A stretch of DNA of 64,000 nt from Agromyces sp. LHK192. Lineage in GTDB: Bacteria > Actinomycetota > Actinomycetes > Actinomycetales > Microbacteriaceae. Where the stretch lies: assembly GCF_004006235.1 (NCBI RefSeq), contig NZ_CP034753.1:3286001-3350000 (forward strand). The letters are read 5' to 3'. The position numbers were made by a program, and so were the translations under genes. Shown piece by piece: positions 1 to 64,000 of this stretch. How positions within the stretch are numbered: position 1 is the first letter of the stretch; each line of letters opens with the position of its first letter. The notes beneath the pieces are model-generated. The model saw only the letters and a list, made by a program, of their open reading frames with translations. It ran no database searches and was not told the origin of the DNA.

Positions 1-275
1 GTGCCGCCCGCGATCGACGTGACGAAGCGGTCGTGGGCGTCGGCCCATTCGACGAACTCGACGTTGAGCTCTGCGCCGGTCTCCTCGGTGAAGGCCTCGC
101 CGACCGCGTCGAAGAAGGCCTCGGAGTCGGGGTTGGTGCCCTGCATGATCCAGACGTCGAGGGTCTTGCCCTCGCCGTCGGCCGAGCCGCCGTCGGAGGA
201 ACCGCCCGCGCAGGCGCTGAGCGCGAGCGCGGCGGTGACCCCGAGTGCGGCGAACGGAAGCATTCGTGTACGCAT
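1..275 (-). CDS. Sugar ABC transporter substrate-binding lipoprotein, N-terminal part (runs off the window)
   Basis: The visible 91 codons begin with a lipoprotein signal: basic MRTRM start, hydrophobic stretch, and a lipobox LSAC followed by a Gly/Ser-rich linker. After it comes KTLDVWIMQGTNPDSEAFFD, the usual first strand of family 1 extracellular solute-binding proteins (sugar type). The ATG at 275 is preceded by a good GAGGAG ribosome site. The gene is divergent from a sugar kinase at 366, so it probably opens an operon for uptake of an amino sugar or oligosaccharide whose permeases lie outside the window. The C-terminal majority is missing, so the substrate cannot be judged. Confidence 0.85.
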   Translation of the reverse strand, partial: MRTRMLPFAALGVTAALALSACAGGSSDGGSADGEGKTLDVWIMQGTNPDSEAFFDAVGEAFTEETGAELNVEFVEWADAHDRFVTSIAGG

Positions 276-341
276 GGTGGATGGACTCCTCATCGGAACT
301 CTTCGGTGGTGCGCCGCGAGACCCCGCGGCGGTGCAAAGGT

Positions 342-365
342 GATTGGAAGTAGTATTCAACAATC
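342..365. promoter_or_regulatory. Divergent promoter region with inverted repeat GATTG/CAATC
   Basis: The arms GATTG (342-346) and CAATC (361-365) flank a 14-nt AT-richer centre containing GAA..TTC. A -10-like hexamer TAGTAT (351-356) ends 9 nt before the ATG at 366, which has no Shine-Dalgarno, so the kinase mRNA may be leaderless. The repeat would cover that -10 and could be a repressor operator for the transporter/kinase pair. The regulator is not in the window. Confidence 0.35.
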
Positions 366-1376
366 ATGACCGGGCTGCAAGTTTCTTCCACGGGCCTTCC
401 GGTCCTGGGCATCGACCTGGGCGGAACCGGCAGCCGCGCTGCGCTCGCAGGCGGCCCGCTCACCGGTCGACGCGGCGCCGACGACGGGCGGACCGCCGAC
501 GACGGCCGGATCGAGTTCACGGGTGCGGCCCTTCGAGTCTCCCCCGCCGGGTCCGACGTCGTCGACCTCGCCGAGGCGCTCATCGTCGAGGCCCGCCGGC
601 GCGCAGCGGATGCCCCGCCGGCCGCGGTCGGCATCGGCGCGAGCGGCGCGGCATCCCTCGTCGACGACCCCGCCGCGGCCGCGCGGCGCCTCGCCCTGGC
701 CGCCGGTGCGCCCGTGGTGTTCGCGGCCGACGTCGTCACCGCGCATGCCGGGGCGCTCGGCGGACGCGCCGGCGCCGTCGTCGCCGTCGGCACCGGCAGC
801 ATCGCGCTCGGCACCGACCACGTCGACGTCTGGCGGCGCGTCGGCGGGTGGGGACACCTCTACGACGACCGCGGATCGGGCTCGTGGATCGGGCTCGCGG
901 CGCTGCGCGCCGCGATCGAGACGCACGACGGCATCCGCGACGACGCCCACGCCCTGCTCGACGCCGCGGTCGCCAGGTTCGGCCCGGCACCGGGCTGGCC
1001 GGCAGCGCTCTACCCGCGGCCCGACCGCGCCGGGGTCGCCGCCGGGCTCGCGCGCGACGTCGCCGCCCTCGCCGACGACGGAGACCCGGTCGCCCGGAGC
1101 ATCCTGGACGAGGCCGGGCGGCTCGTCGCCGGATCGCTCGCCGCAGCCCTCGACCCGTCGCTGCCGGCGCTCGCGTCGTACACCGGCGGACTGTTCGCCT
1201 CGCCGCGCTTCACCGAGGCGTTCCGCACCGAGTTCGCCGGGCTCGCGCCGGACGCCGAACTCGTCGCACCGGCCGGCGATCCGCTCGACGGCGCCGTGCA
1301 CCTCGCGCGGCGCCTCGCGAACCCCGTCGGCGCCGCGATGTCAACCCTCCCAGGGTTCCGCTGGCTCGCGGGGTGA
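366..1376 (+). CDS. BadF/BadG/BcrA/BcrD-family ATPase, N-acetylglucosamine kinase-like
   Basis: A 336-residue ASKHA-fold sugar kinase. Near residue 16 it shows the phosphate-1 loop GIDLGGTGSRAAL, then VVAVGTGSIALG (phosphate-2, around residue 140) and GGWGHLYDDRGSGSWIG, which is the fingerprint of the NAGK/BadF group (usual form GGWG..GDEGSG..IG). The family phosphorylates N-acetylglucosamine or related amino sugars in the cytoplasm using ATP; the exact sugar here is inferred. It is divergent from a sugar-binding lipoprotein, fitting import followed by phosphorylation. The ATG start lacks a ribosome site but sits 9 nt after a -10-like TAGTAT, suggesting leaderless expression. Family assignment is firm, substrate is not. 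Confidence 0.85.
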   Translation: MTGLQVSSTGLPVLGIDLGGTGSRAALAGGPLTGRRGADDGRTADDGRIEFTGAALRVSPAGSDVVDLAEALIVEARRRAADAPPAAVGIGASGAASLVDDPAAAARRLALAAGAPVVFAADVVTAHAGALGGRAGAVVAVGTGSIALGTDHVDVWRRVGGWGHLYDDRGSGSWIGLAALRAAIETHDGIRDDAHALLDAAVARFGPAPGWPAALYPRPDRAGVAAGLARDVAALADDGDPVARSILDEAGRLVAGSLAAALDPSLPALASYTGGLFASPRFTEAFRTEFAGLAPDAELVAPAGDPLDGAVHLARRLANPVGAAMSTLPGFRWLAG

Positions 1377-1393
1377 CCGGGTCGCCGGGCGCA

Positions 1394-1399
1394 TAGGAT
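1394..1399 (+). promoter_or_regulatory. Possible -10 element (TAGGAT) for the Stealth gene
   Basis: TAGGAT lies in the 117-nt gap after the kinase stop and about 75 nt before the next gene. No convincing -35 is visible, so this is a tentative call. Confidence 0.3.
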
Positions 1400-1493
1400 C
1401 GACGCATCCCCGACCTGACGGCGCCCGCGGAGGCGCCATCGTCGTCGACGGAACCCTCGACCGAACGGAGCACCCCTGGACCTGCCCGACCGC

Positions 1494-3218
1494 GTGACCG
1501 ACCGCGAACCCACCGCCGACCGCCCTCGCGCCTTCGCGCAGCCCGAATCCGCGCGCCACGATGCGCCCGCCGCCGCGCGCTTCGAGATCGCCGACGCGCC
1601 CGAGCTCGTGCTGGTGCGCGGCAACCGGCGGTTCGACCGCGACGACGTGGTCGTCCGCAAGGGCGAGTACGCGCTGCGGAACGGGCACTCGGCCCCGCTG
1701 CAGTCGCAGGTCGAGGACCTCCTCGCGATCCGCCGTGTGCTCGACGAAGCGGGCATCCGGTACCTGCTCGTCCGCGGCGACGGCGACCGACCGGTCATCG
1801 CCGTCGACCGCGCCGCCAGGCGCGAACTCGCGCGCGCGTTCGCCGCCGCGTTCGCCGACGAACCGTTCTACTCCGTGCCGATCGCCCCGAAGAAGGCGCT
1901 CGGCACCACCGCCGTGCTCCTCGCCGACGGCTCGCTCGCCGCGCACCGCAAGGCGAGCGCGTTCCGCGTCTACCGCCCGCGCGTCGAACCGCTCGGACGC
2001 CTGCGGTACGGCCCCGACACCGCACCCCAGCTCGAGCTGTGGCGCTTCGGCGACGAGACCATCGAGGCGCCCCTGCCCAACGCGCTCATGCGCATGACGA
2101 TGCCGCGCGGGGAGGCCGTCGAGACGACCGTCGACCGGTTCGGCGTGGAGTGGCCCACGATCGAGCACATGTGGCATCCGCTCGCGAGCGACGTCGACTT
2201 CGACATCGACATCGTCTTCTCGTGGGTCGACGGGTCCAGCGACGAGTTCCTCCGCGAGCGCGCCAAGCGCATGCAGAGCTACGTCGTCGGCGACGGCGAC
2301 GACTCCGAGGCCAGGTACCGGCAGATCGACGAGCTGAAGTACGCGCTGCGCAGCGTCGAACTGTTCGCGCCGTGGATCCGGAAGATCTTCATCGCGACCG
2401 ACTCCCCGGCGCCGAAATGGCTCGCCGACCACCCCAAGGTGCGCGTCGTGCGCAGCGAGGAGTTCTTCCCCGACCTGTCGGTGCTGCCCACGCACAACTC
2501 GCACGCCGTCGAGAGCCAGCTGCACCGCATCGACGGGCTCGCCGAGCACTTCCTCTACTCGAACGACGACATGTTCTTCGGGCGCCCCGTCTCGCCCGAC
2601 GTGTTCTTCTCGCCCGGCGGCGTCACCAAGTTCGTCGAGGCCGGCACCCGCATCGGGCTCGGCGAGTCGAACCCGCAGCGCAGCGGATTCGAGAACGCCG
2701 CGCGGGTCAACCGGGCGCTCCTCGCGAAGCGGTTCGGCAAGGTCACGACCCGGCACCTCGAGCACTGCGCCGCCCCGCTGCGTCGCTCGGTGATGGCCGA
2801 GCTCGAGGCGGCGTTCCCCGAGGAGTTCCGCGCCACGGCCGCGAGCCGGTTCCGCTCGGCGACCGACATCTCGGTGACGAACTCGCTGTACCACTACTAC
2901 GCGCTGCTCACCGGCAAGGCCGTCACGCAGACGCAGGTCCACGTGCAGTACATCGAGACGACGCTGCGCCGGGCGCTGCCCGCGATGGACCGCCTGCTCA
3001 AGCGGCGCGACGTCGACATGTTCTGCCTGAACGACGGATCGAAGCCCGAGATCCCGGTCGACGTGCGCACCACGGCGGTCACCGAGTTCCTCGAGCGCTA
3101 CTTCCCGTTCCCGGCGCCCTGGGAGCAGCCGGTGGCGGATGCCGCGGCATCCGCTTCGGCATCCGCTTCGGCATCCGCTTCGACGACGGGCGCGGCGCTT
3201 CCGGCTGACGCGAGCTGA
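1494..3218 (+). CDS. Stealth-family sugar-phosphate transferase
   Basis: The 574-residue protein carries the conserved Stealth regions: CR1 IDIVFSWVDGSSDEF (about 238-252), CR2 with YRQIDELKYALRSVELF (about 273-290), CR3 HFLYSNDDMFFGR (about 350-362) and CR4-like FCLNDGS near the C-terminus. Stealth proteins transfer sugar phosphates (for example hexose-1-phosphate from a nucleotide sugar) to build phosphodiester-linked capsule or cell-wall glycopolymers. The GTG at 1494 has no ribosome site at proper spacing; an in-frame CTG at 1476 sits 5 nt after GGAG (1467-1470) and may be the true start, adding six residues. The C-terminus ends in an Ala-Ser repeat from a 12-bp DNA repeat. It stops 6 nt before the convergent cpdA-like gene. 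Confidence 0.88.
   Translation: MTDREPTADRPRAFAQPESARHDAPAAARFEIADAPELVLVRGNRRFDRDDVVVRKGEYALRNGHSAPLQSQVEDLLAIRRVLDEAGIRYLLVRGDGDRPVIAVDRAARRELARAFAAAFADEPFYSVPIAPKKALGTTAVLLADGSLAAHRKASAFRVYRPRVEPLGRLRYGPDTAPQLELWRFGDETIEAPLPNALMRMTMPRGEAVETTVDRFGVEWPTIEHMWHPLASDVDFDIDIVFSWVDGSSDEFLRERAKRMQSYVVGDGDDSEARYRQIDELKYALRSVELFAPWIRKIFIATDSPAPKWLADHPKVRVVRSEEFFPDLSVLPTHNSHAVESQLHRIDGLAEHFLYSNDDMFFGRPVSPDVFFSPGGVTKFVEAGTRIGLGESNPQRSGFENAARVNRALLAKRFGKVTTRHLEHCAAPLRRSVMAELEAAFPEEFRATAASRFRSATDISVTNSLYHYYALLTGKAVTQTQVHVQYIETTLRRALPAMDRLLKRRDVDMFCLNDGSKPEIPVDVRTTAVTEFLERYFPFPAPWEQPVADAAASASASASASASTTGAALPADAS
3147..3182. repeat. 12-bp tandem repeat, three copies, in the Stealth C-terminus
   Basis: Three exact copies of GCATCCGCTTCG encode an Ala-Ser run. 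Each unit contains the GCATCC word that is over-used throughout this window, and codon GCA is otherwise uncommon here. Confidence 0.9.
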
Positions 3219-3224
3219 CGGGCG

Positions 3225-4232
3225 CTACGGCAGCAGGATCGGCTCGGTGAACGGTCCGCCGGCGAGCGCCCGGTCGAACGCGTCGTCCTCCGGCGAGCGC
3301 GCGGTGCCGATCGACGCCGCAGGCGCGAAGCGGATGCCGTCGGCCGCGAGCCGGCGCGCCGACTCGTCGGCGTCGATCCAGTCGAGCGCCTCGAACTCGC
3401 CGAGCGGCACGACCGAGTGCAGCACCGTCGAGGGGTACACGTGCACGAGGTTGAACGCGCGCGCGCCGTCGCGGCCGCGCGTGCCGCCGACGGGCACGTT
3501 GAGGTCCTGCGTGTAGCAGGTCGCCGACGCGACCGAGACGGGGATCCCGGCGAACGTACCGGTCGTCGAGTAGTGCAGGTGGCCGCCGATGATCGAGCGG
3601 ATGTCGCTGCCCGCGACGACCTCGGCCAATCCCCCCTGCTCGCGCAGCTCGACGGATGCCGCGAGGTCGAGCACGCTCGGCACCGGCGGGTGGTGGAGCG
3701 CGAGGATCGAGCCGTACGGGGCATCCGTCGCGAGCTCCTCGGCGAGCCAGTCCAGCTGCTCGCCCGTCACCTCGCCGTGGTGGTGGCCGGGGACCGTCGT
3801 GTCGAGCGCGATCACGCGCAGCCCGTTGACGTCGTGCACGCGGTCGACCGGGCGCGTGCCGCCGGCGGGCTGGTCGAGCAGGCCCCGACGGAACGCCGAC
3901 CGGTCGTCGTGGTTGCCCATGACCCAGATGACCTCGGCGCCGATGCGCTCGGCGGCCGGCTCCACGATCCGGCGCAGGCGCGCGTAGGCGTCGGGCTCGC
4001 CCTTGTCGGCGAGGTCGCCGGTCAGCACGATCGCGTCGGGCCGCCCGTTCGACGCCTCGAACTCGGCGAAGAGGCGGCGCAGGTGGTCCTCGCTCGGCAC
4101 GCGGTCGTAGAGCCGACCGCCCTCGGCGAGGAGGTGGGTGTCGGAGATGTGGAGCAGGAAGTGGGTCGGCCGGGGGTACTCGGCCGTACGGCTCGTCACG
4201 GGAATCCCATCGTCGATCGTCACGCGCGTCAT
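3225..4232 (-). CDS. cpdA: CpdA-like metallophosphoesterase (3',5'-cyclic nucleotide phosphodiesterase type)
   Basis: The 335-residue protein has the full dinuclear-metal set of class III cyclic nucleotide phosphodiesterases: D31-x-H33 in ISDTHL, GDLADKG (72-78), GNHDD (106-110), HHPP (180-183) and GHLHY (217-221). This family hydrolyses cAMP to AMP, and some members act on other phosphodiesters; I infer cAMP only from family resemblance to CpdA. There is no signal peptide, so it acts in the cytoplasm. The ATG at 4232 follows a -10-like TACCGT by about 15 nt. It is convergent with the Stealth gene and shows no obvious operon partner. Confidence 0.85.
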
Positions 4233-4346
4233 CGGGCGTTCGCGCGTTCACGGTAGCCCAGCATCCGTTCCTGTACGTGCGGTGAACGCGGCGTGTGACG
4301 GTTCGTGGCGGATTCGTGACCGGCCGGGGTGGCGCGCGGCGCCGGC

Positions 4347-6047
4347 TCAGGCGCGCTCGAGCAGGGCGTCCAGGTCGATCCCGGCCGGCAGTGCGCCGTA
4401 CTGCTGGGCCCGGCGGCCGCCCAGTCGCGACGTGACGAACGCGTCGGAGACCGCGGCCGGTGCGTGCTCGACGAGCAGGGCCGACTGGAGCACGAGCCCG
4501 AGGCGTTCGGTCAGCTCGCGTGCCCGCAGCGCGGCGAGCCCGGCCCGATCGGCGGCCAGGTCGCGGCCGAGTTCGCCGGCGAGCGCGCGCACGTCGTCGA
4601 CCTCGGCATCGAGCGACGCATGGATGCCCCGCGCACGCCCGACCTCGTCGAAGTACGCCTCGAACGACTCCGGCTCGCGCGCGAGCGCCCGCAGCACGTC
4701 GAGCGCGATGACGTTGCCCGAGCCCTCCCAGATCGCGAGCAGCGGCTGCTCGCGATAGCGCCGGGCGAGCGGGAAGGCCTCCGTGTAGCCGTTGCCGCCG
4801 AGGCACTCGAGCGCTTCGGCCGCGTGCCCGGCCCCGCGCTTGCTGACGTGGTACTTCGCCACGGCGGTCGCGAGGCGGCGGAACGCGATCGTGTCGGCAT
4901 CCGCATCGTCGTCGTAGGCGCGGGCGAGCCGTATCGCGGTCCACGTCGCCGCCTCGGACTCGAGCGCGAGATCGGCGACGACCTGCCGCATGACCGGCTG
5001 GTCGACGAGGGATGCCCCGAACGCCCGCCGGTGCCGAACGTGCCAGGATGCCTCCGCGACCGCCTGCCGCATACCCGCGGCGGTTCCGAGCACGCAGTCG
5101 AGACGGGTGCGGGTCACCATCTGCACGATCGCGGCGACGCCTCGGCCCTCCTCGCCGACGACGAAGCCGACCGTGCCGTCGAACTCGACCTCGCTCGACG
5201 CGTTCGACCGGTTGCCGAGCTTGTCCTTCAGGCGTTGGATGCGGAACGGGTTGCGCGCGCCGTCGGGCAGCACCCGCGGCACGAAGACGCACGTGAGCCC
5301 GCCCGGCGCCTGCGCGAGCACGAGGAACGCGTCGCTCATCGGCGCACTGCAGAACCACTTGTGCCCGTCGAGCACGACCCGACGGCCCCACGCGTCGTCG
5401 TCGCCCGTCGGCGTCGCGGTCGTCGTGTTGGCCCGGACGTCGGACCCGCCCTGCTTCTCGGTCATCGCCATGCCGATGAGCGCCGAGCGCTTCACGGTAC
5501 CGGTCGCGGCGACGTCGTCGTCGAGCCTCGGTTCGTAGTCGCGGCTCAGCAGGCGGGGCATCCAGTCGGCGGCGAGCCCGGATGCCCCGAGCCGCAGCGT
5601 CGGCACCGCGGCGTGGGTCATCGAGACCGGGCACGCGTGCCCGGGCTCGACCTGGGCGAACAGGAAGAACGCGGCGGCGCGGTCGACGCTCGCTCCCGGC
5701 CCGGGATCGGCCCAGGACGACGTGTGCGCGCCCGCCGCGACGGCTGCGGCGATCACCCGGTGGTACGCGTCGTCGTACTCGACCTCGTCGATGCGGCCAC
5801 CCCACCGGTCGTGCGTGCGCAGCACCGGGGGGCGGGTGTTCGCGTGCTCGGCGTCGCGCTGGAACGCGGCCGAGCCGACGAGTCGCCCGATCGCGGCGAG
5901 CCGGTCGGCCGCGGCGGGCGTGCCCCACCGGGCGACGGCCTCGGCGAGCGGGGCGTCCGCCGCGTACTCGTCGATGTCCGTGCGCGGCGGGACCTGGTTC
6001 AGTGCGTCGTGCGTCGCGTGGCGGGTTGTGCTCTCGGCTCGGATCAT
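4347..6047 (-). CDS. aidB: AidB-like acyl-CoA dehydrogenase family flavoprotein
   Basis: This 566-residue flavoprotein has the AidB layout: MAMTEKQGGSD (193-203, FAD/substrate loop), EALECLGGNGY (411-421) and EGSGNVIALDVLRAL (441-455), the last being typical of AidB rather than of ordinary beta-oxidation dehydrogenases. AidB of E. coli belongs to the alkylation response and binds DNA; its enzymatic role is debated. The start at 6047 is chosen for its GGAGG ribosome site 7 nt upstream; longer in-frame extensions upstream cross the neighbouring regulator and are not real. A TetR gene follows 113 nt upstream in the same direction, so co-regulation is possible. Confidence 0.82.
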   Translation of the reverse strand: MIRAESTTRHATHDALNQVPPRTDIDEYAADAPLAEAVARWGTPAAADRLAAIGRLVGSAAFQRDAEHANTRPPVLRTHDRWGGRIDEVEYDDAYHRVIAAAVAAGAHTSSWADPGPGASVDRAAAFFLFAQVEPGHACPVSMTHAAVPTLRLGASGLAADWMPRLLSRDYEPRLDDDVAATGTVKRSALIGMAMTEKQGGSDVRANTTTATPTGDDDAWGRRVVLDGHKWFCSAPMSDAFLVLAQAPGGLTCVFVPRVLPDGARNPFRIQRLKDKLGNRSNASSEVEFDGTVGFVVGEEGRGVAAIVQMVTRTRLDCVLGTAAGMRQAVAEASWHVRHRRAFGASLVDQPVMRQVVADLALESEAATWTAIRLARAYDDDADADTIAFRRLATAVAKYHVSKRGAGHAAEALECLGGNGYTEAFPLARRYREQPLLAIWEGSGNVIALDVLRALAREPESFEAYFDEVGRARGIHASLDAEVDDVRALAGELGRDLAADRAGLAALRARELTERLGLVLQSALLVEHAPAAVSDAFVTSRLGGRRAQQYGALPAGIDLDALLERA

Positions 6048-6160
6048 CGTCGACCTCCGCGTCCCATTGTGGTCGGCCTGCGGCGGACGTCGTCGCCCTG
6101 CGCCGAACCTGGCCGGCATCCCGTCGTCGCGTCGCCGGCCGCGCGGGCATCCGCAGCCGC

Positions 6161-6832
6161 TCAGCGCGCCGCGTACGCCTGGAGGAACGCCGCAGCGCCG
6201 AGCTCGGCCCGGTCGACGGCCGCGGCGACCTCGACCGGCCCGCCGCCGGGGCCCGTTGCCGGCGCGGCGACGAACAGCGCGCGATCGAGCGACGCGCCGA
6301 TCGCGAGGAAGGCGAAGTGCTCGGCGGCGAGCGCGGCGTCGTCGAACTCCAGCGCGCCTCGTTGCCGGAACGCCTCGAGGGCCTCGGCGATCCCCGCCAT
6401 CACCCGTTCGGGCGCGCGCTCGCGGTACTCGGCGGCGAGGTCGGGGAATCGCACGGCCTCCGCGATGAGCAGCCGGCGGAGCGGCACGACGAGACCGCCG
6501 AGCACGGATTCGGCGAGCAATCGTGCGAGCTCTCGAAGCGCGACGTCGACGTCGGCGGCGGTCGCGATCGAGGCCGCGAGCGTCGTCGAGAACCGCTCGG
6601 CGGTGTCGATGGCCTGCAGGATGATCGCCCGGAAGAGCTGTTCCTTGTCGTCGAACACGTTGTAGACCGTGCGCTTGGAGACGCCGGCTTCCGCGGCGAC
6701 GTCGTCGACGCTCGTCGCCGGGTAGCCGTCCTCGAGGAAGCGCCGAGTCGCCGCCGCGGTGATGAGCGCGCGCGACCGGGTCACTCGCGGATCCTCGTAC
6801 GCCGGCGATCCGGCCCGTGCGGGGTTCGTCAT
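6161..6832 (-). CDS. TetR/AcrR-family transcriptional regulator
   Basis: The 223-residue protein has an N-terminal helix-turn-helix (about 41-67, ending in VSKRTVYNVFDDKEQLF) typical of TetR repressors and a variable all-helical C-terminal ligand domain. The ATG at 6832 (MTNPARAG) is preferred; an upstream in-frame TTG at 6844 is less likely. It is divergent from a DUF998-type membrane protein, and the 101-nt gap holds an 18-bp palindrome that is the natural operator candidate. It also precedes the AidB-like gene on the same strand and may control it. The ligand is unknown. Confidence 0.85.
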   Translation of the reverse strand: MTNPARAGSPAYEDPRVTRSRALITAAATRRFLEDGYPATSVDDVAAEAGVSKRTVYNVFDDKEQLFRAIILQAIDTAERFSTTLAASIATAADVDVALRELARLLAESVLGGLVVPLRRLLIAEAVRFPDLAAEYRERAPERVMAGIAEALEAFRQRGALEFDDAALAAEHFAFLAIGASLDRALFVAAPATGPGGGPVEVAAAVDRAELGAAAFLQAYAAR

Positions 6833-6878
6833 GCGACCGCCCAATCTCTTGCACTCATTCGTTTACTTTTGCTCGCTT

Positions 6879-6896
6879 CGGTGTAATACTACACCG
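6879..6896. promoter_or_regulatory. Palindromic TetR operator candidate
   Basis: The arms CGGTGTA (6879-6885) and TACACCG (6890-6896) are exact reverse complements around ATAC. The palindrome overlaps a -10-like TAATAC for the rightward gene and sits between a TetR gene and its divergent neighbour, the classic place for an autoregulatory operator. Confidence 0.6.
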
Positions 6897-6933
6897 GTAC
6901 GTGCAATACGCGGCACCCGACACGGAAGGAACG

Positions 6934-7614
6934 ATGAACATGAGCACCGCAGCCGACCTCCCCGCCTCGACCTTCGACCGAGGGCGGGCGGTCACGAAGG
7001 CACTCCTCGGGTGGGGCGTCGTCGCCGGCCCGTTCTACGTCGCCGTCGGCCTGGCCCAGGCACTCCTCGTGCCGGGCTTCGACCTGTCGCGACACGCGCT
7101 CAGCCAGCTCCTGCTCGGCCCGTTCGGCTGGATCCAGGCCGTGAACCTCGTGCTCAGCGGGCTCATGGTGCTCGCCGCCGCGATCGGATACGCGCGCCTC
7201 GTCGGCGGCCGCGCGGGCGGGTGGGCCGGCTCGCTCCTGGGCGTCTACGGCGCCAGCCTGTTCGGCGCCGCCGTGTTCCCGCCCGACCCGGTCCGCGGCT
7301 TCCCCGCCGGCGCCGCCGAGACCGTCTCGACGAGCGGCCTGCTCCACCTCGCGTGCGGCGCGGTCGGATTCCTCTGCCTCGCCGCGGCCGCGATCGTGGT
7401 CGGCCGTTGGTTCGCCCGTACGGAGCACCGCATCGCCGCCACCTGGTCGACCATCGCCGCCGTGATCATCGTGGCAGGCTTCATCGGCGGCGCGGCACTC
7501 GCGACCGCGACCATCGGCATCGCACTGCTGTGGATCGCCGTGCTCGCCGGGTGGACCTGGCTCGCCGCGGCATCCGTCGTCGCCTACCGAGCGGCGCCGA
7601 GCCCGGACTGCTGA
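6934..7614 (+). CDS. DUF998-type integral membrane protein
   Basis: The 226-residue protein is almost entirely hydrophobic, with about six predicted membrane segments. After the first segment it has PGFDLSRHALSQLLLGPFGW, the DLSRHALSxL motif that marks DUF998 proteins. The function of this family is not established. ATG 6934 is set by the ribosome site GGAAGGA 5 nt upstream. The gene is divergent from a TetR regulator and probably repressed by it through the palindrome at 6879-6896. Confidence 0.8.
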   Translation: MNMSTAADLPASTFDRGRAVTKALLGWGVVAGPFYVAVGLAQALLVPGFDLSRHALSQLLLGPFGWIQAVNLVLSGLMVLAAAIGYARLVGGRAGGWAGSLLGVYGASLFGAAVFPPDPVRGFPAGAAETVSTSGLLHLACGAVGFLCLAAAAIVVGRWFARTEHRIAATWSTIAAVIIVAGFIGGAALATATIGIALLWIAVLAGWTWLAAASVVAYRAAPSPDC

Positions 7615-7649
7615 CCTTCGCCCGCGAGCCGCACCGGCTCGTTATCGAC

Positions 7650-7678
7650 TTGTGACCTCGCCGAGCGTCGCGTATGGT
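7650..7678 (+). promoter_or_regulatory. Sigma-70-type promoter of the lysozyme-like gene
   Basis: The -35 TTGTGA (7650-7655) and -10 TATGGT (7673-7678) are separated by exactly 17 nt. Transcription would begin near 7685, giving a leader of about 90 nt that contains the hairpin CCGCGGG (7699-7705) with CCCGCGG (7714-7720). This rules out translation starts upstream of 7685. Confidence 0.65.
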
Positions 7679-7777
7679 GACCCGGGTCAGAGGAAGTCCC
7701 GCGGGGAGGGGTTCCCGCGGCCGATGAGCATGACGGATCGGCGGCGCCGGCGGGCGCGCGATCCCGGGGGAAAACGC

Positions 7778-8755
7778 ATGGGTGAATCCGAACCGTCGTC
7801 GACCGTCCGTTCCGAGTCGGGAGGCGCCGAAGGCACCCGAACGCTCGCCGGGCCGGAGCAGTTGCTCGGCAGGCGCAGCGTCCGCGGCGGGGTCCGGACC
7901 CTCTTCGCGTCGGCTGCGGTGGTCGCCCTCGCGGCGACCGGCGGCACCGGGTTCCTCGCGCAGACGACCGCGCTCGAACGCCAGGAGGCGGTCGCCGCGA
8001 CCACGGCGATGACCGCGGCCACCGAGCGGGAGCCCGACCAGATCGCCGCCGGCGGCGACATCCTGCGGTCCCGGGTCGCGAGTGCCGCCCTGGCCGCGCT
8101 CGACCAGGCGGAGGCCGTCACCGCCTCCGCCTCGGGCAAGGCCGACGCGGCCGACCTGCAGGCGACGGTCGCGCAGCTCGAAGCCCATGCGCTCATCGAT
8201 CCGGAGCAGGTCTACCGGCTCGTGAGAGTCGCGCAGGACCAGTCGGCGCAGGTCACCGCGGCCGTCGCCGAGTTCGACCGGCTCGAGGCCGAGCGCATCG
8301 CGGCCGAGGAGGCCGCCCGACAGCAGGCCGAGCGCATCGCCGCCGAGCAGGCCGCGGCCGAGCGTGCGGCCGCCGAGGAGGCGGCCGGGTCCGGGTCCTC
8401 CGGCGGCGGATCCGGCGGAGGCGGTGGCGGCCCGGCCGCGCCGTCCAACCCCAGCGGGGCGCAGGCGATCGCACGGGATATGGGTGCGGCCCGCTACGGC
8501 TGGGGCGACGACCAGTTCGGATGCCTCGTCGCGGTGTGGAACTACGAGTCCGGCTGGAACGTGTACGCCTCGAACGGCTCGAGCGGCGCCTACGGCATCC
8601 CCCAGGCCCTGCCCGGGTCGAAGATGGCCTCGCACGGCGCCGACTGGCAGTCGAACCCCGCGACGCAGATCTCCTGGGGCATCGACTACATCGCCGGCCG
8701 CTACACGAACCCGTGCGGAGCGTGGGGGCACATCCAGTCGACCGGGTGGTACTGA
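7778..8755 (+). CDS. Secreted or membrane-anchored lysozyme-like peptidoglycan hydrolase
   Basis: The 325-residue protein has a short cytoplasmic head, one membrane segment (about 41-60), an Ala/Glu-rich coiled-coil repeat (AERIAAEEAA and variants), a Gly/Ser linker and a C-terminal lysozyme-like domain. The domain contains VAVWNYESGW with the expected catalytic Glu near residue 258, then GAYGIPQALPGSKM and a final CGAW..GWY. Such transglycosylase-fold domains cleave peptidoglycan glycan strands outside the cell. The ATG at 7778 follows GGGGGA at good spacing; an in-frame ATG at 7724 is an alternative. It is transcribed from its own strong promoter at 7650-7678. Confidence 0.8.
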   Translation: MGESEPSSTVRSESGGAEGTRTLAGPEQLLGRRSVRGGVRTLFASAAVVALAATGGTGFLAQTTALERQEAVAATTAMTAATEREPDQIAAGGDILRSRVASAALAALDQAEAVTASASGKADAADLQATVAQLEAHALIDPEQVYRLVRVAQDQSAQVTAAVAEFDRLEAERIAAEEAARQQAERIAAEQAAAERAAAEEAAGSGSSGGGSGGGGGGPAAPSNPSGAQAIARDMGAARYGWGDDQFGCLVAVWNYESGWNVYASNGSSGAYGIPQALPGSKMASHGADWQSNPATQISWGIDYIAGRYTNPCGAWGHIQSTGWY

Positions 8756-8993
8756 GCCGCCCGGGGACACTCGGCCTGGATCTCGGCACTGACCCGGAGT
8801 TTCGCCCTCCGTGAACACGCGTGTCGGTAGGTCCTCCTAGGTTGAAGGAATCCAGCCGAAATGTGAGGCTGGAGCGCTGCGCGAGCGCATGGGGGTGCGA
8901 CACCCGCGCAGCGCCCCGATGTCGAACCGCGCGCACGAACCCGCCGGCGAGACATCCGACCTTCCCGTTTCGCGCCCCCGACCTGGAGAACCA
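8756..8993. other. Intergenic region before the ABC exporter; no gene seen
   Basis: The 238 nt hold a small hairpin CCAGCC/GGCTGG (8852-8872) and a -10-like TAGGTT near 8838. Translation of the exporter could be extended upstream to 8889, but the ribosome site favours 8994. Confidence 0.5.
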
Positions 8994-10727
8994 ATGCTCG
9001 CGCGCCTGCTCCTCCGCTATCTCAAACCCTACAAATGGCTCCTCCTCGGGGTGCTGGTGTTCCAAGCGCTCTCGGCCGTCGGCAGCCTCGTCCTCCCCCG
9101 CCTGAACGCCGACATCATCGACGAGGGCGTCTCGAAGGGCGACACCGAGTACATCTGGCAGACGGGCGCCGTCATGCTGGCGCTCTCGCTCGCCCAGATC
9201 ACCGCGTCGATCATCGCGACCTACTTCGCCGCGAAGGCCGCCATGCGACTCGGCCGCGACATCCGCAACGACGTCTTCGAGCGGGTCTCGAACTTCTCCG
9301 AACGCGAGGTGTCCAGCTTCGGCGCCGGTTCGCTCATCACCCGCAACACAAACGACGTGCAGCAGGTGCAGATGCTCGCGATGTCGACCGCGACCTTCCT
9401 GATCACGGCGCCGCTGCTGGCCATCGGCGGCATCGTGCTCGCACTCCAGCAGGATGTCGGGCTGAGCTGGATCATCGGCGTCGCGGTCCCGACGCTGCTC
9501 ATCCTCGCCGGCGTCATCATCGGGCGCATGGTGCCGCTGTTCCGCACCTACCAGCGCAGGCTCGACGCGGTGAACCGCATCATGCGCGAGCAGCTCACCG
9601 GCATCCGGGTCATCCGCGCCTTCGTGCGCGAGCCGATCGAGGAGGCGCGCTTCCGTGAGGCGAACACCGACATCATGGTCGTCGGCCGCAACGTCGGTTC
9701 GCTCTTCGTCCTGCTGTTCCCGCTGTTCATGCTGATCCTCAACGTCACGACCGTGGCCGTGATCTGGTTCGGCGCGATCGAGGTCGACGCCGGCAACGTG
9801 CAGATCGGCACCCTCCTCGCCTTCATGCAGTACATCGGCATCATCCTCGGCGGCGTGCTCATGGCGAGCTTCATGACGATGATGATCCCCCGCGCCGCGG
9901 TGTCGGCCGACCGCATCGGCGAAGTCCTCGCGGCCTCGACCTCGCTCGAGCGGCCCGCCGACGCGGTCTCCGCGTTCCCGGCGCCCGGCAGGGTCGAGTT
10001 CCGCAGCGCAGGCTTCACCTATCCGGGCGCGGAGCACCCCGTGCTCTCCGACATCACGTTCGAGGCCCGGCCCGGCGAGACCGTCGCCGTGGTCGGCTCG
10101 ACCGGAGCCGGCAAGACCACGCTCGTCTCGCTCATCCCCCGGCTCTTCGACGTGACCGACGGGAGCGTCCTCGTCAACGGCGTCGACGTGCGCGAAGCCG
10201 ACCTCGAGGCGATGTGGAAGACGATCGGGCTCGTCCCGCAGCGACCCTTCCTGTTCACCGGCACGGTCGCCTCGAACCTCCGGTTCGGCCGGGAGGACGC
10301 CACCGACGAGGAGCTCTGGCACGCACTCGAGATCGCGCAGGGCCGTGACTTCGTCGAGAACATGGAGGGGCAGCTCGAGGCGCGCATCGCGCAGGGCGGC
10401 ACCAACGTGTCGGGCGGCCAGCGGCAGCGACTCGCGATCGCCCGGGCGATCGTGCACCGCCCCGGCATCCTCGTCTTCGACGACTCGTTCTCCGCGCTCG
10501 ACCTGACGACCGACGCCCGGCTCAGGCAGGCGTTGTGGCGGGAACTGCCCGAGGTCACGAAGATCGTCGTCGCGCAGCGCATCTCGACGATCACCGAAGC
10601 CGACCGCATCATCGTGCTCGAAGACGGCGGCATGGTCGGGCTGGGCACGCACGAGGAGCTCCTCGAGACGAACCAGACCTACCGCGAGATCGTCGAATCC
10701 CAGCTCGGAGTGGAGGCCGCCCGATGA
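8994..10727 (+). CDS. ABC exporter half-transporter A (degenerate ATP site subunit)
   Basis: The 577-residue protein fuses six membrane helices (about 1-310) to an ATPase domain: Walker A GSTGAGKTT (about 367-375), signature VSGGQRQR (about 472) and Walker B LVFDDS. The catalytic Glu after Walker B is Asp (residue 497) and the switch His is Gln (residue 528, VVAQRIST). This matches the degenerate-site subunit of heterodimeric exporters of the TM287/288, BmrC/D and LmrC/D kind. ATG 8994 follows GGAGA. Its stop overlaps the next gene's start (ATGA), so the two subunits are translationally coupled. Substrate unknown; drugs, lipids or peptides are all exported by relatives. Confidence 0.9.
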   Translation: MLARLLLRYLKPYKWLLLGVLVFQALSAVGSLVLPRLNADIIDEGVSKGDTEYIWQTGAVMLALSLAQITASIIATYFAAKAAMRLGRDIRNDVFERVSNFSEREVSSFGAGSLITRNTNDVQQVQMLAMSTATFLITAPLLAIGGIVLALQQDVGLSWIIGVAVPTLLILAGVIIGRMVPLFRTYQRRLDAVNRIMREQLTGIRVIRAFVREPIEEARFREANTDIMVVGRNVGSLFVLLFPLFMLILNVTTVAVIWFGAIEVDAGNVQIGTLLAFMQYIGIILGGVLMASFMTMMIPRAAVSADRIGEVLAASTSLERPADAVSAFPAPGRVEFRSAGFTYPGAEHPVLSDITFEARPGETVAVVGSTGAGKTTLVSLIPRLFDVTDGSVLVNGVDVREADLEAMWKTIGLVPQRPFLFTGTVASNLRFGREDATDEELWHALEIAQGRDFVENMEGQLEARIAQGGTNVSGGQRQRLAIARAIVHRPGILVFDDSFSALDLTTDARLRQALWRELPEVTKIVVAQRISTITEADRIIVLEDGGMVGLGTHEELLETNQTYREIVESQLGVEAAR

Positions 10728-12862
10728 CCACCCCCGCCCCGAACACGGACCGGAAGAACGCCAAGCCCGAGCCGGAGCTCTCCGAGGAGGAGCGCCTCGA
10801 ACTCGAACTCGCCGAACAGGCCCGCATCTCGGCCGACGACTGGTCGGGCGCCGTCGCGCCCGGCAAGGCGAAGAACTTCCGCGAGAGCTTCGGCCGCCTG
10901 CTCGGGCTGCTGAAGCCGCACGCCTGGGCCTTCGCCTTCGTCTCGCTGCTCGGCGCCATCGGCGTGCTGCTCACGGTGCTCGCACCCAAGGTGCTCGGTG
11001 AGGCGACGAACCTCATCTTCGCCGGGGTGATCGGCCGCCAGCTGCCCCCGGGCACCACGACCGAGCAGGCCGTCGATGGCCTGCGCGCCAGCGGCCAGGA
11101 GGAGCTCGCGAACATCGTCGCCGCCGCCGGCGTCACCCCCGGCGAGGGCATCGACTTCGTCCGCCTGAGCCAGGTGATCATCCTCGTGCTCGCCCTGTTC
11201 ATCGCGGCCGGCGTGCTGACCTGGCTCCAGGGCTACGTCATCAACGTCATCATGGTGAAGACGATGTGGCGGCTCCGCGAGGAGGTCGAGGCGAAGATCA
11301 ACCGCCTGCCCCTGCGCTACTTCGACAAGGTGCAGCGCGGCGAGCTCATCTCGCGGGTGACGAACGACATCGACAACATCACGCAGACGATGCAGCAGTC
11401 GCTGTCGGGCGCACTCACCGCGGTGCTCACCGTCGTCGGCGTGCTCATCATGATGTTCTCGATCTCGTGGCAGCTCTCCCTCGTCGCCCTGGTCTCGCTC
11501 CCGCTCATGGGCGTCATCTTCGGCGTCATCGGCCCGAAGTCGCAGAAGGCGTTCGGGATCCAGTGGCGCAAGGTGGGGCGCCTCAACGCCCGCGTCGAGG
11601 AGTCCTTCTCCGGCCACGCGCTCGTGAAGGTCTTCGGTCGCGAGGCGTCGAGCCGCGAGGCGTTCGCCGCGGAGAACGAGGAACTCTACGAGTCCGCGTT
11701 CAAGGCGCAGTTCCTCGCGAACATCATGATGCCCGCGATGATGTTCATCGGGAACCTGATGTACGTCGGCATCGCCGTGCTCGGCGGCCTCATGGTCGCG
11801 ACCGGCCAACTGCGCCTCGGCGACGTGCAGGCGTTCATCCAGTACTCGCAGCAGTTCACGCAGCCGCTCTCGGAGCTCGGTGGCATGGCCGCGGTCGTGC
11901 AGTCGGGCACCGCGTCGGCCGAGCGCGTCTTCGAACTGCTCGACGAGGAGGAGCAGGAGCCCGACGCAGTCGACGCCCCGGCACCCGCCGACGGCGACGG
12001 CACGATCGAGTTCGACCACGTGTCGTTCTCGTACGACCCCGCGCACCCGCTGATCCGCGACCTGTCGTTCCGAGTCGAGCCCGGGCAGACGGTCGCGATC
12101 GTCGGACCGACCGGAGCGGGCAAGACGACGCTCGTGAACCTCATCATGCGGTTCTACGAGCTCGACGGCGGGCGCATCCTGCTCAACGGCCAGAACGTCG
12201 CGGACCTCACCCGGCACGACATCCGCGCGAAGACCGGCATGGTCCTCCAGGACCCGTGGCTGTTCGCCGGATCGATCCGCGAGAACATCCGGTACGGTCG
12301 CGCGGACGCCACCGACGACGACATCCTCGCGGCCGCGAAGGCGACCTACGTCGAGCGATTCGTGCACTCGCTGCCCGACGGATACGACACGATCCTCGAC
12401 GAGGACGCGTCGAACGTCTCGGCGGGCGAGAAGCAGCTCATCACGATCGCTCGCGCCTTCGTGGCGCAGCCGAGCGTGCTCATCCTCGACGAGGCGACGA
12501 GCTCGGTCGACACCCGCACGGAGCTCCTGCTCCAGCAGGCCATGGCCGCGCTTCGCGAGGGCCGCACGTCGTTCGTGATCGCGCACCGGCTCTCGACGAT
12601 CCGCGACGCCGACCTCATCCTCGTGATGGAGCACGGCGACATCGTCGAGCAGGGAACGCACGACGAACTCATCGCCGCGAAGGGCGCCTACTACCGCCTC
12701 TACAACTCGCAGTTCGAGCAGGCCGCGACCGACCTCGACGCCGAGCTCGCGGCGACGGAGGGCACCACGGTCACCGGTTCCGTGCCCGCCGTCGGACTCG
12801 CCGAGGCGACCGAGGAGGCGTTCGAGCGGAAGGTCGACGCCGCGGTCGAGTCCGAGGTGTAG
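10724..12862 (+). CDS. ABC exporter half-transporter B (catalytic ATP site subunit)
   Basis: The 712-residue partner has a charged N-terminal tail (about 1-60), six membrane helices with an extended loop of some 60 residues between helices 1 and 2, and an ATPase domain with Walker A GPTGAGKTT (about 461), canonical Walker B LILDEATS and switch His in VIAHRLST. Its signature motif is VSAGEKQ instead of LSGGQ, which complements subunit A: the intact site pairs B's Walker motifs with A's SGGQ. A C-terminal tail of some 50 residues follows the ATPase. It is followed by a strong hairpin terminator. Confidence 0.9.
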   Translation: MTTPAPNTDRKNAKPEPELSEEERLELELAEQARISADDWSGAVAPGKAKNFRESFGRLLGLLKPHAWAFAFVSLLGAIGVLLTVLAPKVLGEATNLIFAGVIGRQLPPGTTTEQAVDGLRASGQEELANIVAAAGVTPGEGIDFVRLSQVIILVLALFIAAGVLTWLQGYVINVIMVKTMWRLREEVEAKINRLPLRYFDKVQRGELISRVTNDIDNITQTMQQSLSGALTAVLTVVGVLIMMFSISWQLSLVALVSLPLMGVIFGVIGPKSQKAFGIQWRKVGRLNARVEESFSGHALVKVFGREASSREAFAAENEELYESAFKAQFLANIMMPAMMFIGNLMYVGIAVLGGLMVATGQLRLGDVQAFIQYSQQFTQPLSELGGMAAVVQSGTASAERVFELLDEEEQEPDAVDAPAPADGDGTIEFDHVSFSYDPAHPLIRDLSFRVEPGQTVAIVGPTGAGKTTLVNLIMRFYELDGGRILLNGQNVADLTRHDIRAKTGMVLQDPWLFAGSIRENIRYGRADATDDDILAAAKATYVERFVHSLPDGYDTILDEDASNVSAGEKQLITIARAFVAQPSVLILDEATSSVDTRTELLLQQAMAALREGRTSFVIAHRLSTIRDADLILVMEHGDIVEQGTHDELIAAKGAYYRLYNSQFEQAATDLDAELAATEGTTVTGSVPAVGLAEATEEAFERKVDAAVESEV

Positions 12863-12905
12863 TCGGGCCGAGTCGGCGCGAACCGCGCTGACACTCGGAC
12901 GACGC

Positions 12906-12937
12906 GAACGGGCGGATGCTTCGGCATCCGCCCGTTC
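12906..12937. terminator. Hairpin terminator after the ABC exporter
   Basis: A 14-bp perfect stem, GAACGGGCGGATGC with GCATCCGCCCGTTC, closes on a TTCG tetraloop. There is no clear T-run. The stem contains the GGATGC/GCATCC word. Confidence 0.75.
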
Positions 12938-13000
12938 GTCGTCTGCGCCGCACGCGCGTTCGTCTCCGATGGTCGCCCGTTCGCCGTCGCCGCCGTCCCG

Positions 13001-13056
13001 CGGTCGCCGACCGCCGGTCGCCGGTCGCCAGTCGCCGATCGCCGATCGCCGATCGC
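13001..13056. repeat. Eight-unit 7-bp tandem array upstream of the surface-protein gene
   Basis: Units drift along the array: CGGTCGC, CGACCGC, CGGTCGC twice, CAGTCGC, then CGATCGC three times. It ends 13 nt before a -10-like TACACT, so it occupies the -35 and upstream region of the next promoter. Confidence 0.85.
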
Positions 13057-13068
13057 CGAGCCCCGGGC

Positions 13069-13074
13069 TACACT
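13069..13074 (+). promoter_or_regulatory. -10 element (TACACT) placing the start of a leaderless mRNA at 13082
   Basis: TACACT ends 7 nt before the ATG at 13082 and no Shine-Dalgarno is present. The same TACACT-N7-start arrangement occurs before the LacI gene at 40036. Confidence 0.5.
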
Positions 13075-13081
13075 TCCGCCT

Positions 13082-14977
13082 ATGCCCCGCCGCTCCACCC
13101 CGCCCCGCCAGCTGCACGTCCCGACCCGCCGCCCCGTGCGCTCGCTGTTCAGCGGCCTCACCGCTCTCGCGTTGGCCGCATCGGGCGTCGTCGTGCTCTC
13201 GCTCGCAGCTCCCGCCGAGCCCGCCGCGGCCGCGGTTCCGACGCCGACCTGCCCGCCCGACGGCAACATGCCCTCACCCGGCAACATCCTCACCTACACC
13301 GACTCCAACGTGGCCGTGTTCGCCGGCGGCGACCTCGCCGTCGTGGAGAGCCACGCGGAGATCGAGGGCCTGCTGCTCGTGCAGGGCGATGCCACCATCG
13401 ACCGCACGCCGCCCGGGCTCGTCAACATCGGCTCGGTGGGTGTCGGCTCGGGGATCGTCCCCGCTCCGGGCGACCCGATGTTCCAGGTGGGCGGCGACCT
13501 CGACGTGCTCGCCGGCAACAGCATCGACGTCGGGGCGGGCATGGACACCGGCGGCCCCGTCCTCGTGGGCGGCACCGCGACGGGCACGATCCAGACCAAC
13601 GGCGCATCGCTCACCGACGGACTCGGCCAGGCCGCGGCGATGTCGCCGAACGAGGGCTTCGCCTCCGTGATCGCGGCCGCCTCGACCGACCTCGCAGCCG
13701 TCCCCGACACGGGCCTCACGGTCGCCGCCGGCAACATCCTGAGCTTCAACGGCTCGGGCGCCGCCGACCTCGAGACCTTCTCCGTCTCGGCGACCCAGCT
13801 CGGCTTCGCCCAGGAGATCTCGTTCAACGGCGTGACCGACGACAGCGCCCTGCTCGTCAACGTGGTCGGCGCCGACACGATCGCCTTCACCCCGAACTTC
13901 TTCGCGATCAACGGCGTCCGCGTCGACGCGTTCGGCCCGGCCTTCGGCAACGCGGCGTCGCGGATCCTGTGGAACGTGGTCGACTCGCCGAACCTGCAGA
14001 TCCTCGGCACGAGCCAGGTGATGGGCTCCTGGCTGGCGCCCAACGCCGACGCGACCGTGAACGCCAGCACCAACGGCCGCGTCCATGTCGGTGGAAACCT
14101 GACCCTCGGCGGCAGCGGGTCGGAGCAGCACAACTACCCCTGGAAGGGCGGCTTCGGACTGGGCTGCGGCGGCTTCGCCGCCCAGAAGGTCGTCACCGGC
14201 GAGGCGGCGAACCTCGTGCCCGCCGACACCGCGTTCACGCTCGGCTACTCGTACACGGACGGCGCCGGGGCCCTCGTCGAGGGCACGCTGATCGTGCGCG
14301 CCGACGGCGTGGTCGTCTTCGGCCCGAGCGGCATCCCGGACGGCACCGTGGTGACCTTCACCGAGGTTCCGCCGTTGCCCGTGATCCCGGGCGTCGACTG
14401 GGGTGAGCCGGTGCTCGCGCCGACGTCGGTGACGGTCGGCGGCGGTCAGGTCGCCAGGGTGACGCTCACGAACGTCGCCAACCCCCAGGTGGGCCCGACC
14501 GACGGCGCCTTCGCGGTGGTCAAGCAGGTCTCCGGCGGGGCCGCGAGCCTCGTTCCGTCCGACACCGCGTTCACGGTCGAGTACGCGTACGACGTCGACG
14601 GCTCACCCGTGACCGGCTCGCTCGACGTACTCGCCGACGGCGTCGCCGTGCAGGGGCCGTCGCTTCCGGCCGGCACCGTCGTGACCTTCGCCGAGGCCAC
14701 CCCGCCGGCGATCGACGGCGTCGTCTGGGGGACGCCGGTCATCACGCCCGATTCCGTCACGATCGGTTCCGGCCAGGTCGCCACGATCACGCTCGAGAAC
14801 GTCGCGAACCCGGTCGCGCCGACGCCGACACCGACCCCCACGCCTGCGCCGACGCCGTCGGATCTCGCCGAGAGCGGCCCAGGCGGCACGACCGTGATGC
14901 TGACGGCCGCGGGGCTCCTCCTCGTCGCCGGCATGGTCGCGCTGGCCGCCCGCCGCAGGCGCGCCGTCCGTCGCTGA
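13082..14977 (+). CDS. Choice-of-anchor A family surface protein with two DUF5979-like repeats
   Basis: The 631-residue secreted protein starts with a long signal peptide (about 1-51, ending AEPAAAA), followed by a choice-of-anchor A domain (about 55-360, beta-rich, with MGSWLAPNADATVNAS and a YPWKGGFG stretch). Two similar 100-residue repeats follow (about 363-465 and 478-580, each with VVKQVSGGAASLVPSDTAF or close variant), resembling DUF5979. A Thr-Pro stalk leads to LAESG, a hydrophobic helix and a basic tail RRRRAVRR. LAESG resembles the LAxTG signal used by class E sortases, so wall anchoring is likely. No sortase lies nearby. The role is unknown, probably structural or adhesive. Confidence 0.8.
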   Translation: MPRRSTPPRQLHVPTRRPVRSLFSGLTALALAASGVVVLSLAAPAEPAAAAVPTPTCPPDGNMPSPGNILTYTDSNVAVFAGGDLAVVESHAEIEGLLLVQGDATIDRTPPGLVNIGSVGVGSGIVPAPGDPMFQVGGDLDVLAGNSIDVGAGMDTGGPVLVGGTATGTIQTNGASLTDGLGQAAAMSPNEGFASVIAAASTDLAAVPDTGLTVAAGNILSFNGSGAADLETFSVSATQLGFAQEISFNGVTDDSALLVNVVGADTIAFTPNFFAINGVRVDAFGPAFGNAASRILWNVVDSPNLQILGTSQVMGSWLAPNADATVNASTNGRVHVGGNLTLGGSGSEQHNYPWKGGFGLGCGGFAAQKVVTGEAANLVPADTAFTLGYSYTDGAGALVEGTLIVRADGVVVFGPSGIPDGTVVTFTEVPPLPVIPGVDWGEPVLAPTSVTVGGGQVARVTLTNVANPQVGPTDGAFAVVKQVSGGAASLVPSDTAFTVEYAYDVDGSPVTGSLDVLADGVAVQGPSLPAGTVVTFAEATPPAIDGVVWGTPVITPDSVTIGSGQVATITLENVANPVAPTPTPTPTPAPTPSDLAESGPGGTTVMLTAAGLLLVAGMVALAARRRRAVRR

Positions 14978-14995
14978 CCGTCGACCCGACGGCGC

Positions 14996-16156
14996 TCAGG
15001 ATGCCGCGCGGGAGACCTCGGCGAGGTACGCGGTCGAACGCTCGGAGCCGATGATGCCGGGCGACATACGGTTCATCACGTAGGCGAAGGTGACCCCGCG
15101 GTCGGCGTCGGCCACCACGAGCGACCCGCCCCAACCGCCCCAGTAGGCGATCCGCCCGTCGGGCATCGCCTCGGGCGACGACGGGTTCGGCACGGCCCAG
15201 CCGAGGCCGAACCGCAGCGGGATGCCGAGCACGAGGTCGATACCGTCGGTGTGCTCGGCGAACACGCGGTCGACGGTCTCGGGCGCGAGGATCCGACGAC
15301 CGCCGGCCACCCCGCCGTTGGCGAGCACGCTGTTGAGCCGGGCCGCGCCGCGCGCGTTGCCCTGGCCCCCGGCACCGCCGATGCCCGCGGCGCGCCACTC
15401 GCGCGTCCAGGTGATCTCGGCGCCGAGTGCCGGGCCGGTGAAGGTGCGGAACGCGGGCGACTCGGGCGGCATCGCCGCGAAGTCGATCTGCGACGGCGGC
15501 GGCGGGACGACGAGGCTCACTCGCGGCTCCTCGGACTCGGGCAGGCCGAGCCAGAGGTCGGCGCTGAGCGGGTCGGCCAGCTCCTCGCGGACGAACGCAC
15601 CGAGGGTGCGCCCGTCGACCCGGCGCACGAGCTCGCCGACGAGGTGGCCGAAGTCGAGGAGGTGGTATCCCGACATGGTGCCGGCAGGCCACCACGCGGG
15701 CTGGGCCGCGAGCAGTGCCGCAGCGCGTTCGAGGTCGAGGATGGTCGCGGCGTCGACCGGCTGCGCCCACCCCGAGACGCCCGAGGTGTGCATCAACACG
15801 TGCTTGACGAGCACGCCCTCCTTGCCGGCCGCGGCGAACTCGGGCCAGTACTCCGCGACGGGCGCGTCGGGGTCGAGCAGGCCGCGGTCGACGAGCACGA
15901 GGGCGGCGAGCGCGGTCGCGGTCTTCGAGATCGACCACACGTTGGTGATGGTGTCGCGCTGCCAGGGGGCGGTGCGCTCCGGGTCGGCCCAGCCGCCCCA
16001 CAGGTCGACGACGAGGTCGTCGCCCTCGTACACGGCGACGGATGCCCCGAGCTCGTCGCCGTTCTCGACGCGACGGGCGAACTCGTCGCGGAGCCCGGCG
16101 TAGCGGTCGTCGCACGTGCCCGAGACGGCGGGTCCGGCGGTCTGGATGTCGGTCAT
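14996..16156 (-). CDS. Serine hydrolase of the beta-lactamase/EstB family
   Basis: The 386-residue protein has the penicillin-binding fold with nucleophile motif S75-I-S-K78 (in WSISKT), a Tyr motif near residue 152 (SGYHLLDFGHL) and a C-terminal WGGWGGS that takes the place of the KTG box. Such proteins are mostly esterases or lactonases, not antibiotic beta-lactamases. There is no signal peptide, so it works inside the cell. ATG 16156 is preceded by GAGGAGC; the frame stays open upstream but lacks a ribosome site. It shares a control region, with operator A, with the divergent alcohol dehydrogenase operon. I infer that it opens an ester or lactone to start the pathway. Confidence 0.8.
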   Translation of the reverse strand: MTDIQTAGPAVSGTCDDRYAGLRDEFARRVENGDELGASVAVYEGDDLVVDLWGGWADPERTAPWQRDTITNVWSISKTATALAALVLVDRGLLDPDAPVAEYWPEFAAAGKEGVLVKHVLMHTSGVSGWAQPVDAATILDLERAAALLAAQPAWWPAGTMSGYHLLDFGHLVGELVRRVDGRTLGAFVREELADPLSADLWLGLPESEEPRVSLVVPPPPSQIDFAAMPPESPAFRTFTGPALGAEITWTREWRAAGIGGAGGQGNARGAARLNSVLANGGVAGGRRILAPETVDRVFAEHTDGIDLVLGIPLRFGLGWAVPNPSSPEAMPDGRIAYWGGWGGSLVVADADRGVTFAYVMNRMSPGIIGSERSTAYLAEVSRAAS

Positions 16157-16229
16157 GCGGTGCTCCTCAGCGTCATCGGTGAGCGGGTCGAGCCGGGTGG
16201 GCGGCAGGGGTTCCGGCCTGGGTTGCACC

Positions 16230-16251
16230 AACATACCGCGCGGTCGGTATG
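16230..16251. promoter_or_regulatory. Operator A (TetR-type palindrome) between hydrolase and alcohol dehydrogenase
   Basis: Read on the minus strand the site is ATACCGACCGCGCGGTATG, an inverted repeat CATACCG/CGGTATG with 6 nt between. On the plus strand it overlaps a -10-like TATGCT (16248-16253). Three further copies lie at 23726, 33354 and 37241. ACCGACC-type palindromes are known targets of TetR regulators of fatty acid and phenylacetate metabolism (for example PfmR of Thermus). Confidence 0.7.
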
Positions 16252-16305
16252 CTTGTCACCGGTGGATTCCGACCTGACCGCCGCACTCGACGACGAGGAG
16301 GCCGC

Positions 16306-17472
16306 ATGCGCATCACCGGAGCCGTGCTCGAACGATCCGGCGCCCGGGCGCCGTTCGCGCAGAGCCGCCCGTTCACGGTCGGCGAGCTCGAGCTCGCCCC
16401 GCCGGCGCGCGGCGAGGTGCTCGTGCGCATCGAGGCCGCGGGCATCTGCCACTCCGACCTCAGCGTCGTCGACGGCAACCGCGTGCGCCCGACCCCGATG
16501 CTGCTGGGGCACGAGGCATCCGGCATCGTCGAGCAGTTCGGCGACGGCGTCGACGACCTGCCGATCGGCACCCGGGTGGTGATGACCTTCCTCCCCCGCT
16601 GCGGTGACTGCGCCGGATGCCGCACCGATGGGCGCCTCCCGTGCGAGGTCGGCACGGCTGCGAACGGCGCCGGCACGCTCGTCGGCGGCGGCATCCGACT
16701 GCACCGGGCGAAACCGGTCGACGACGCGCCGACCACCGGCACCGGCACGACCGGCGTCGAGCCGGTCCACCACCACCTCGGCGTCAGCGGGTTCGCCTCG
16801 CACGCGGTCGTGAGCCGCACGTCGGTCGTTCCCGTCGGCGACGACGTGCCGCCGGATATCGCGGCGCTCCTCGGCTGCGCGGTGCTCACCGGCGGTGGCG
16901 CCGTGGTCAACGCCGGGCGCCCGGCCCCCGGCGAGCGCGTGATCGTCGTCGGCCTCGGCGGGGTCGGCATGGCGGCCCTGCTCGTCGCCGTCGCGCTCGG
17001 GCACGAGGTGATCGGCGTCGACGCGGTGCCGGCGAAGCTCGCGCTCGCACGCGAGCTCGGGGCATCCGACGCGCGTTCGCCGCAGGACGCGATCGCCGGA
17101 AGCGACGACGGCGACGGCCCGCTGCGCGCGCCCGTCGTGATCGAGGCCGCGGGTTCGGCCCGCGCGTTCGAGACGGCGCTCGCGCTCACCGCCCCCGGCG
17201 GGACCACCGTCACCGTCGGGCTTCCGGCGCCCGACGCGCGCGCCGCGGTCTCGCCGCTGCTGCTCACGGCAGAGGCGCGAACCGTCATCGGCAGCTACCT
17301 CGGCTCCGCGGTGCCGAGCCGTGACATCCCGCGCTACGCCGACCTATGGCGAGCCGGCCGCCTGCCGCTCGAACGGCTCGTGTCCTCGCACGTGCGCCTC
17401 GACGACATCGACGCAGCGATGGACCGCCTGGCCGCCGGCACCGAACTGCGCCAGCTCATCGTCTTCGACTGA
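16306..17472 (+). CDS. Zinc-dependent alcohol dehydrogenase (MDR family)
   Basis: The 388-residue enzyme has the catalytic zinc ligands C48 (GICHSD) and H69 (GHEASG) and the structural zinc cluster C99, C102, C105, C113, followed by a Rossmann motif VGLGGVG near 217. It oxidises an alcohol to an aldehyde or ketone with NAD. The four-Cys lobe and length fit the class III-like branch. ATG 16306 follows GAGGAGG; the frame extends upstream but lacks another good ribosome site. It leads an operon with an SDR and a MaoC hydratase and lies next to operator A, so it is placed in the catabolic regulon. Substrate unknown. Confidence 0.85.
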   Translation: MRITGAVLERSGARAPFAQSRPFTVGELELAPPARGEVLVRIEAAGICHSDLSVVDGNRVRPTPMLLGHEASGIVEQFGDGVDDLPIGTRVVMTFLPRCGDCAGCRTDGRLPCEVGTAANGAGTLVGGGIRLHRAKPVDDAPTTGTGTTGVEPVHHHLGVSGFASHAVVSRTSVVPVGDDVPPDIAALLGCAVLTGGGAVVNAGRPAPGERVIVVGLGGVGMAALLVAVALGHEVIGVDAVPAKLALARELGASDARSPQDAIAGSDDGDGPLRAPVVIEAAGSARAFETALALTAPGGTTVTVGLPAPDARAAVSPLLLTAEARTVIGSYLGSAVPSRDIPRYADLWRAGRLPLERLVSSHVRLDDIDAAMDRLAAGTELRQLIVFD

Positions 17473-17544
17473 ACGCGAGCGCCGCCCCGATCCTTCGAAT
17501 CCGTACCGCCACGACCCATCCCGCATCACCGAGAGGACCACCGC

Positions 17545-18330
17545 ATGACCGCCGCCATCCCCGCCCTGACCCCCGACCCGACCCCACGGGTCGCCATCGT
17601 CACCGGAGCCGCCCGCGGCATCGGCGCCGCCACCGCGCGCCGGCTCGCCGCCGACGGGTACGCCGTCGCCGTCGTCGACCTGCTCGAGGAGCAGGCCGTC
17701 GAGACCGCGGAAACGATCGCCGCCGAGGGCGGCCGAGCCATCGGCATCGGAGCGGATGTCTCGGACGCCGCAGCCGTCGCCGCGGCCGTCGAGCGCGTGG
17801 CATCCGAGCTCGGCGCTCCGACGATCCTGGTCAACAACGCCGGCATCCTCCGCGACAACCTGCTCTTCAAGATGAGCGAGACCGACTGGGACGCCGTCAT
17901 GGACGTGCACCTGCGCGGGGCGTTCCTGATGACCCGCGCCGTGCAGGCGCACCAGGTCGACGCGGGCTGGGGCCGCATCGTGAACCTGTCGTCGACGTCG
18001 GCGCTCGGCAATCGCGGCCAGGCGAACTACGCCGCCGCGAAGGCCGGCATGCAGGGCTTCACGAAGACCCTGGCGATCGAGCTCGGCCGCTACGGCGTCA
18101 CCGCGAACGCCGTCGCACCGGGGTTCATCGAGACCGACATGACGAAGGCGACCGCTGAGCGCATCGGCGTCGGGTTCGACGACTTCGTCGCGGCGATGGT
18201 GAAGGAGATCCCGGTGGCCCGCAGCGGCAGGCCCGAGGACGTCGCCGCCGCCGTGTCGTACTTCTGCTCGGAGGACGCCGGCTTCGTGTCGGGCCAGGTG
18301 CTGTACGTGGCGGGAGGTCCGCGCGCATGA
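17545..18330 (+). CDS. SDR-family dehydrogenase, FabG-like
   Basis: A classical 261-residue short-chain dehydrogenase: GAARGIG cofactor loop (21-27), NNAG (about 97), catalytic Ser in NLSST and Tyr/Lys in YAAAKAG (about 163/167), and a C-terminal VSGQVLYVAGG. The group reduces or oxidises 3-oxoacyl/3-hydroxyacyl thioesters. Its stop overlaps the next gene (ATGA), a MaoC hydratase, and that pairing suggests it oxidises the 3-hydroxyacyl-CoA made by the hydratase. It follows the alcohol dehydrogenase after 72 nt with an AGAGGA ribosome site. Confidence 0.87.
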   Translation: MTAAIPALTPDPTPRVAIVTGAARGIGAATARRLAADGYAVAVVDLLEEQAVETAETIAAEGGRAIGIGADVSDAAAVAAAVERVASELGAPTILVNNAGILRDNLLFKMSETDWDAVMDVHLRGAFLMTRAVQAHQVDAGWGRIVNLSSTSALGNRGQANYAAAKAGMQGFTKTLAIELGRYGVTANAVAPGFIETDMTKATAERIGVGFDDFVAAMVKEIPVARSGRPEDVAAAVSYFCSEDAGFVSGQVLYVAGGPRA

Positions 18331-18791
18331 GCGTCGACACGAGATTCGCGTCGCCCGCCGACCTGGCGGATGCCGCGGGCGCCCAGCTCGGCCCCGGCGA
18401 GTGGTTCGAGATCGACCAGTCCCGCATCGACGCGTTCGCCGAGGCGACCGAGGACCGCCAGTGGATCCACGTCGACGTCGACCGCGCGACCGCGGGTCCG
18501 TTCGGCGCGCCGATCGCGCACGGGTTCCTGACGCTGTCGCTGCTGAGCTTCCTCGCCGCGCCGTTGCTCGACGTCGGCGGGGTCGCGATGGGCGTGAACT
18601 ACGGGTTCGAGAAGGTGCGGTTCCTGCAGCCCGTGACGGTCGGCTCGCGCGTGCGGGCCGTCGGCGCGATCGGCTCGGCCGAGCGCACCCCCACCGGCGT
18701 GCGGGTCGTGCAGGACCTCACGATCGAGATCGAGGGGTCTGCGAAGCCGGCCCTGATCGCCCGGTGGGTCACCCTGCTCGTGCCGGCCTGA
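18327..18791 (+). CDS. MaoC-family (R)-specific enoyl-CoA hydratase
   Basis: The 154-residue hot-dog protein has the MaoC catalytic pair D43 and H48 (TEDRQWIHVD) and the downstream GPFGAPIAHGFLTLSLL hydratase motif. These enzymes add water to trans-2-enoyl-CoA, giving the (R)-3-hydroxyacyl-CoA. Its start overlaps the SDR stop, indicating coupling. This is the last gene of the operon and ends at a strong bidirectional terminator. Confidence 0.87.
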   Translation: MSVDTRFASPADLADAAGAQLGPGEWFEIDQSRIDAFAEATEDRQWIHVDVDRATAGPFGAPIAHGFLTLSLLSFLAAPLLDVGGVAMGVNYGFEKVRFLQPVTVGSRVRAVGAIGSAERTPTGVRVVQDLTIEIEGSAKPALIARWVTLLVPA

Positions 18792-18802
18792 GCACCGCGC
18801 AC

Positions 18803-18843
18803 ACGACGGATGCCCCGGGCTCGTGGCCCGGGGCATCCGTCGT
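18803..18843. terminator. Bidirectional hairpin terminator between MaoC and thiolase genes
   Basis: An 18-bp perfect stem, ACGACGGATGCCCCGGGC against its complement at 18826-18843, has a TCGTG loop. It separates two convergent operons and contains GGATGCC/GGCATCC. Confidence 0.85.
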
Positions 18844-18848
18844 TCGGG

Positions 18849-20090
18849 TCAGACGCGCTCGAGCACCATCGCCATGCCCTGGCCGCCGCCGACGCACATG
18901 GTCTCGAGGCCGTAGCGGCCGCCGGTCGCGGCGAGGCCGTTGATGAGCGTCGACGTGATGCGGGCGCCGGTCATGCCGAACGGATGCCCCACCGCGATCG
19001 CGCCGCCGTGCACGTTGAGCCGCTCCTCGTCGATGCCGAGTTCGCGCGCCGACGGGATCACCTGGGCGGCGAACGCCTCGTTGATCTCGACGAGGTCGAT
19101 GTCGTCGATCGCCAGGCCCGCGCGGTCGAGCGCGCGGCGCGACGACTCGACCGGGCCGAGGCCCATGATCTCGGGCGAGAGGCCCGAGACGCCGGTCGAC
19201 ACGATGCGGGCGAGCGGCTGGAGGCCGAGTTCGTCGACGATCCGCTCCGACACGATCACCACGGCCGCGGCGCCGTCGTTGAGCGGGCAGCAGTTGCCGG
19301 CGGTGACGGTGCCGTCGGGGCGGAACACCGGGTCGAGCCCGGCGAGCGCCTCGAGCGTGACGCCGGGGCGCGGACCGTCGTCGGCCGAGACGACGGTGCC
19401 GTCGTCGAGCGTGACGGGCGTGATGTCGCTCGCCCAGAACCCGCTGGCGATCGCGGCCTCGGCGCGCTGCTGGCTCCGGGCCGCGAACGCGTCCTGGTCT
19501 TCGCGGGTGACGCCCATCAGGTCGGCGACGTTCTCGGCGGTCTGGCCCATCGCGATGTAGGGGTCGGGCAGCGCGCCGCTCTCCCTCGGGTCGCGCCAGC
19601 GACCCGCGCCGGACGGCCCCGCGACGCCGGCCGCCGCCCGCTCGTCGGCGCGGGCGATCGCGTCGGCGAAGCGCGGGTTGCGCACGTCCTGGCCGGGGAT
19701 GAAGTCCGACGAACCGCGGTCGTAGCGGCTCACCATCTCGACCCCGGCGGACACGAACACGTCGCCCTCGCCGGCCTTGATGGCGTGGAACGCCATGCGC
19801 GTCGTCTGCAGGCTCGACGAGCAGTAGCGGTTGACGGTCGCGCCGGGAACGGTGTCGAGCCCGAGCAGCACGGCGACGATGCGGGCGAGGTTCATGCCCT
19901 GCTCGCCGGCGGGCTGTCCGGTGCCGAGGAGCAGGTCGTCGATCCGGGCGGGATCGAGGGCGGGCACCTGGTCGAGCGCGGCGGCTACCATGCGCGCGGC
20001 GAGGTCGTCGCCGCGCACGTCGACGAGCGAGCCCTTGCGTGCCCGCCCGATCGGCGAGCGGGCGGTGGCGACGATGAAGGCTTCTGGCAT
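18849..20090 (-). CDS. Acetyl-CoA acyltransferase (thiolase)
   Basis: The 413-residue thiolase has all the catalytic residues: nucleophile C90 in NRYCSSSLQ, H369 in GGAIAVGHPFGMTG and C399 in MCVGGGQG. It cleaves a 3-ketoacyl-CoA with CoA, releasing acetyl-CoA (or propionyl-CoA), the last step of beta-oxidation. The ATG at 20090 (MPEAFIVATARSP) has GAGAGG 8 nt upstream; an ATG at 20099 is too close to that site. It follows the acyl-CoA dehydrogenase by 30 nt in one operon that starts at the palindrome near 21400. Confidence 0.9.
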   Translation of the reverse strand: MPEAFIVATARSPIGRARKGSLVDVRGDDLAARMVAAALDQVPALDPARIDDLLLGTGQPAGEQGMNLARIVAVLLGLDTVPGATVNRYCSSSLQTTRMAFHAIKAGEGDVFVSAGVEMVSRYDRGSSDFIPGQDVRNPRFADAIARADERAAAGVAGPSGAGRWRDPRESGALPDPYIAMGQTAENVADLMGVTREDQDAFAARSQQRAEAAIASGFWASDITPVTLDDGTVVSADDGPRPGVTLEALAGLDPVFRPDGTVTAGNCCPLNDGAAAVVIVSERIVDELGLQPLARIVSTGVSGLSPEIMGLGPVESSRRALDRAGLAIDDIDLVEINEAFAAQVIPSARELGIDEERLNVHGGAIAVGHPFGMTGARITSTLINGLAATGGRYGLETMCVGGGQGMAMVLERV

Positions 20091-20120
20091 TCGGGGCATC
20101 CTCTCGGGTGGTCGGTTCGC

Positions 20121-21353
20121 TCAGTGGAACGCGGCGATGCCGGTGATCTTGCGGCCGACGATGAGCGTGTTCATGTCGTACGTGCCCTCGAACGTGTAGA
20201 CCGCCTCGGCGTCGGCGAAGAACCTCGCGACGCCGTGGTCGAGCTGGATGCCGTTGCCGCCGAGGATCTCGCGGCACCACGCGACGACCTCGCGCATGCG
20301 CGCGGTGACGAACGCCTTCGCCATCGCGGAGTGGTGGTCCTTCTGCTCGCCGGCGTCCTGCATCTCGGAGACGCGCACGCACAGCGCGATCGACGCCGTG
20401 ATGTTCGAGAGGCTGTTCGAGAGCTTCTCCTGCACCAGCTGGTACGACGCGATCGGCTTGCCGAACTGCACGCGCTCCTTGGCGTACTTCAGCGCAGCTT
20501 CGTACGCACCGACGGCGACGCCGAGCGCCTGCCAGGCGACCTCGGCGCGCGTGAGGCGCAGCACGATCGCGACGTCGCGGAACCCTCGGATGCCGGGGAG
20601 CCGGTCGCTCTCGGGCACGACGACGTCCTCGAGGACGATGTCGGCGTTCTCGACGCCGCGCAGGGACTGCTTGCGTTCGATCTTCGTCGCGGTGAATCCG
20701 GATGCCGGCTGCCGGACGAGGAACCCCTTGACCTCGTCGTCGGCGGTGTCGCGCGCCCAGATGACGACGACGTCGGCGAAGGTGGCGTTGCCGATCCAGC
20801 GCTTCGCGCCGTTGAGCACCCACTCGTCGGTGCCGTCGGCCGCGGTGCGGCGGGTCGCGGTGGTCTCGAGGCCGCGTGCGGTGTCGGAGCCGTGGCCGGG
20901 TTCGGTGAGCCCGAACGCGCCGATGAGCTCGCCGCGCGCCATCCGGGGCATCCACTCGGCCTTCTGCTCGGGCGAACCGCCGACGTCGATGGCGTTCATC
21001 GCGAGTCCGGAGTGGACACCGATGAAGGTCGCGGTCGACGGGTCGACGCGGGCGATCTCGAGCGCGATCCAGCCGCGGTAGACGCAGCTGTTCTCGTAGT
21101 GCGCGTAGTCGGGGAACGCGGAGGCGAACAACCCGAGCTCGGCGATGCGGGGGATGAGGTGCCGGGGGCTTCGGGCCTGCTCCCACAGCTCATCGGCGTT
21201 CGGGCCGATCTCGGTCTCGAGGAAGTGCCGGATGCGGCGGATCGCGTCCTGCTCGACGGGGGTGAACTTCTCCTGGAAGGCGTAGAAGTCGGCGTCGAGC
21301 AGGTCGGCGGGGGTGCCCTCGGTCTCGGTCGAGGGCGGGGCGGTGAGCGTCAT
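20121..21353 (-). CDS. Acyl-CoA dehydrogenase, glutaryl-CoA dehydrogenase-like
   Basis: The 410-residue flavoenzyme has the FAD loop GAFGLTEPGHGSD, the RVQFGKPIASYQLVQ dimer motif and, near the C-terminus, TFEGTYDMNTLIVGRKITG with the catalytic Glu at about 389. The EGTYD..ALIxGRxITG arrangement is that of glutaryl-CoA and related short-chain dehydrogenases. It makes an enoyl-CoA from an acyl-CoA; whether it also decarboxylates is not visible. ATG 21353 follows GGAGAAG. It heads an operon with the thiolase and is divergent from a QsdR-like regulator across a 26-bp palindrome. Confidence 0.87.
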   Translation of the reverse strand: MTLTAPPSTETEGTPADLLDADFYAFQEKFTPVEQDAIRRIRHFLETEIGPNADELWEQARSPRHLIPRIAELGLFASAFPDYAHYENSCVYRGWIALEIARVDPSTATFIGVHSGLAMNAIDVGGSPEQKAEWMPRMARGELIGAFGLTEPGHGSDTARGLETTATRRTAADGTDEWVLNGAKRWIGNATFADVVVIWARDTADDEVKGFLVRQPASGFTATKIERKQSLRGVENADIVLEDVVVPESDRLPGIRGFRDVAIVLRLTRAEVAWQALGVAVGAYEAALKYAKERVQFGKPIASYQLVQEKLSNSLSNITASIALCVRVSEMQDAGEQKDHHSAMAKAFVTARMREVVAWCREILGGNGIQLDHGVARFFADAEAVYTFEGTYDMNTLIVGRKITGIAAFH

Positions 21354-21385
21354 GGCTTCTCCGATCGTCGGTGATCACCGGCAGT

Positions 21386-21411
21386 ATGCAACATTTTCGA
21401 GAATGTTGCAT
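21386..21411. promoter_or_regulatory. 26-bp palindrome, operator candidate for the QsdR-like regulator
   Basis: The arms ATGCAACATT (21386-21395) and AATGTTGCAT (21402-21411) are exact complements around TTCGAG. It lies in the 81-nt gap between the divergent dehydrogenase and TetR genes. A related half, GTTGCAACATTTC, lies just beside operator C at about 33378. Confidence 0.75.
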
Positions 21412-21434
21412 CCTCGACGTCGGAAGCGGGTACC

Positions 21435-22106
21435 ATGGCCCGCATGCCGAGCACCGCCGCCGCCAGCGCACCCGACCGGACGAACGCGCCGCCCACGATC
21501 GCGACGATCGGGCTCGACGCCGCCCCGTCGTGGCTGAGCGAACGCCTCGAGACCCACCCCGACGCGCTCCGCGCGTTCAAGCTCGCCCGCGAGTCGTTCA
21601 TCGCCGGCCAGCGCATCGACATGGGTGCACTCGCACTGCGCCTCGGCGTCGACCGCACGTCGCTGTTCCGCTGGGTCGGCAACCGCGACGCGCTGCTCAG
21701 CGAGGTGCTGTGGTCGCTCGCCGTGCCGACGCTCGACCAGGCCGAGGACGCGGCGCGCGACCTGGCCGGCGCCGAGCGCGTCGCCGCGATCCTCACGAGC
21801 TTCGTGCACGACCTCATCGCCGCCGAGTACTTCCGGCACTTCCTGCGGCGCGAGCCCGCCCGCGCCCTGCGGCTGCTGACCACCAAGGAGAGCGAGATCC
21901 AGCGGCGCTACGTCGCGACCGCGGAGTGGCTCGTGCACCGCGACCTCGGCGACGAGCCGATGGGCGGTGTCATCGACCCGCACGAGCTCGCGTACCTGCT
22001 CGTGCGCATCTCGGAGTCGTTCACCTACGCAGACCTCATCACCGGCGACCAGCCGAGCACCGAACGCGCGCGCGTCGCGTTCCGCGTGCTGCTGCGGGTG
22101 GGCTGA
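21435..22106 (+). CDS. TetR-family regulator, QsdR-like
   Basis: The 223-residue protein has an unusual N-terminal helix-turn-helix (about 58-90, ALRLGVDRTSLFRWVGNRDA) that I associate with QsdR-type TetR proteins. In Rhodococcus, QsdR senses lactone ring-opening products and controls a quorum-quenching/gamma-lactone pathway. The assignment is from memory of the family and moderately sure. ATG 21435 follows GGAAGCGGG. It is divergent from the dehydrogenase/thiolase operon, and the gap contains a 26-bp palindrome. A thioesterase gene follows after 3 nt and is surely cotranscribed. Confidence 0.75.
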   Translation: MARMPSTAAASAPDRTNAPPTIATIGLDAAPSWLSERLETHPDALRAFKLARESFIAGQRIDMGALALRLGVDRTSLFRWVGNRDALLSEVLWSLAVPTLDQAEDAARDLAGAERVAAILTSFVHDLIAAEYFRHFLRREPARALRLLTTKESEIQRRYVATAEWLVHRDLGDEPMGGVIDPHELAYLLVRISESFTYADLITGDQPSTERARVAFRVLLRVG

Positions 22107-22109
22107 CGG

Positions 22110-22559
22110 ATGCCCGAAGTTCCGCCCGCCGCGCCCGCCGCAGCGCCGTCGTACCCCGTGCGCGTGCCGTTCGGCACCAGGTGGCGAGACAACGACCAGT
22201 ACGGGCACGTGAACAACGTCGTCTACTACGAGGCGATGGACACCGCGGTGAACTCGTGGATGATCCGCAACGCCGGGCTCGACCCGCAGGGCGACGGGCC
22301 GATCGCGCTCGTCGTCGCGTCGAACTGCCGGTACCTCGCGGCGGCGTCGTTCCCCGAGCCGCTCGAGGTCGGCATCTCGGTCGGCAGGCTCGGGAACACG
22401 AGCATCACGTGGGCGCTCGGCATCCTGCGCTCAGGTGAGACCGAGCCGATCGCGACGGGTGAGTTCGTGCACGTCTTCGTGGATGCCGCGACACGTCGCC
22501 CGACCCCCGTGCCCGAAGCGGTGCGCGCAGCGCTCGACGCCGAGCTGCTCTCGTCCTGA
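22110..22559 (+). CDS. Acyl-CoA thioesterase (4HBT hot-dog family)
   Basis: The 149-residue protein carries the 4HBT signature RWRDNDQYGHVNNVVYYE, with active-site Asp27 and the GHVNN turn. It hydrolyses acyl-CoA to free acid and CoA. It starts 3 nt after the QsdR-like gene, so it belongs to that operon and may release CoA from dead-end intermediates of the neighbouring pathway. A hairpin terminator follows. Confidence 0.85.
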   Translation: MPEVPPAAPAAAPSYPVRVPFGTRWRDNDQYGHVNNVVYYEAMDTAVNSWMIRNAGLDPQGDGPIALVVASNCRYLAAASFPEPLEVGISVGRLGNTSITWALGILRSGETEPIATGEFVHVFVDAATRRPTPVPEAVRAALDAELLSS

Positions 22560-22586
22560 GCCGCTCCCTGCCGACTCGCCGCTGAA

Positions 22587-22637
22587 GTGACGGCGAAGCC
22601 CCGGTACGCCCTCGCCGAACCGGGGCTTCGCCGTCAC
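22587..22637. terminator. Bidirectional hairpin terminator
   Basis: A 19-bp perfect stem (GTGACGGCGAAGCCCCGGT, 22587-22605, with 22619-22637) and a 13-nt loop lie between convergent genes. Confidence 0.8.
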
Positions 22638-22658
22638 CTCACGGCGTGCGCGAGTCGC

Positions 22659-22964
22659 TCACTCGAACACGGGGGTGAGGAAGCGGCGCTCGTAGCGGCG
22701 GATGCATCGCGTCTGCGCGGCGAACTCGAACGCGGCGATGCACTCGGGATCTTCGGCCGCGGCCAGGCGGTACTGCTCGTAGGCCGCGAGGGACGGAAAG
22801 GTGAACAGCGCGAACGCCTCGTCGCTGTCGCCCTCGCTCGGGAGGAAGTACCCGTGATGGGTGCCGCCGAGCCGGTCGACCAGCCGAATCCACCGCTCGC
22901 CGTACTCGCGGAAGTCGGCGAGCCGCTCGGGGTCGATCTCGTAGCGCAGGTGAACGGTGATCAT
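22659..22964 (-). CDS. NIPSNAP-family small protein
   Basis: The 101-residue protein reads MITVHLRYEIDPERLADFREY, then WIRLVDRLGGTHHGYFLP and a final RRYERRFLTPVFE, the layout of NIPSNAP ferredoxin-like proteins. Their biochemical role in bacteria is unclear. The start at 22964 is chosen by GAGAGGG just upstream. It precedes a terminator shared with the thioesterase and has no clear operon partner. Confidence 0.8.
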   Translation of the reverse strand: MITVHLRYEIDPERLADFREYGERWIRLVDRLGGTHHGYFLPSEGDSDEAFALFTFPSLAAYEQYRLAAAEDPECIAAFEFAAQTRCIRRYERRFLTPVFE

Positions 22965-23125
22965 CAGGCCCTCTCGGGCGCACCGTCCCTCGGCGCGCGC
23001 CGTCGAGCCTATGGGCGGCTCACACAGCCGAACGGCCGATCGCCGTGACCTGTCAGGATGTCGCGCCACGTTGGCAGGCACGCGCGTCGGGGCCCGTCGG
23101 CGGGGCGACGCCGGCCTCGACGCCG

Positions 23126-23443
23126 CTACCCCACGACGTCGAAGTGGTTCACGAACTCGTCGCGTTCGACGAGGAACCGGTCGTCCTCCGGGTAGAACAC
23201 GGCGCGCTCGATGTCGTCGCCCGCGAACCCGACGATCGCCGCGCGGTCGCGCCAGCGCGACACCGTGAGCACCTCGGTCGTACCGTCGCCCCGGTCGCGC
23301 ATGAGCATCGTGGCGTCGAGGTTGCCGTCGGTGTCGCGGTACTCGGCGAGCCCGGTCTCCTCGATGTACCGCGCGTAGGCGTCGCGGTCTCCCGTTCGGA
23401 TCGCCCCGCGCCAGATGCGCACGACGGCGCTCGATTCATCCAT
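23126..23443 (-). CDS. Antibiotic biosynthesis monooxygenase-like (ABM fold) small protein
   Basis: The 105-residue protein has the ferredoxin-like ABM pattern: VVRIWRGAIRTGDRDAYARY at the start, TEVLTVSRWRDRAAIVGFAG in the middle and VERDEFVNHFDVVG at the end. Such proteins are often small oxygenases, haem-degrading enzymes or orphan dimers, and no activity can be assigned. The ATG at 23443 gives a natural length; the frame is open further upstream. It lies next to NIPSNAP, another ferredoxin-like dimer, on the same strand. Confidence 0.7.
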   Translation of the reverse strand: MDESSAVVRIWRGAIRTGDRDAYARYIEETGLAEYRDTDGNLDATMLMRDRGDGTTEVLTVSRWRDRAAIVGFAGDDIERAVFYPEDDRFLVERDEFVNHFDVVG

Positions 23444-23725
23444 GCCCCGATGCTTCGCGGAGGCGCGCCGGTCCGCGACCAGGCCGACCGCCACGCGACC
23501 GCTGATTTCTGCCGGTTCCGCGCCGTCTGCCCGGCAACCGCCGAGCCTGGTCTCGAAATTCAGGACCAGCAGGGACATGGGCCGCCCACAGGCCCCCTCA
23601 CGGCGTTTCTCCTGAATTCCTGGATGGCGGGCGGGGTGACTGCGGCCGACCGGCGGGCGCGGGTGACTGCCGTGGGGGCGAGGGTGGGCGGTGGGGCATC
23701 CGACTCGCGGTCCCGGCTACCAAAC
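23444..23725. other. Intergenic control region, no gene
   Basis: This stretch includes inverted arms AATTCAGGA (23557-23565) and TCCTGAATT (23610-23618), and a smaller CTGGTC/GACCAG hairpin (23547-23569). It is less GC-rich than its surroundings. No open frame here looks protein-like. Confidence 0.5.
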
Positions 23726-23746
23726 AAACCGACCGGGCGGTATGCT
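23726..23746. promoter_or_regulatory. Operator B upstream of the kinase/dehydrogenase/ligase operon
   Basis: The site AAACCGACCGGGCGGTATG (23726-23744) matches operators A, C and D. Its right arm merges with a -10-like TATGCT (23741-23746), so a bound repressor would block the rightward promoter. Confidence 0.7.
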
Positions 23747-23801
23747 GCTTGCACCGGTCGTTCGATCGGTCCGCGTCGGCGTCGACAGCCGCCGGCCGGA
23801 T

Positions 23802-23863
23802 GCACCGCCGCACAGCGGCAAGGGGCACCGCCGCACGGCGGGCACGGCACCGCCGCAGGGCGG
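23802..23863. repeat. Three 17-bp direct repeats in the leader of the kinase operon
   Basis: Near-identical units GCACCGCCGCACAGCGG (23802), GCACCGCCGCACGGCGG (23825) and GCACCGCCGCAGGGCGG (23847) are spaced 23 and 22 bp apart. Each can fold into a small CCGCCG/CGGCGG-type hairpin. They lie between operator B and the ribosome site. Confidence 0.8.
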
Positions 23864-23878
23864 GGAGGAAGGTCGAGG

Positions 23879-24976
23879 ATGACGGTTCCCGGGTTGGACG
23901 TCGGCGGATTCGAACGCTGGCTGCGCGAGGCGCACCCGTCGCTGGCCGGCGCCGGGCTCGAGGCATCCCTCGTCTCGGGCGGACGTTCGAACCTGACGTA
24001 CCGCATCGACGGCGCCGCGATCCCGCTCGTGCTGCGCCGGCCGCCGCTCGGCCACGTGCTCTCGAGCGCGCACGACATGTTCCGCGAGCACCGTGTGATC
24101 GCCGCGCTCGCGGACTCCGGCGTGCCGGTCCCCCGGGCGGTCGACGTCGTCGACGACAGCGAGACGAACGCCGTCACCGGCACGCCGTTCTTCGTGATGG
24201 AGCGCGTCGACGGCCGGGTCTTGCGCAGCCCGTCCGACAACGCCGAGTACTCCCCCGACGGGCTGCACAGGCTCAGCGTCCAGCTCGCCGAGGTGCTCGC
24301 CGACCTGCACGCCGTCGATCCCGAGCGCGTCGGCCTCGGGGACTTCGGCCGCGGCGACGGCTACCTCGCGCGGCAGCTGCGCACCTGGCGGCGCCAGCTC
24401 GACGCGAGCCGGTCGCGCGACCTGCCCGTGCTCGACGACCTCGGGCAGCGACTCGGCGAGCGCCTGCCCGAGGCATCCGCCACGACGATCGTGCACGGCG
24501 ATTTCCGCCTCGACAACGCGATCGTCGCCGACTCCCCCGGGGGTCCCCGTATCGCGGCGGTGCTCGACTGGGAGATGGCGACCCTCGGCGACCCGCTCGT
24601 CGACCTCGGCATGCTCGGCATGTACTGGGAGATCGCGGAGCTCCCCGGCGGCGCCGGAGTCGCCCCGAGCTCGGTCGACCCGGCCGCCGGCTATCCGCCG
24701 TTCGCCGAGCTCGTCGACGCCTACGCCGCACGACTCGGGCGTCGCACACCCGACCTCGCCTGGTACCGGGCGTTCGCCGCGTACAAGCTGGCCGTGATCC
24801 TCGAGGGCATCCACTACCGATTCCGGGCCGGAGACACGGTCGGCGACGGGTTCGACCGCATCGGCGACCTCGTCGAACCGCTCGCCGCCGAGGGCCTCGC
24901 GTGGGCCACGGGCGCGGCCCGCATCCGGGTCGGCGACCGAACACCGAGCGCCGTGCAGACGGGAGGCCTCCGCTGA
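23879..24976 (+). CDS. APH/ACAD10-type phosphotransferase (candidate 4-hydroxyacyl-CoA kinase)
   Basis: The 365-residue protein has a protein-kinase-like fold: nucleotide-binding VSGGRSNLTYR near 33-43, catalytic loop IVHGDFRLDNAIV and metal-binding VLDWEMATLGDPLVDLG. This is the family of aminoglycoside kinases, but the branch with GDFRLDN and DWE.A..GDP is the one linked to acyl-CoA dehydrogenases (the kinase domain of ACAD10/11, LvaA of Pseudomonas). Those enzymes phosphorylate the hydroxyl of 4-hydroxyacyl-CoA. ATG 23879 follows GGAGGAAGG. Its stop overlaps the next gene (TGATG), an acyl-CoA dehydrogenase, followed by a CoA ligase, the same trio as in the Lva pathway. Function is inferred from that context. 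Confidence 0.8.
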   Translation: MTVPGLDVGGFERWLREAHPSLAGAGLEASLVSGGRSNLTYRIDGAAIPLVLRRPPLGHVLSSAHDMFREHRVIAALADSGVPVPRAVDVVDDSETNAVTGTPFFVMERVDGRVLRSPSDNAEYSPDGLHRLSVQLAEVLADLHAVDPERVGLGDFGRGDGYLARQLRTWRRQLDASRSRDLPVLDDLGQRLGERLPEASATTIVHGDFRLDNAIVADSPGGPRIAAVLDWEMATLGDPLVDLGMLGMYWEIAELPGGAGVAPSSVDPAAGYPPFAELVDAYAARLGRRTPDLAWYRAFAAYKLAVILEGIHYRFRAGDTVGDGFDRIGDLVEPLAAEGLAWATGAARIRVGDRTPSAVQTGGLR

Positions 24977-26289
24977 TGGACTTCGCGATGGATGCCCGAT
25001 CGGCCGCGCTCCGCGACGAGGTGCGCGCGTTCGTGCGCGACGAGGTGCTGCCCGCCGAGCCCGAGCTCGACGCGCAGCTCGCGGCGACGCCCGACGTGTG
25101 GACGTTCCGCCCGGTCGTCGACCGGCTCCGCGCGACCGCGCGCGACCGCGGACTGTGGAACCTCTTCCTTCCGAACGGGCACAGTCTTCCGAACGCGCAC
25201 AGCCTGCCCGGCGATCGCGGCGCCGGGCTCACGAACCTGCAGTACGCGCCGCTCGCCGAGGAGTCCGGCTGGAGCCCCCGCCTCGCGCCCGTCGCGATGA
25301 ACTGCGCGGCCCCCGACACCGGCAACATGGAGCTCCTCGCCGAGTTCGGCACACCCGAGCAGCAGGCGCAGTGGCTCGACCCGCTGCTCGACGCCCGCAT
25401 CCGCTCGGCGTTCTGCATGACCGAGCCCGACGTCGCCTCGTCGGATGCCACGAACATCGGCACCTCGATCCGCCGCGACGGCGACGACCTCGTCATCACC
25501 GGTCGCAAGTGGTGGTCGACCGGTGCGATGAACCCCGACGCCGCGCTCCTCATCGTGATGGGCAAGACCGATCCGGATGCTCCGCGCCACCGCCAGCAGT
25601 CGATGGTGCTCGTCCCGCGCGACACCCCCGGGGTGCGCATCGTGCGCCCGCTGACGGTGTTCGGCTACGACGACCGCGACCACGGCGGGCACGCCGAGAT
25701 CGCGTTCGACGACGTGCGGGTTCCGGCGGCCAACCTCATCGGCGGGGCGGGCGACGGATTCGCGATCGCCCAGGCCCGGCTCGGGCCCGGACGCATCCAC
25801 CACTGCATGCGCGCCATCGGCATGGCCGAGCGTGCCCTCGCCCTCGCGGCGGAGCGTGCGACGGTGCGAGTCGCCTTCGGCGGCCCGCTCGCCGAGCAGG
25901 GAGTCGTCCGCGAGTGGATCGCCGAGGCCCGCGTCGAGATCGAGGCGCTGCGCCTGCTCGTGCTGAAGACCGCGTGGCTCATGGACACCGTGGGCAACCG
26001 GCGCGCGATGACCGAGATCCAGGCGATCAAGATCGCCGTGCCGCGCGCCGTGCAGCGCATCGTCGACCGCGCGATCCAGGTGTTCGGCGCCGCCGGTCTC
26101 TCGACCGACACCCCGTTGGCCGAGCTCTACGCGGGCGCCCGAGCGCTGCGCATCGCCGACGGACCCGACGAGGTGCACCTCGCCTCGCTCGGCCGGGCCG
26201 AACTGCGCCGGGCGGCGGATGCCTCGGCCGGCGCATCCGGCACCACCCGAGCCGGATCCCGCGAACCCGCGGCATCCGCCGCGACCTGA
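24976..26289 (+). CDS. Acyl-CoA dehydrogenase, ACAD10/11 (LvaC)-like
   Basis: The 437-residue flavoenzyme has AFCMTEPDVASSDATNI, RKWWSTGAMNPDAALLIVMG and a C-terminal GPDEVHLASLGR, all typical of the ACAD10/11-like branch. In that branch the enzyme removes phosphate from a 4-phosphoacyl-CoA and delivers an enoyl-CoA or 3-hydroxyacyl-CoA. It overlaps the kinase stop by one base and is followed after 41 nt by the CoA ligase. The last 25 residues are low-complexity Ala/Ser/Gly with several GCATCC words. The dehydrogenase call is firm, the special reaction is inference. Confidence 0.85.
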   Translation: MDFAMDARSAALRDEVRAFVRDEVLPAEPELDAQLAATPDVWTFRPVVDRLRATARDRGLWNLFLPNGHSLPNAHSLPGDRGAGLTNLQYAPLAEESGWSPRLAPVAMNCAAPDTGNMELLAEFGTPEQQAQWLDPLLDARIRSAFCMTEPDVASSDATNIGTSIRRDGDDLVITGRKWWSTGAMNPDAALLIVMGKTDPDAPRHRQQSMVLVPRDTPGVRIVRPLTVFGYDDRDHGGHAEIAFDDVRVPAANLIGGAGDGFAIAQARLGPGRIHHCMRAIGMAERALALAAERATVRVAFGGPLAEQGVVREWIAEARVEIEALRLLVLKTAWLMDTVGNRRAMTEIQAIKIAVPRAVQRIVDRAIQVFGAAGLSTDTPLAELYAGARALRIADGPDEVHLASLGRAELRRAADASAGASGTTRAGSREPAASAAT

Positions 26290-26330
26290 CCACCGACCCA
26301 GCGTCCCCCACCCAGCGGAAGGAACCTGCA

Positions 26331-27956
26331 ATGACGCACTCCCCCGACCCGGCCGTCGACGGCGGCGGCTTCGGCACCCTCTCGATCGCGAGCATCCTCG
26401 AACGCACCGCGACGAGGATGCCCGACCGCCCGGCATTGCACTTCATGGGCACGACCACGTCGTACGGCGAGCTGTGGGCGCAGACCCGCGCCTATGCGGG
26501 CGCGCTGCGCGACCGCGGCATCGGCCGTGGCGACCGGGTCGCCCTCATCGTGCCGAACGTGCCCGACTTCGCCCGCGCCTACTACGCGGTGCTCTCGCTC
26601 GGCGCGATCGTCGTGCCCGTGCACCTGCTGTTCAAGGCCGAGGAGATCGAGTACGTGCTGCGCGACTCCGGCGCCGACCTCGTGATCGTCGCCGCACCGA
26701 TGCTCGCCGAGGCGGCCCCGGCCGCGGCGGCGGCCGGCGTTCCGCTCGTGACGGTGTTGCTGCCGACCGGCGACGGGATGCCCGACCTGCCGAGGCTCGA
26801 GCTCGAGGCGGCGGCATCCGCGCCCATCGAGCGGCACGTCTCGGTGCAGCCGACGGATGCCGCGACCGTGCTGTACACGAGCGGCACGACCGGGTTCCCG
26901 AAGGGCGCCGTCGGCTCGCACCTCGCGATGGTCGAGCAGGTGCACTGCTCGCTCATCGACTCGTTCGACGTCGGCCCCGATGATGTCGTCTTCGGCGGGC
27001 TGCCGATGTTCCACGCGTTCGGGCAGATGGCCGTGCTGAACCTGGCGTTCCGCGTCGGGGCGTCGATCATCCTGCTGCCGAAGTTCGATCCCGACCAGGC
27101 GCTCGCGCTGCTGCTGCAGTACCGGGCGACCGCGTTCACGGCGGTGCCGACCATGTTCGTCGGCATGCTCGAGGCCGCCGCGCGCACCGCCGAGCGTCCG
27201 CCGCTGCGGTTCGCCGTGTCGGGCGGTGCCGCCCTGCCGGTCGCGGTGCTCGAGGCGTTCCGTGAGGCGTACGGCGCCGACGTGCACGAGGGCTACGGAC
27301 TCACCGAGACCAGCCCGACCGTGTCGTCGAACGTGCTCGGCGAACCGATCCGACCGGGCACGGTCGGGCGTCCGCTGTGGGGCGTCGACGTCGCGATCGC
27401 CGACCCCGAGGTCGAAGGGCGGATCGAACTGCTCACGGCAGCCGACGGCACGGGCGAGGGCGCGGGTGACCGCGCCGCCGAACCACCGCTCGGCGAGGTC
27501 GTCGTACGCGGGCACAACCTCATGAAGGGGTACCTCGGGCGGCCCGAGGCATCCGATGAGGCGGTCGTCGACGGATGGTTCCGCACCGGCGACCTGGGAA
27601 CCTTCGCCGGCGGCATCCTCACGATCGTCGACCGCAAGAAGGACATGATCGTGCGCAACGGCTACAACGTGTACCCGTCGGAGGTCGAGGCGGTGCTCGC
27701 CCGGCACCCCGGCGTCGCGATCTCGGCCGTGTTCGGCGTCGAGGACCCGGTGCACGGCCAGGAGGTGCACGCCGCGGTCGTCGCGCACGACGGGCACGAG
27801 CTCGAGGCATCCGACCTCGTCGCGTTCGCGAAGGAGCGGATCGCCGCGTACAAGTACCCGCGCGTCGTGCACGTCGTCGGCGAACTGCCGATCGGCGCCA
27901 GCGGCAAGGTGCTCAAGCGCGCGCTCGTCGAGCAGTACACGGGCGTCGTGAGCTGA
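26331..27956 (+). CDS. Acyl-CoA synthetase (AMP-forming)
   Basis: The 541-residue ANL-superfamily ligase has the P-loop YTSGTTGFPKGA (about 182-193), EGYGLTETSP, GWFRTGDLG and DRKKDMIVRNGYNVYPSEVE, and the catalytic Lys in GASGKVLKR near the end. It activates a carboxylic acid with ATP and CoA. ATG 26331 follows GGAAGGAA. It is third in the operon after the kinase and ACAD11-like genes, where it would make the acyl-CoA the kinase acts on, as LvaE does. Chain length cannot be read from the sequence. Confidence 0.88.
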   Translation: MTHSPDPAVDGGGFGTLSIASILERTATRMPDRPALHFMGTTTSYGELWAQTRAYAGALRDRGIGRGDRVALIVPNVPDFARAYYAVLSLGAIVVPVHLLFKAEEIEYVLRDSGADLVIVAAPMLAEAAPAAAAAGVPLVTVLLPTGDGMPDLPRLELEAAASAPIERHVSVQPTDAATVLYTSGTTGFPKGAVGSHLAMVEQVHCSLIDSFDVGPDDVVFGGLPMFHAFGQMAVLNLAFRVGASIILLPKFDPDQALALLLQYRATAFTAVPTMFVGMLEAAARTAERPPLRFAVSGGAALPVAVLEAFREAYGADVHEGYGLTETSPTVSSNVLGEPIRPGTVGRPLWGVDVAIADPEVEGRIELLTAADGTGEGAGDRAAEPPLGEVVVRGHNLMKGYLGRPEASDEAVVDGWFRTGDLGTFAGGILTIVDRKKDMIVRNGYNVYPSEVEAVLARHPGVAISAVFGVEDPVHGQEVHAAVVAHDGHELEASDLVAFAKERIAAYKYPRVVHVVGELPIGASGKVLKRALVEQYTGVVS

Positions 27957-28075
27957 CCGTCCCGACCGTCCGAAGCCCGCGCACACCTCGAGGGCGCGGG
28001 CTTCGACGTGCGTGGGGGGTGCGCGGCCCGGTGTGGAGGGCGTGAGAACCGGCGTGCGTGGGGATGATTCCTGGT

Positions 28076-28131
28076 GCATGAGAATCCGGTGCATGAGTCG
28101 CCGGTCGGCGTCGTGTGCCGGATTCTCATGC
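28076..28131. repeat. Structured intergenic repeat, family 1, copy 1
   Basis: A 14-bp perfect stem, GCATGAGAATCCGG (28076-28089) with CCGGATTCTCATGC (28118-28131), encloses a second GCATGAG (28091). A related copy lies at 38872-38942 with a compensatory base pair change. Confidence 0.8.
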
Positions 28132-28171
28132 GCAGGCCCTCTCCCCGGGACGACGTCACGATCGACGTGGG

Positions 28172-28273
28172 GCACATGGATGCCCCGGCGGACGGATGCC
28201 CCGAGCACATGCATACCCTGGGCACACGGACACCCAGGCACACGGACGCCCCGGGCACCCGGATGCCCCGGGC
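28172..28273. repeat. Degenerate 17-bp tandem array
   Basis: About six units begin with GCAC or similar and end in GGATGCCCCGG or variants, with starts at 28172, 28205, 28222, 28238 and 28255 (spacing 16-17). The last unit becomes the left arm of the terminator at 28260. Together with the repeat at 28076 it fills the 363-nt gap after the ligase gene, where no coding sequence is seen. Confidence 0.7.
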
Positions 28274-28291
28274 TCGCGCCCGGGGCATCCG
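28260..28291. terminator. Bidirectional terminator between ligase and livJ
   Basis: A 14-bp perfect stem CGGATGCCCCGGGC with its complement closes on TCGC. It is built like the hairpin at 18803 and again uses GGATGCC/GGCATCC. Confidence 0.85.
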
Positions 28292-28319
28292 ATTCGGTGT
28301 GCGCCGCGACGGCGGGAGC

Positions 28320-29612
28320 CTACCCGGCCGGCACCCCCTCGTTCTCGAGGGCGACGGGCGTCGCGTCGACGGCCGTGACCGACCCGCCCTCGACCGAGTA
28401 GGTCGCGCCGTTGAAGTCCTGCACGCCCTGGTCGACGGTGGTGATGCCGACGCCGACGTAGGCGGCGTGGCTGTCGGCCGAGAAGGCGAGCGGCACGACG
28501 CCGTTGCCCTGCAGGTCGCCCGAGGTGATGGCGTCCACGATGCCCTGGCGGGTCGGGTCCTCGCCGGCGGCGGCGAGCGCCTCGGCGAAGAGGTATCCGA
28601 CGCTCATGCCGTAGACCGTGTTGCCGGTGAACGGTGCGCCGCCGTTGTACTCGTCGTTGATCTGCGTGAACAGCTCGACCCACTCGCCGTCCGGGCTGAA
28701 CGGCAGGTAGTTCGTCGACGTGAAGCCCTGGAGCAGCTTGGGGCCGACGTCGGCGCCGAGGTACTCGACGAGCGTCGGGTAGTCGGCGCCCGACGACGAC
28801 GAGAACCACTGCGGGAACCATCCGAGTTTCGCGGCGGTGCCCAGCGCGAGGGCCGTGAAGCCGTTGATGGTGGCGAGCAGGTTGATCTCGCAGCCGGCGG
28901 TCTTGAGCGCGCCGATCTGCGCGAGGACGTCCTGGTTCGACACCGAGTACACCTGGAAGTCGGTCACGCCCTCCTCACCGACGACCTGCTCGACGCCCTC
29001 GAGGAACTCCGAGCCGAAGTCGTCGTCCTGGCCCAGCACGCAGAGCTTCTTGCCCGGGAACTCGTCCTGCGCGTACTGCGCGAGCGCGGCGCCCTCGACG
29101 ACGTAGTCGGCGTTGAACCCGAACGTCCACGGGTACTCCTCGGGCTGGTTCCAGCTCGTCGAGCCGGACGCCACGAACAGGTCGGGCACCTCGTTCTGGT
29201 TGAGGTAGTCGAGCACGGAGGTGTGCGTCGGCGTGCCGAGGCCGTTGAGGATCGCGAAGACCTCGTCCTCCTGCACGAGTTCGCGCACGACGGTCTGCGT
29301 CGTCGCCGGGTTGTAGCCGTCGTCCTTCACGAGGTACTCGATCGTGCGGCCGTTGATGCCGCCCTGGTCGTTGACGTAGTCGAAGTACGCCTTCGTCGCC
29401 GCGGAGATCGACGCGTAGCCGGCCGCGGCCGGGCCGGTGAGCGGCGTGTGGGTGCCGATCGTCACGGTGTCGTCGGTGATGCCGGGAGCGGCCTCCGCCT
29501 CGGAGCCGGACTGGGCGGCGGGCGAGCTGCACGCCGCGAGGACGAGCGCCGCGACTGCTGCGGCGGCGACCGCGGGCGCGACGGTGCGCCGGCGGATGAT
29601 GCGTTGGGACAT
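28320..29612 (-). CDS. livJ: Liv-type ABC transporter substrate-binding lipoprotein
   Basis: The 430-residue protein has a lipoprotein signal ending VLAAC, then GITDDTVTIGTHTPLTGPAA, the usual N-terminus of Leu/Ile/Val-binding (peripla_BP_6) proteins, and the GGINGRTIEYLVKDDGYNP segment. The family binds amino acids, amides, aromatic acids or other carboxylates, so the ligand here need not be an amino acid. ATG 29612 follows GAGAGG; a GTG at 29618 is less likely. It is the last gene of the livGFHM-J operon. The open frame of livM runs into it (see livM). Confidence 0.87.
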   Translation of the reverse strand: MSQRIIRRRTVAPAVAAAAVAALVLAACSSPAAQSGSEAEAAPGITDDTVTIGTHTPLTGPAAAGYASISAATKAYFDYVNDQGGINGRTIEYLVKDDGYNPATTQTVVRELVQEDEVFAILNGLGTPTHTSVLDYLNQNEVPDLFVASGSTSWNQPEEYPWTFGFNADYVVEGAALAQYAQDEFPGKKLCVLGQDDDFGSEFLEGVEQVVGEEGVTDFQVYSVSNQDVLAQIGALKTAGCEINLLATINGFTALALGTAAKLGWFPQWFSSSSGADYPTLVEYLGADVGPKLLQGFTSTNYLPFSPDGEWVELFTQINDEYNGGAPFTGNTVYGMSVGYLFAEALAAAGEDPTRQGIVDAITSGDLQGNGVVPLAFSADSHAAYVGVGITTVDQGVQDFNGATYSVEGGSVTAVDATPVALENEGVPAG

Positions 29613-30894
29613 GATCACCTCTCTGGTTGGGTTGGAACGGATTGCAGGTCGGGCAGGTCGGGGGCGGGCCGGTCGGGGCGGGCCGGTCGGGATCGGATGC
29701 CTCGGGCGGGTCGGATGCCTCGGGAACGTCGGATGCCGATGCGGCCGCCCTGCGCGCCCGGCGGCGACCGCGGGCGCGGCCCACCGCGCCCGCGATGCCG
29801 CCCGGCCACACGGCCATCACGACGATGAGCAGCGCCCCGAAGACGAGCACGGGGAGGTTGCCGCTGAGGCGCTGCTCGAGGTCGGCGGGCAGGTCGAACG
29901 CGGAGGTCGCGGTGCCGATGATCCACGGCAGCAGCACGACGATCACGGCGCCGAGGAGCGCGCCGCCGAGGCTGCCGAGTCCGCCGACGACGACGGCCAC
30001 GACCAGCAGCAGCGAGTACGCGAGTGTGTACGCGCCGGGGTTCACCGACTGCGTCGTGAAGCACAGGAGGGCCCCGCCGGCGCCGGCCGCGAGCGAGCTG
30101 ACGGCGAACGCCTGCACCTTCACGCGCCGGGTCGGCACGCCCGCGAGCCGGGCCGCGGTCTCGTCGCCGTGCACCGCGCGCATCCGCAGGCCCAGCCGGC
30201 CGCGCCGCAGCAGGGCGAGCCAGGTCGTGATGACCGCGGTGACGAGGATCGCCACCCAGGCCTGCCACTGCTCGACGACGATGAGCAGCTCGAGGAACTC
30301 GGGCACGCCGTCGTACGGGATCTGCACGCCCTGGTCGCCGCGGAACACCGAGGAGAACACGCTCGTGAACGCGGGGAGGGCGATCACGAGCGCGAGTGTG
30401 ACGCCCGCGAGGTACGGTCCGCGCAGGCGCGCCCCCGCGAGGCCGAGCAGCAGCCCCAGCGCGCCCGATGCCGCGATCGCGCCGACGAAGCCGAGCAGGA
30501 ATCGCGGGAGCCCGTCGATGCCTGCCTCGGTCGCGGCGTTCGCGGTGAGCGCGTAGCCGTAGCCGCCCGCGGCCATGAGGGCCGCGTGCCCGAGCGAGAG
30601 CTGGCCGCTCAGGCCGATCAGCAGCGTCAGCCCGCCGGTCGCGCAGAACGTCGCCGCGACCAGCGCGAGCTGGTAGTTGCGGTACGGGTCGAGCAGGAAC
30701 GTGCCGCCGATCGCGAGCAGGGTCAGCAACAGGGCGATGAGCAGGAGGCGGCCGCGGCGGGGTGCCGGAGCGGCGGACGCGGCGTCATGGCGGGCGGGCG
30801 CGGCGGCAGCGGTAGCGCGGGCGGCAACGGCGGCGGCGCCTTCGGACGCCGTAGACGCGGCGGACGCCGGACGCGGGTTCGTCTGCGTGCTCAT
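28975..30894 (-). CDS. livM: Liv-type ABC permease LivM with an unusually long open frame into livJ
   Basis: Residues 1-45 are a low-complexity Ala-rich head; about 48-370 form a LivM permease (GGLTLLIGLSGQLSLGHAAL, RMRAVHGDETAARLAGV, LGSLGGALLGAV). A charged tail RRRARR then runs into repeats (VPEASDPPEASDP) and the frame stays open for 637 nt inside livJ, to a stop at 28975. LivM proteins normally end near residue 370-420. In another frame a TGA at 29615 overlaps the livJ ribosome site, just where a normal stop is expected, so a one-base indel in the G/C runs near 29650-29690 is likely (true mutation or sequencing error). The biological gene probably ends near 29615. Start ATG 30894 overlaps the livH stop (ATGA). 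Confidence 0.7.
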   Translation of the reverse strand: MSTQTNPRPASAASTASEGAAAVAARATAAAAPARHDAASAAPAPRRGRLLLIALLLTLLAIGGTFLLDPYRNYQLALVAATFCATGGLTLLIGLSGQLSLGHAALMAAGGYGYALTANAATEAGIDGLPRFLLGFVGAIAASGALGLLLGLAGARLRGPYLAGVTLALVIALPAFTSVFSSVFRGDQGVQIPYDGVPEFLELLIVVEQWQAWVAILVTAVITTWLALLRRGRLGLRMRAVHGDETAARLAGVPTRRVKVQAFAVSSLAAGAGGALLCFTTQSVNPGAYTLAYSLLLVVAVVVGGLGSLGGALLGAVIVVLLPWIIGTATSAFDLPADLEQRLSGNLPVLVFGALLIVVMAVWPGGIAGAVGRARGRRRARRAAASASDVPEASDPPEASDPDRPAPTGPPPTCPTCNPFQPNQRGDHVPTHHPPAHRRARGRRRSSRGARPRGVQLARRPVRLRGGGRSRHHRRHRDDRHPHAAHRPGRGRLRVDLRGDEGVLRLRQRPGRHQRPHDRVPREGRRLQPGDDADRRARTRAGGRGLRDPQRPRHADAHLRARLPQPERGARPVRGVRLDELEPARGVPVDVRVQRRLRRRGRRARAVRAGRVPGQEALRAGPGRRLRLGVPRGRRAGRR

Positions 30895-31769
30895 GCCGTG
30901 CGCGCCTCTCGCACCTGGAAGATGCCGCCAGGCCGCACGAGCAGCACCGCGACCAGCAGCACGAGCACGGCGATCGGCGCGATCGTCGAGCCGAGGTATC
31001 CGGTCACGAGGCTCATCAGCACGCCGACGCCGAGTCCGCCGATCAGGGCGCCGGGCGCGGAGTCGAGCCCGCCGACGACGGCGACCGTGAACGCGTAGAC
31101 GAACAGCAGGTCGGTCGAGTGCGGCGTGAGGCCGAGCTCGGTGGGCACGAGCAGCATCGCGGCGAGGGCGGCCACCGCCGACGCGAGCACCCAGCCGAGC
31201 GTGAGCATGCGCGGCACGCGAACGCCCAGCAGCCGCGACACCTCGGGGGCGAGCGCCGACGCGCGCAACTGGAGGCCGAGCGTCGTCTTCGTGAACAGCA
31301 GCGCGAGGCCGCCCATGACGACGAGCGCGACGCCGAGCACGAACAGGTCGTACGGCGAGAGCACCGGCACGCCGCCGATGACGATCGGCGTCTGGTCGAA
31401 CGGAGCCCGCATCGGCAGGTGGTTCTGACCGAACAGGATGCCGAGCAGCGACTGCAGCACCATCACGAGTCCGATCGCGATGATCACGCCCGCGAGCGGC
31501 GAGCCGGTCGGCGCGAATCGCATGACGCCGCGTTCGACGCCGACGCCGATGAGTCCGCCGGCGATGATCGCCGAGGCGAAGCCGATCCAGTACGAGCCGG
31601 TCAGACCGGTGACGGCGAACGCGACGTAGCTGGCGACGACCGCCATCGCGCCCTGCGCGAAGTTCACGATGCGTGCGGCGCGCCAGATGATCACGAGCGA
31701 CAGGGCGAACAGGGCGAAGATCGCGCCGCGCGCGAGCCCGGTGGCGAGGAGGAAGAGGAGTCGGTCCAT
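30891..31769 (-). CDS. livH: Liv-type ABC permease LivH
   Basis: The 292-residue membrane protein has the LivH pattern: GLARGAIFALFALSLVIIW at the start, RIVNFAQGAMAVVASYVA, and GGLDSAPGALIGGLGVG with the ATPase-contacting loop. Its start overlaps the stop of the upstream livF gene and its stop overlaps livM. It forms the channel together with LivM. The ligand is not determined by the permease. Confidence 0.88.
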   Translation of the reverse strand: MDRLLFLLATGLARGAIFALFALSLVIIWRAARIVNFAQGAMAVVASYVAFAVTGLTGSYWIGFASAIIAGGLIGVGVERGVMRFAPTGSPLAGVIIAIGLVMVLQSLLGILFGQNHLPMRAPFDQTPIVIGGVPVLSPYDLFVLGVALVVMGGLALLFTKTTLGLQLRASALAPEVSRLLGVRVPRMLTLGWVLASAVAALAAMLLVPTELGLTPHSTDLLFVYAFTVAVVGGLDSAPGALIGGLGVGVLMSLVTGYLGSTIAPIAVLVLLVAVLLVRPGGIFQVREARTA

Positions 31770-32485
31770 CAGAATCCCAGGTAGGCGTGGCGAAGGGCGG
31801 GGTCGGCGGCGAGGTCGGATGCCGGTGCATCGGCGACGATCTCGCCGAGCCCGAGCACGATGCCGCGGTCGGCGATCGAGAGGGCGCTGGTCACGTTCTG
31901 CTCGGCGAGCAGCACGGTGAGTCCCGTGCGGTCGGCGGTGTCGCGCAGCACGCCCATGAGCTGGGCGACGACGAGCGGCGCGAGGCCGAGCGACGGCTCG
32001 TCGAGCAGCAGCACGCGCGGCTCGGCGACGAGGGCGCGGGCGAGTGCGAGCATCTGGCGCTCGCCGCCCGAGAGCTGGTGCCCGAGGCTGCGCCGGCGAC
32101 GGTCGAGCGGTTCGAACAGCTCGTACATCGCGGCGACGGCGCGTTCACGGGCCGCGCCGCGGTACCGCCAGAGGGCACCGAGGCGCAGGTTCTCGTCGAC
32201 CGTGAGCTCGGCGACGACGCTGCGGCCCTCGGGCACCTGCGCGAGCCCTGAGCGGGCTCGGTCCTCGACGGCGACGCCGCCGAGGTCGCGTCCGGCGAGT
32301 CGGATGCTCCCCGCGCGAGGTGCGAGGAGTCCCGCGACCGTGCGCATGAGGGTCGTCTTGCCCGCGCCGTTCGCGCCGAGCAACGCGACGACGGCGCCCT
32401 CGTCGATCGAGAGGCTCATGCCGTCGAGCACGGGTGCGCCGACGTAGCCGACGGTGACGCGGTCGAGTTCGAGGATGCCACTCAC
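31769..32485 (-). CDS. livF: Liv-type ABC ATPase LivF
   Basis: The 238-residue ATPase has Walker A GANGAGKTT, signature LSGGERQ, Walker B VLLLDEPSLGL and the LivF feature QVPEGRSVVAELTVDENL. Length is normal. The start is GTG 32485, which overlaps the livG stop (GTGA), so the two ATPases are coupled. Confidence 0.9.
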   Translation of the reverse strand: MSGILELDRVTVGYVGAPVLDGMSLSIDEGAVVALLGANGAGKTTLMRTVAGLLAPRAGSIRLAGRDLGGVAVEDRARSGLAQVPEGRSVVAELTVDENLRLGALWRYRGAARERAVAAMYELFEPLDRRRRSLGHQLSGGERQMLALARALVAEPRVLLLDEPSLGLAPLVVAQLMGVLRDTADRTGLTVLLAEQNVTSALSIADRGIVLGLGEIVADAPASDLAADPALRHAYLGF

Positions 32486-33312
32486 GATGCGGCCCTCGCC
32501 TCGTGTCCCGAGCGGCTCGCCTGGTTCGCCTCGCTCGCCTGGCTCGCCTGCACCCCGAGGTAGGCGGCCTCGACGGCGGGGTCGGCCTGCACCTCGGCGG
32601 GCGCGCCGCGCGCGATGACGCGGCCGAAGTCGAGCACGACGATGCGGTCGGCCAGGCCCATCACGAAGTCGACGTGGTGCTCGACCAGGAGCACGGAGCA
32701 TCCGCCCGCGGCGACGCGACGCACCACCCCGGCGAGTGCGTCGATGTCGTCGGATCCGAGGCCGCCCGCCGGCTCGTCGAGGAGCAGCAGCGACGGCTCG
32801 GTGACCAGGGCCCGGGCGAGTGCGACGCGCTTGCGAACCGGATAGGGCAGCTCGTCGACGTGCCGCGTGGCGACATCGGCGAGGTCGAGCTCGGCGAGCG
32901 TCGCGAGCGCGCGATGCACGGCCTCGCCCGAGGGCACGCGGCCGAGCGGCACGAGCAGGTGCTCGAGCACGGTGAGCCCCTCGAAGAGGCCGAGGCCCTG
33001 CAGCGTCCGGGAGACGCCCGCCCGGGTCAGGCCGACCGCCGATCGCGGGGCGGGAGCCCCGTCGAGGCGGATGCTGCCCGCGCGGCGGCGCACGAGCGAG
33101 CAGATCGCGTTGAACGCCGTGGTCTTGCCCGCGCCGTTCGGCCCGATGAGCGCCACGGTCTCGCCGTGGGCCACGTCGAACGAGACGTCGTCGAGCGCGG
33201 TCAGGCCGCCGAACGCGACGGTCAGGCCGGAGACCTCGAGGCGCGGCGGGGCGCCGAGGACGCTCGGCGGGGCAGCCGTCTGGTCGGCGTGGTGGGGGAT
33301 CGGATCGGGCAT
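32482..33312 (-). CDS. livG: Liv-type ABC ATPase LivG
   Basis: The 276-residue ATPase has Walker A GPNGAGKTT and Walker B LLLLDEPAGGL; the signature is the weak LPYPVRKR, common in LivG. A Gln/Ala/Ser tail (QASQASEANQAS) closes it. ATG 33312 follows AGAGG; a GTG at 33318 is an alternative. It is the first gene of the livGFHM-J operon, and operator C lies 41 nt upstream, tying the importer to the catabolic genes. Confidence 0.88.
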   Translation of the reverse strand: MPDPIPHHADQTAAPPSVLGAPPRLEVSGLTVAFGGLTALDDVSFDVAHGETVALIGPNGAGKTTAFNAICSLVRRRAGSIRLDGAPAPRSAVGLTRAGVSRTLQGLGLFEGLTVLEHLLVPLGRVPSGEAVHRALATLAELDLADVATRHVDELPYPVRKRVALARALVTEPSLLLLDEPAGGLGSDDIDALAGVVRRVAAGGCSVLLVEHHVDFVMGLADRIVVLDFGRVIARGAPAEVQADPAVEAAYLGVQASQASEANQASRSGHEARAAS

Positions 33313-33353
33313 CGGCACCTCTTCGTGTCGGAGTGCTGCTCACTGTACCCGAG

Positions 33354-33374
33354 AAACCGACCAGACGGTATGTT
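33354..33374. promoter_or_regulatory. Operator C upstream of the liv operon
   Basis: AAACCGACCAGACGGTATG (33354-33372) is identical over 19 bases to operator D read on the minus strand. For the leftward livG promoter it lies near the -35, with a -10-like TACAGT on the minus strand just downstream. A half-site like the 26-bp palindrome at 21386 adjoins it. Confidence 0.7.
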
Positions 33375-33563
33375 GGCGTTGCAACATTTCGGGCACGCCC
33401 TTCGATCGCGCGTTCGCGGAGGCGAAGGACCCGCGCGAGCGGGGAGACACGAGCGGAGGAGAACTCCGCGACGGGAGGCCTCCTTCCGCGCGAACGCACC
33501 TCCGCTCGTGCGAACCACCTCCCCTCCGCCGCGCCCCGCCGATGCATCCGCACCCGGGCACGA

Positions 33564-33600
33564 CGAAGGGCCGGGCACCCCATCGGTGCCCGGCCCTTCG
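33564..33600. terminator. Hairpin terminator after the small acidic protein
   Basis: A 16-bp perfect stem CGAAGGGCCGGGCACC with its complement and a 5-nt loop lies directly downstream of the small gene at 33611. The surrounding 33375-33563 holds no convincing gene. Confidence 0.8.
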
Positions 33601-33610
33601 CGGATGGACC

Positions 33611-33760
33611 CTACGAGCCCTCGGCCTCGCGAGCCTCGCGGTCGGCCTTGATGGCTTCGAGGTACTCCCGGGTCTCCGGGTCGCCCTCGGCCTCGGTGTC
33701 CACCGGGAATCCGTGCTCCTGCACCAGGGGCTCCTCCAGCGGGTCGACGAAATCGGTCAT
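33611..33760 (-). CDS. Small acidic protein, 49 residues, unknown function
   Basis: A 49-codon gene starts at ATG 33760 with a very strong ribosome site GAGAGGAGG and ends at TAG 33611, immediately before a terminator. The product begins MTDFVDPLEEPLVQEHGF and ends in an acidic helix with REYLEAIKADREAREAEGS; it has no Cys and no membrane segment. A minus-strand -10-like TAGCGT lies near 33800. Ribosome site, promoter and terminator together argue for a real one-gene unit. I do not recognise the family. Confidence 0.7.
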   Translation of the reverse strand: MTDFVDPLEEPLVQEHGFPVDTEAEGDPETREYLEAIKADREAREAEGS

Positions 33761-33856
33761 GTCGGCCTCCTCTCACTCACGACGGGATGCTCCGACGCTA
33801 ACCCGCGCCCGCGACATCCGCCACCGGCATCCGGCACCGGCACGCCTCCCGTCGAA

Positions 33857-33947
33857 TTCTTCGCGTGCGGGTTCCTCACAGGCGTGCGTCAAGCACCTCG
33901 CACGGATGGACGAAACCCGCACGCGTCGACGAAAGTCGCACGTGACG
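33857..33947. repeat. Structured intergenic repeat, family 2, copy 1
   Basis: This 90-bp element contains GCGTGCGGGTT and its exact complement AACCCGCACGC as stem arms, with GATGGAC just before the second arm. It aligns closely to 37289-37377, where the arms change from GCGTGCGG/CCGCACGC to GCGTGCGA/TCGCACGC. Confidence 0.75.
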
Positions 33948-33967
33948 ACGAGGCAGGCACGCCGCCG

Positions 33968-34723
33968 TCAGCGATGCGCGATCGCCGTCACCATGCCGCC
34001 GTCGACGACGAACTCGGCGCCCGACGTGAACGCCGAGGCATCCGACGCGAGGAAGACGATGGTGCCCGCGACATCCGCCGGATCTCCCGGTCGGCCGAGC
34101 GGGATGTCGAGCCGATCCGGGTCGATCCGCGTCGTCATCTCCGTGCGGATGAACCCCGGATGCACCGAGTTCACGCGGATGCCGCTCGGTCCGAGCTCGA
34201 CCGCGAGCCCCTTGGTGAGCCCGCGCACCCCGAACTTCGACGCGGTGTACCCGTGCAGGTGCGGGCTGCCGCGCAGGCCCTCGACCGACGAGACGTTGAT
34301 GATCGAGCCGCGGCCGGCGGCCTTCATGGCCGGCACCACCGCGCGGCAGCCGAGGAACGTGCCCGTGAGGTTCACGCCGATCACGGCGTCCCACTTCGCG
34401 AGCGTGAAGTGCTCGATCGGCGCCGAGTTCGCGATGCCCGCGTTGTTGACGAGCACGTCGACCGCGCCGAACGCCTCGAGCGTTCCGGCCACGACCGCCG
34501 CCCACCCGTCCTCGTCGGTCACGTCGAGGTGCTCGAACCGCGCCCTATCGCCGAGCTCCGCGGCGAGCGCGGAACCCGGCTCGTCGAGCACGTCGGCGAC
34601 GACGACGGATGCCCCGGCCGCGTGCAGCGCCCGCACGTAGGCCTCGCCGATGCCGCGGGCGCCGCCCGTCACGATCGCGACGCGGCCGTCGAGGCTGAAG
34701 TCGGGCAGGCCCGTGCCCGTCAC
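33968..34723 (-). CDS. SDR-family oxidoreductase
   Basis: The 251-residue classical SDR has GGARGIG (about 19-25), NNAG, catalytic Ser in NVSS and the YTASKFG Tyr/Lys motif, and a C-terminal VDGGM. The start is GTG 34723, overlapping the quinone oxidoreductase stop. It is last in the four-gene operon under operator D. A role as a hydroxyacyl or 4-oxo/4-hydroxy acid dehydrogenase is plausible from context only. Confidence 0.85.
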   Translation of the reverse strand: MTGTGLPDFSLDGRVAIVTGGARGIGEAYVRALHAAGASVVVADVLDEPGSALAAELGDRARFEHLDVTDEDGWAAVVAGTLEAFGAVDVLVNNAGIANSAPIEHFTLAKWDAVIGVNLTGTFLGCRAVVPAMKAAGRGSIINVSSVEGLRGSPHLHGYTASKFGVRGLTKGLAVELGPSGIRVNSVHPGFIRTEMTTRIDPDRLDIPLGRPGDPADVAGTIVFLASDASAFTSGAEFVVDGGMVTAIAHR

Positions 34724-35817
34724 GACGCGACCCGCACGACGATGCGCCCCGTGGTGGCGCCGCCCGCGAGTCGCTGCACGGCCGCGGGCGCGTCGGCGAA
34801 CGGCACGACGTCGACGACTGGCGCGATCGCACCCTCGGCGGCGAGCCGCACGAGCTCGGCATGCGCCTCGTCGACGAGGTCGGGCCGCTGCTGCTGGTAG
34901 AGCGCCCAGTGCAGGCCGAGCACCGAGTAGTTCTTGATGAGCGCGTGGTTCGCCGCGACCTGCTGGATCTCGCCGCCCGCGAACCCGACGACGACGATGC
35001 GGCCCTCGAGCGCGATGCACTTCGTCGAGGCCGTGTAGGCGTCGCCGCCGACCGGGTCGAACACGACGTCGACGCCGTGGCCGCCGGTCGCCTCCTTCAC
35101 GGATGCCACGAGGTCGTCTCGTCCGCGGACGAGCACCACCTCGGCACCGGCCTGTCGGGCGACCTCGGCCTTCGCCTCGCTGCCGACCACGCCGATGACG
35201 CGGGCGCCGGCGGCCACGCCGAGTTGCACCGCCGCGACGCCGACACCGCCGGCCGCGGCATGCACGAGCAGCCATTCGCCGGCTTGCAGGGCAGCCCGCC
35301 GATGCAGGCCGAACCAGGCGGTCTGGTACGCGATGGTGAGCGCGGCCGCGGCCTCGTCGTCCAGGGCGTCCGGCGCGAGCCGCACGGCCTCGGCCGGCAG
35401 CACGGCGTACTCCGAGAGCACGCCGATCTCCGACCCGACAACGCGGTCGCCGACGGCGAGGGCGCGCGCCGAGGCATCCGCGCCGGGGTCCGAAGCGGCA
35501 TGCGCACCCGCGTACGCCGAGGCATCCGTGCCGCCCGAGGCATCCGTCGCGCTCGCGGGCGACGCGCCCACCGCGACGACCTCGCCGCTCAGCTCGATGC
35601 CCGGCACGAAGGGCGGCTCGGGCCGCACCTGGTACTGGCCGCGCGCGAGCAACACGTCGGGGAAGTTGATCGCGACCGCGCTCGTGCGCACGAGCACCTG
35701 GCCCGGCCCAGGGGCCGGAACCGGCACGTCGTGGAGTTCGAGCACCTCCTCGGGCTCTCCGGTGCGCGTCACGCGCCACGCGCGCATGGTCTCGGGAACG
35801 ACGGGGGGTGTGGTCAT
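34720..35817 (-). CDS. Zinc-independent quinone oxidoreductase-like MDR enzyme
   Basis: The 365-residue MDR protein has the quinone-reductase pattern: VAINFPDVLLARGQYQ, AAGGVGVAAVQLG (cofactor site) and VVFDPVGGDAY, with no zinc ligands. It probably reduces an activated double bond or quinone with NADPH. An insertion of some 35 residues (about 85-120) of Ala/Ser/Asp/Gly low complexity, rich in DAS from GCATCC words, interrupts the catalytic domain near the substrate loop. ATG 35817 overlaps the TetR stop (ATGA). Confidence 0.85.
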   Translation of the reverse strand: MTTPPVVPETMRAWRVTRTGEPEEVLELHDVPVPAPGPGQVLVRTSAVAINFPDVLLARGQYQVRPEPPFVPGIELSGEVVAVGASPASATDASGGTDASAYAGAHAASDPGADASARALAVGDRVVGSEIGVLSEYAVLPAEAVRLAPDALDDEAAAALTIAYQTAWFGLHRRAALQAGEWLLVHAAAGGVGVAAVQLGVAAGARVIGVVGSEAKAEVARQAGAEVVLVRGRDDLVASVKEATGGHGVDVVFDPVGGDAYTASTKCIALEGRIVVVGFAGGEIQQVAANHALIKNYSVLGLHWALYQQQRPDLVDEAHAELVRLAAEGAIAPVVDVVPFADAPAAVQRLAGGATTGRIVVRVAS

Positions 35818-36395
35818 CCGGTGCTCCTGATGCTGGTGAGGAAGAGGTCGGTGATCTGGCTGGCGACGAGCGACTTCGACTCGGGGCCCTCGGGTGAGTA
35901 CCAGTGCGAGAGGTAGTGCACGTCGCTGAAGAAGTGGGCGATGAGCACCGGGTGCGGGATGTCGGTGCGGAACAGCCCCTGGTCCTGGCCGCGTTCGATC
36001 AGGGCCGCGAAGGTGTCGTGGTAGTCGCGACGTCGGCGCGTGACCTCCTGCTGGCGAGGCGCGGTCAGCATGTGCATGCTGCGGAAGAACACGGTGCCCT
36101 CGGGCAGGAAGTCGATCGACGTCTCGATGACGTCGACGCACACCGTGCGCAGCACCTCGTCGACTTCGCCGCCGTGCGAGATGATCTCGTCGAGCCGCGA
36201 CTTCTGCAGCGTCAGCATGCGGTCGTAGATCGCGAAGAGCAGGTCGTCCTTCGACTCGAAGTAGTGGTACATCGCGCCCTTGGTGACCCCGGCGGCCTCC
36301 ACGATCTGCTGGACACTGGTGTTGGCATAGCCCTGGCTGGCGAACAGGTCGACCGCTGCACGCGTGACCTCGTCGGCGACGTTGACGTCCTTCAT
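35814..36395 (-). CDS. TetR-family regulator, candidate master of operators A-D
   Basis: The 193-residue protein has a TetR helix-turn-helix with VEAAGVTKGAMYHYFESKDDLL (about 33-54), and a C-terminal domain with HFFSDVHYLSHWYSPEG of the kind seen in regulators of lipid and aromatic catabolism. ATG 36395 is chosen as the first Met after the SDR stop; the frame is open further up. It lies in an operon directly controlled by operator D, so autoregulation is likely, and the same site precedes three other catabolic promoters. An acyl-CoA or hydroxyacyl-CoA is the probable inducer by analogy. Confidence 0.83.
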   Translation of the reverse strand: MKDVNVADEVTRAAVDLFASQGYANTSVQQIVEAAGVTKGAMYHYFESKDDLLFAIYDRMLTLQKSRLDEIISHGGEVDEVLRTVCVDVIETSIDFLPEGTVFFRSMHMLTAPRQQEVTRRRRDYHDTFAALIERGQDQGLFRTDIPHPVLIAHFFSDVHYLSHWYSPEGPESKSLVASQITDLFLTSIRSTG

Positions 36396-36406
36396 GCATC
36401 CATCCT

Positions 36407-37177
36407 TCACCCGGCAGGGCGCATCAGCGCGCCACCGTCGATCGGCATCGTCTGACCGGTGATCCACGCGGCGTCGTCGGAGAGCAGGAACGCGACGGGC
36501 CCGGCGACGTCGTCGGGCTCGCCGAGGCGGGCGAGCGGGTACTCGGCAGCGACCTCGGCCTCACGGCCCTCGTACAGGGCGGTCGCGAACGCGGTCTTGA
36601 TGACGGCGGGCGCGACCGCGTTGACCCGGATGCCGGGCGCCAGCTCGTGCGCGAGCTGCATGGTCAGGTTCACGACCGCGGCCTTCGAGATGCCGTAGAA
36701 CGCGATGCCGGGGCTGGCGGCGAGCGCCGAGATCGACGACAGGTTCACGACCGAGGTGGTCAAGCCGGCGCCGACGGCGTCACGCGTCCACTCGAGCGTC
36801 GCGAAGACGTTGACCTCGAGGATCTTGCGGGCCGCCGCGAGGTCGACGTCGCGGAGCGGACCGTACACGGGGTTGATGCCGGCGTTGTTCACGAGGTGGT
36901 CGAGGCGGCCGTGCGTCTCGGCGATGTGGGCGAAGACCGCGGCGCGGTGCTCCGGGTCGTCGGCCTTGCCCGCGACACCGCTCGCGCGGGCCGGGTCTGC
37001 TCCGGTCCCGTCTGCTCCGAGCTCGCGCAGCCCGGCGACGGCCGCGTCGAGCGAGTCCTGCTTGCGTCCGGTGAGGACGACGGATGCCCCCTCCGCCACG
37101 AGCCGCCGCGCCACGGCGAACCCGATGCCGCGGCTGCCGCCGGTGATCAGGGCGACGCTGCCCTCGAATCGCTGCAC
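36407..37177 (-). CDS. SDR-family oxidoreductase
   Basis: A 256-residue SDR with GGSRGIG (about 13-19), NNAG, NLSSISA, Tyr/Lys in YGISKAAV and a C-terminal DGGALM. The start is GTG 37177 with a GGAGGAG ribosome site. It is the first gene of the operon SDR-TetR-MDR-SDR and lies 64 nt after operator D. The substrate is unknown. Confidence 0.85.
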   Translation of the reverse strand: MQRFEGSVALITGGSRGIGFAVARRLVAEGASVVLTGRKQDSLDAAVAGLRELGADGTGADPARASGVAGKADDPEHRAAVFAHIAETHGRLDHLVNNAGINPVYGPLRDVDLAAARKILEVNVFATLEWTRDAVGAGLTTSVVNLSSISALAASPGIAFYGISKAAVVNLTMQLAHELAPGIRVNAVAPAVIKTAFATALYEGREAEVAAEYPLARLGEPDDVAGPVAFLLSDDAAWITGQTMPIDGGALMRPAG

Positions 37178-37240
37178 GTGACTCCTCCGTCGGTTCGCGC
37201 GGGGCCGGCGCCGTGCCGGCTCGTTCGCTGCGACGACCGT

Positions 37241-37262
37241 AGCATACCGTCTGGTCGGTTTG
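37241..37262. promoter_or_regulatory. Operator D upstream of the SDR-TetR operon
   Basis: On the minus strand it reads AAACCGACCAGACGGTATG followed by CT, so the right arm contains a -10-like TATGCT for the leftward operon, as in A and B. It also faces the MFS gene 200 nt to the right. Confidence 0.72.
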
Positions 37263-37288
37263 TCATGGGGGGGGGTCTGGACGCATCA

Positions 37289-37421
37289 CGACTTCGCGTG
37301 CGAGTTCCTCCCTCGCGTGCGAGATGGATGTCGCACCGATGGACAGAAGTCGCACGCGCAGGCCGAAGTCGCACGCATGGGCCGAAGTCGCACGCGCAGG
37401 CCGAAGTCGCACGCGCGGGAT
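37289..37421. repeat. Structured intergenic repeat, family 2, copy 2, extended by a 19-bp tandem array
   Basis: 37289-37377 aligns to 33857-33947. From 37346 the unit GAAGTCGCACGCGCAGGCC is repeated four times (37346, 37365, 37384, 37403), the second with one changed pair (CATGG for CGCAG). The array ends 40 nt before the MFS start. Confidence 0.85.
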
Positions 37422-37461
37422 GGACCGGCGGCAGAACCTGCGGGCGTACGCTGGAACGACC

Positions 37462-38877
37462 GTGACTTCGACGCCCTTCGCCCCAGTCCGCCCGTGGCGG
37501 ATGTGGCTGGTGTGGACCATCGGCGTCGTCGGCTACGCGCTCTCGGTCACGAACCGCACGTCGCTGTCGTCGGTCGGCGTCGACGCCGCGGTCCGGTTCG
37601 ACGCGGATGCCTCGGCGCTGTCGCTGTTCGCCGTCATCCAGCTCGCCGTGTACGGCGGCATGCAGATCCCCGTCGGCCTCATGCTCGACCGGTTCGGTGC
37701 GCGGCCGATCATCACCGCGGGCATGCTGCTCATGGCCGCGGGCCAGTTCGTCATGGCCTTCGCCGACGACCTCGCGGTCGGCATCCTCGCGCGCGTGCTC
37801 ATCGGCGCCGGGGACGCCGCGGTGTTCCCGAGCGTGCTGCGCCTCATCGCGACCTGGTTCCCCGAACGCCGCGCCCCGTTCCTCGTGCAGATGACCGGCA
37901 TCCTCGGCCAGACGGGGCAGATCGTGTCGATCATCCCGCTCGCGGCGCTCCTGCACGCCACCAGCTGGAGCGTCGCGTTCGGCAGCCTCGCGGGCCTCGG
38001 GCTCCTCTTCGCGGCGCTGGTCTTCGCGATGATCCGCAACCATCCCCCCGGCCGGACGCAGGACGTCTCGGTCGATACCGAGACCGGCGCGATCCGCGTC
38101 GTCACGAGCGCGGCCGACCTGCGTGAGGGGTTCGTGGAGTCGTGGGGCCACCCCGCGACCCGGCTCGCGTTCTGGTCGCACTTCACGACCCCGTTCGCGG
38201 GCACCGCGTTCGTCATGCTGTGGGGATTCCCGTTCCTCACCGCGGGCGAGGGGCTCACGCCGCCCGTCGCCTCCCTCGTCGTCACCGCGTTCGTCGTCTT
38301 CGGCATGGTCGCGGGTCCGGTGATCGGCGCGCTCTCGAGCCGGCATCCGATGCGGCGCTCGATGATGCTCGTCCTGCCGACGGTCGCGTTCCAGGCGCTC
38401 GCGTGGCTCGTGGTGATCGTGTGGCCGGGTCCGGCGCCGATCTGGCTGCTGTTCGTGCTCGCGTTCGCGCTCAGCACCGGCGGCCCGGCGTCGATGATCG
38501 CGTTCGACCACGCGCGCACGTACAACCCGAGTCACCGGCTCAGCACCGCGACGGGCATCGTCAACGGCGGCGGATTCATCGCGGGCCTGCTCGCGATCCT
38601 GTTCATCGGCCTCGCGATGGACGCCCAGGGCGCCGGCTCACCTGACACGTACTCGCTCGAGGCGTTCCGCATCGCGTTCCTCACCCAGTTCCCGCTGTGG
38701 GGCCTCGGCGCCGCGTTCATCATCTACGAGCGGCACCGCACCCGCGTGCACCTCGGCATGACGCAGCCGCGAGCGAAGCGACGCGACCGCGACACCGGGC
38801 CCGACCGCGACACCGGGCCCGACGCCGACGCCTCGCCGGACGCCGACGCCGCGCCGGACGCAGACCCCGACGCATGA
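37462..38877 (+). CDS. Major facilitator superfamily transporter
   Basis: The 471-residue protein has twelve membrane segments, the motif-A-like GLMLDRFGARPI between helices 2 and 3 and a central loop after helix 6. The family transports small molecules by proton or solute coupling. The GTG at 37462 lacks a clear ribosome site but lies 9 nt after a -10-like TACGCT; a frame opening at 37324 runs through the tandem repeat and is rejected. The C-terminal tail is an acidic repeat (RDTGPDRDTGPDADASPD) from an 18-bp DNA duplication. It faces operator D and may transport the pathway's substrate or product, but this is only positional. Confidence 0.82.
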   Translation: MTSTPFAPVRPWRMWLVWTIGVVGYALSVTNRTSLSSVGVDAAVRFDADASALSLFAVIQLAVYGGMQIPVGLMLDRFGARPIITAGMLLMAAGQFVMAFADDLAVGILARVLIGAGDAAVFPSVLRLIATWFPERRAPFLVQMTGILGQTGQIVSIIPLAALLHATSWSVAFGSLAGLGLLFAALVFAMIRNHPPGRTQDVSVDTETGAIRVVTSAADLREGFVESWGHPATRLAFWSHFTTPFAGTAFVMLWGFPFLTAGEGLTPPVASLVVTAFVVFGMVAGPVIGALSSRHPMRRSMMLVLPTVAFQALAWLVVIVWPGPAPIWLLFVLAFALSTGGPASMIAFDHARTYNPSHRLSTATGIVNGGGFIAGLLAILFIGLAMDAQGAGSPDTYSLEAFRIAFLTQFPLWGLGAAFIIYERHRTRVHLGMTQPRAKRRDRDTGPDRDTGPDADASPDADAAPDADPDA

Positions 38878-38942
38878 GATTCCGGCGCATGAGATTCCGG
38901 GGCACGGATGCCCCGACGCCGGCATGGGTGGGAATCTCATGC
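38872..38942. repeat. Structured intergenic repeat, family 1, copy 2
   Basis: GCATGAGATTCCGG occurs twice (38872 and 38887); GCATGAGATTCC (38887-38898) pairs with GGAATCTCATGC (38931-38942). An inner hairpin GGGGCA/TGCCCC lies in the loop. The MFS stop codon TGA is part of the first unit. Compared with 28076, an A-T pair has become T-A. Confidence 0.8.
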
Positions 38943-39022
38943 ACGAGGCATCCCCTGACCGGACGAACACCGTGGCCGGACCGGCACCGGCACCTTGCTC
39001 GGCGCGTGGACTCCAGAAGCCC

Positions 39023-40036
39023 CTAGGCCGACTCGCGCACCACGAGCTCGGTCGGCATCGTCATGCGCGCCGCCGGCTGCCCGTCGATGACGTCGAGCAG
39101 CAGCCGCACCATCTCGCGCGCGATGCGGTCGAAGGGCTGGCGCATCGTGGTGAGCTCGGGTTCGACGCGCTGCGCGATGGGCGCGTCGTCGAAGCCGGCG
39201 ACCGCGACGTCATCGGGCACGCGGAGCCCCGCCTCGCGGAGCACGTCGAGGGCTCCGGCGGCCATGGCGTCGTTGGCGGCGAACACGGCGTCGAACGGCA
39301 CGCCCCGCGCGATCAGTTCGCGCATGCCGCGTTCGCCGCTCGTGCGGGAGTAGTCGCCCTCGACCACGAGCCGATCGTCGAACGCGTCGCCGAGCTCGAC
39401 CCGGTACGCCTCGAGGCGCTGCGTGCCGCCCGAGGTGTCGGAGGGGCCGGTGATCGTCGCGATGGCCTGCCGGCCGGAATCGCGCAGGTAGGCGACGAGA
39501 TCTCGGGCGCCCTCGTAGTCGTCGGCCGCGACGTAGCCGACCTTGCGCTCGTAGCCGAGGGGCACGCCGCACGCGACGATCGGCACCTCGGCCGCGACGA
39601 GGTCGGCGAGGAATCCCTCGCGACCTCGGTGCGACGACACCAGCAGCGCGCCGTCGACGTGCCCGCCCATGATGAACTCGGTCGCGCGGCGCTGCTCGTC
39701 GTCGGAGCCGGCCATCAGCAGTACGAGCGGCAGGTCGCGCTCGGCGAGGGCGGCCGCGGCGCTGCGCATGAGCACCGAGAAGTTCGGGTCCTCGAACAGA
39801 CGGTCGTGCGACTCCGTGAGCAGGAACGCGATCGAGTTCGCCCGCGCGGTCGCGAGGTTCCGCGCGTGCGGGTTGATGCGGTAGCCGGTCTTCTTGATCG
39901 CGGCCTCGACGGCCGTGCGAGCGTCGGGGCTGACCCAGTGCCCGCCGTTGAGCACGCGCGACACGGTGCCGCGGGAGACGCCCGACTCGCGCGCGACGTC
40001 CTCGATCGTCGGCCGCTTCCTCGCCTGGTCTCCCAC
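39023..40036 (-). CDS. LacI-family transcriptional regulator of the galactan locus
   Basis: The 337-residue protein has an N-terminal LacI helix-turn-helix TIEDVARESGVSRGTVSRVL (about 10-29) and a periplasmic-binding-like sensor domain ending with AGFDDAPIAQRVEPELTTM. GTG 40036 is leaderless in style: TACACT (40049-40044 on the minus strand) ends 7 nt before it. It lies directly downstream of the ABC permeases and probably represses the transporter and GH35 genes at CTGTGAGCG operators near 43416 and 43504, with a galacto-oligosaccharide or galactose as inducer. Confidence 0.87.
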   Translation of the reverse strand: MGDQARKRPTIEDVARESGVSRGTVSRVLNGGHWVSPDARTAVEAAIKKTGYRINPHARNLATARANSIAFLLTESHDRLFEDPNFSVLMRSAAAALAERDLPLVLLMAGSDDEQRRATEFIMGGHVDGALLVSSHRGREGFLADLVAAEVPIVACGVPLGYERKVGYVAADDYEGARDLVAYLRDSGRQAIATITGPSDTSGGTQRLEAYRVELGDAFDDRLVVEGDYSRTSGERGMRELIARGVPFDAVFAANDAMAAGALDVLREAGLRVPDDVAVAGFDDAPIAQRVEPELTTMRQPFDRIAREMVRLLLDVIDGQPAARMTMPTELVVRESA

Positions 40037-40059
40037 CCTCGAAAGTGTAGGGCGACGGC

Positions 40060-40983
40060 TCACGCCTTGACCGCCCCCGCCGCGAGGTCGACGCGCCAGT
40101 ACCGCTGCAGCACGAGGAAGAGCACGACGAGCGGCACGATCGACACGAGGGCGCCGGTGATCACGAGCGTGTACATGGCGGGCACGGTGGCGCCCTGGTT
40201 CAGCAGGCCCGAGAGTCCGACGGTGATCGGGAACAGCCGGTCGTCGCCGAGCATGATGTACGGCAGCATGAAGTTGTTCCACACGGCGACGAACTGGAAC
40301 AGGAAGATCGTCACGAGCCCGGGCGCCATCATCGGCAGCGCGATGCGGTGGAAGATCGTGAGCTCGCCGGCGCCCTCGGTCCGCGCGGACTCGACGACCT
40401 CGGTGGGCACGGCCGCGGCCGAGTAGATGCGCGCGAGGTAGATGCCGTACGGGCTGATGATCTGCGGGAGCAGCACCGACCAATAGGTGTTCGTCAGGCC
40501 GAACTGGGCGAGCATCAGGTACTGCGGGATCGCCAGGATGACGCCGGGCACGAGCACGCCCATCAGCAGGATCTTGAAGACGACGTCCTTGCCGGGGAAC
40601 ACGTACTTCGCGAGGGCGAATCCCGAGAGTGCCGAGATGTACGTCGAGACGATCGAGCCGACGCCGGCGTACAGCGCCGTGTTCAGCATCCATCGCCAGT
40701 ACAGCCCGTCGCGGTACGAGCTCAACTCGACGAGGTTGTCCCACAGGTGGGTCGACGGCGCGAACGTGAACGTCGAGAACAGCTCGGAGGCATCCTTCGT
40801 CGATGCGATCACGACCCACGCGACCGGCATCAGGCAGTAGAGGGCTCCGAGCAGCAGCACGGCGGTCGGAGCGACCGACACGGGCATCCGATGCCGGGTG
40901 ACGGGCCGGCGGATGCGGCGCGAACCGGATGCCCCGGGCGCGACGATCGCGGTCGTGGAGGTGGTCTCGAGGGTGGTCGACAC
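40060..40983 (-). CDS. Sugar ABC transporter permease (MalG/GanQ type)
   Basis: The 307-residue permease has six membrane segments and the EAA loop EGAGELTIFHRIALPMMAPG that contacts the ATPase, the pattern of the second sugar permease. Start GTG 40983. It pairs with the permease at 40987-41901, 3 nt apart. No ATPase gene is present in the locus, so a shared MsmK/MsiK-type ATPase is presumably used, as in many actinobacteria. Confidence 0.9.
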   Translation of the reverse strand: MSTTLETTSTTAIVAPGASGSRRIRRPVTRHRMPVSVAPTAVLLLGALYCLMPVAWVVIASTKDASELFSTFTFAPSTHLWDNLVELSSYRDGLYWRWMLNTALYAGVGSIVSTYISALSGFALAKYVFPGKDVVFKILLMGVLVPGVILAIPQYLMLAQFGLTNTYWSVLLPQIISPYGIYLARIYSAAAVPTEVVESARTEGAGELTIFHRIALPMMAPGLVTIFLFQFVAVWNNFMLPYIMLGDDRLFPITVGLSGLLNQGATVPAMYTLVITGALVSIVPLVVLFLVLQRYWRVDLAAGAVKA

Positions 40984-40986
40984 GGG

Positions 40987-41901
40987 TCAGTCCTCCTGGC
41001 CGAAGGCGCGGCGCTGCACGACGCGAAGGAAGAAGAAGGAGATCGCGAACGTCGCGATCGCGATGATGATCGACGTCGCCGACGCCGAGTAGATGTCGTC
41101 GCGCGTGAACGCGTCGCGGTAGACCAGCATGAGCGGCGACCAGCTCGTCGAGAGGCTGTTGGTCAGCGGCCGCAGGGTCGTCGGTTCGGCGAAGACCTGC
41201 AGCGTGGCGATCATCGAGAACAGGGCGGTCATCACGAGCGCGGGCGCGATGATCGGGATCTTGATGCGCCAGGCGATCTGCCACTCGGATGCCCCGTCGA
41301 TGGTGGCCGCCTCGTAGATCTCCTGGGGCACGGCCTTCAGCGACGTGTACATCACGATCATGTTGAAGCCGACGCCGCCCCAGAGGCCGATGTTGGCGAT
41401 GGCGAACACGACGAGGCCGGGCGACAACAGCGAGGGGACGTCCCAGCCGAGCTGGTCGAACACCCAGTAGAACGGGCTGACCGCCGGCAGGTAGAGGAAC
41501 CCCCAGAGCAGCGACGAAATCACCGCGGGCACGGCGTAGGGCAGGAAGATCGAGGTGCGCGAGAACGTCTTGGTTCCGGTACGGCGGGCGTCGAGCAGGA
41601 GCGCGAACAGGAGCGCGAGGCCGAGCATGGTCGGCACCAGGATGAGGCCGTACACGAGGACCCGGCCGACGCTCGCGGCGAACTCGGGGTCGGTGAGGGT
41701 CGCGACGTAGTTCTCGAGGCCGGCGAACTGCAGCGACTTGCCGCCCGTGCCGAGGCCGAGGCCCTTGACGACCTCCTTCTGGAAGGAGAGGACGAGGGTG
41801 TAGACGATCGGCGCGGCCATGAACAGCACGAACAGCACGATGCCGGGTGCGAGCATCGCGTAGGGCACGAGGGCGGCACGCCGCCTGGTCGAGGCGCTCA
41901 T
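40987..41901 (-). CDS. Sugar ABC transporter permease (MalF/GanP type)
   Basis: The 304-residue permease has six membrane helices, MLAPGIVLFVLFMAAPIVYT at the start and the EAA loop YEAATIDGASEWQIAWRIKI. It follows the binding-protein gene after a 124-nt gap that holds a large hairpin repeat, which may reduce transcription downstream of the binding protein. Confidence 0.9.
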   Translation of the reverse strand: MSASTRRRAALVPYAMLAPGIVLFVLFMAAPIVYTLVLSFQKEVVKGLGLGTGGKSLQFAGLENYVATLTDPEFAASVGRVLVYGLILVPTMLGLALLFALLLDARRTGTKTFSRTSIFLPYAVPAVISSLLWGFLYLPAVSPFYWVFDQLGWDVPSLLSPGLVVFAIANIGLWGGVGFNMIVMYTSLKAVPQEIYEAATIDGASEWQIAWRIKIPIIAPALVMTALFSMIATLQVFAEPTTLRPLTNSLSTSWSPLMLVYRDAFTRDDIYSASATSIIIAIATFAISFFFLRVVQRRAFGQED

Positions 41902-41949
41902 GCGATTCCTTCCTGTGGGGGCGGGTGGTCGAGGAGCGGTGCCAACGGC

Positions 41950-42018
41950 GGTCGAGTAGCGAAGCGTATCGAGACCCTGTTGCGCGGTCTCGATACGCTC
42001 CGTCGTCGCTACTCGACC
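41950..42018. repeat. Large imperfect palindrome between binding-protein and permease genes
   Basis: Outer arms GGTCGAGTAGCG and CGCTACTCGACC (12 bp) and inner arms AGCGTATCGAGACC and GGTCTCGATACGCT (14 bp) fold into one long hairpin with a 9-nt loop and a small bulge. The word GGTCTCGATACGCT..CGCTACTCGACC is, as I recall, a common intergenic repeat in Microbacteriaceae. Confidence 0.8.
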
Positions 42019-42025
42019 ACCGGAG

Positions 42026-43336
42026 TCACTCGGCGACGGTGAACCCGCTCGACTCGAGGTCGTCGACGGTGATCTGCTGCATCGCGGTGACCGCGGCGAG
42101 GAAGGCGTCGACCGTCTTCGCCTCTGCGGCCTTCGCGAACTCGTCGTTGTACGCGCTGAACGCGACGTTCACGTTCGGGCCGTAGGTGAAGGGCGCCACG
42201 ACGGCGGCGGCTTCGGCGGCGACGTCGTAGAAGTCGGGCTGGTTGCTGAAGAACTCCGGCGCCTCGGTGAGCACGGCGGCTGCGGCGGCGGTCGCGGCGG
42301 GGTAGATGCCGGCCTCGTCGACGAGCGCCTGCACGGCCTCCGGGTGGGTGTTCAGCCAGGTCGCGAATTCGACGGCGGCCTCGGCGTGCTTCGACTGGGT
42401 CGTGACCGCGGTCGACGAACCGCCCCAGTTGCCGTTCGAGGCGTCGCCGTCCCACGTGGGCAGCGGGGCCGCCTTCCAGAGACCGGCGGTGTCGGCGGCG
42501 TTGCCGCTGAGCACGCCCGGGCCCCAGACGGCGCCGAGCCAGCCGGCCTGCGTGCCGTCGTTGAGCGCGGCATTCCACTCGGGGGTGTACATCGGCTTGT
42601 TGTCGATGACGCCCTCCTGCACGAGACCGCCCCAGTACTCGGCGACCTGCTGGGTGGGTGCCTCGTCGATGCCGACGCCCCAGGCCTCGCCGTCGATCGA
42701 CCACCACTCGGCATTCGCCTGCTGCGAGAGACCGGCGAACCAGCCGGCGTCGTTGGCCGAGAAGGTGCCGAGGTACTTGGTCGGGTCGGCGGCGTGCAGC
42801 GCGCGGGCCGTCTCGGCGTACTCGTCCCACGTGGTGGGCACGGTGAGGCCGAGCTGGGTGAAGAGGTCGTCGCGGTAGAAGAACATCATGGGGCCGGTGT
42901 CCTGCGGGATCGCGTAGACCGCGTCGCCGCCGAGGGTGACGGAGTCCCAGACGCCGGCGGGGAACTCACCTGCGACGTCCGAGCCGCCGGCACCGGAGAT
43001 ATCGGCGATGGCGTCGGATGCGACGAGCGTCGGGATCTTCTGATACTCGGCCTGGATCAGGTCGGGGGCTCCGGAGCCCGCCTTGATGGCGGTGAGCAGC
43101 TTGGTGATGGCGGGGTCGCCGCCGTCCTGCTTGTTGACGGTGACCTGGATCTCGGGGTGCTCGGCGTTCCAGACGTCGGCGACCTTGTCCATGTTGGGCG
43201 CCCAGGTCCAGTAGGTCAGCTCGATGGGGTCGTCGGCCGACCCCTCCGAACCGCCCTCGCCGGCGGAGCAGCCGGTCATGATCAGTGCGGCTGCGGCGAC
43301 GGCGGCCACGGCGCCGATGCGGAATGAAGCACGCAT
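42026..43336 (-). CDS. Sugar ABC transporter substrate-binding lipoprotein of the galactan locus
   Basis: The 436-residue protein has a lipoprotein signal (LIMTGC) and the family 1 solute-binding pattern: IELTYWTWAPNMDKVADVWN, GSGAPDLIQAEYQKIPTLV and YAIPQDTGPMMFFYRDDLF. ATG 43336 follows AAGGAGG. It is the first gene of the leftward operon with two permeases and the LacI gene, and divergent from the GH35 gene. The likely ligand is a galacto-oligosaccharide, by context with GH53 and GH35. Confidence 0.9.
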   Translation of the reverse strand: MRASFRIGAVAAVAAAALIMTGCSAGEGGSEGSADDPIELTYWTWAPNMDKVADVWNAEHPEIQVTVNKQDGGDPAITKLLTAIKAGSGAPDLIQAEYQKIPTLVASDAIADISGAGGSDVAGEFPAGVWDSVTLGGDAVYAIPQDTGPMMFFYRDDLFTQLGLTVPTTWDEYAETARALHAADPTKYLGTFSANDAGWFAGLSQQANAEWWSIDGEAWGVGIDEAPTQQVAEYWGGLVQEGVIDNKPMYTPEWNAALNDGTQAGWLGAVWGPGVLSGNAADTAGLWKAAPLPTWDGDASNGNWGGSSTAVTTQSKHAEAAVEFATWLNTHPEAVQALVDEAGIYPAATAAAAAVLTEAPEFFSNQPDFYDVAAEAAAVVAPFTYGPNVNVAFSAYNDEFAKAAEAKTVDAFLAAVTAMQQITVDDLESSGFTVAE

Positions 43337-43408
43337 TCGTCCTCCTTGTCGAAAGCTGTGATTGCGGATGCCCGTGGGCCCGCATGACCGAGGAGGACCA
43401 CGCTGTGC

Positions 43409-43424
43409 CTGTGAGCGATCCCAG
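43409..43424. promoter_or_regulatory. LacI-type operator 1
   Basis: CTGTGAGCGATCCCAG lies just downstream of the -10 of the leftward promoter (TTGACA at 43451-43446, 16-nt spacer, TATTAC at 43429-43424, minus strand). It shares CTGTGAGCG with operator 2. Confidence 0.6.
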
Positions 43425-43451
43425 TAATACACAGCCCAGCTCGACTGTCAA
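43424..43451 (-). promoter_or_regulatory. Promoter of the sugar transporter operon
   Basis: On the minus strand a perfect -35 TTGACA is followed after 16 nt by TATTAC. LacI-type operator 1 abuts it, so repression at the start site is expected. Confidence 0.65.
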
Positions 43452-43496
43452 CTCCGGGAAACCGGAACGACACAGGAACGATCGGCTGTGCTAGAA

Positions 43497-43512
43497 CTGT
43501 GAGCGCACACAG
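43497..43512. promoter_or_regulatory. LacI-type operator 2
   Basis: CTGTGAGCGCACACAG is a near-palindrome (CTGTG/CACAG) 17 nt before the GH35 start, next to a -10-like TAGAAC (43492-43497). It is 88 bp, about eight helical turns, from operator 1. Confidence 0.65.
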
Positions 43513-43529
43513 ATTCAAGGGAGAACGCC

Positions 43530-45992
43530 ATGCCCTCGCAGCCCGCGACCGAGCAGCAACCTGCGACCGAGCAGCACCCTGCGACCGCGCAGCACCTGCT
43601 CGCCGTGACCCACGAGCCGTGGGCCGAGCCGCTCACGCGCCCCGCGATGGGCGACCAGGTCGACCGGCACGCGCGGATCGCGATCACCAACCGCTACGTC
43701 GAGCTCGCGGGCCGGCCCGCGATCCCCGTCTCGGGCGAGCTGCACTACAGCCGCGTCCCCCGGGCCGAGTGGAGCGAGCGGCTGCGGCTCATGCGCTCGG
43801 GCGGCGTGAGCGTCGTAGCCGCCTACGTGATCTGGCTGCACCACGAACCCGTGCAGGGTGCGCCGAGCTTCGAGGGCGACCTCGACGTCGCCGCATTCGT
43901 GCGCGAGGCCGCGGCCGCCGGACTCGACGTCGTGCTCCGCATCGGACCCTGGGTGCACGGCGAGACCCGCAACGGCGGGTTCCCCGACTGGGTGCAGCAG
44001 GCACAGGTCGCGCACCGCACCGACGACCCCGGGTACCTCGCCCTCGTCGACGCGTGGTTCGCCGCGATCGGCGCACAGGTCGCCGATCTCTGCCGACCCG
44101 ACGGCAACGTCATCGCGATCCAGCTCGACAACGAGCTCTACGACCAGCCCGACCACCTCGTGACCCTGAAGGGCATGGCCCGCCGGCACGGCCTGGTCGC
44201 CCCGATCTACACCGCCACGGCGTGGGGCGGCGCCGACCTCCCGGTCGGCGAGGTGCTCCCCCTCTACGGCGGCTACGGCGACGGCTTCTGGGTCGACGCC
44301 GACCACGCCTGGGACACGACCTTCCGCGAGCACTTCTTCTTCTCGCACACCTGGGACGACCCGGGCATCGGCGCCGACCTGCGCGAGCACCCCGGCATCG
44401 GCCGGCGCCCCGAGACGCCGCGGCTGCCGTCGGCGTCGTTCCCCGCGGCGACCTGCGAACTCGGCGGCGGCATGGCGATGGCCTACCACCGGCGCCCGCT
44501 GCTGCAGGGCGCCGATGTGGCGGCCGTCGCCCACAACAAGATCGGCAACGGCTCGGGCTGGCAGGGCTACTACATGTACGCCGGCGGCTCGAACCGCGCG
44601 CCCGGCCTGCAGGAATCGCACGCGACCGGCTACCCCAACGACCTGCCCGAGTACGACTACGACTTCCACGCGCCGATCGGCGCGGCGGGCCGACTCTCGG
44701 CGAGCCACGCGGCCCTGCGCCGCCAGCACGCGTTCCTCGCCGCGTTCGGCGACCGCCTCGCGCCGATGCCGTCGACGCTCCCCCACCGGCATCCCGCGGA
44801 CGTCGAGGACACGACGACCCTGCGCTGGGCGATCCGCAGCGACGGGGCATCCGGATGGCTGTTCATCACGTGGCAGCAGCCCCACGTGCCGCTCGGCACG
44901 GTCGCGGGAGCGCAGTTCGCGGTGACGATCGGCGACAGCACCACGGTGCTGCCGCACGCTCCGGTCGACGTGCCGGCCGGCACGATCGCGCACTGGCCGC
45001 TCGGCCTCGAGGTCGGCGGCGTCACGCTCGACTGGGCGACCGCCTCACCGCTGACCCTGCTCGACGGCGCTGTGCCGACCCTGGTGCTCGTCGCCGAGGC
45101 GGGGATCCCGGTGGAGCTCGCGACCTCGGCGACGATCGATACGGCGTTCACGGTGGCCGACCCCGCGGCGGAGGAGGATTCCGGGAGCACGGATGCCTCG
45201 GGCGACACGGGCATCCCCGCCTCCGACGGCGCGTTCCTCTCGATCCCCGACGCAGGGAACGTCATCGTCGACGCCGAGGAGGCCCGGCTCGTGCGCCTCG
45301 CCGACGGGGCGGCTCGCCTCGACGTGCTCGTGCTGCCCGCGGCATCCGCCGACCGGATCTGGGTCCTGGAGTCGACTGGGCGCCGACGGCTCGTGCGCGC
45401 CGACGGCGCCGTGTTCGAGGACGCCTCGGGCCGCATCGCGGTGCGCGCCGAGGGCGTTCCCGATGTCGTCGAGTACCTGCCGGGCGAAACGCGCCTCGCA
45501 CGCGTGCCGATGGCATCCGGGACCGGCGCAGCCGGCGGCGCGACCCTCGTCGACGTCGGGCGACCGACGCCCTCGGTCGAGCCGGTCCCGGCCGGATACG
45601 GCTCGTTCCACGGTCGGGCGTCCGCGCCGAGCCGCGAGGAGCTCGAACGCCACGCGACCGCATGGTCGTTCACGCTCCCCGCGCCGACGGGCGCGCGGCG
45701 CTACCTCGAGGTCGACTGGGCCGGCGACGTCGCCCGGCTCGAGGTCGACGGCGAGGTCGTGGCCGACCGCTTCTGGGACGGCACGACCTGGACCATCGGG
45801 CTCGACGTGCTCGGGGTGACCGAATCGTCGAGCCTCACGCTGCGGGTGCTCCCCATGCATCCGGATGCCGCGGTGCACCTGCCCGAGGGCGCGGGCGCGC
45901 GCCGGGCGCTCGCGGACGGCCCGCTCGTCGCGCTCGACGGCGTGACCCTCGTCGAGGCTCCGCTCTGGACGGAGGCCGCGCCCCGGCCCTGA
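43530..45992 (+). CDS. Intracellular GH35-type beta-galactosidase
   Basis: The 820-residue enzyme has the GH35 N-terminal barrel: VSGELHYSRVPRAEW, IGPWVHGETRNGGFPDW and the acid/base in IQLDNELY (E202); E310 in TCELGGGM is a possible nucleophile. Beta-sandwich domains follow to the C-terminus. There is no signal peptide, so it releases galactose from imported oligosaccharides in the cytoplasm. The extreme N-terminus has three repeats of roughly QPATEQ from an 18-bp DNA repeat. ATG 43530 follows AAGGGAG. LacI operator 2 lies just upstream, and the secreted galactanase gene follows after 113 nt. Confidence 0.85.
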   Translation: MPSQPATEQQPATEQHPATAQHLLAVTHEPWAEPLTRPAMGDQVDRHARIAITNRYVELAGRPAIPVSGELHYSRVPRAEWSERLRLMRSGGVSVVAAYVIWLHHEPVQGAPSFEGDLDVAAFVREAAAAGLDVVLRIGPWVHGETRNGGFPDWVQQAQVAHRTDDPGYLALVDAWFAAIGAQVADLCRPDGNVIAIQLDNELYDQPDHLVTLKGMARRHGLVAPIYTATAWGGADLPVGEVLPLYGGYGDGFWVDADHAWDTTFREHFFFSHTWDDPGIGADLREHPGIGRRPETPRLPSASFPAATCELGGGMAMAYHRRPLLQGADVAAVAHNKIGNGSGWQGYYMYAGGSNRAPGLQESHATGYPNDLPEYDYDFHAPIGAAGRLSASHAALRRQHAFLAAFGDRLAPMPSTLPHRHPADVEDTTTLRWAIRSDGASGWLFITWQQPHVPLGTVAGAQFAVTIGDSTTVLPHAPVDVPAGTIAHWPLGLEVGGVTLDWATASPLTLLDGAVPTLVLVAEAGIPVELATSATIDTAFTVADPAAEEDSGSTDASGDTGIPASDGAFLSIPDAGNVIVDAEEARLVRLADGAARLDVLVLPAASADRIWVLESTGRRRLVRADGAVFEDASGRIAVRAEGVPDVVEYLPGETRLARVPMASGTGAAGGATLVDVGRPTPSVEPVPAGYGSFHGRASAPSREELERHATAWSFTLPAPTGARRYLEVDWAGDVARLEVDGEVVADRFWDGTTWTIGLDVLGVTESSSLTLRVLPMHPDAAVHLPEGAGARRALADGPLVALDGVTLVEAPLWTEAAPRP

Positions 45993-46105
45993 CGGACGCC
46001 GACCTGCACCACCGCCCGGCCGAAGGACCGGCATCCACCCACCGCAGCGCCGCGGTGGCCCGCCCCGGCGGACCTCCTCGTCGTTGCCGAACGAGAGGAA
46101 CCACC

Positions 46106-48310
46106 GTGCACCGACCACTCACCCAAAGACGGCGGGCGAGGCTCGCGAGCGTATCGCTGGGCGCCGCCGTCGCGCTCTGCGCGTCGCTGTTCACCGCCAC
46201 GTCCGCGTCCGCGGCATCCGACGCATCCGCCGCCGGCGACCACCCCGTCGACGCCGGCATCTTCGTGCCGAAGGTCGAGGGTCTCGCCGACGACTTCGCG
46301 ATGGGCGTCGACGTGTCGACCGTACTGTCGCTCGAGGAGAGCGGCGTCGTCTTCCGCGACGCGGCAGGGCAGCCCGCCGACCTGTTCGCCGTGCTCGCCG
46401 ACTCCGGCGTGAACTCCGTGCGCGTACGCGTCTGGAACGACCCGTACGACGCGTCGGGCCGCGGCTACGGCGGCGGCACCGTCGACGTCGACCGCGCGGT
46501 CGAGATCGGGCAGCGGGCGACCGCAGCCGGGCTCGACGTGCTCGTCGACTTCCACTACTCCGACTTCTGGGCGGACCCCGCCAGGCAGCTCGTTCCGAAG
46601 GCGTGGGCCGGGCTCACCGACGCCGAGACCGTGACCGCGCTGCACGACTTCACCGCCGCCTCGCTCCAGGAGTTCGAGGACGCCGGCGTCGACGTACGCA
46701 TGGTGCAGATCGGCAACGAGACGAACAACGCCATCGCCGGCCACACGCGACCTGGCCGCGAGATCGATGAGCAGTTCGCCGCCCTCGTCGCGGCGGGCAG
46801 CAGCGCGACCCGCGAGGTGCTGCCCGACGCGCTCGTGGCCGTGCACTTCACGAACCCCGAGACACCCGGCCGGTACGCGACGTACGCGGCGGGCCTCGAG
46901 GCGTTCGGCGTCGACTACGACGTGTTCGCGAGCTCGTACTACCCGTACTGGCACGGCAGCGTCGAGAACCTCACGTCGGTGCTCACCGACGTCTCCACGA
47001 CCTACGGCAAGCAGGTGGTCGTCGCCGAGACGAGCTGGGCGCACACCCTGGACGACACCGACGGCTACCCCAACGTGATCGGCGAGGCCGGCATCACCGA
47101 CCAGTACCCGGTGAGCGTGCAGGGCCAGGCGTCGGAGCTGCGCGACGTGATCGCGGCCGTCGCGGCGGTCGGCGACGCGGGTGTCGGCGTCTACTACTGG
47201 GAGCCCGCGTGGCTGCCGGTGGGTCCGGCTTCGGACGTCGAGGCGAACCGCCTGCTGTGGGAACAGCACGGCTCGGGCTGGGCGTCGAGCGCGGCGAGCG
47301 AGTACGACCCGGTGCATGTCGGCGAGTACTACGGCGGCTCGGCATGGGACAACCAGGCCCTGTTCGCGGCGGACGGCACCGCGCTGGAGTCGCTGCGGAC
47401 GTTCTCGTACGTGCGCACGGGCGCTGTGGCTCCCCTCGAGATCGTGGCGGTCGACGAGCCAGCCCTGACCGTGGTCGACGGGGATCCCGTCGCCCTGCCG
47501 CCGACGATCGCCGTGACGTGGAACGACGGCACGGTCGAGCATCCGACGGTCTCGTGGAGCCGTGCGGTCGACTGGATCAGGGGGCCCGGCGAGTACGCCA
47601 TCCCGGGTACGACCTCGACGGGCCTCGACGTCACCGCGACGGTGCGGGTCGAGGCCGCGAACTTCGTGGTGAACGGCGGGTTCGAGCTGGAGGACACGAG
47701 CGCGTGGACCTTCACCGGACCGGCTGCCCGCGCCCAGACTGCCGACGGGTCGGCGGGCGACTACGCGGTGACGTTCTGGGACGGCTGGGACTACCAGGCG
47801 TCAGCCACCCAGCGCATCGAGGGCGTGCCGGCCGGAACCTACGTGCTGTCGGCGACGACGCAGGGCACGAACAGCCCCGCGGCCGACTCGCGCGTGCTGT
47901 CGGCGACGACGTCGGCGGGCTCGTGGAGCGCACCGATGGCGTTCAGCGTGTGGAACGCGTTCGACACGGCCGAGGTGCCGGGCATCGTCGTCGGCGCCGA
48001 CGGCGTGGTCGAGATCGCGGCGACGTTCGACCTGTCAGCCGGCGCCTGGGGCGTGCTCGACGAGGTGCGCCTCGTCGATGCCGCCGCCGTCGGCGGCACC
48101 CAGGTGGACACCCGCATCCTCGACCTCGCGCTGCAGGGCGCCTCGAAGATCGACCGCGCGCGCTTCACCGAGGCATCCGCCGCCCGTCTCGACGAGGCCG
48201 TCGCGATCGGCGAGGTCGTCGTCGCAGGGTCGACGGCCACGAAGCGCGACGTGATCGCCGGGACCGCGATCATCGCGATGGCGGTGCTGCAGCTCAAGCG
48301 CGCGAAGTAG
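46106..48310 (+). CDS. Secreted GH53 arabinogalactan endo-beta-1,4-galactanase with accessory domains
   Basis: The 734-residue protein has a signal peptide (about 1-37, RRRARL..ASASA), the GH53 barrel with FHYSDFWADPARQLVPKAW, acid/base E205 in QIGNETN and nucleophile E308 in AETSWAHT. After residue 440 come an Ig-like domain (VVDGDPVALPPTIAVTWNDG), a carbohydrate-binding-like domain with NGGFELEDTSAW and a short helical FIVAR-like end. It cuts beta-1,4-galactan outside the cell for the ABC importer. Start GTG 46106 follows GAGAGGAA. A terminator follows. Confidence 0.9.
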   Translation: MHRPLTQRRRARLASVSLGAAVALCASLFTATSASAASDASAAGDHPVDAGIFVPKVEGLADDFAMGVDVSTVLSLEESGVVFRDAAGQPADLFAVLADSGVNSVRVRVWNDPYDASGRGYGGGTVDVDRAVEIGQRATAAGLDVLVDFHYSDFWADPARQLVPKAWAGLTDAETVTALHDFTAASLQEFEDAGVDVRMVQIGNETNNAIAGHTRPGREIDEQFAALVAAGSSATREVLPDALVAVHFTNPETPGRYATYAAGLEAFGVDYDVFASSYYPYWHGSVENLTSVLTDVSTTYGKQVVVAETSWAHTLDDTDGYPNVIGEAGITDQYPVSVQGQASELRDVIAAVAAVGDAGVGVYYWEPAWLPVGPASDVEANRLLWEQHGSGWASSAASEYDPVHVGEYYGGSAWDNQALFAADGTALESLRTFSYVRTGAVAPLEIVAVDEPALTVVDGDPVALPPTIAVTWNDGTVEHPTVSWSRAVDWIRGPGEYAIPGTTSTGLDVTATVRVEAANFVVNGGFELEDTSAWTFTGPAARAQTADGSAGDYAVTFWDGWDYQASATQRIEGVPAGTYVLSATTQGTNSPAADSRVLSATTSAGSWSAPMAFSVWNAFDTAEVPGIVVGADGVVEIAATFDLSAGAWGVLDEVRLVDAAAVGGTQVDTRILDLALQGASKIDRARFTEASAARLDEAVAIGEVVVAGSTATKRDVIAGTAIIAMAVLQLKRAK

Positions 48311-48336
48311 CGCCCGGAGGGTCGACCGGACACGAC

Positions 48337-48370
48337 GACGGGGCCGGGTGCGTGCGCACCCGGCCCCGTC
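48337..48370. terminator. Hairpin terminator after the GH53 gene
   Basis: A 15-bp perfect stem GACGGGGCCGGGTGC with its complement closes on GTGC and is followed by TCAT. It separates convergent genes. Confidence 0.8.
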
Positions 48371-48443
48371 TCATTCAGCCCGACTCGGGTTCGGGCCGTC
48401 TCGGTGACCGCGGCGGGATCGCCACGGTCGAGGTCGTCACTGC

Positions 48444-49922
48444 TCAGGCCGCGGCGGCCTCGCAGGGCGCGGTCGACGGGTAGAGCAGCCATACGGCCTT
48501 GCCGTCGACGACGAAGCCGTCGCCGGGCAGCTCGGCCGGCAGCACGTGGCCGTCGGTCGGCGTGAAGACGACGCGGTGGCGCACGGTGCCCTCGTGGCCC
48601 GGGGCATCCGTCACCCGGCTGGCGACCTTCCAGGTGCCGCCGACCGATTCGCCGTAGACGACGGTGTCGGCGTCGACGCCGCACTGGTCGATCACGGTCG
48701 GAGCCGCGACCTGCGCAACGGGCGCCGGGTCGTCGCACGGCTCGGCGGCGACGACGTCGATGCCGAGCGCGACCTTGAACACGTGGCCGTCCTTGACGAA
48801 GGTCGTCCAACCGGCGGGCACCGAGGTGAACGCGTCGGCGGCCTCGTTCTTCACGGTCGCGATCACGTCGTAGTGGCCGGGCGCGAGGCTCGACGGGTCG
48901 GTGATCGCGGCACCGTCGGACTTGCGCTTGACGAGCAGCTTCACGCCGTCGGGGTTCGCGATCTGCAGGCTCGCCGGGGTGATGGTGCCGAGACCGTAGC
49001 CCGCCGGGGGCGTGCACACCTCGGGCATGAAGACGACGGCGGGCACCGCCTTGCCGCAGCGCGCGTCGTCCTGCGTCCTGGTCCACTGCACGCGGCCGGC
49101 GTCGAAGACGTAGCCGTCGTTCGCCGTGGCGACGATGCCGACCTTGCCGTTGAGCGTCGAGTGGTCGGTGACGCGGTAGGTGGCGCCGACGACCTCGGGC
49201 ACGACCCAGTGCCCGTTGTTCGCGACTCCGCACTCGTCGACCCACGTCGGGGCGACCGGCGTGATGCACGCGGTCGACAGTCCCTCGATCGTGCGGGTGA
49301 GACCGGCCGAGCCGTCGGCGTCGTTCCACGCAGTGACCTCGACCGACCACGCGTGGCGCACGCCGCGGTCGCCGAGCGGAACGTCGGCTGCGAAGCCGGT
49401 GCCGAACGCCTCGTTCGAGACCTCGGTGCCGTCGACCGTGACGGTGACCGTGTTGGGGACCGCGTCGGCCGCCACGAAGTCGGGGTTGTCGACGAGCATC
49501 GTGGGCTCCCCCACGGCCGGCTTCGCAGGGACCGCTGCGACGTCGACGTGCTTCGCCGTCTTGCCGGTCGCGAACCAGAGGCGCCAGTCGTAGATCACGG
49601 TCGCGCCGCTGTCCTTGTGCGCCCACCGCTTCTCGACGCGCAGCGGGAACAGCTTGACGATCGTCTGGTACTCGACGTCGACGTGGCTTACCTCGGCGAC
49701 CGCGGGCACGGCCGGCACGTAGGCCGGGTTGGCGACCTCGAGCTGGGGCTCGCCGACGACGGGCCGCTCGGCGTAGCCGGCGAGGTCGACGGAAAGCACC
49801 TCGCAGGTGGCGGATGCCGCGGACGCGGCGGTCTCCGCGGCGGCGGGGGCGACCGCGGCGAGCGCGACGAGTCCTCCGGCGAGCATCGCCGTGGCGGCGG
49901 CGCTCGCGATGAGCTTCTTCAC
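48444..49922 (-). CDS. Secreted protein of unknown function with two Cys-Gly repeat modules
   Basis: The 492-residue protein has a clear signal peptide (about 1-29, KKLIASAAATAMLAGGLVAL). The mature part repeats a module: APTWVDECGV (226-233) to a Cys near 289, and APTVIDQCGV (407-416) to a Cys near 487, each a beta-rich unit with a closing Cys; a shorter repeat VGEPQLEVANP / VGEPTMLVDNP occurs at 57 and 137. No membrane anchor or sorting motif is present. Start GTG 49922 follows AAGGGA. I do not recognise a family; it may be a matrix or cell-surface structural protein. A 28-bp perfect palindrome lies 60 nt upstream. Confidence 0.75.
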   Translation of the reverse strand: MKKLIASAAATAMLAGGLVALAAVAPAAAETAASAASATCEVLSVDLAGYAERPVVGEPQLEVANPAYVPAVPAVAEVSHVDVEYQTIVKLFPLRVEKRWAHKDSGATVIYDWRLWFATGKTAKHVDVAAVPAKPAVGEPTMLVDNPDFVAADAVPNTVTVTVDGTEVSNEAFGTGFAADVPLGDRGVRHAWSVEVTAWNDADGSAGLTRTIEGLSTACITPVAPTWVDECGVANNGHWVVPEVVGATYRVTDHSTLNGKVGIVATANDGYVFDAGRVQWTRTQDDARCGKAVPAVVFMPEVCTPPAGYGLGTITPASLQIANPDGVKLLVKRKSDGAAITDPSSLAPGHYDVIATVKNEAADAFTSVPAGWTTFVKDGHVFKVALGIDVVAAEPCDDPAPVAQVAAPTVIDQCGVDADTVVYGESVGGTWKVASRVTDAPGHEGTVRHRVVFTPTDGHVLPAELPGDGFVVDGKAVWLLYPSTAPCEAAAA

Positions 49923-49982
49923 GTGAATCCCTTTCGTTCTCGCGCACGGCGAGGCTGGGCCGGCGCACGGGAGCGAGGCTTG

Positions 49983-50010
49983 CGCGCGGACGCCGATCGG
50001 CGTCCGCGCG
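49983..50010. repeat. 28-bp perfect palindrome upstream of the secreted protein gene
   Basis: Arms CGCGCGGACGCCGA and TCGGCGTCCGCGCG are complementary with no loop. It lies between the secreted protein gene (start 49922) and the helicase stop (50162), in a 239-nt gap. It could be an operator, a leader hairpin or a terminator for the helicase gene. Confidence 0.75.
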
Positions 50011-50161
50011 TCATCGCGCGAGGCCTGGGTCGGATTGGGCGACGTTCCGAAGTCGGGTCCGGATCCGCCGCACCTTCGACGCTAACCGGGGCCGGCTGTC
50101 CGGACCGACCGGATCGCACCCCCAGAAGTGGTCGCATTCGCGAGCCCCGTCGCCGGCGTGC

Positions 50162-53100
50162 TCAGTCGGCGAGCAGCACCCGCAGGTCGTCGGGCGTCAG
50201 CGCGGGCGCCGCACCCGTGCGCGCCGCGGCACCGACCGGCGCGCCGTCGTCGACGGCCGCGGCCTCCAGCACCGACGCGACGAGTTCGGCCTTGCGACGC
50301 TTGAGCGCCATGACCTTGTCTTCGATGGTGTCGGCGGCGACGAGCCGGTAGACCATGACCCGGTTGCGCTGCCCGATGCGGTGGGCGCGGTCGATCGCCT
50401 GCTGCTCGCTCGCGGGGTTCCACCACGGGTCGAGCAGGAACACGTAGTCGGCCTCGGTGAGGTTGAGCCCGAATCCGCCGGCCTTGAGGCTGACGAGGAA
50501 CACGGATGCCTCGCCGGAGCGGAACCGGGCGATCTCGGCGTCCCGGCGCGCGAGGGACGTCGATCCGTCGAGCCGGGCGTAGGGCACGGTGCCGTCGCCG
50601 ACACCGGTACCGATACCGGCGTCGAGCCGCTGCTGGACGCGGTCGAGGAACCCGGTGAACTGGCTGAACACCAGGGCGCGGTGGCCCTCGGCGAGCACGT
50701 CGTCGAGCTGCTCGAACAGCGCGTCGAGCTTCGCCGACCCAAGACCCTCGTGCGCGGGGTCGACGAGGGCGGCGTCGAGTGCGAGCAGGCGCAGCAGGGT
50801 GAGCGACCGGTACACGATGTGCCGCTGGCGGTCGAGGTCGTCGACGAGCCCGAGCAGCTTCTTCCGCTCGCGTTGCAGCGTGGTGTCGTACAACCGCCGG
50901 TGCCGCGGCGAGAGTTCGACCGTGAGCACCTGCTCCTGCCGCTCCGGCAGTTCGGGTGCCACCTGCTCCTTGGTGCGGCGCAGCATGAGGGGCCGCACGC
51001 GGCGGCGCAGCCGGTCGAGCCGGTCGCGGCTGCCCGCCTCGATGGGGCGCCGGTAGCGTTCGTCGAATGCCCGCCGCGACGGCAGCAGCCCGGGCGCGAC
51101 GATCCGCAGGATCGCCCACAGTTCGCCCGTGTGGTTCTCGATCGGCGTGCCGGTCAGCGCGAGCCGGAACGGTGCACGGATCGCCCGCGCCGCGTCGTGC
51201 ACCTTCGTCGCCGGGTTCTTCACGAACTGGGCCTCGTCGAGCACGAGCCCGGCCCACTCGCGCGCGGCGAACCGGTCGGCGTCGAGCCGGAGCACGGCGT
51301 AGGTCGTGACGACGATGTCGGCACCTTCCGCGGCGGCGGCGAGCAGGCCGGGTTTCGCGGTGTGCGTCGCGGTGACGGATGCCACGCGAAGCCCGGGCGT
51401 GAACCGCGCGGCCTCGGCTGCCCAATTCGACGCGACCGAGCTCGGCGCGACGACGAGGAAGGGCGGGCTGCGGTCGTCGTCGCTCGCGCGCGAGTGCGCG
51501 ATGAGCGCGAGCGTCTGCACGGTCTTGCCGAGTCCCATGTCGTCGGCGAGGATCCCGCCGAGCCGTGCGCGATGCAGCAGCGCGAGCCAGCGGAACCCCT
51601 CGAGCTGGTAGGGGCGCAGGTCGGCGACCAGGCCGGGCGGGGGTGCGAGATCGGCGGTGCCGGCGGCATCCTGACCGGCGGTAGCCGAGCCCGCGGCATC
51701 CGGCCCTCCATCGCCGCCGCCCGTGCCGCCGAGCGCCGCGACCGTCTCCCGCCACTCGACCGCGGGCGCGGACTCATCCGCGAGGTCCTCGAACTCGGCC
51801 CACAGCGAGACCTGGCTGCGGTGGATGCGCACGCCGGTCTCCCACTCGCGCAGGGTGCCGGCCTCCTCGATGAGGTCGCGCAGGGGTTCGAACAGCGGCT
51901 GCTTCAGGTCGAGGTAGGTCTTGTCGACGAGCAGCAACCGACGCTGCCCCTTCGCAAGCGCCCGGAACAGCGGCATGAACGGCACCTTGCGCCCGTTCAC
52001 CGTGACGATCACGCCGAGGTCGAACCAGTCGGTCTTCGGCGACTCGACCGTCGAAACGGTCAGCGCAGGTGTGCCCGCCTCACGGTAGTCGGGCGGGTCG
52101 CCGGTCACGTCGACGCGCACCCGGTCGAGGCGTTCGAGCCGGCGGATCACCCGGTCGGCGAACCACGCGGCATCCGCCCCGCGCAGCGTGATCGGCTCCA
52201 TCGGCATGCCCCCGAGTTCGTCGCGTGCGCGTTCGACGACGTCGGGATCGAGGTCGGGGTCATCGGCCTCATCGACGCCGGCCGAACCGCCCGCAGCGGA
52301 CATTCCGATCGCGGTGATGCGTCCGTCGGCGTGCTCCCACCGCCAGGCCGCACGCAATACGTCGCCGGGTTCGAACCGTGCGTCGAGCACGAGGGTTGCG
52401 GGCACCGGCGGCGGCGGCTCGAAGCTGCCGTCGGCGCTCGTCACGTCGAGCTGCGCCGCGAGTCGCGGGTAGGCGGAGCGCAGGAACTCGACGGTCTCGG
52501 CCGCGGGAACCCGGATGCCGCGCGGTCGGTCGAGGAGCGTGCGGGCGGCGTCTCTCAGCCCACCGCCGATCGGAGCCAATCGGATGCCGCCGCCCGCACC
52601 GCGCCCGAACTCGAACCGGTACACGCCGTGGTCGCCGATCGGCCGGGTGTCGCCGATCGGGCGGGCGTCGCCGTCGAACCGCACGACGGGTTCGAGCAGC
52701 AGGTCGCCCGAGGCATCCTCGATCGACGCGTCGTACCCGACCGAGCCCGCCGAGGCGACCGAGACGTCGGGCGTCGCGGCACCGCCGACGAACGCGATGC
52801 CGAGCCGCTCCGCGTCGGCGAGCAGCGCCCACAGCAACGGGCTCTCGTACTCGTCGAGCGTGATCCACTCCGAGCCGTAGGTCGTGAACACGCTCGGGCT
52901 GCGGCCCTTGAGCAGGGCGAAGTGCGCGAACCAGCGCGCCTGCTCGGCGTCGAAGCCCTGCGACGAGCCCTGGTACGCGATGTTCTGCCAGGTGATGCCG
53001 GCCTTCACCCACGCACCGCGCGCGCCCGCAGCGACGGGTCGCACCGCGAGGCGATCGACGGCCTCCGCCCGTTTGGCCGGCTCGTCGCGCGGCCCCTGGA

Positions 53101-53290
53101 AGTCGCCGGCTCGTCGCTCACGGCGGTGACGCAACTCGAACTGCAGCGCGAGCGCACGGATGCCCGGCCCGAGTCGTCGCGATCCGGTCTCCTCGTCGGC
53201 GGGCGGTTCGCCGGGCGGCGGCGCCGTCCGGCCGATCCCGAGCGAGTCGAGTTCGGCCCGCCAGTCGGCGGGACGGGGCTCGGGCGGCAT
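50162..53290 (-). CDS. SNF2-family DNA-dependent ATPase (helicase-like)
   Basis: The 1042-residue protein has a long N-terminal SNF2-associated region (about 1-480) and a C-terminal Swi2/Snf2 motor: motif I DDMGLGKTVQTLAL, motif II DEAQ (VLDEAQFVKNP), motif III LTGTPIENHTGELWAI, motif V LKAGGFGLNLTEADYV and motif VI QAIDRAHRIGQR. Such proteins translocate on double-stranded DNA and remodel protein-DNA or RNA polymerase complexes. The ATG 53290 is chosen as the first Met without an extension through upstream repeats, but the ribosome site is weak. It has no obvious operon partner or linked nuclease or defence gene. Confidence 0.88.
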   Translation of the reverse strand: MPPEPRPADWRAELDSLGIGRTAPPPGEPPADEETGSRRLGPGIRALALQFELRHRRERRAGDFQGPRDEPAKRAEAVDRLAVRPVAAGARGAWVKAGITWQNIAYQGSSQGFDAEQARWFAHFALLKGRSPSVFTTYGSEWITLDEYESPLLWALLADAERLGIAFVGGAATPDVSVASAGSVGYDASIEDASGDLLLEPVVRFDGDARPIGDTRPIGDHGVYRFEFGRGAGGGIRLAPIGGGLRDAARTLLDRPRGIRVPAAETVEFLRSAYPRLAAQLDVTSADGSFEPPPPVPATLVLDARFEPGDVLRAAWRWEHADGRITAIGMSAAGGSAGVDEADDPDLDPDVVERARDELGGMPMEPITLRGADAAWFADRVIRRLERLDRVRVDVTGDPPDYREAGTPALTVSTVESPKTDWFDLGVIVTVNGRKVPFMPLFRALAKGQRRLLLVDKTYLDLKQPLFEPLRDLIEEAGTLREWETGVRIHRSQVSLWAEFEDLADESAPAVEWRETVAALGGTGGGDGGPDAAGSATAGQDAAGTADLAPPPGLVADLRPYQLEGFRWLALLHRARLGGILADDMGLGKTVQTLALIAHSRASDDDRSPPFLVVAPSSVASNWAAEAARFTPGLRVASVTATHTAKPGLLAAAAEGADIVVTTYAVLRLDADRFAAREWAGLVLDEAQFVKNPATKVHDAARAIRAPFRLALTGTPIENHTGELWAILRIVAPGLLPSRRAFDERYRRPIEAGSRDRLDRLRRRVRPLMLRRTKEQVAPELPERQEQVLTVELSPRHRRLYDTTLQRERKKLLGLVDDLDRQRHIVYRSLTLLRLLALDAALVDPAHEGLGSAKLDALFEQLDDVLAEGHRALVFSQFTGFLDRVQQRLDAGIGTGVGDGTVPYARLDGSTSLARRDAEIARFRSGEASVFLVSLKAGGFGLNLTEADYVFLLDPWWNPASEQQAIDRAHRIGQRNRVMVYRLVAADTIEDKVMALKRRKAELVASVLEAAAVDDGAPVGAAARTGAAPALTPDDLRVLLAD

Positions 53291-53312
53291 GCCCACATGC
53301 TCGCACGCCCGG

Positions 53313-53351
53313 CTGACAGGCATCCGCCCGCCTGATAGGCATCCGCCCAGC
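53313..53351. repeat. Two 19-bp direct repeats just upstream of the helicase gene
   Basis: CTGACAGGCATCCGCCCGC (53313-53331) is followed directly by CTGATAGGCATCCGCCCAGC. On the minus strand TATCAG within them could serve as a -10 for the helicase gene. Both copies carry GGCATCC. Confidence 0.75.
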
Positions 53352-53547
53352 GCGGCATGTCCGAAGGGGAGGGCCATGTCCCCCGAACGGGGTTGACCGC
53401 CGGGACCGACCCGGCCAAGATGAGGAACGTTCGCGTATCGGCGAACCGCCTCCGCGAACCGACGGCCGGGCCCCGCCCGGCGAAGCACCGGACCATCAGT
53501 CCGGGCACGTCACGAACACGCATGTCCGCGCACAAGGGGGTCCGCAC

Positions 53548-56500
53548 ATGTTCCGCCAGTTCGCCATCGCCAGCGCTTCGGCACTCGTCCTGACCGGGCT
53601 GGTCGCAGCTCCGAGCGTCGCGAGTCCGCCGGCCGATCCACCGGGCGAGGAGGCACCCGCTGCGGTCTACGAGGGCACGCTCGACGCCGAGGGCCTCGCC
53701 GCGCTGACCGACCTCGTCGACCGCCACGACATCGTCGTCGGCCCGAGCGACGAGGCCGGACTGGTCGACGTGCAGGCGATCCTCAACGGCGCGCAGGCGG
53801 CCGAGCTCGCCGACGCGGGTACGACGCTGGAGCCGAAGGCCGCGCCCGCGCAGCGCCGCTCGCTCGAGGCCACGGCCGAGGGCGTGTACCGCATGTACTC
53901 CGGTGAGGGAGGCGTCCTCGAGGAGCTGGTCGACCAGGCTGCAGCGCACCCGAAGATCGCGCAGCTGAAGGTCATCGGGCAGACGCACCAGGGCCAGGAC
54001 ATCGCAGCCGTCCGCGTCACCGGCAAGATCGCGAAGCAGAAGCAGGAGGGCAAGCGCCCGACGACCGTCTACGTGGGGGCGCAGCACGCGCGCGAGTGGA
54101 TCACGCCCGAGATGGTGCGCCGACTGCTCGACCTCTACCTCGACTCGTACGGCAGCGACCCGCGCATCACGAAGATCATCGACTCGACCGAACTCTGGTT
54201 CGTGCCCGTCGCCAACCCCGACGGCTACGACCATACGTTCGGCGAGGGCAACCGGCTGTGGCGCAAGAACCTGCGCGACAACGACGGCGACGGCCAGATC
54301 ACCGGTGCCGACGGCGTCGACCTCAACCGCAACTACCCGACGAAGTGGGGTTACGACAACGAGGGCTCGTCGCCGAACCCGGTGAGCGACACCTACCGCG
54401 GCCCGGCGCCGGGCTCCGAGCCCGAGACGCAGGCGCTCGACGGCCTGTTCGGCGACCTCACGCCGGAGTTCCTCGTGAACTACCACTCGGCCGCCGAGCT
54501 GCTGCTCTACGGGCTCGGCTGGCAGGTGGCCACGCCGTCGCCCGACGATGTGATCTACGAGGCGATGGTCGGCGACGACGCGAACCCGGCGGTGCCGGGC
54601 TACGACCCCGACCTCTCGGCCGAGCTGTACACGACGAACGGCGACACCGACACGCACGCGCAGGCCGCGCACGGCACGCTCGGCTTCACGCCCGAGATGA
54701 CGACGTGCGAGGTCGCGGCGAACTCGGATCCCGACGACGAGTGGGTGGCCGAGGAGGACTGCGTCGCGCTCGGGTTCGACTTCCCCGACGACGAGGCGCT
54801 GATCCAGGCCGAGTTCGAGAAGAACGTGCCGTTCGCGCTCGCGGTCGCCGAGTCGGCGCTCGATCCGAACGACCCGGTGTCCGTGGTCGGCCTCGACTCG
54901 CCCGAGTTCAAGACCGACACCTTCTCGGTGTCGTACGGCGACCCGCAGACGGTCGCCGTCTGGGCCAAGCGCGACATGCTCGCGAAGTTCATGAGTTACC
55001 GCATCAACGGCGGCCCGCTGCGCGTCTCGCTCGTGCAGGAGTGGCAGGGCGGTGAACGCTACGGCGGCGAGAACGTCGACTACTACTCGGAGTACCGCGG
55101 CACCGTGCGCGGCGCCGATCCGGGTGACACGGTCGAGGTGTGGTTCAGTGCGCTGCCGAGCCTGCGCGACATCTTCAGATCGTGGAACGCCCGGCTGATC
55201 ACGAGCGAGCCGTTCACGTACGAGGTCGCGCAGGACACCGGGAACGACGTGCTGATCATCGCGAACGAGGATGCCAACGGGTACAACCCCGAGCCGGCAC
55301 CGCGCAACGACGGGCCGAAGTACCTCGACGAGCATCTCGCGGCGTTCGCCGCGAACGGCGTGACCGCCGACGTCTGGGATGTCGACACGCAGGGCGTGCC
55401 GCACGACCTCGGCGTGCTGTCGCACTACGACTCGGTGCTCTGGTACCTCGGCGACAACCGGCTGACGCAGGACGAGGAGGACGTGCTCACCGAGACGTAC
55501 CTGTTCGGCGACGTGACCGACCTGTCGGTGGCCGAACGCCAGCAGTACCTCACGATCGCGGTGCGCGACTTCCTCAACGAGGGCGGCGAGCTCGCCTTCG
55601 CAGGCGAGACGACCGGGTACTACGGGCAGCTCGCGGGAGCCGTCGGCGGCATCTACTACGGACTGGACGGCGCGCCCGACCAGCAGTGCCAGGTGACGCA
55701 GGACTTCTTCAGCGACTGCCTGATCCTCGCCGACGACTTCACGCAGTACTGGCTGGGTGCGTACGACCGCACGCCGCTCAGTGCGGGCGGCGTCGCCGGC
55801 CTGGACGACCCGCTGACCGGCGTCGAAGCCGCGTTCGGCGGACCCGCGACCGTCGACAACCCGGTCGACGAGGCCGGGCAGCTCACGCCGACGAGCGACG
55901 TGCTTCCCGTGGCCGAGTTCCCGCAGTTCGAGAGCTGGGCGGCCGCGGAGTACACCGATCCGTCGGGTCCGTTCCTGCCGGTCGAGGGCGAGTGGGCGGC
56001 GTTCGCCGGGCACATCGACGAGGGGTACCAGCGCCTCGGTCGCACGTTCTCGGTGCCGGCGCTCGGCGCCGGGGAGACCGCGACGTTCGACGCCCAACTG
56101 TCGTACTCGGCCGAGCTGCAGTACGACCACGTGATCGTCGAGGTGCGGCCGGTCGGCACGGACGACTGGACGACGCTGCCCGACCTCAACGGCGGCACGA
56201 GCACCGCTCCGCCGGCCGAGTGCGAAGCCGGATTCTTCGTCGGGCAGCATCCGCAGCTCGAGAGCTACCTCACGGTCGCGAACCCGTGCCTGCCCACCGG
56301 GACGACCGGCGAGTGGAACTCGTTCACGGGTTCGTCGGGCGGCTGGACGGACGTCTCGTTCGACCTGAGCGCCTACGCGGGCCAGGACGTGGAGCTGGTG
56401 ATCAGCTACGTGACGGATCCGTTCACGGGCGAGGTCGGCGCGATCGTCGACGACATCCGGTTCACCGTCGCCGGCGTGGAGAGCGAGGCGGAGGGCTTCG

Positions 56501-56712
56501 AGACCGGGCTCGGCGCCTGGTCGGTGCTCGGCGCCCCAGCCGGCAGCCCGGGCAACACGGCCGATTGGGAGCGCATCTCGCTCGAGGGCCCGTACTACAG
56601 CGCGACGGCGACGCCGAACACGCTGATGCTGGGCTTCGGGCTGGAGCAGCTCGAGTCGGATGCCGCCCGAGCGGAGGTGGTCGCGCGGATCCTCGCGCAC
56701 TTCGCCGATTGA
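53548..56712 (+). CDS. Secreted M14-family zinc carboxypeptidase with large C-terminal domains
   Basis: The 1054-residue protein has a signal peptide (about 1-25), a propeptide-like region, and a carboxypeptidase domain with zinc ligands H180 and E183 (GAQHAREWITPE) and H313 (VNYHSAAE), substrate motif VANPDGYDHTF and catalytic E383 (GFTPEMTTCE). A calcium-loop-like NDGDGQITGADGVD is inserted before NRNYPTKWG. After residue 450 come further beta domains, a glutamine-amidotransferase-like region (DVLIIANEDANG) and a jelly-roll-like end with DVELVISYVTDPFTGE. It digests peptides outside the cell. ATG 53548 follows AAGGGGG. It is a lone gene. Confidence 0.88.
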   Translation: MFRQFAIASASALVLTGLVAAPSVASPPADPPGEEAPAAVYEGTLDAEGLAALTDLVDRHDIVVGPSDEAGLVDVQAILNGAQAAELADAGTTLEPKAAPAQRRSLEATAEGVYRMYSGEGGVLEELVDQAAAHPKIAQLKVIGQTHQGQDIAAVRVTGKIAKQKQEGKRPTTVYVGAQHAREWITPEMVRRLLDLYLDSYGSDPRITKIIDSTELWFVPVANPDGYDHTFGEGNRLWRKNLRDNDGDGQITGADGVDLNRNYPTKWGYDNEGSSPNPVSDTYRGPAPGSEPETQALDGLFGDLTPEFLVNYHSAAELLLYGLGWQVATPSPDDVIYEAMVGDDANPAVPGYDPDLSAELYTTNGDTDTHAQAAHGTLGFTPEMTTCEVAANSDPDDEWVAEEDCVALGFDFPDDEALIQAEFEKNVPFALAVAESALDPNDPVSVVGLDSPEFKTDTFSVSYGDPQTVAVWAKRDMLAKFMSYRINGGPLRVSLVQEWQGGERYGGENVDYYSEYRGTVRGADPGDTVEVWFSALPSLRDIFRSWNARLITSEPFTYEVAQDTGNDVLIIANEDANGYNPEPAPRNDGPKYLDEHLAAFAANGVTADVWDVDTQGVPHDLGVLSHYDSVLWYLGDNRLTQDEEDVLTETYLFGDVTDLSVAERQQYLTIAVRDFLNEGGELAFAGETTGYYGQLAGAVGGIYYGLDGAPDQQCQVTQDFFSDCLILADDFTQYWLGAYDRTPLSAGGVAGLDDPLTGVEAAFGGPATVDNPVDEAGQLTPTSDVLPVAEFPQFESWAAAEYTDPSGPFLPVEGEWAAFAGHIDEGYQRLGRTFSVPALGAGETATFDAQLSYSAELQYDHVIVEVRPVGTDDWTTLPDLNGGTSTAPPAECEAGFFVGQHPQLESYLTVANPCLPTGTTGEWNSFTGSSGGWTDVSFDLSAYAGQDVELVISYVTDPFTGEVGAIVDDIRFTVAGVESEAEGFETGLGAWSVLGAPAGSPGNTADWERISLEGPYYSATATPNTLMLGFGLEQLESDAARAEVVARILAHFAD

Positions 56713-56726
56713 GCGGGTGACCACGA

Positions 56727-56760
56727 ACGGGGTCGGGTCGCGTCAGCGGCCCGGCCCCGT
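56727..56760. terminator. Hairpin terminator between M14 and sigma factor genes
   Basis: ACGGGGTCGGG pairs with CCCGGCCCCGT (one T-G wobble) around a 12-nt loop and overlaps the end of the sigma gene. Genes are convergent. Confidence 0.6.
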
Positions 56761-57963
56761 CGCCTTCCCCTCGAGGTATCGCCGCTCGGCCGCGTTGAGC
56801 GCGCGGGTCGCGGCGGCCGCGAACGCGTCGCGCGCCTCGGCCTCGCGGCCGGCACGTTCGAGCAGGTGCCCGCGCACCGCGAAGACGCGGAAGTGCCCGG
56901 CGAGCGCCGGCTCGAGCGCGACGGTCTCGAGTTCGGCGAGCGCGCGCTCCTCGCCGTGCACCATCGCGAGCGCGACCACCCAGCCGAGCTCGACCATCGG
57001 CCCCGGCCCGATGCGCCGCAGCAGCTCGTAGAGCCCGAGGATCTCCGCCCAGTCCGTGGCATCCGTCGATCCGGCCTCATCGTGCACGGCCGCGATCGCG
57101 GCCTGCAGCTGGAACGGTCCGGGCCGACCGCCCGACGACAGGGCGCCGGTGACGAGCGCGACGCCCTCGTCGATCAGGTCCCGCCGCCAGAGCGACCGGT
57201 CCTGCTCGTCGAGCGGCACCAGCACCCCGTCGGGCGTGAGGCGCGCCGGCCGCCGGGCCTCGGTCAGCAGCATGAGCGCGAGCAGCGCGTCGACCTCGGC
57301 CCGCCACGGCGCGTCCGCGGAGGTGGCGTCCTGCAGCATCCGGGCCAACCGGATCGCCTCGGCCGACAGGTCGACGCGCACGAGCGACTCCCCCGCGGTC
57401 GCCGTGTGCCCCTCGGTGAAGATCACCGACAGCACGGTGCAGACCGTCGCGACGCGGTCGCCGAGGTCGGCCCGCCCCGGAAGCGAGAAGGTCGCCCCGG
57501 CGTCGCGGATGCGGGCCTTCGCCCGCGAGATCCGCTGCCCGACGGTCGACTCGGGCAGGAACATGGCGCGCGCGATCTCCGCGGTCGTGAGGCCGCCGAC
57601 GGCACGCAGCACGAGCGCGACCTGCGACGGGCGCGAGACCGCGGGATGCGCGCACAGCATGAGCAGCGTCAGCGAATCATCGGATGCCGCGGCCGCCGCA
57701 TCGCCGCCCGGTTCGAGCTCGACCGCCCGCGCCTCGCGGCTGCGCCGCGCGACCTCCGACCGGACCTGCTCGACGTAGCGCCGGTGCGCGACCGTGACCA
57801 GCCACGCGCGCGGGTTGGTCGGCGGGTCGTCCGCCCACTGCACGGATGCCGCGAGCAGCGCCTCCTGCATCGCGTCCTCGCTGCCCTCGAAGTCGCCGGT
57901 GCGGCGCACGAGGATCGCGAGTGCCGAGGGGGCGGCCGCCCGCAGCATCCGTTCGGTGGTCAT
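56743..57963 (-). CDS. ECF sigma factor, ECF42-type with C-terminal DUF6596/TPR-like domain
   Basis: The 406-residue protein has region 2 (VRRTGDFEGSEDAMQEALLAA, then NPRAWLVTVAHRRYVEQVRS) and region 4 (GLTTAEIARAMFLPESTVGQ, RISRAKARIRDAG), followed by a 200-residue extension with LCAHPAVSRPSQVALVLRAVGG and LTEARRPARL, the mark of the ECF42 group (DUF6596). ECF42 genes are nearly always next to a YCII/DGPF gene, as here. The extension is thought to control activity instead of an anti-sigma factor. ATG 57963. It likely recognises the TGTCGA-type promoters at 58428-58455. Confidence 0.88.
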   Translation of the reverse strand: MTTERMLRAAAPSALAILVRRTGDFEGSEDAMQEALLAASVQWADDPPTNPRAWLVTVAHRRYVEQVRSEVARRSREARAVELEPGGDAAAAASDDSLTLLMLCAHPAVSRPSQVALVLRAVGGLTTAEIARAMFLPESTVGQRISRAKARIRDAGATFSLPGRADLGDRVATVCTVLSVIFTEGHTATAGESLVRVDLSAEAIRLARMLQDATSADAPWRAEVDALLALMLLTEARRPARLTPDGVLVPLDEQDRSLWRRDLIDEGVALVTGALSSGGRPGPFQLQAAIAAVHDEAGSTDATDWAEILGLYELLRRIGPGPMVELGWVVALAMVHGEERALAELETVALEPALAGHFRVFAVRGHLLERAGREAEARDAFAAAATRALNAAERRYLEGKATGPGR

Positions 57964-58007
57964 GGATCGGGTCCCGATCTCCTGTCAGGGCTCCACGTCA
58001 GGGCCGG

Positions 58008-58379
58008 TCACGCGTCGCCCGGGGCATCCGCCATCACCGGCACGATCTCGACCAGGCCGCGATCGGCCTCGGGGAACCACCCGGCGATCTCGATCGCCCG
58101 CGCCTCGGACTCGACGTCGACGAGGTAGTAGCCGCCGAGGTACTCCTTGAGTTCCGCGAACGGCGCGTCGGTCGCGACGACCCCCTCGGAGGTGCGGCTC
58201 ACGGTCTTCGCGGCCTCGGCTCCGGCGAGCTGGTCGGCGTCGATGAACTCGCCGCGCTCGCGCAGGGCGGACTCGAACCCGGCGTAGAGCTCCATCATCT
58301 CGGCCTGCTCCTCGCGGGAGAATCCGATCCACGCCGCCCGCCACTCCGGGTTGTACTTCAAGAGGATGAGGTATTTCAC
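58008..58379 (-). CDS. YCII/DGPF-domain protein, partner of the ECF42 sigma factor
   Basis: The 123-residue protein reads KYLILLKYNPEWRAAW, then DAPFAELKEYLGGYYLVDV with the DxPFxExKE.LGGYYLVDV core of YCII-related DGPF proteins. The biochemical role is unknown, perhaps a signal or ligand sensor for the sigma factor. Start GTG 58379 with AAGGAG upstream. It lies 44 nt before the sigma gene in the same operon, downstream of an ECF42-type promoter. Confidence 0.87.
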   Translation of the reverse strand: MKYLILLKYNPEWRAAWIGFSREEQAEMMELYAGFESALRERGEFIDADQLAGAEAAKTVSRTSEGVVATDAPFAELKEYLGGYYLVDVESEARAIEIAGWFPEADRGLVEIVPVMADAPGDA

Positions 58380-58427
58380 GGCACTGCTCCTTCTGCATCG
58401 GTGGGAGCCGGACGGCTTCCACCAGTG

Positions 58428-58455
58428 TGTCGAGACCCGGCACCCGATTTCGACA
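58428..58455. promoter_or_regulatory. Two divergent, fully overlapping ECF42-type promoters
   Basis: Rightward: TGTCGA (58428-58433), 17 nt, CGAC (58451-58454). Leftward: TGTCGA (58455-58450), 17 nt, CGAC (58432-58429). The -35 of each contains the -10 of the other. TGTCGA with CG(A/T)C is the motif reported for ECF42 in Streptomyces venezuelae, as I recall it. Confidence 0.65.
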
Positions 58456-58559
58456 CCCGCGTCGAATCCCGCACCGCACCTGCCGGAATCCGGAATGCCG
58501 GATGCCCCGGAACCCGTTGACCCCCACGTGCGCAACGCGCCGCCAACGGAAGGAACCAC

Positions 58560-59441
58560 ATGACCATCCTCGTCACCGCCGCATCCGGCCACCTCGGACG
58601 ACTCGTCGTCGACGCCCTCATCGCGCGAGGCGCCGCACCCGGCGACGTCGTCGCGACCGCCCGCGACGTCGCCAAGCTCGACGACCTCGCGGCGCGCGGC
58701 GTGCGCACCGCCACGCTCGACTACGACCGGCCCGACACGATCGCCGCGGCCCTGGACGGCGTCGACTCGGTGCTGCTGGTCTCGGGTTCGGTGCCGGGCA
58801 GCCGCGTCGATGGGCACCGCAACGTCGTCGACGCGGCCGTCGCCGCGGGCGTGACGAAACTCGTCTACACGAGCGCCCCGCACGCGACGACCGCGGTCGA
58901 CTTCGCGCTCGCCGCCGACCATGCGGCGACCGAGGAGCTCATCGCCGCCTCGGGCGTCCCCGCGGTGATCGTGCGCAACAACTGGTACCTCGAGAACTAC
59001 GCAACGGATGTCTCCCGCGCCGCGGAGTCGGGCGTGATCACCCACGCGTCGGGCGACGCCGCGATCGCCGGCGCGACCCGAGCCGACCTCGCCGAGGGTG
59101 CCGCGGTCGTGCTCCTCGACGACGGCCACGTCGGCGAGGTGTACGAGTTCACCGGCGACACGGCGTGGACCTTCGCCGACCTCGCCGCGGCGGCGACCGA
59201 GTTGACCGGGCGCGAGGTCGTGTACCGCGCGCTCGGCGTCGACGAATACGCGGCCGAGCTGCGGGCTGCCGGGCTGCCCGAGGGAACCGCCGCGTTCGTC
59301 GCCGGCCTCGACGGGGCGATCGGGCGCGGCGTCCTCGCCGACGCGCAGCCGACCCTCGCCCGCCTCATCGGCCGCCCGACGACCTCGCTCGTCGACGGAC
59401 TCCGCGCGGCGCTCGACGACACCGCGGCGTCGGCGGCCTGA
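58560..59441 (+). CDS. NAD(P)-binding oxidoreductase, NmrA/QorB-like
   Basis: The 293-residue protein has the N-terminal Rossmann motif TAASGHLGRLV, VYTSAPHATT in the middle, and RNNWYLENYATDV near 140-152, as in YtfG/QorB-type quinone reductases and NmrA-like proteins. It probably reduces a quinone or similar electrophile with NADPH. ATG 58560 follows GGAAGGA. It is divergent from the YCII-sigma operon and shares its overlapping promoters, so it is the likely main target of this sigma factor. Confidence 0.83.
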   Translation: MTILVTAASGHLGRLVVDALIARGAAPGDVVATARDVAKLDDLAARGVRTATLDYDRPDTIAAALDGVDSVLLVSGSVPGSRVDGHRNVVDAAVAAGVTKLVYTSAPHATTAVDFALAADHAATEELIAASGVPAVIVRNNWYLENYATDVSRAAESGVITHASGDAAIAGATRADLAEGAAVVLLDDGHVGEVYEFTGDTAWTFADLAAAATELTGREVVYRALGVDEYAAELRAAGLPEGTAAFVAGLDGAIGRGVLADAQPTLARLIGRPTTSLVDGLRAALDDTAASAA

Positions 59442-59526
59442 CGCCGGTCCTGGCGCCAAGCACCGGACGCCAGGCTCTGACGCCAGGCACCTGACGCCAG
59501 GAACCTGACGCCAGGCACCTGACGCC
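59440..59526. repeat. 14-bp tandem array beginning at a stop codon
   Basis: The unit GACGCCAGGCACCT and close variants start at 59440, 59452, 59466, 59479, 59493, 59507 and 59521 (spacing 12-14). The first GACGCC includes the stop TGA of the reductase gene (59439-59441). Confidence 0.85.
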
Positions 59527-59530
59527 GAAC

Positions 59531-59562
59531 GGCGGCCGGCGCCCATCGGGTCGCCGGCCGCC
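59531..59562. terminator. Hairpin terminator after the 14-bp array
   Basis: GGCGGCCGGCG pairs with CGCCGGCCGCC around a 10-nt loop, between two convergent genes. Confidence 0.7.
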
Positions 59563-59586
59563 GCGCGGTCCGGTGCGGTCGCGGTG

Positions 59587-62500
59587 CTACGCGCGCCCGC
59601 CGTGCCACCAACCGGGCCGGTCGCCGTCGTGACCGGGCCACCAGCCGCCGCCAGGCCAGCCACCGCCGGGCCACCAACCGCCGTGACCGCCGCCGTGCCC
59701 GCCACCGTGCCCGCCACCGTGACCGCGCTTGGCCGGCGCGACCTCGAGCGCCCGCTCGATCTCCTGGCTGAACGTGTTGCCCGCGGCGTCGACCGCGGTC
59801 GCCCGCAGGTCGACGAAGCCGCCGGCATCCGGAACCGCGAGCCGCGCCGCGTACGCCGCGACGTACGCGCGTCCCTCGGGGAACGTCGACGACGGGGGCT
59901 CGCCGGGGCCCGACGTGTCGGCCGAGACGAGGTCGAGCTCGACCGGCACCCAGTCGCCGCCGGCGGCGCGCATCTCGAGCGTGGCATCCGTCACCGCCCC
60001 GCTGTTCGTGGCGCCCGCGATGTGGCCGACCTCGAGGCCGACCGCGACGCGTGCGCCGCGCTTGCGGCCCTCGCCGACGAGGCCGTCGTCGCCGACCTCC
60101 ACGTCGTAGAAGGCCTGCAGCATCGGCTCGATCGTCGACTCCCAGCCGGTCGCGACACCGGTCGACGTGAAGGCCCACTCCGTGCGGGTCGACGTCGACG
60201 TGGCGAGCACGCTGCCGTCGTGCGTCGCGGTGTTGACCACGCGCAGCTTCGAGTCGCCGTCGGGAAGGCCCCAGTACGAGACGCCCTGGAACACGTCGGA
60301 CTTCACGAGTTCGCCGTCGACGTACAGGTCGGTCTGCTGTGCCGCGGTCGTCCCGCCCGAGAACACGTCGAAGGTCCCGGTGTGCTCGGGCTCACCGCCA
60401 TCGGCCCACGAGGGCAGGTTGACCTGCAGGAAGTCGCCCGACCGGTGCGGCGCCCAGTACCCCGGCCCGACGTACGGCCGCACGACCTGCCCGAAGTAGC
60501 CGGTCTCGACCTTCTGCCCGGGCTCGTAGGCGCGACGCACGTCGCGGATCTGCCAGTCGGGGCCGATCACGGTCGCGTCCTGGTACCACTCCACCTGGTC
60601 GGTGCTCACCCACTCGGTGCGCTCCACGCCGCGTGCCGCCCGCATCGGGAACCCGCTGCCGAACTGGGTCGTCGGCACGAAGTCGTACCGGAACTCGCCG
60701 ACGAGGCCGGGCGCCCCGTGATAGGTCGTGTCGATGCGCGCGAGCTTGCGCGGCCGATAGTCGAGGTCGTCGGGGATCTCGCCGTCACTGAACCGCGCGA
60801 TGTCCCAGATCTCGTCCGAGTTCGGGATGCCCTCGCCGGTGACCGTCAGCCGGCCCCGATCGCGCCCGATCGCCGCGAGCAGCTCCCGACCCTGCACGCC
60901 GCTGATCCCGGCCACGGGAATCGCAGCCGGCGTGCCGTCGTCGGCGCCGACCCACTCGCTGAGCTCGGGGTCGGCGTCGTTCGCGACGATGACGAGGGAT
61001 GCCCCGGCCGCGGCCGCGTTCGCGACGCGTGCCGCCGGGGCGACCTCGTCGGAGCGCATCACCACGGCGACCTTTCCGCGCACGTCGACCGCGGCGAACT
61101 CCTCGGCCGATCCCGTGCCGACATCGACCGCGCGGGCGCGCACCTCGCCGTCGAGCAGGGTCGAACCGGCCTGCGGGATCACGTCGAGCCGCAGCCTGCC
61201 CGCCTCGAGCTCGAGCGTCGGGTGCTGAAGGCGCCAGCGGGTGGTGAAGGCGAACTCGGCCTCGACCGCCTCGAGCGGCTGCGCGTAGAGCTCGTCGATC
61301 CACACGGGTGCCAGGGCGCTGCCCGAGAACCCGTCGGCGAGGTAGTCCATACGCCGCACGATCGGCTCCAGGCCGCGCTCGCCGACGTCGACCGTGACGC
61401 GTTCCGCCGCGCGGGCATCCAGCGCGACGCGAGCCGCACCGTCGACCGACGCGTCGAGCACGACGTCGGGATCACCGACGAGAGCGAGGCCCTCGGCGTC
61501 GGGCCGGCTCGCGACGTCCATGAAGCTCATGACCGAGTAGGTGCCGGCGGGCAGCCGCAGCGTCGTCTCGCCGTCGACCGCGACCGGTGCGTACCACCCG
61601 GTCTCGCCGTTCGACAGCCACGCCATCGTCTGCGCCGGCTCGCCGTCGAGTCCGGTCGCGACGAGCTCGAGGTCGTAGCGTTCGGCTTCGGCGATGATGC
61701 CGAGCGCGGTCCGCGCGACCGGCGAGCCGTCAACCGAGGCGATGAGCGCGCCCGAGAGCTGGCGGCCGGCGGGCACGGCCGCCGGGTCGGCGGTGAGCGT
61801 CACCGTGCGGGTCTCGCCCGCCGGAATCGCGAGCGACTCCACGTCGATCGACAGCACCTCGGATGCTGCCCGCGCCGACAGCGGCCCGGGGCCGCCGTTT
61901 CCGCCGTCGCCCGGCGTCGTGTCGGCGAGCGCCGCCGCGAGGTCGAGCACGACCTCGGACTGACCGCGGTTCGAGTACTCGACCGTGCGCGCGATGGGTT
62001 CGGGCTCCTCGCCCCAGGCGAGCATGCCGAAGTCTCCCGACCCCGAGGCGAGCACGGACGCGGTCGTCGCGGTCGCGATGTCGACCACGCCGGCGCCGGC
62101 CTGGTAGGGCGTCAGCCCGACATCCGTCGTCGTGCTCACGAGCGCCGCGCGCACCTGCTCGGCCGTGTACTCGGGGTGCTGCTGCTTGACGATCGCTGCC
62201 GCGCCGGCGACATGCGGCGTCGCCATGGAGGTGCCGCTCATGCCGATGTACGCGCCCTCGCCCGCGCTGTCGGCCGAACGCGCCGCCGTGACATCGTTGC
62301 CCGGCCCGACGAGGTCGGGCTTCAGCGCACCCGAACGCACGAGCGGTCCCTGGCTCGAGAACCACGACAGTGCTCCCGACGGGTCGTCCACCGACCCGAC
62401 GGTCAGCGCGCTCGGGGCAGAGCCCGGGGATCCGATCGTCTCGGGTGCGGACGAGTTGCCGGCCGCGACCACGAACAGCGCACCGGTGTCCTCGGCGATG

Positions 62501-63657
62501 CCGTCGAGTGCCTCCGCCATGAGGTCGGTGCCGTCGGATGCCTCCTGCGAGCCGAGGCTCATCGACACGATCGGCGCGCGTGCGCCCGCCCACTCCATGG
62601 CGGAGATGATCCACGAGTCCTGCCCGTAGCCGTCGGCGCCGAGCACCTTGCCGACGAGCAGGTCGGCCCCGTCGGCGACGCCGCGATGCGTGCCGCCGCT
62701 CGCGGCGCCCGTGCCCGCGATCGTCGACGCGACGTGGGTGCCGTGGCCGTTGGGGTCGCTCGCGACCTCCTCGCCCGGCACGAAGCTCGTCGACTCGGGC
62801 AGCACGCGGCCGGCGAGGTCGGGGTGGGTGTCGTCGTAGCCGGTGTCGAGCACCGCGACGGTGACGCCGGTGCCGGTGTACCCGGCCGCCCACGCCTCGG
62901 GCGCGCCGATCCAGGGCACGCTCGAGTCCAGCGTGGCGCGGACCTTGCCGTCGAGGTGGATCGCGTCGACGCCGCCGGCGAAGCCGGGCCTGTCGGCACC
63001 ATCGCCGTCGTCGGTGCCATCGCCGCCCGGCCCGTCGGGCTCCGCGCCGAACGCCTGGGCCGAGGCATCCGCGCCCACGGTCAACGCCGACCACGTCGAG
63101 GCGGCGCTCGCGTGCTCGGCCGACGCCGCGGCACCCTCGATGCTCGGCAGCGCGGCACCGAGCTCGACGCCCGGCAGCGGAGCCTCCGCACCGCGTGCGA
63201 ACGGCGCCGCGCCGAGCTCGAAGATGACCGGCGTGGCATCGACCGAGGCGTCGTCGTATCCGAACGCGATGAGCTTCGAGACGTTGAACAGGTCGCGGTC
63301 GAGCGCGCCCGACGCGAGGTAGGGCGCGGCCGCGTCGGGCACGACGATGAGCTCGCCGCCGGCCTGGATCGTCTGCACGCCGGCGCCCGGGTCGACCGTC
63401 TCGATCTCGACGGCATGCGTGCCGTCGCTGAGGTCGGTGACCCGCACCCGGTCGCCGGTGATCAGGGTGACGCGGTGCTCGCCGGTCGGCGACGCCGCCG
63501 CGGTCGGCGCAGCCGGCGGGCTGCCGGCGCCGCCGCTCGGATCAGCGGCGGCCGGCAGGGTCGCGCCGACCCCTGCGACGCCGATCGCGATGCCGCCGAT
63601 GGCGGCGGCGATCGAACGCCTGCGGCGGGTTCCGGGTGGACTGGTGCGTCGTGGCAT
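59587..63657 (-). CDS. Large secreted S8-family subtilisin-like protease with His/Gly/Trp-rich tail
   Basis: The 1356-residue protein has a signal peptide (about 1-38), a propeptide-like region, and a subtilase domain with D271 (VAVLDTGYD), H305 (NGHGTHVA), N401 (AAGN) and S477 (GMSGTSMATPHVAGA). About 480-1310 includes beta domains and a PA-like insertion (VRGKVAVVMRSDEVAPAARV). The final 45 residues are unusual: HGGG repeated, then WWPGGGWPGGGWWPG and WWHGGRA. It degrades extracellular protein. ATG 63657 follows GGAGGGAA. It is divergent from a TrmB/LuxR-like regulator at 63857. Relatives without this tail are common in actinobacteria; the tail may bind metal or the cell surface. Confidence 0.9.
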   Translation of the reverse strand: MPRRTSPPGTRRRRSIAAAIGGIAIGVAGVGATLPAAADPSGGAGSPPAAPTAAASPTGEHRVTLITGDRVRVTDLSDGTHAVEIETVDPGAGVQTIQAGGELIVVPDAAAPYLASGALDRDLFNVSKLIAFGYDDASVDATPVIFELGAAPFARGAEAPLPGVELGAALPSIEGAAASAEHASAASTWSALTVGADASAQAFGAEPDGPGGDGTDDGDGADRPGFAGGVDAIHLDGKVRATLDSSVPWIGAPEAWAAGYTGTGVTVAVLDTGYDDTHPDLAGRVLPESTSFVPGEEVASDPNGHGTHVASTIAGTGAASGGTHRGVADGADLLVGKVLGADGYGQDSWIISAMEWAGARAPIVSMSLGSQEASDGTDLMAEALDGIAEDTGALFVVAAGNSSAPETIGSPGSAPSALTVGSVDDPSGALSWFSSQGPLVRSGALKPDLVGPGNDVTAARSADSAGEGAYIGMSGTSMATPHVAGAAAIVKQQHPEYTAEQVRAALVSTTTDVGLTPYQAGAGVVDIATATTASVLASGSGDFGMLAWGEEPEPIARTVEYSNRGQSEVVLDLAAALADTTPGDGGNGGPGPLSARAASEVLSIDVESLAIPAGETRTVTLTADPAAVPAGRQLSGALIASVDGSPVARTALGIIAEAERYDLELVATGLDGEPAQTMAWLSNGETGWYAPVAVDGETTLRLPAGTYSVMSFMDVASRPDAEGLALVGDPDVVLDASVDGAARVALDARAAERVTVDVGERGLEPIVRRMDYLADGFSGSALAPVWIDELYAQPLEAVEAEFAFTTRWRLQHPTLELEAGRLRLDVIPQAGSTLLDGEVRARAVDVGTGSAEEFAAVDVRGKVAVVMRSDEVAPAARVANAAAAGASLVIVANDADPELSEWVGADDGTPAAIPVAGISGVQGRELLAAIGRDRGRLTVTGEGIPNSDEIWDIARFSDGEIPDDLDYRPRKLARIDTTYHGAPGLVGEFRYDFVPTTQFGSGFPMRAARGVERTEWVSTDQVEWYQDATVIGPDWQIRDVRRAYEPGQKVETGYFGQVVRPYVGPGYWAPHRSGDFLQVNLPSWADGGEPEHTGTFDVFSGGTTAAQQTDLYVDGELVKSDVFQGVSYWGLPDGDSKLRVVNTATHDGSVLATSTSTRTEWAFTSTGVATGWESTIEPMLQAFYDVEVGDDGLVGEGRKRGARVAVGLEVGHIAGATNSGAVTDATLEMRAAGGDWVPVELDLVSADTSGPGEPPSSTFPEGRAYVAAYAARLAVPDAGGFVDLRATAVDAAGNTFSQEIERALEVAPAKRGHGGGHGGGHGGGHGGWWPGGGWPGGGWWPGHDGDRPGWWHGGRA

Positions 63658-63856
63658 CGTGGTTCCCTCCTGGAGCTGCCGGCGGTGCGTGCCGGAGTAC
63701 GGCGAAGCCCGGTTCCGGCGACGGTGATGGCTTGCTGCGACGCTCCCACAGGCCGGTGGCTAGGGTGGTGGCGGAGAGATGCCATGGCCGCGATCCGCCA
63801 ATTCGACCCCCGTTCGGGGGCCACCCCCGGAGCGAGGATGAAGGAAGGCGCACGCC

Positions 63857-64000
63857 GTGCTCGACGCGATCGGACTGGATGACGAGCACACGGCCGTGTA
63901 CCGGCTGCTGCTCGCCGTGCCCTCGGCCGACCTCGCCGAAATGACGACCGCATCGGGACTCGACGGTGTGCGCGTCGGCCAGGTGCTCGCCGAGCTGGAA
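63857..64000 (+). CDS. TrmB/LuxR-like transcriptional regulator, N-terminal part (runs off the window)
   Basis: The 48 visible codons read VLDAIGLDDEHTAVYRLLL, then DLAEMTTASGLDGVRVGQVL, the start of a TrmB-type winged helix as found at the N-terminus of some actinobacterial LuxR-family regulators. GTG 63857 follows GGAAGG. Its divergent position beside the subtilase gene hints at control of it. The rest is outside the window. Confidence 0.6.
   Translation, partial: MLDAIGLDDEHTAVYRLLLAVPSADLAEMTTASGLDGVRVGQVLAELE

Follow-up and report, generated by a model that had tools for sequence, protein, structure and literature searches.

A candidate PfmR-type regulon for 4-hydroxyacyl-CoA catabolism, enlarged by a Liv importer, in Agromyces sp. 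LHK192

In the window (the whole stretch of 64,000 nucleotides that was analysed) we found a gene island which we read, with a probability of about 80%, as an actinobacterial regulon of the PfmR type that serves the catabolism of 4-hydroxyacyl-CoA and to which a Liv importer has been added. The genes very probably serve to import an acid, couple it to CoA and remove the C4 hydroxyl by the two-enzyme chemistry of human ACAD10/ACAD11. In its operator, its TetR_C_24 regulator and its classes of genes the island corresponds to the PfmR regulon of Thermus, the closest known regulon and one that the initial annotation does not name. Every gene class named by the initial annotation was recovered near the place given for it (Pfam on 29 chosen ORFs, with starts corrected), including a beta-oxidation enzyme set.

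The kinase and its partner dehydrogenase

The kinase (23879..24976, +), the ACAD10/11-type dehydrogenase (24976..26289, +) and an acyl-CoA ligase (26331..27956, +; PF00501, 300 bits) follow one another downstream of a copy of the operator discussed below (operator 2, 23725..23744). The APH-type kinase, a putative 4-hydroxyacyl-CoA kinase, matches in the PDB 9o56 (195 bits), 3dxp (176 bits) and the ACAD11 structures 8v3v/8v3u (161 and 157 bits), the next match falling to 45 bits. By sequence it has the APH fold with the catalytic HGD Asp and is close to the ACAD11 kinases; the HGD/N/D residues are present in 96 of 96 loci. A kinase of the aminoglycoside or choline type, within a cluster for ordinary fatty-acid or phenylacetate catabolism, is very improbable. 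The Pfam family is indeed APH, the depositors of the top match 9o56 named it an aminoglycoside phosphotransferase, and PfmR is named for phenylacetate and fatty acids in the portion consulted of PMC7022988; however, viomycin, capreomycin, hygromycin or APH(3') kinases match at 20-40 bits versus 157-161 for the ACAD11 kinase domains, no phenylacetate genes were seen among the 29 ORFs scanned, and an ACAD11-type enzyme accompanies the kinase in 74/80 related loci and 15/15 fetched relatives. The six of 80 loci with a kinase and no ACAD11 match are L085, L107, L117, L127, L130 and L131, the last starting near a contig end. Two further strong APH genes have no ACAD11 match within their 3.7 kb loci.

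Concerning the dehydrogenase, its best PDB matches are ACAD11 2wbi (444 bits) and, at 422-425 bits, other ACAD11 entries and 4hr3, while the next ACADs reach at most 135 bits. Counterparts of ACAD11 R626, R631, H634, R637 and D753, whose roles are given in the excerpts of PMC12440821, are all present: the phosphate-binding R626, H634 and R637 correspond to R268, H276 and R279, and the catalytic Asp (D753 of mouse ACAD11) to D395, where the neighbouring dehydrogenase has Glu. The five residues are found in 89 of 90 proteins, the remaining one being cut off by a contig end. No second ACAD11-type copy was seen in the genome, the next match being at 150 bits and 39%. The residues of kinase and dehydrogenase agree with those described for ACAD10/11 and LvaC (PMC12440821, same excerpts); a phosphorylate-then-eliminate step on 4-hydroxyacyl-CoA is supported at the level of conserved residues, and the proposal of the initial annotation, phosphorylation at C4 followed by formation of the enoyl-CoA, appears to hold. 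Hydroxyl positions other than C4 are also compatible with the kinase and ACAD data. In comparison with mammalian ACAD10/ACAD11, which combine kinase and ACAD and have the same catalytic and phosphate-binding residues, the island has two separate proteins, an operon with a ligase, and an adjoining importer and regulator.

The Lva operon (LvaA-G) of Pseudomonas putida acts on 4-hydroxyvaleryl-CoA, according to the parts consulted of PMC6692424, PMC11342911 and PMC12440821. The island resembles it in its kinase, ACAD with catalytic Asp, SDR and CoA ligase, a likeness drawn from the published descriptions; it differs in its thiolase, MaoC, ADH and MDR, and in having a TetR and Liv in place of the sigma54 LvaR and ActP-type carrier. 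An alternative reading has levulinate or another 4-oxo acid as the substrate, with an SDR reducing 4-oxoacyl-CoA to 4-hydroxyacyl-CoA ahead of the kinase and ACAD, a role which LvaD, an SDR-family oxidoreductase, is described as performing in Pseudomonas (PMC6692424, in part). Three SDRs plus an ADH and an MDR in the regulon would suit this route; no ActP-type carrier or sigma54 LvaR was found among the 29 ORFs scanned, however, and the second dehydrogenase and the thiolase suggest a chain longer than C5. We regard this substrate class as possible, on the doubtful side.

The operator word and the Thermus PfmR regulon

At up to one mismatch, the word CATACCGNCNGGTCGGT has four sites in the 4.09 Mb genome, all within a 21 kb cluster. 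With up to three mismatches allowed, the window holds 11 matches at 8 places, three of the places being counted once per strand; shuffled sequence gave 3.6 matches on average and 10 at most. The sites mark four promoters. Operator 1 (16232..16251, CATACCGCGCGGTCGGTATG) lies in the divergent promoter between a serine hydrolase and the operon of a class I/III-like zinc alcohol dehydrogenase (ADH; 16306..17472, +), the FabG-like SDR1 (17545..18330, +), a candidate 3-hydroxyacyl-CoA dehydrogenase, and a MaoC hydratase (18327..18791, +), a candidate enoyl-CoA hydratase; SDR1 is kept with MaoC near the kinase in relatives. Operator 2 precedes the kinase-ACAD-ligase genes and operator 3 (33353..33372) the liv operon. 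Operator 4 (37243..37262) precedes SDR3 (36407..37177, -), the TetR_C_24 regulator (35814..36395, -), a PIG3-like MDR oxidoreductase (34720..35817, -) and SDR2 (33968..34723, -), suggesting autoregulation by what may be the PfmR-type repressor of operators 1-4.

The initial annotation had suggested a neighbourhood search in the family. Among family genomes, exact operator copies occur in 12/16 kinase-bearing genomes versus 0/183 others, while some match at up to one mismatch is found in 53/199 genomes, including genomes without the kinase. Among 80 related loci, 69 have operator sites (166 sites, compared with 4 for a reversed-word control) and 11 have none at up to two mismatches; the site lies within 400 bp upstream of the kinase in 53 loci, of livG in 32, of the ADH in 19 and of SDR3 in 15. 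There is no operator near the kinase in three of the 15 fetched relatives (G130, G180, G066), and it is missing from two plasmids with related kinase loci, one of Deinococcus and one of R. erythropolis.

The TetR_C_24 regulator scores 80 bits with PF17932, the family with which Thermus PfmR scores 124 bits; the two proteins align at 75 bits and 28% identity, and the PDB matches of the window protein are 3dcf (84 bits), 2iai (65) and the PfmR crystal 3vpr (63). PfmR (TTHB023) of Thermus thermophilus HB8 was published as governing a phenylacetate/fatty-acid regulon, and is reported to bind an operator-type word at 0.3 nM; on loss of pfmR, only the kinase and ACAD11-type genes rise within the operon (adjusted p about 0.02), the genes between them having p 0.07-0.17 (PMC7022988).

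In both regulons a TetR_C_24 regulator is encoded within the regulon. The Thermus operator, TACCGACCGNTNGGTN, stands before the operon and the regulator, and its core ACCGACCGGTCGGT is common to Thermus and the island. The Thermus operon is autoregulated, as is proposed for the island, and has two SDRs, MaoC, a PaaI thioesterase, a ligase, a kinase and an ACAD, gene classes also present in the island; it also holds a PF00144 fragment where the island has a PF00144 hydrolase. The kinase-linked ACAD of Thermus has all five ACAD11 residues, as in the island. By blastp, identity between island and Thermus is 32% for the kinase, 40% for the ACAD and 35% over 155 aa for the ligase, and both Thermus SDRs best match SDR2; MaoC, thioesterase and hydrolase give no match at 1e-5, and for these the likeness to Thermus is therefore one of class only. 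In Thermus the hydrolase, at 176 aa, and the ligase, at 314 aa, seem to be cut short. A thiolase belongs to the Thermus regulon as well, unlinked to the operon. The Liv importer, ADH and MDR are in the island and absent from the Thermus operon as annotated; conversely, a DUF6285 protein and a histidine phosphatase stand beside the kinase in Thermus, and DUF6285 was not found in the genome of the window. LvaB, the kinase partner in Lva, is presumably DUF6285.

Importer, second operator and the lactone question

The liv operon encodes LivG (32482..33318, -) and LivF (31769..32485, -) ATPases, LivH (30891..31769, -) and LivM (29790..30894, -; end approximate, the frame continuing to 28975 within livK) permeases and a LivK-type lipoprotein binding protein (28320..29612, -; PF13458), whose Cys28 is invariant in 21 aligned orthologs. 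The nearest solved relative of LivK is 4n03 (86 bits), which we take to be a fatty-acid-binding protein. The co-regulation of the importer, claimed earlier, is supported by the operator standing before livG in all 32 loci that carry liv within 10 kb, of the 80 related loci. The other 48 of the 80 have neither liv nor a ligase of this kind within 10 kb; importer and ligase are therefore not universal partners.

A dedicated importer would also suit food better than self-made damage, which bears on the clean-up of lipid-peroxidation 4-hydroxyalkenals and acids as the function, with the MDR acting on the double bond, the ADH on the aldehyde and kinase/ACAD on the 4-hydroxyl. The PIG3-like MDR has weak matches to leukotriene/2-alkenal-type reductase models, and PMC12440821 discusses 4-hydroxy acids derived from 4-HNE as substrates of ACAD10/11. 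Yet the MDR falls under every curated cut-off listed and no aldehyde dehydrogenase was seen among the island ORFs scanned, and we consider such a role quite improbable.

The common operator of the initial annotation stands for the four promoters above, where it exceeds chance, and fails at a fifth. The promoter between the dehydrogenase-thiolase operon and the QsdR-like TetR and thioesterase genes has a different perfect palindrome, TGCAACATTTTCGAGAATGTTGCA (21387..21410), with a single genome copy at up to three mismatches; the island therefore has two operators, and a single regulon with one operator was ruled out. On one side are a general acyl-CoA dehydrogenase with catalytic Glu (20121..21353, -) and a thiolase (18849..20099, -; NCBIfam NF005890, 715 bits, cut-off 580). 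The best NCBIfam model of the former is 'FadE', at 435 bits and below the cut-off of 600; its earlier label, glutaryl-CoA dehydrogenase-like, was dropped (156 bits versus a cut-off of 470). On the other side are the QsdR-like TetR (TetR_C_36; 21435..22106, +; PF18598, 136 bits) and a 4HBT thioesterase (22110..22559, +). From its position, the QsdR-like TetR probably controls dehydrogenase-thiolase and thioesterase through TGCAACATTTTCGAGAATGTTGCA as its putative operator. In 38 loci compared, the QsdR-like gene is adjacent in 24 and absent or more than 13 kb away in 14. A palindrome of the QsdR-like kind occurs in only four of the 24 (the window, G079, L053 and L082); the PfmR-type operator stands at the dehydrogenase-thiolase operon in none of the 24 and in 13 of the 14, the exception, L062, having an exact operator site at the gene start.

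This regulator is also the starting point for a gamma-lactone pathway, in which the hydrolase would open the lactone, the QsdR-like TetR would sense it and the 4-hydroxy acid would enter the kinase/ACAD route. It shares family PF18598 with QsdR of the Rhodococcus erythropolis qsd operon, and its sole PDB match at E<=0.001, 4za6, is QsdR, which responds to gamma-lactone rings (PMC6262395, as excerpted). The match is distant, however, at just 54 bits; the island TetR has its own palindrome and is missing or far away in the 14 loci, and a qsdA/qsdC-type arrangement was not seen. Orthology with QsdR was ruled out by the neighbourhood and by the missing match to PF02126 (QsdA-type phosphotriesterase-like lactonase) in the genome. 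The carboxylesterase-type hydrolase (14996..16156, -; PF00144, 225 bits, scored on a longer ORF) lies at operator 1, as a lactone route would have it, and a PF00144 fragment is in the Thermus operon. It has SxxK at residue 75 and no signal peptide seen by eye. Its closest PDB relative, however, is 7y3z, fenoxaprop-P-ethyl hydrolase, an aryloxyphenoxypropionate-ester carboxylesterase (483 bits), and it is an optional member, found in 5/15 fetched relatives; in G149, where the island is otherwise full, the 36 kb retrieved around it give no match to the hydrolase. Lactone entry through the hydrolase, as first proposed, is thus not upheld, and a gamma-lactone pathway is rather unlikely.

Proposed mechanism and implications

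Returning to the 4-hydroxyacyl-CoA regulon, the TetR_C_24 repressor is predicted to hold the four promoters via ACCGNCNGGTCGGT and would be released by an acyl-type ligand. The Liv system would import a carboxylic acid and the ligase, judging from its family, would form the CoA ester. Going by the residues important in ACAD11, phosphorylation of the hydroxyl at C4 would fall to the APH kinase, and conversion of the 4-phosphoacyl-CoA into enoyl-CoA to the ACAD11-type flavoenzyme. MaoC, the FabG-like SDR and the thiolase could then complete one turn of beta-oxidation; further turns may be served by the second acyl-CoA dehydrogenase. As a guess, the ADH, the MDR and the remaining SDRs probably convert 4-oxo, 4-hydroxy or unsaturated forms into one another upstream of the kinase step.

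More broadly, it is possible to hypothesize, at slightly less than even odds, that PfmR-type TetRs from Thermus to Actinobacteria act as dedicated sensors for 4-hydroxy- or 4-phosphoacyl-CoA, that the Thermus regulon was misassigned to phenylacetate, that several actinobacterial orders added a dedicated Liv-type ABC importer for a 4-hydroxy or 4-oxo acid, and that the dehydrogenase-thiolase step was handed between two alternative TetRs. Among the matches listed in open-licence PMC text, none brings PfmR together with genes of the ACAD10/11 type and a Liv importer, and the words phosphotransferase, PfmR and ACCGG are absent from the text of a paper on the Sulfolobus FadR cluster (PMC6449355).

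Three strands published apart would be joined in this way: the kinase-ACAD chemistry on 4-hydroxyacyl-CoA in bacteria and mammals, the PfmR operator as mapped by experiment, and an island of about 20 actinobacterial genes that includes an ABC importer. PfmR-type regulators would gain a testable function and ligand class, the operator would become a sequence by which the pathway can be recognised in genomes, and the island would supply candidates for the breakdown of lactones, levulinate or oxylipins beyond the proteobacteria.

Gene content of the island and its ACAD10/11-type enzymes

The genes that the initial annotation had named for the island, in a genome of one contig (4.09 Mb), were borne out, bar three corrections, by a Pfam scan together with correction of start positions. 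Curated models place the product of 20121-21353 (-), described there as glutaryl-CoA dehydrogenase-like, among the general acyl-CoA dehydrogenases and not among the glutaryl-CoA dehydrogenases. Two small ORFs, a NIPSNAP gene (22659-22964, -) and a 103-aa frame with no match in NCBIfam (23126-23437, -), separate the thioesterase (22110-22559, +) from the APH-type kinase, which probably starts at 23879 and ends at 24976 (+). The five-gene Liv importer (28320-33318, -) would serve in uptake, a role assigned solely from family membership. The livM frame (28975-30894, -) has no stop ahead of the livK start and continues within livK to 28975, which reflects either an extensive overlap or a minor peculiarity of the sequence or frame. 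Between livK and the convergent acyl-CoA ligase (26331-27956, +), the stretch 28170-28291 combines a perfect hairpin of 14 bp with imperfect repeats of the GCCCCGGG type and looks terminator-like. At the other edge, about five copies of a 19-bp tandem unit, GAAGTCGCACGCGCAGGCC-like (37327-37421), occupy the 5' end of an MFS frame (37324-38877), whose start is therefore probably further in. Next to the island is the gene of a large protein (13082-14977, +) in which an adhesive domain, ice-binding-like, is combined with two stretches of DUF5979.

In a comparison with the PDB, the dehydrogenase at 24976-26289 (+) matched ACAD11 structures at 422-444 bits and the putative acyl-CoA dehydrogenase 4hr3 at 422 bits, the next acyl-CoA dehydrogenases reaching at most 135 bits. 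According to passages of PMC12440821, ACAD10/11 and LvaC are distinguished by the catalytic aspartate D753 and by R626, H634 and R637, which hold the 4-phosphate, while R631 is common to acyl-CoA dehydrogenases. Alignment to ACAD11 revealed all five residues in the window's enzyme (R268, R273, H276, R279, D395); the dehydrogenase at 20121-21353 has the usual catalytic Glu, not Asp. We extended this check to 96 loci (the best 80 of 544 kinase loci, 15 fetched relatives and the window): an ACAD11 match was found in 90, with all five residues in 89, the exception (L121) being truncated by a contig end. The kinase matched 9o56, which its depositors named an aminoglycoside phosphotransferase, at 195 bits, then 3dxp (176) and the kinase domains of ACAD11 (157-161), before scores fell to 45; its HGD, N and D are conserved in 96/96 of the same loci. 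In one relative (G076:C1:1959344-1960359) the kinase alignment is split into two segments in separate frames, so that this copy may be broken or contain a sequencing error. No second ACAD11-type enzyme was seen in the window's genome. Excerpts of PMC11342911 report that ACAD10/11 work without added electron acceptor and that ACAD10 domains are replaceable by related bacterial proteins. From the residues, the matches and this literature, ACAD10/11-type chemistry is therefore very likely in the island, and we infer with good support that the kinase would act first and the ACAD11-type enzyme next.

Distribution of the island and of its operator

Of 296 genomes sampled from the phylum, 89 have an ACAD11-type enzyme (E <= 1e-130); this enzyme is therefore common, the complete island being a subset. 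Among the best 80 of 544 loci, each spanning up to 10 kb per side, we counted ACAD11 in 74, the PfmR-type regulator TetR_C_24 (35814-36395, - in the window) in 55, MaoC in 44, SDR1 (17545-18330, +) in 43, SDR3 (36407-37177, -) in 34, SDR2 (33968-34723, -), MDR (34720-35817, -) and the thioesterase in 33 each, every liv gene, the ligase, the thiolase (18849-20099, -) and its neighbouring dehydrogenase in 32 each, ADH in 25, the QsdR-like TetR (21435-22106, +) in 21, the PF00144 hydrolase (14996-16156, -) in 3 and NIPSNAP in one, from Agromyces (L053). The 32 liv loci stem from Agromyces, Microbacterium, Protaetiibacter, Isoptericola, Krasilnikoviella, Promicromonospora, Cellulomonas, Cellulosimicrobium, Glycomyces, Nesterenkonia, Phytomonospora, Actinomadura (a more distant liv set) and one MAG; the remaining 48, among them many from Streptomyces and relatives, show no liv within these 10 kb or just the core of kinase, ACAD11 and TetR. 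As to the trio of kinase, ACAD and ligase with the operator, which the initial annotation proposed to look for, the 15 fetched relatives have ACAD11 near the kinase in all and an operator (<=2 mismatches) beside the cluster in 12; the ligase is present in 32 of the best 80 loci. Near the kinases of these relatives we also found MaoC and SDR1 (13/15), TetR_C_24 (9/15), liv (6/15; G180 also has a distant set), the dehydrogenase-thiolase pair (5/15) and the hydrolase (5/15). Entry through a lactone, opened by this hydrolase and sensed by the QsdR-like TetR, is a weak proposal, the relationship to QsdR being distant and the esterase optional.

Copies of the operator CATACCGNCNGGTCGGT with <=1 mismatch are confined, in the window's genome, to window positions 16232, 23728, 33356 and 37243. 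At 2 mismatches additional sites are dispersed and 5 matches arise with the mirror control, which is why these four alone were accepted. In 199 family genomes, 17 exact sites were found in 12, all 12 among the 16 kinase carriers (E <= 1e-60, at most 10 candidates scored per genome), and none in the other 183; one site (G080, 1136238) is far from that genome's kinase. Single-mismatch sites are by themselves not specific, since at <=1 mismatch 53/199 genomes have some match. Among the fetched loci, two (G130, G180) have no site at <=2 mismatches, and G066 has a lone one 10 kb off the kinase. The best 80 of 544 loci hold 166 such sites in 69 loci (reversed word: 4 sites, 4 loci), 142 lying within 400 bp upstream of a recognised gene and 24 not. 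They precede the kinase in 53 loci, livG in 32, ADH in 19, SDR3 in 15, the thiolase-linked dehydrogenase and the thioesterase in 14 each, TetR_C_24 in 13 and a few other genes, counts that for distant genes are lower bounds because the loci reach 10 kb per side at most. One locus (L127, Actinomadura sp. BRA 177) combines five operator sites with kinase, MaoC and TetR genes and with a liv set that is more distant; no ACAD11 match was found in it.

Control of the dehydrogenase-thiolase promoter

This promoter, adjoining the QsdR-like TetR gene, carries in the window a perfect palindrome, TGCAACATTTTCGAGAATGTTGCA, the sole genomic site at <=3 mismatches. We compared 38 loci that have this dehydrogenase. 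In 24 of them the QsdR-like gene lies within 300 bp, the palindrome is weakly conserved (4/24) and the PfmR-type operator (<=2 mismatches) is found in none. The QsdR-like gene is absent or more than 13 kb off in the other 14, of which 13 have the PfmR-type operator at the dehydrogenase, or 14/14 counting L062, where an exact site stands at the gene start, outside the stretch tested. These 14 loci (ten Glycomyces, three Promicromonospora, one MAG on a short contig) may thus represent only two or three events. The pattern suggests that the dehydrogenase-thiolase step belongs to the same pathway. A half-site resembling, by eye, that of the palindrome, GTTGCAACATTTC (33374-33390), beside the operator before liv, is a possible second control.

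Relation to the PfmR regulon of Thermus

As described in sections of PMC7022988, the T. thermophilus operon TTHB023-TTHB014 encodes PfmR (a TetR), two acyl-CoA dehydrogenases, SDRs, MaoC, a ligase and a phosphotransferase, the site CCTACCGACCGGTCGG is bound at 0.3 nM, and an unlinked thiolase also belongs to the regulon, which the paper connects with fatty acids and, citing Agari et al., with phenylacetate. Loss of pfmR raised the phosphotransferase and the neighbouring dehydrogenase (adjusted p ~0.02), the remaining operon genes increasing less surely (p 0.07-0.17), according to the same sections. PfmR (PDB 3vpr; 407 bits, full length) and the window's regulator are both TetR_C_24 (28% identity), the kinase-linked dehydrogenase of Thermus (L137) has 40% identity to the window's ACAD11 and all five residues, the operator core is found exact upstream of pfmR, and the operon also contains a PF00144 fragment. 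The operator was not found at the kinase loci of Deinococcus actinosclerus and R. erythropolis plasmids. Our reading is that the PfmR regulon may be a 4-hydroxyacyl-CoA regulon. As judged by sequence comparison, the island is a genuine, conserved and co-regulated module, and its combination and the link to PfmR are new as far as the literature searched shows.
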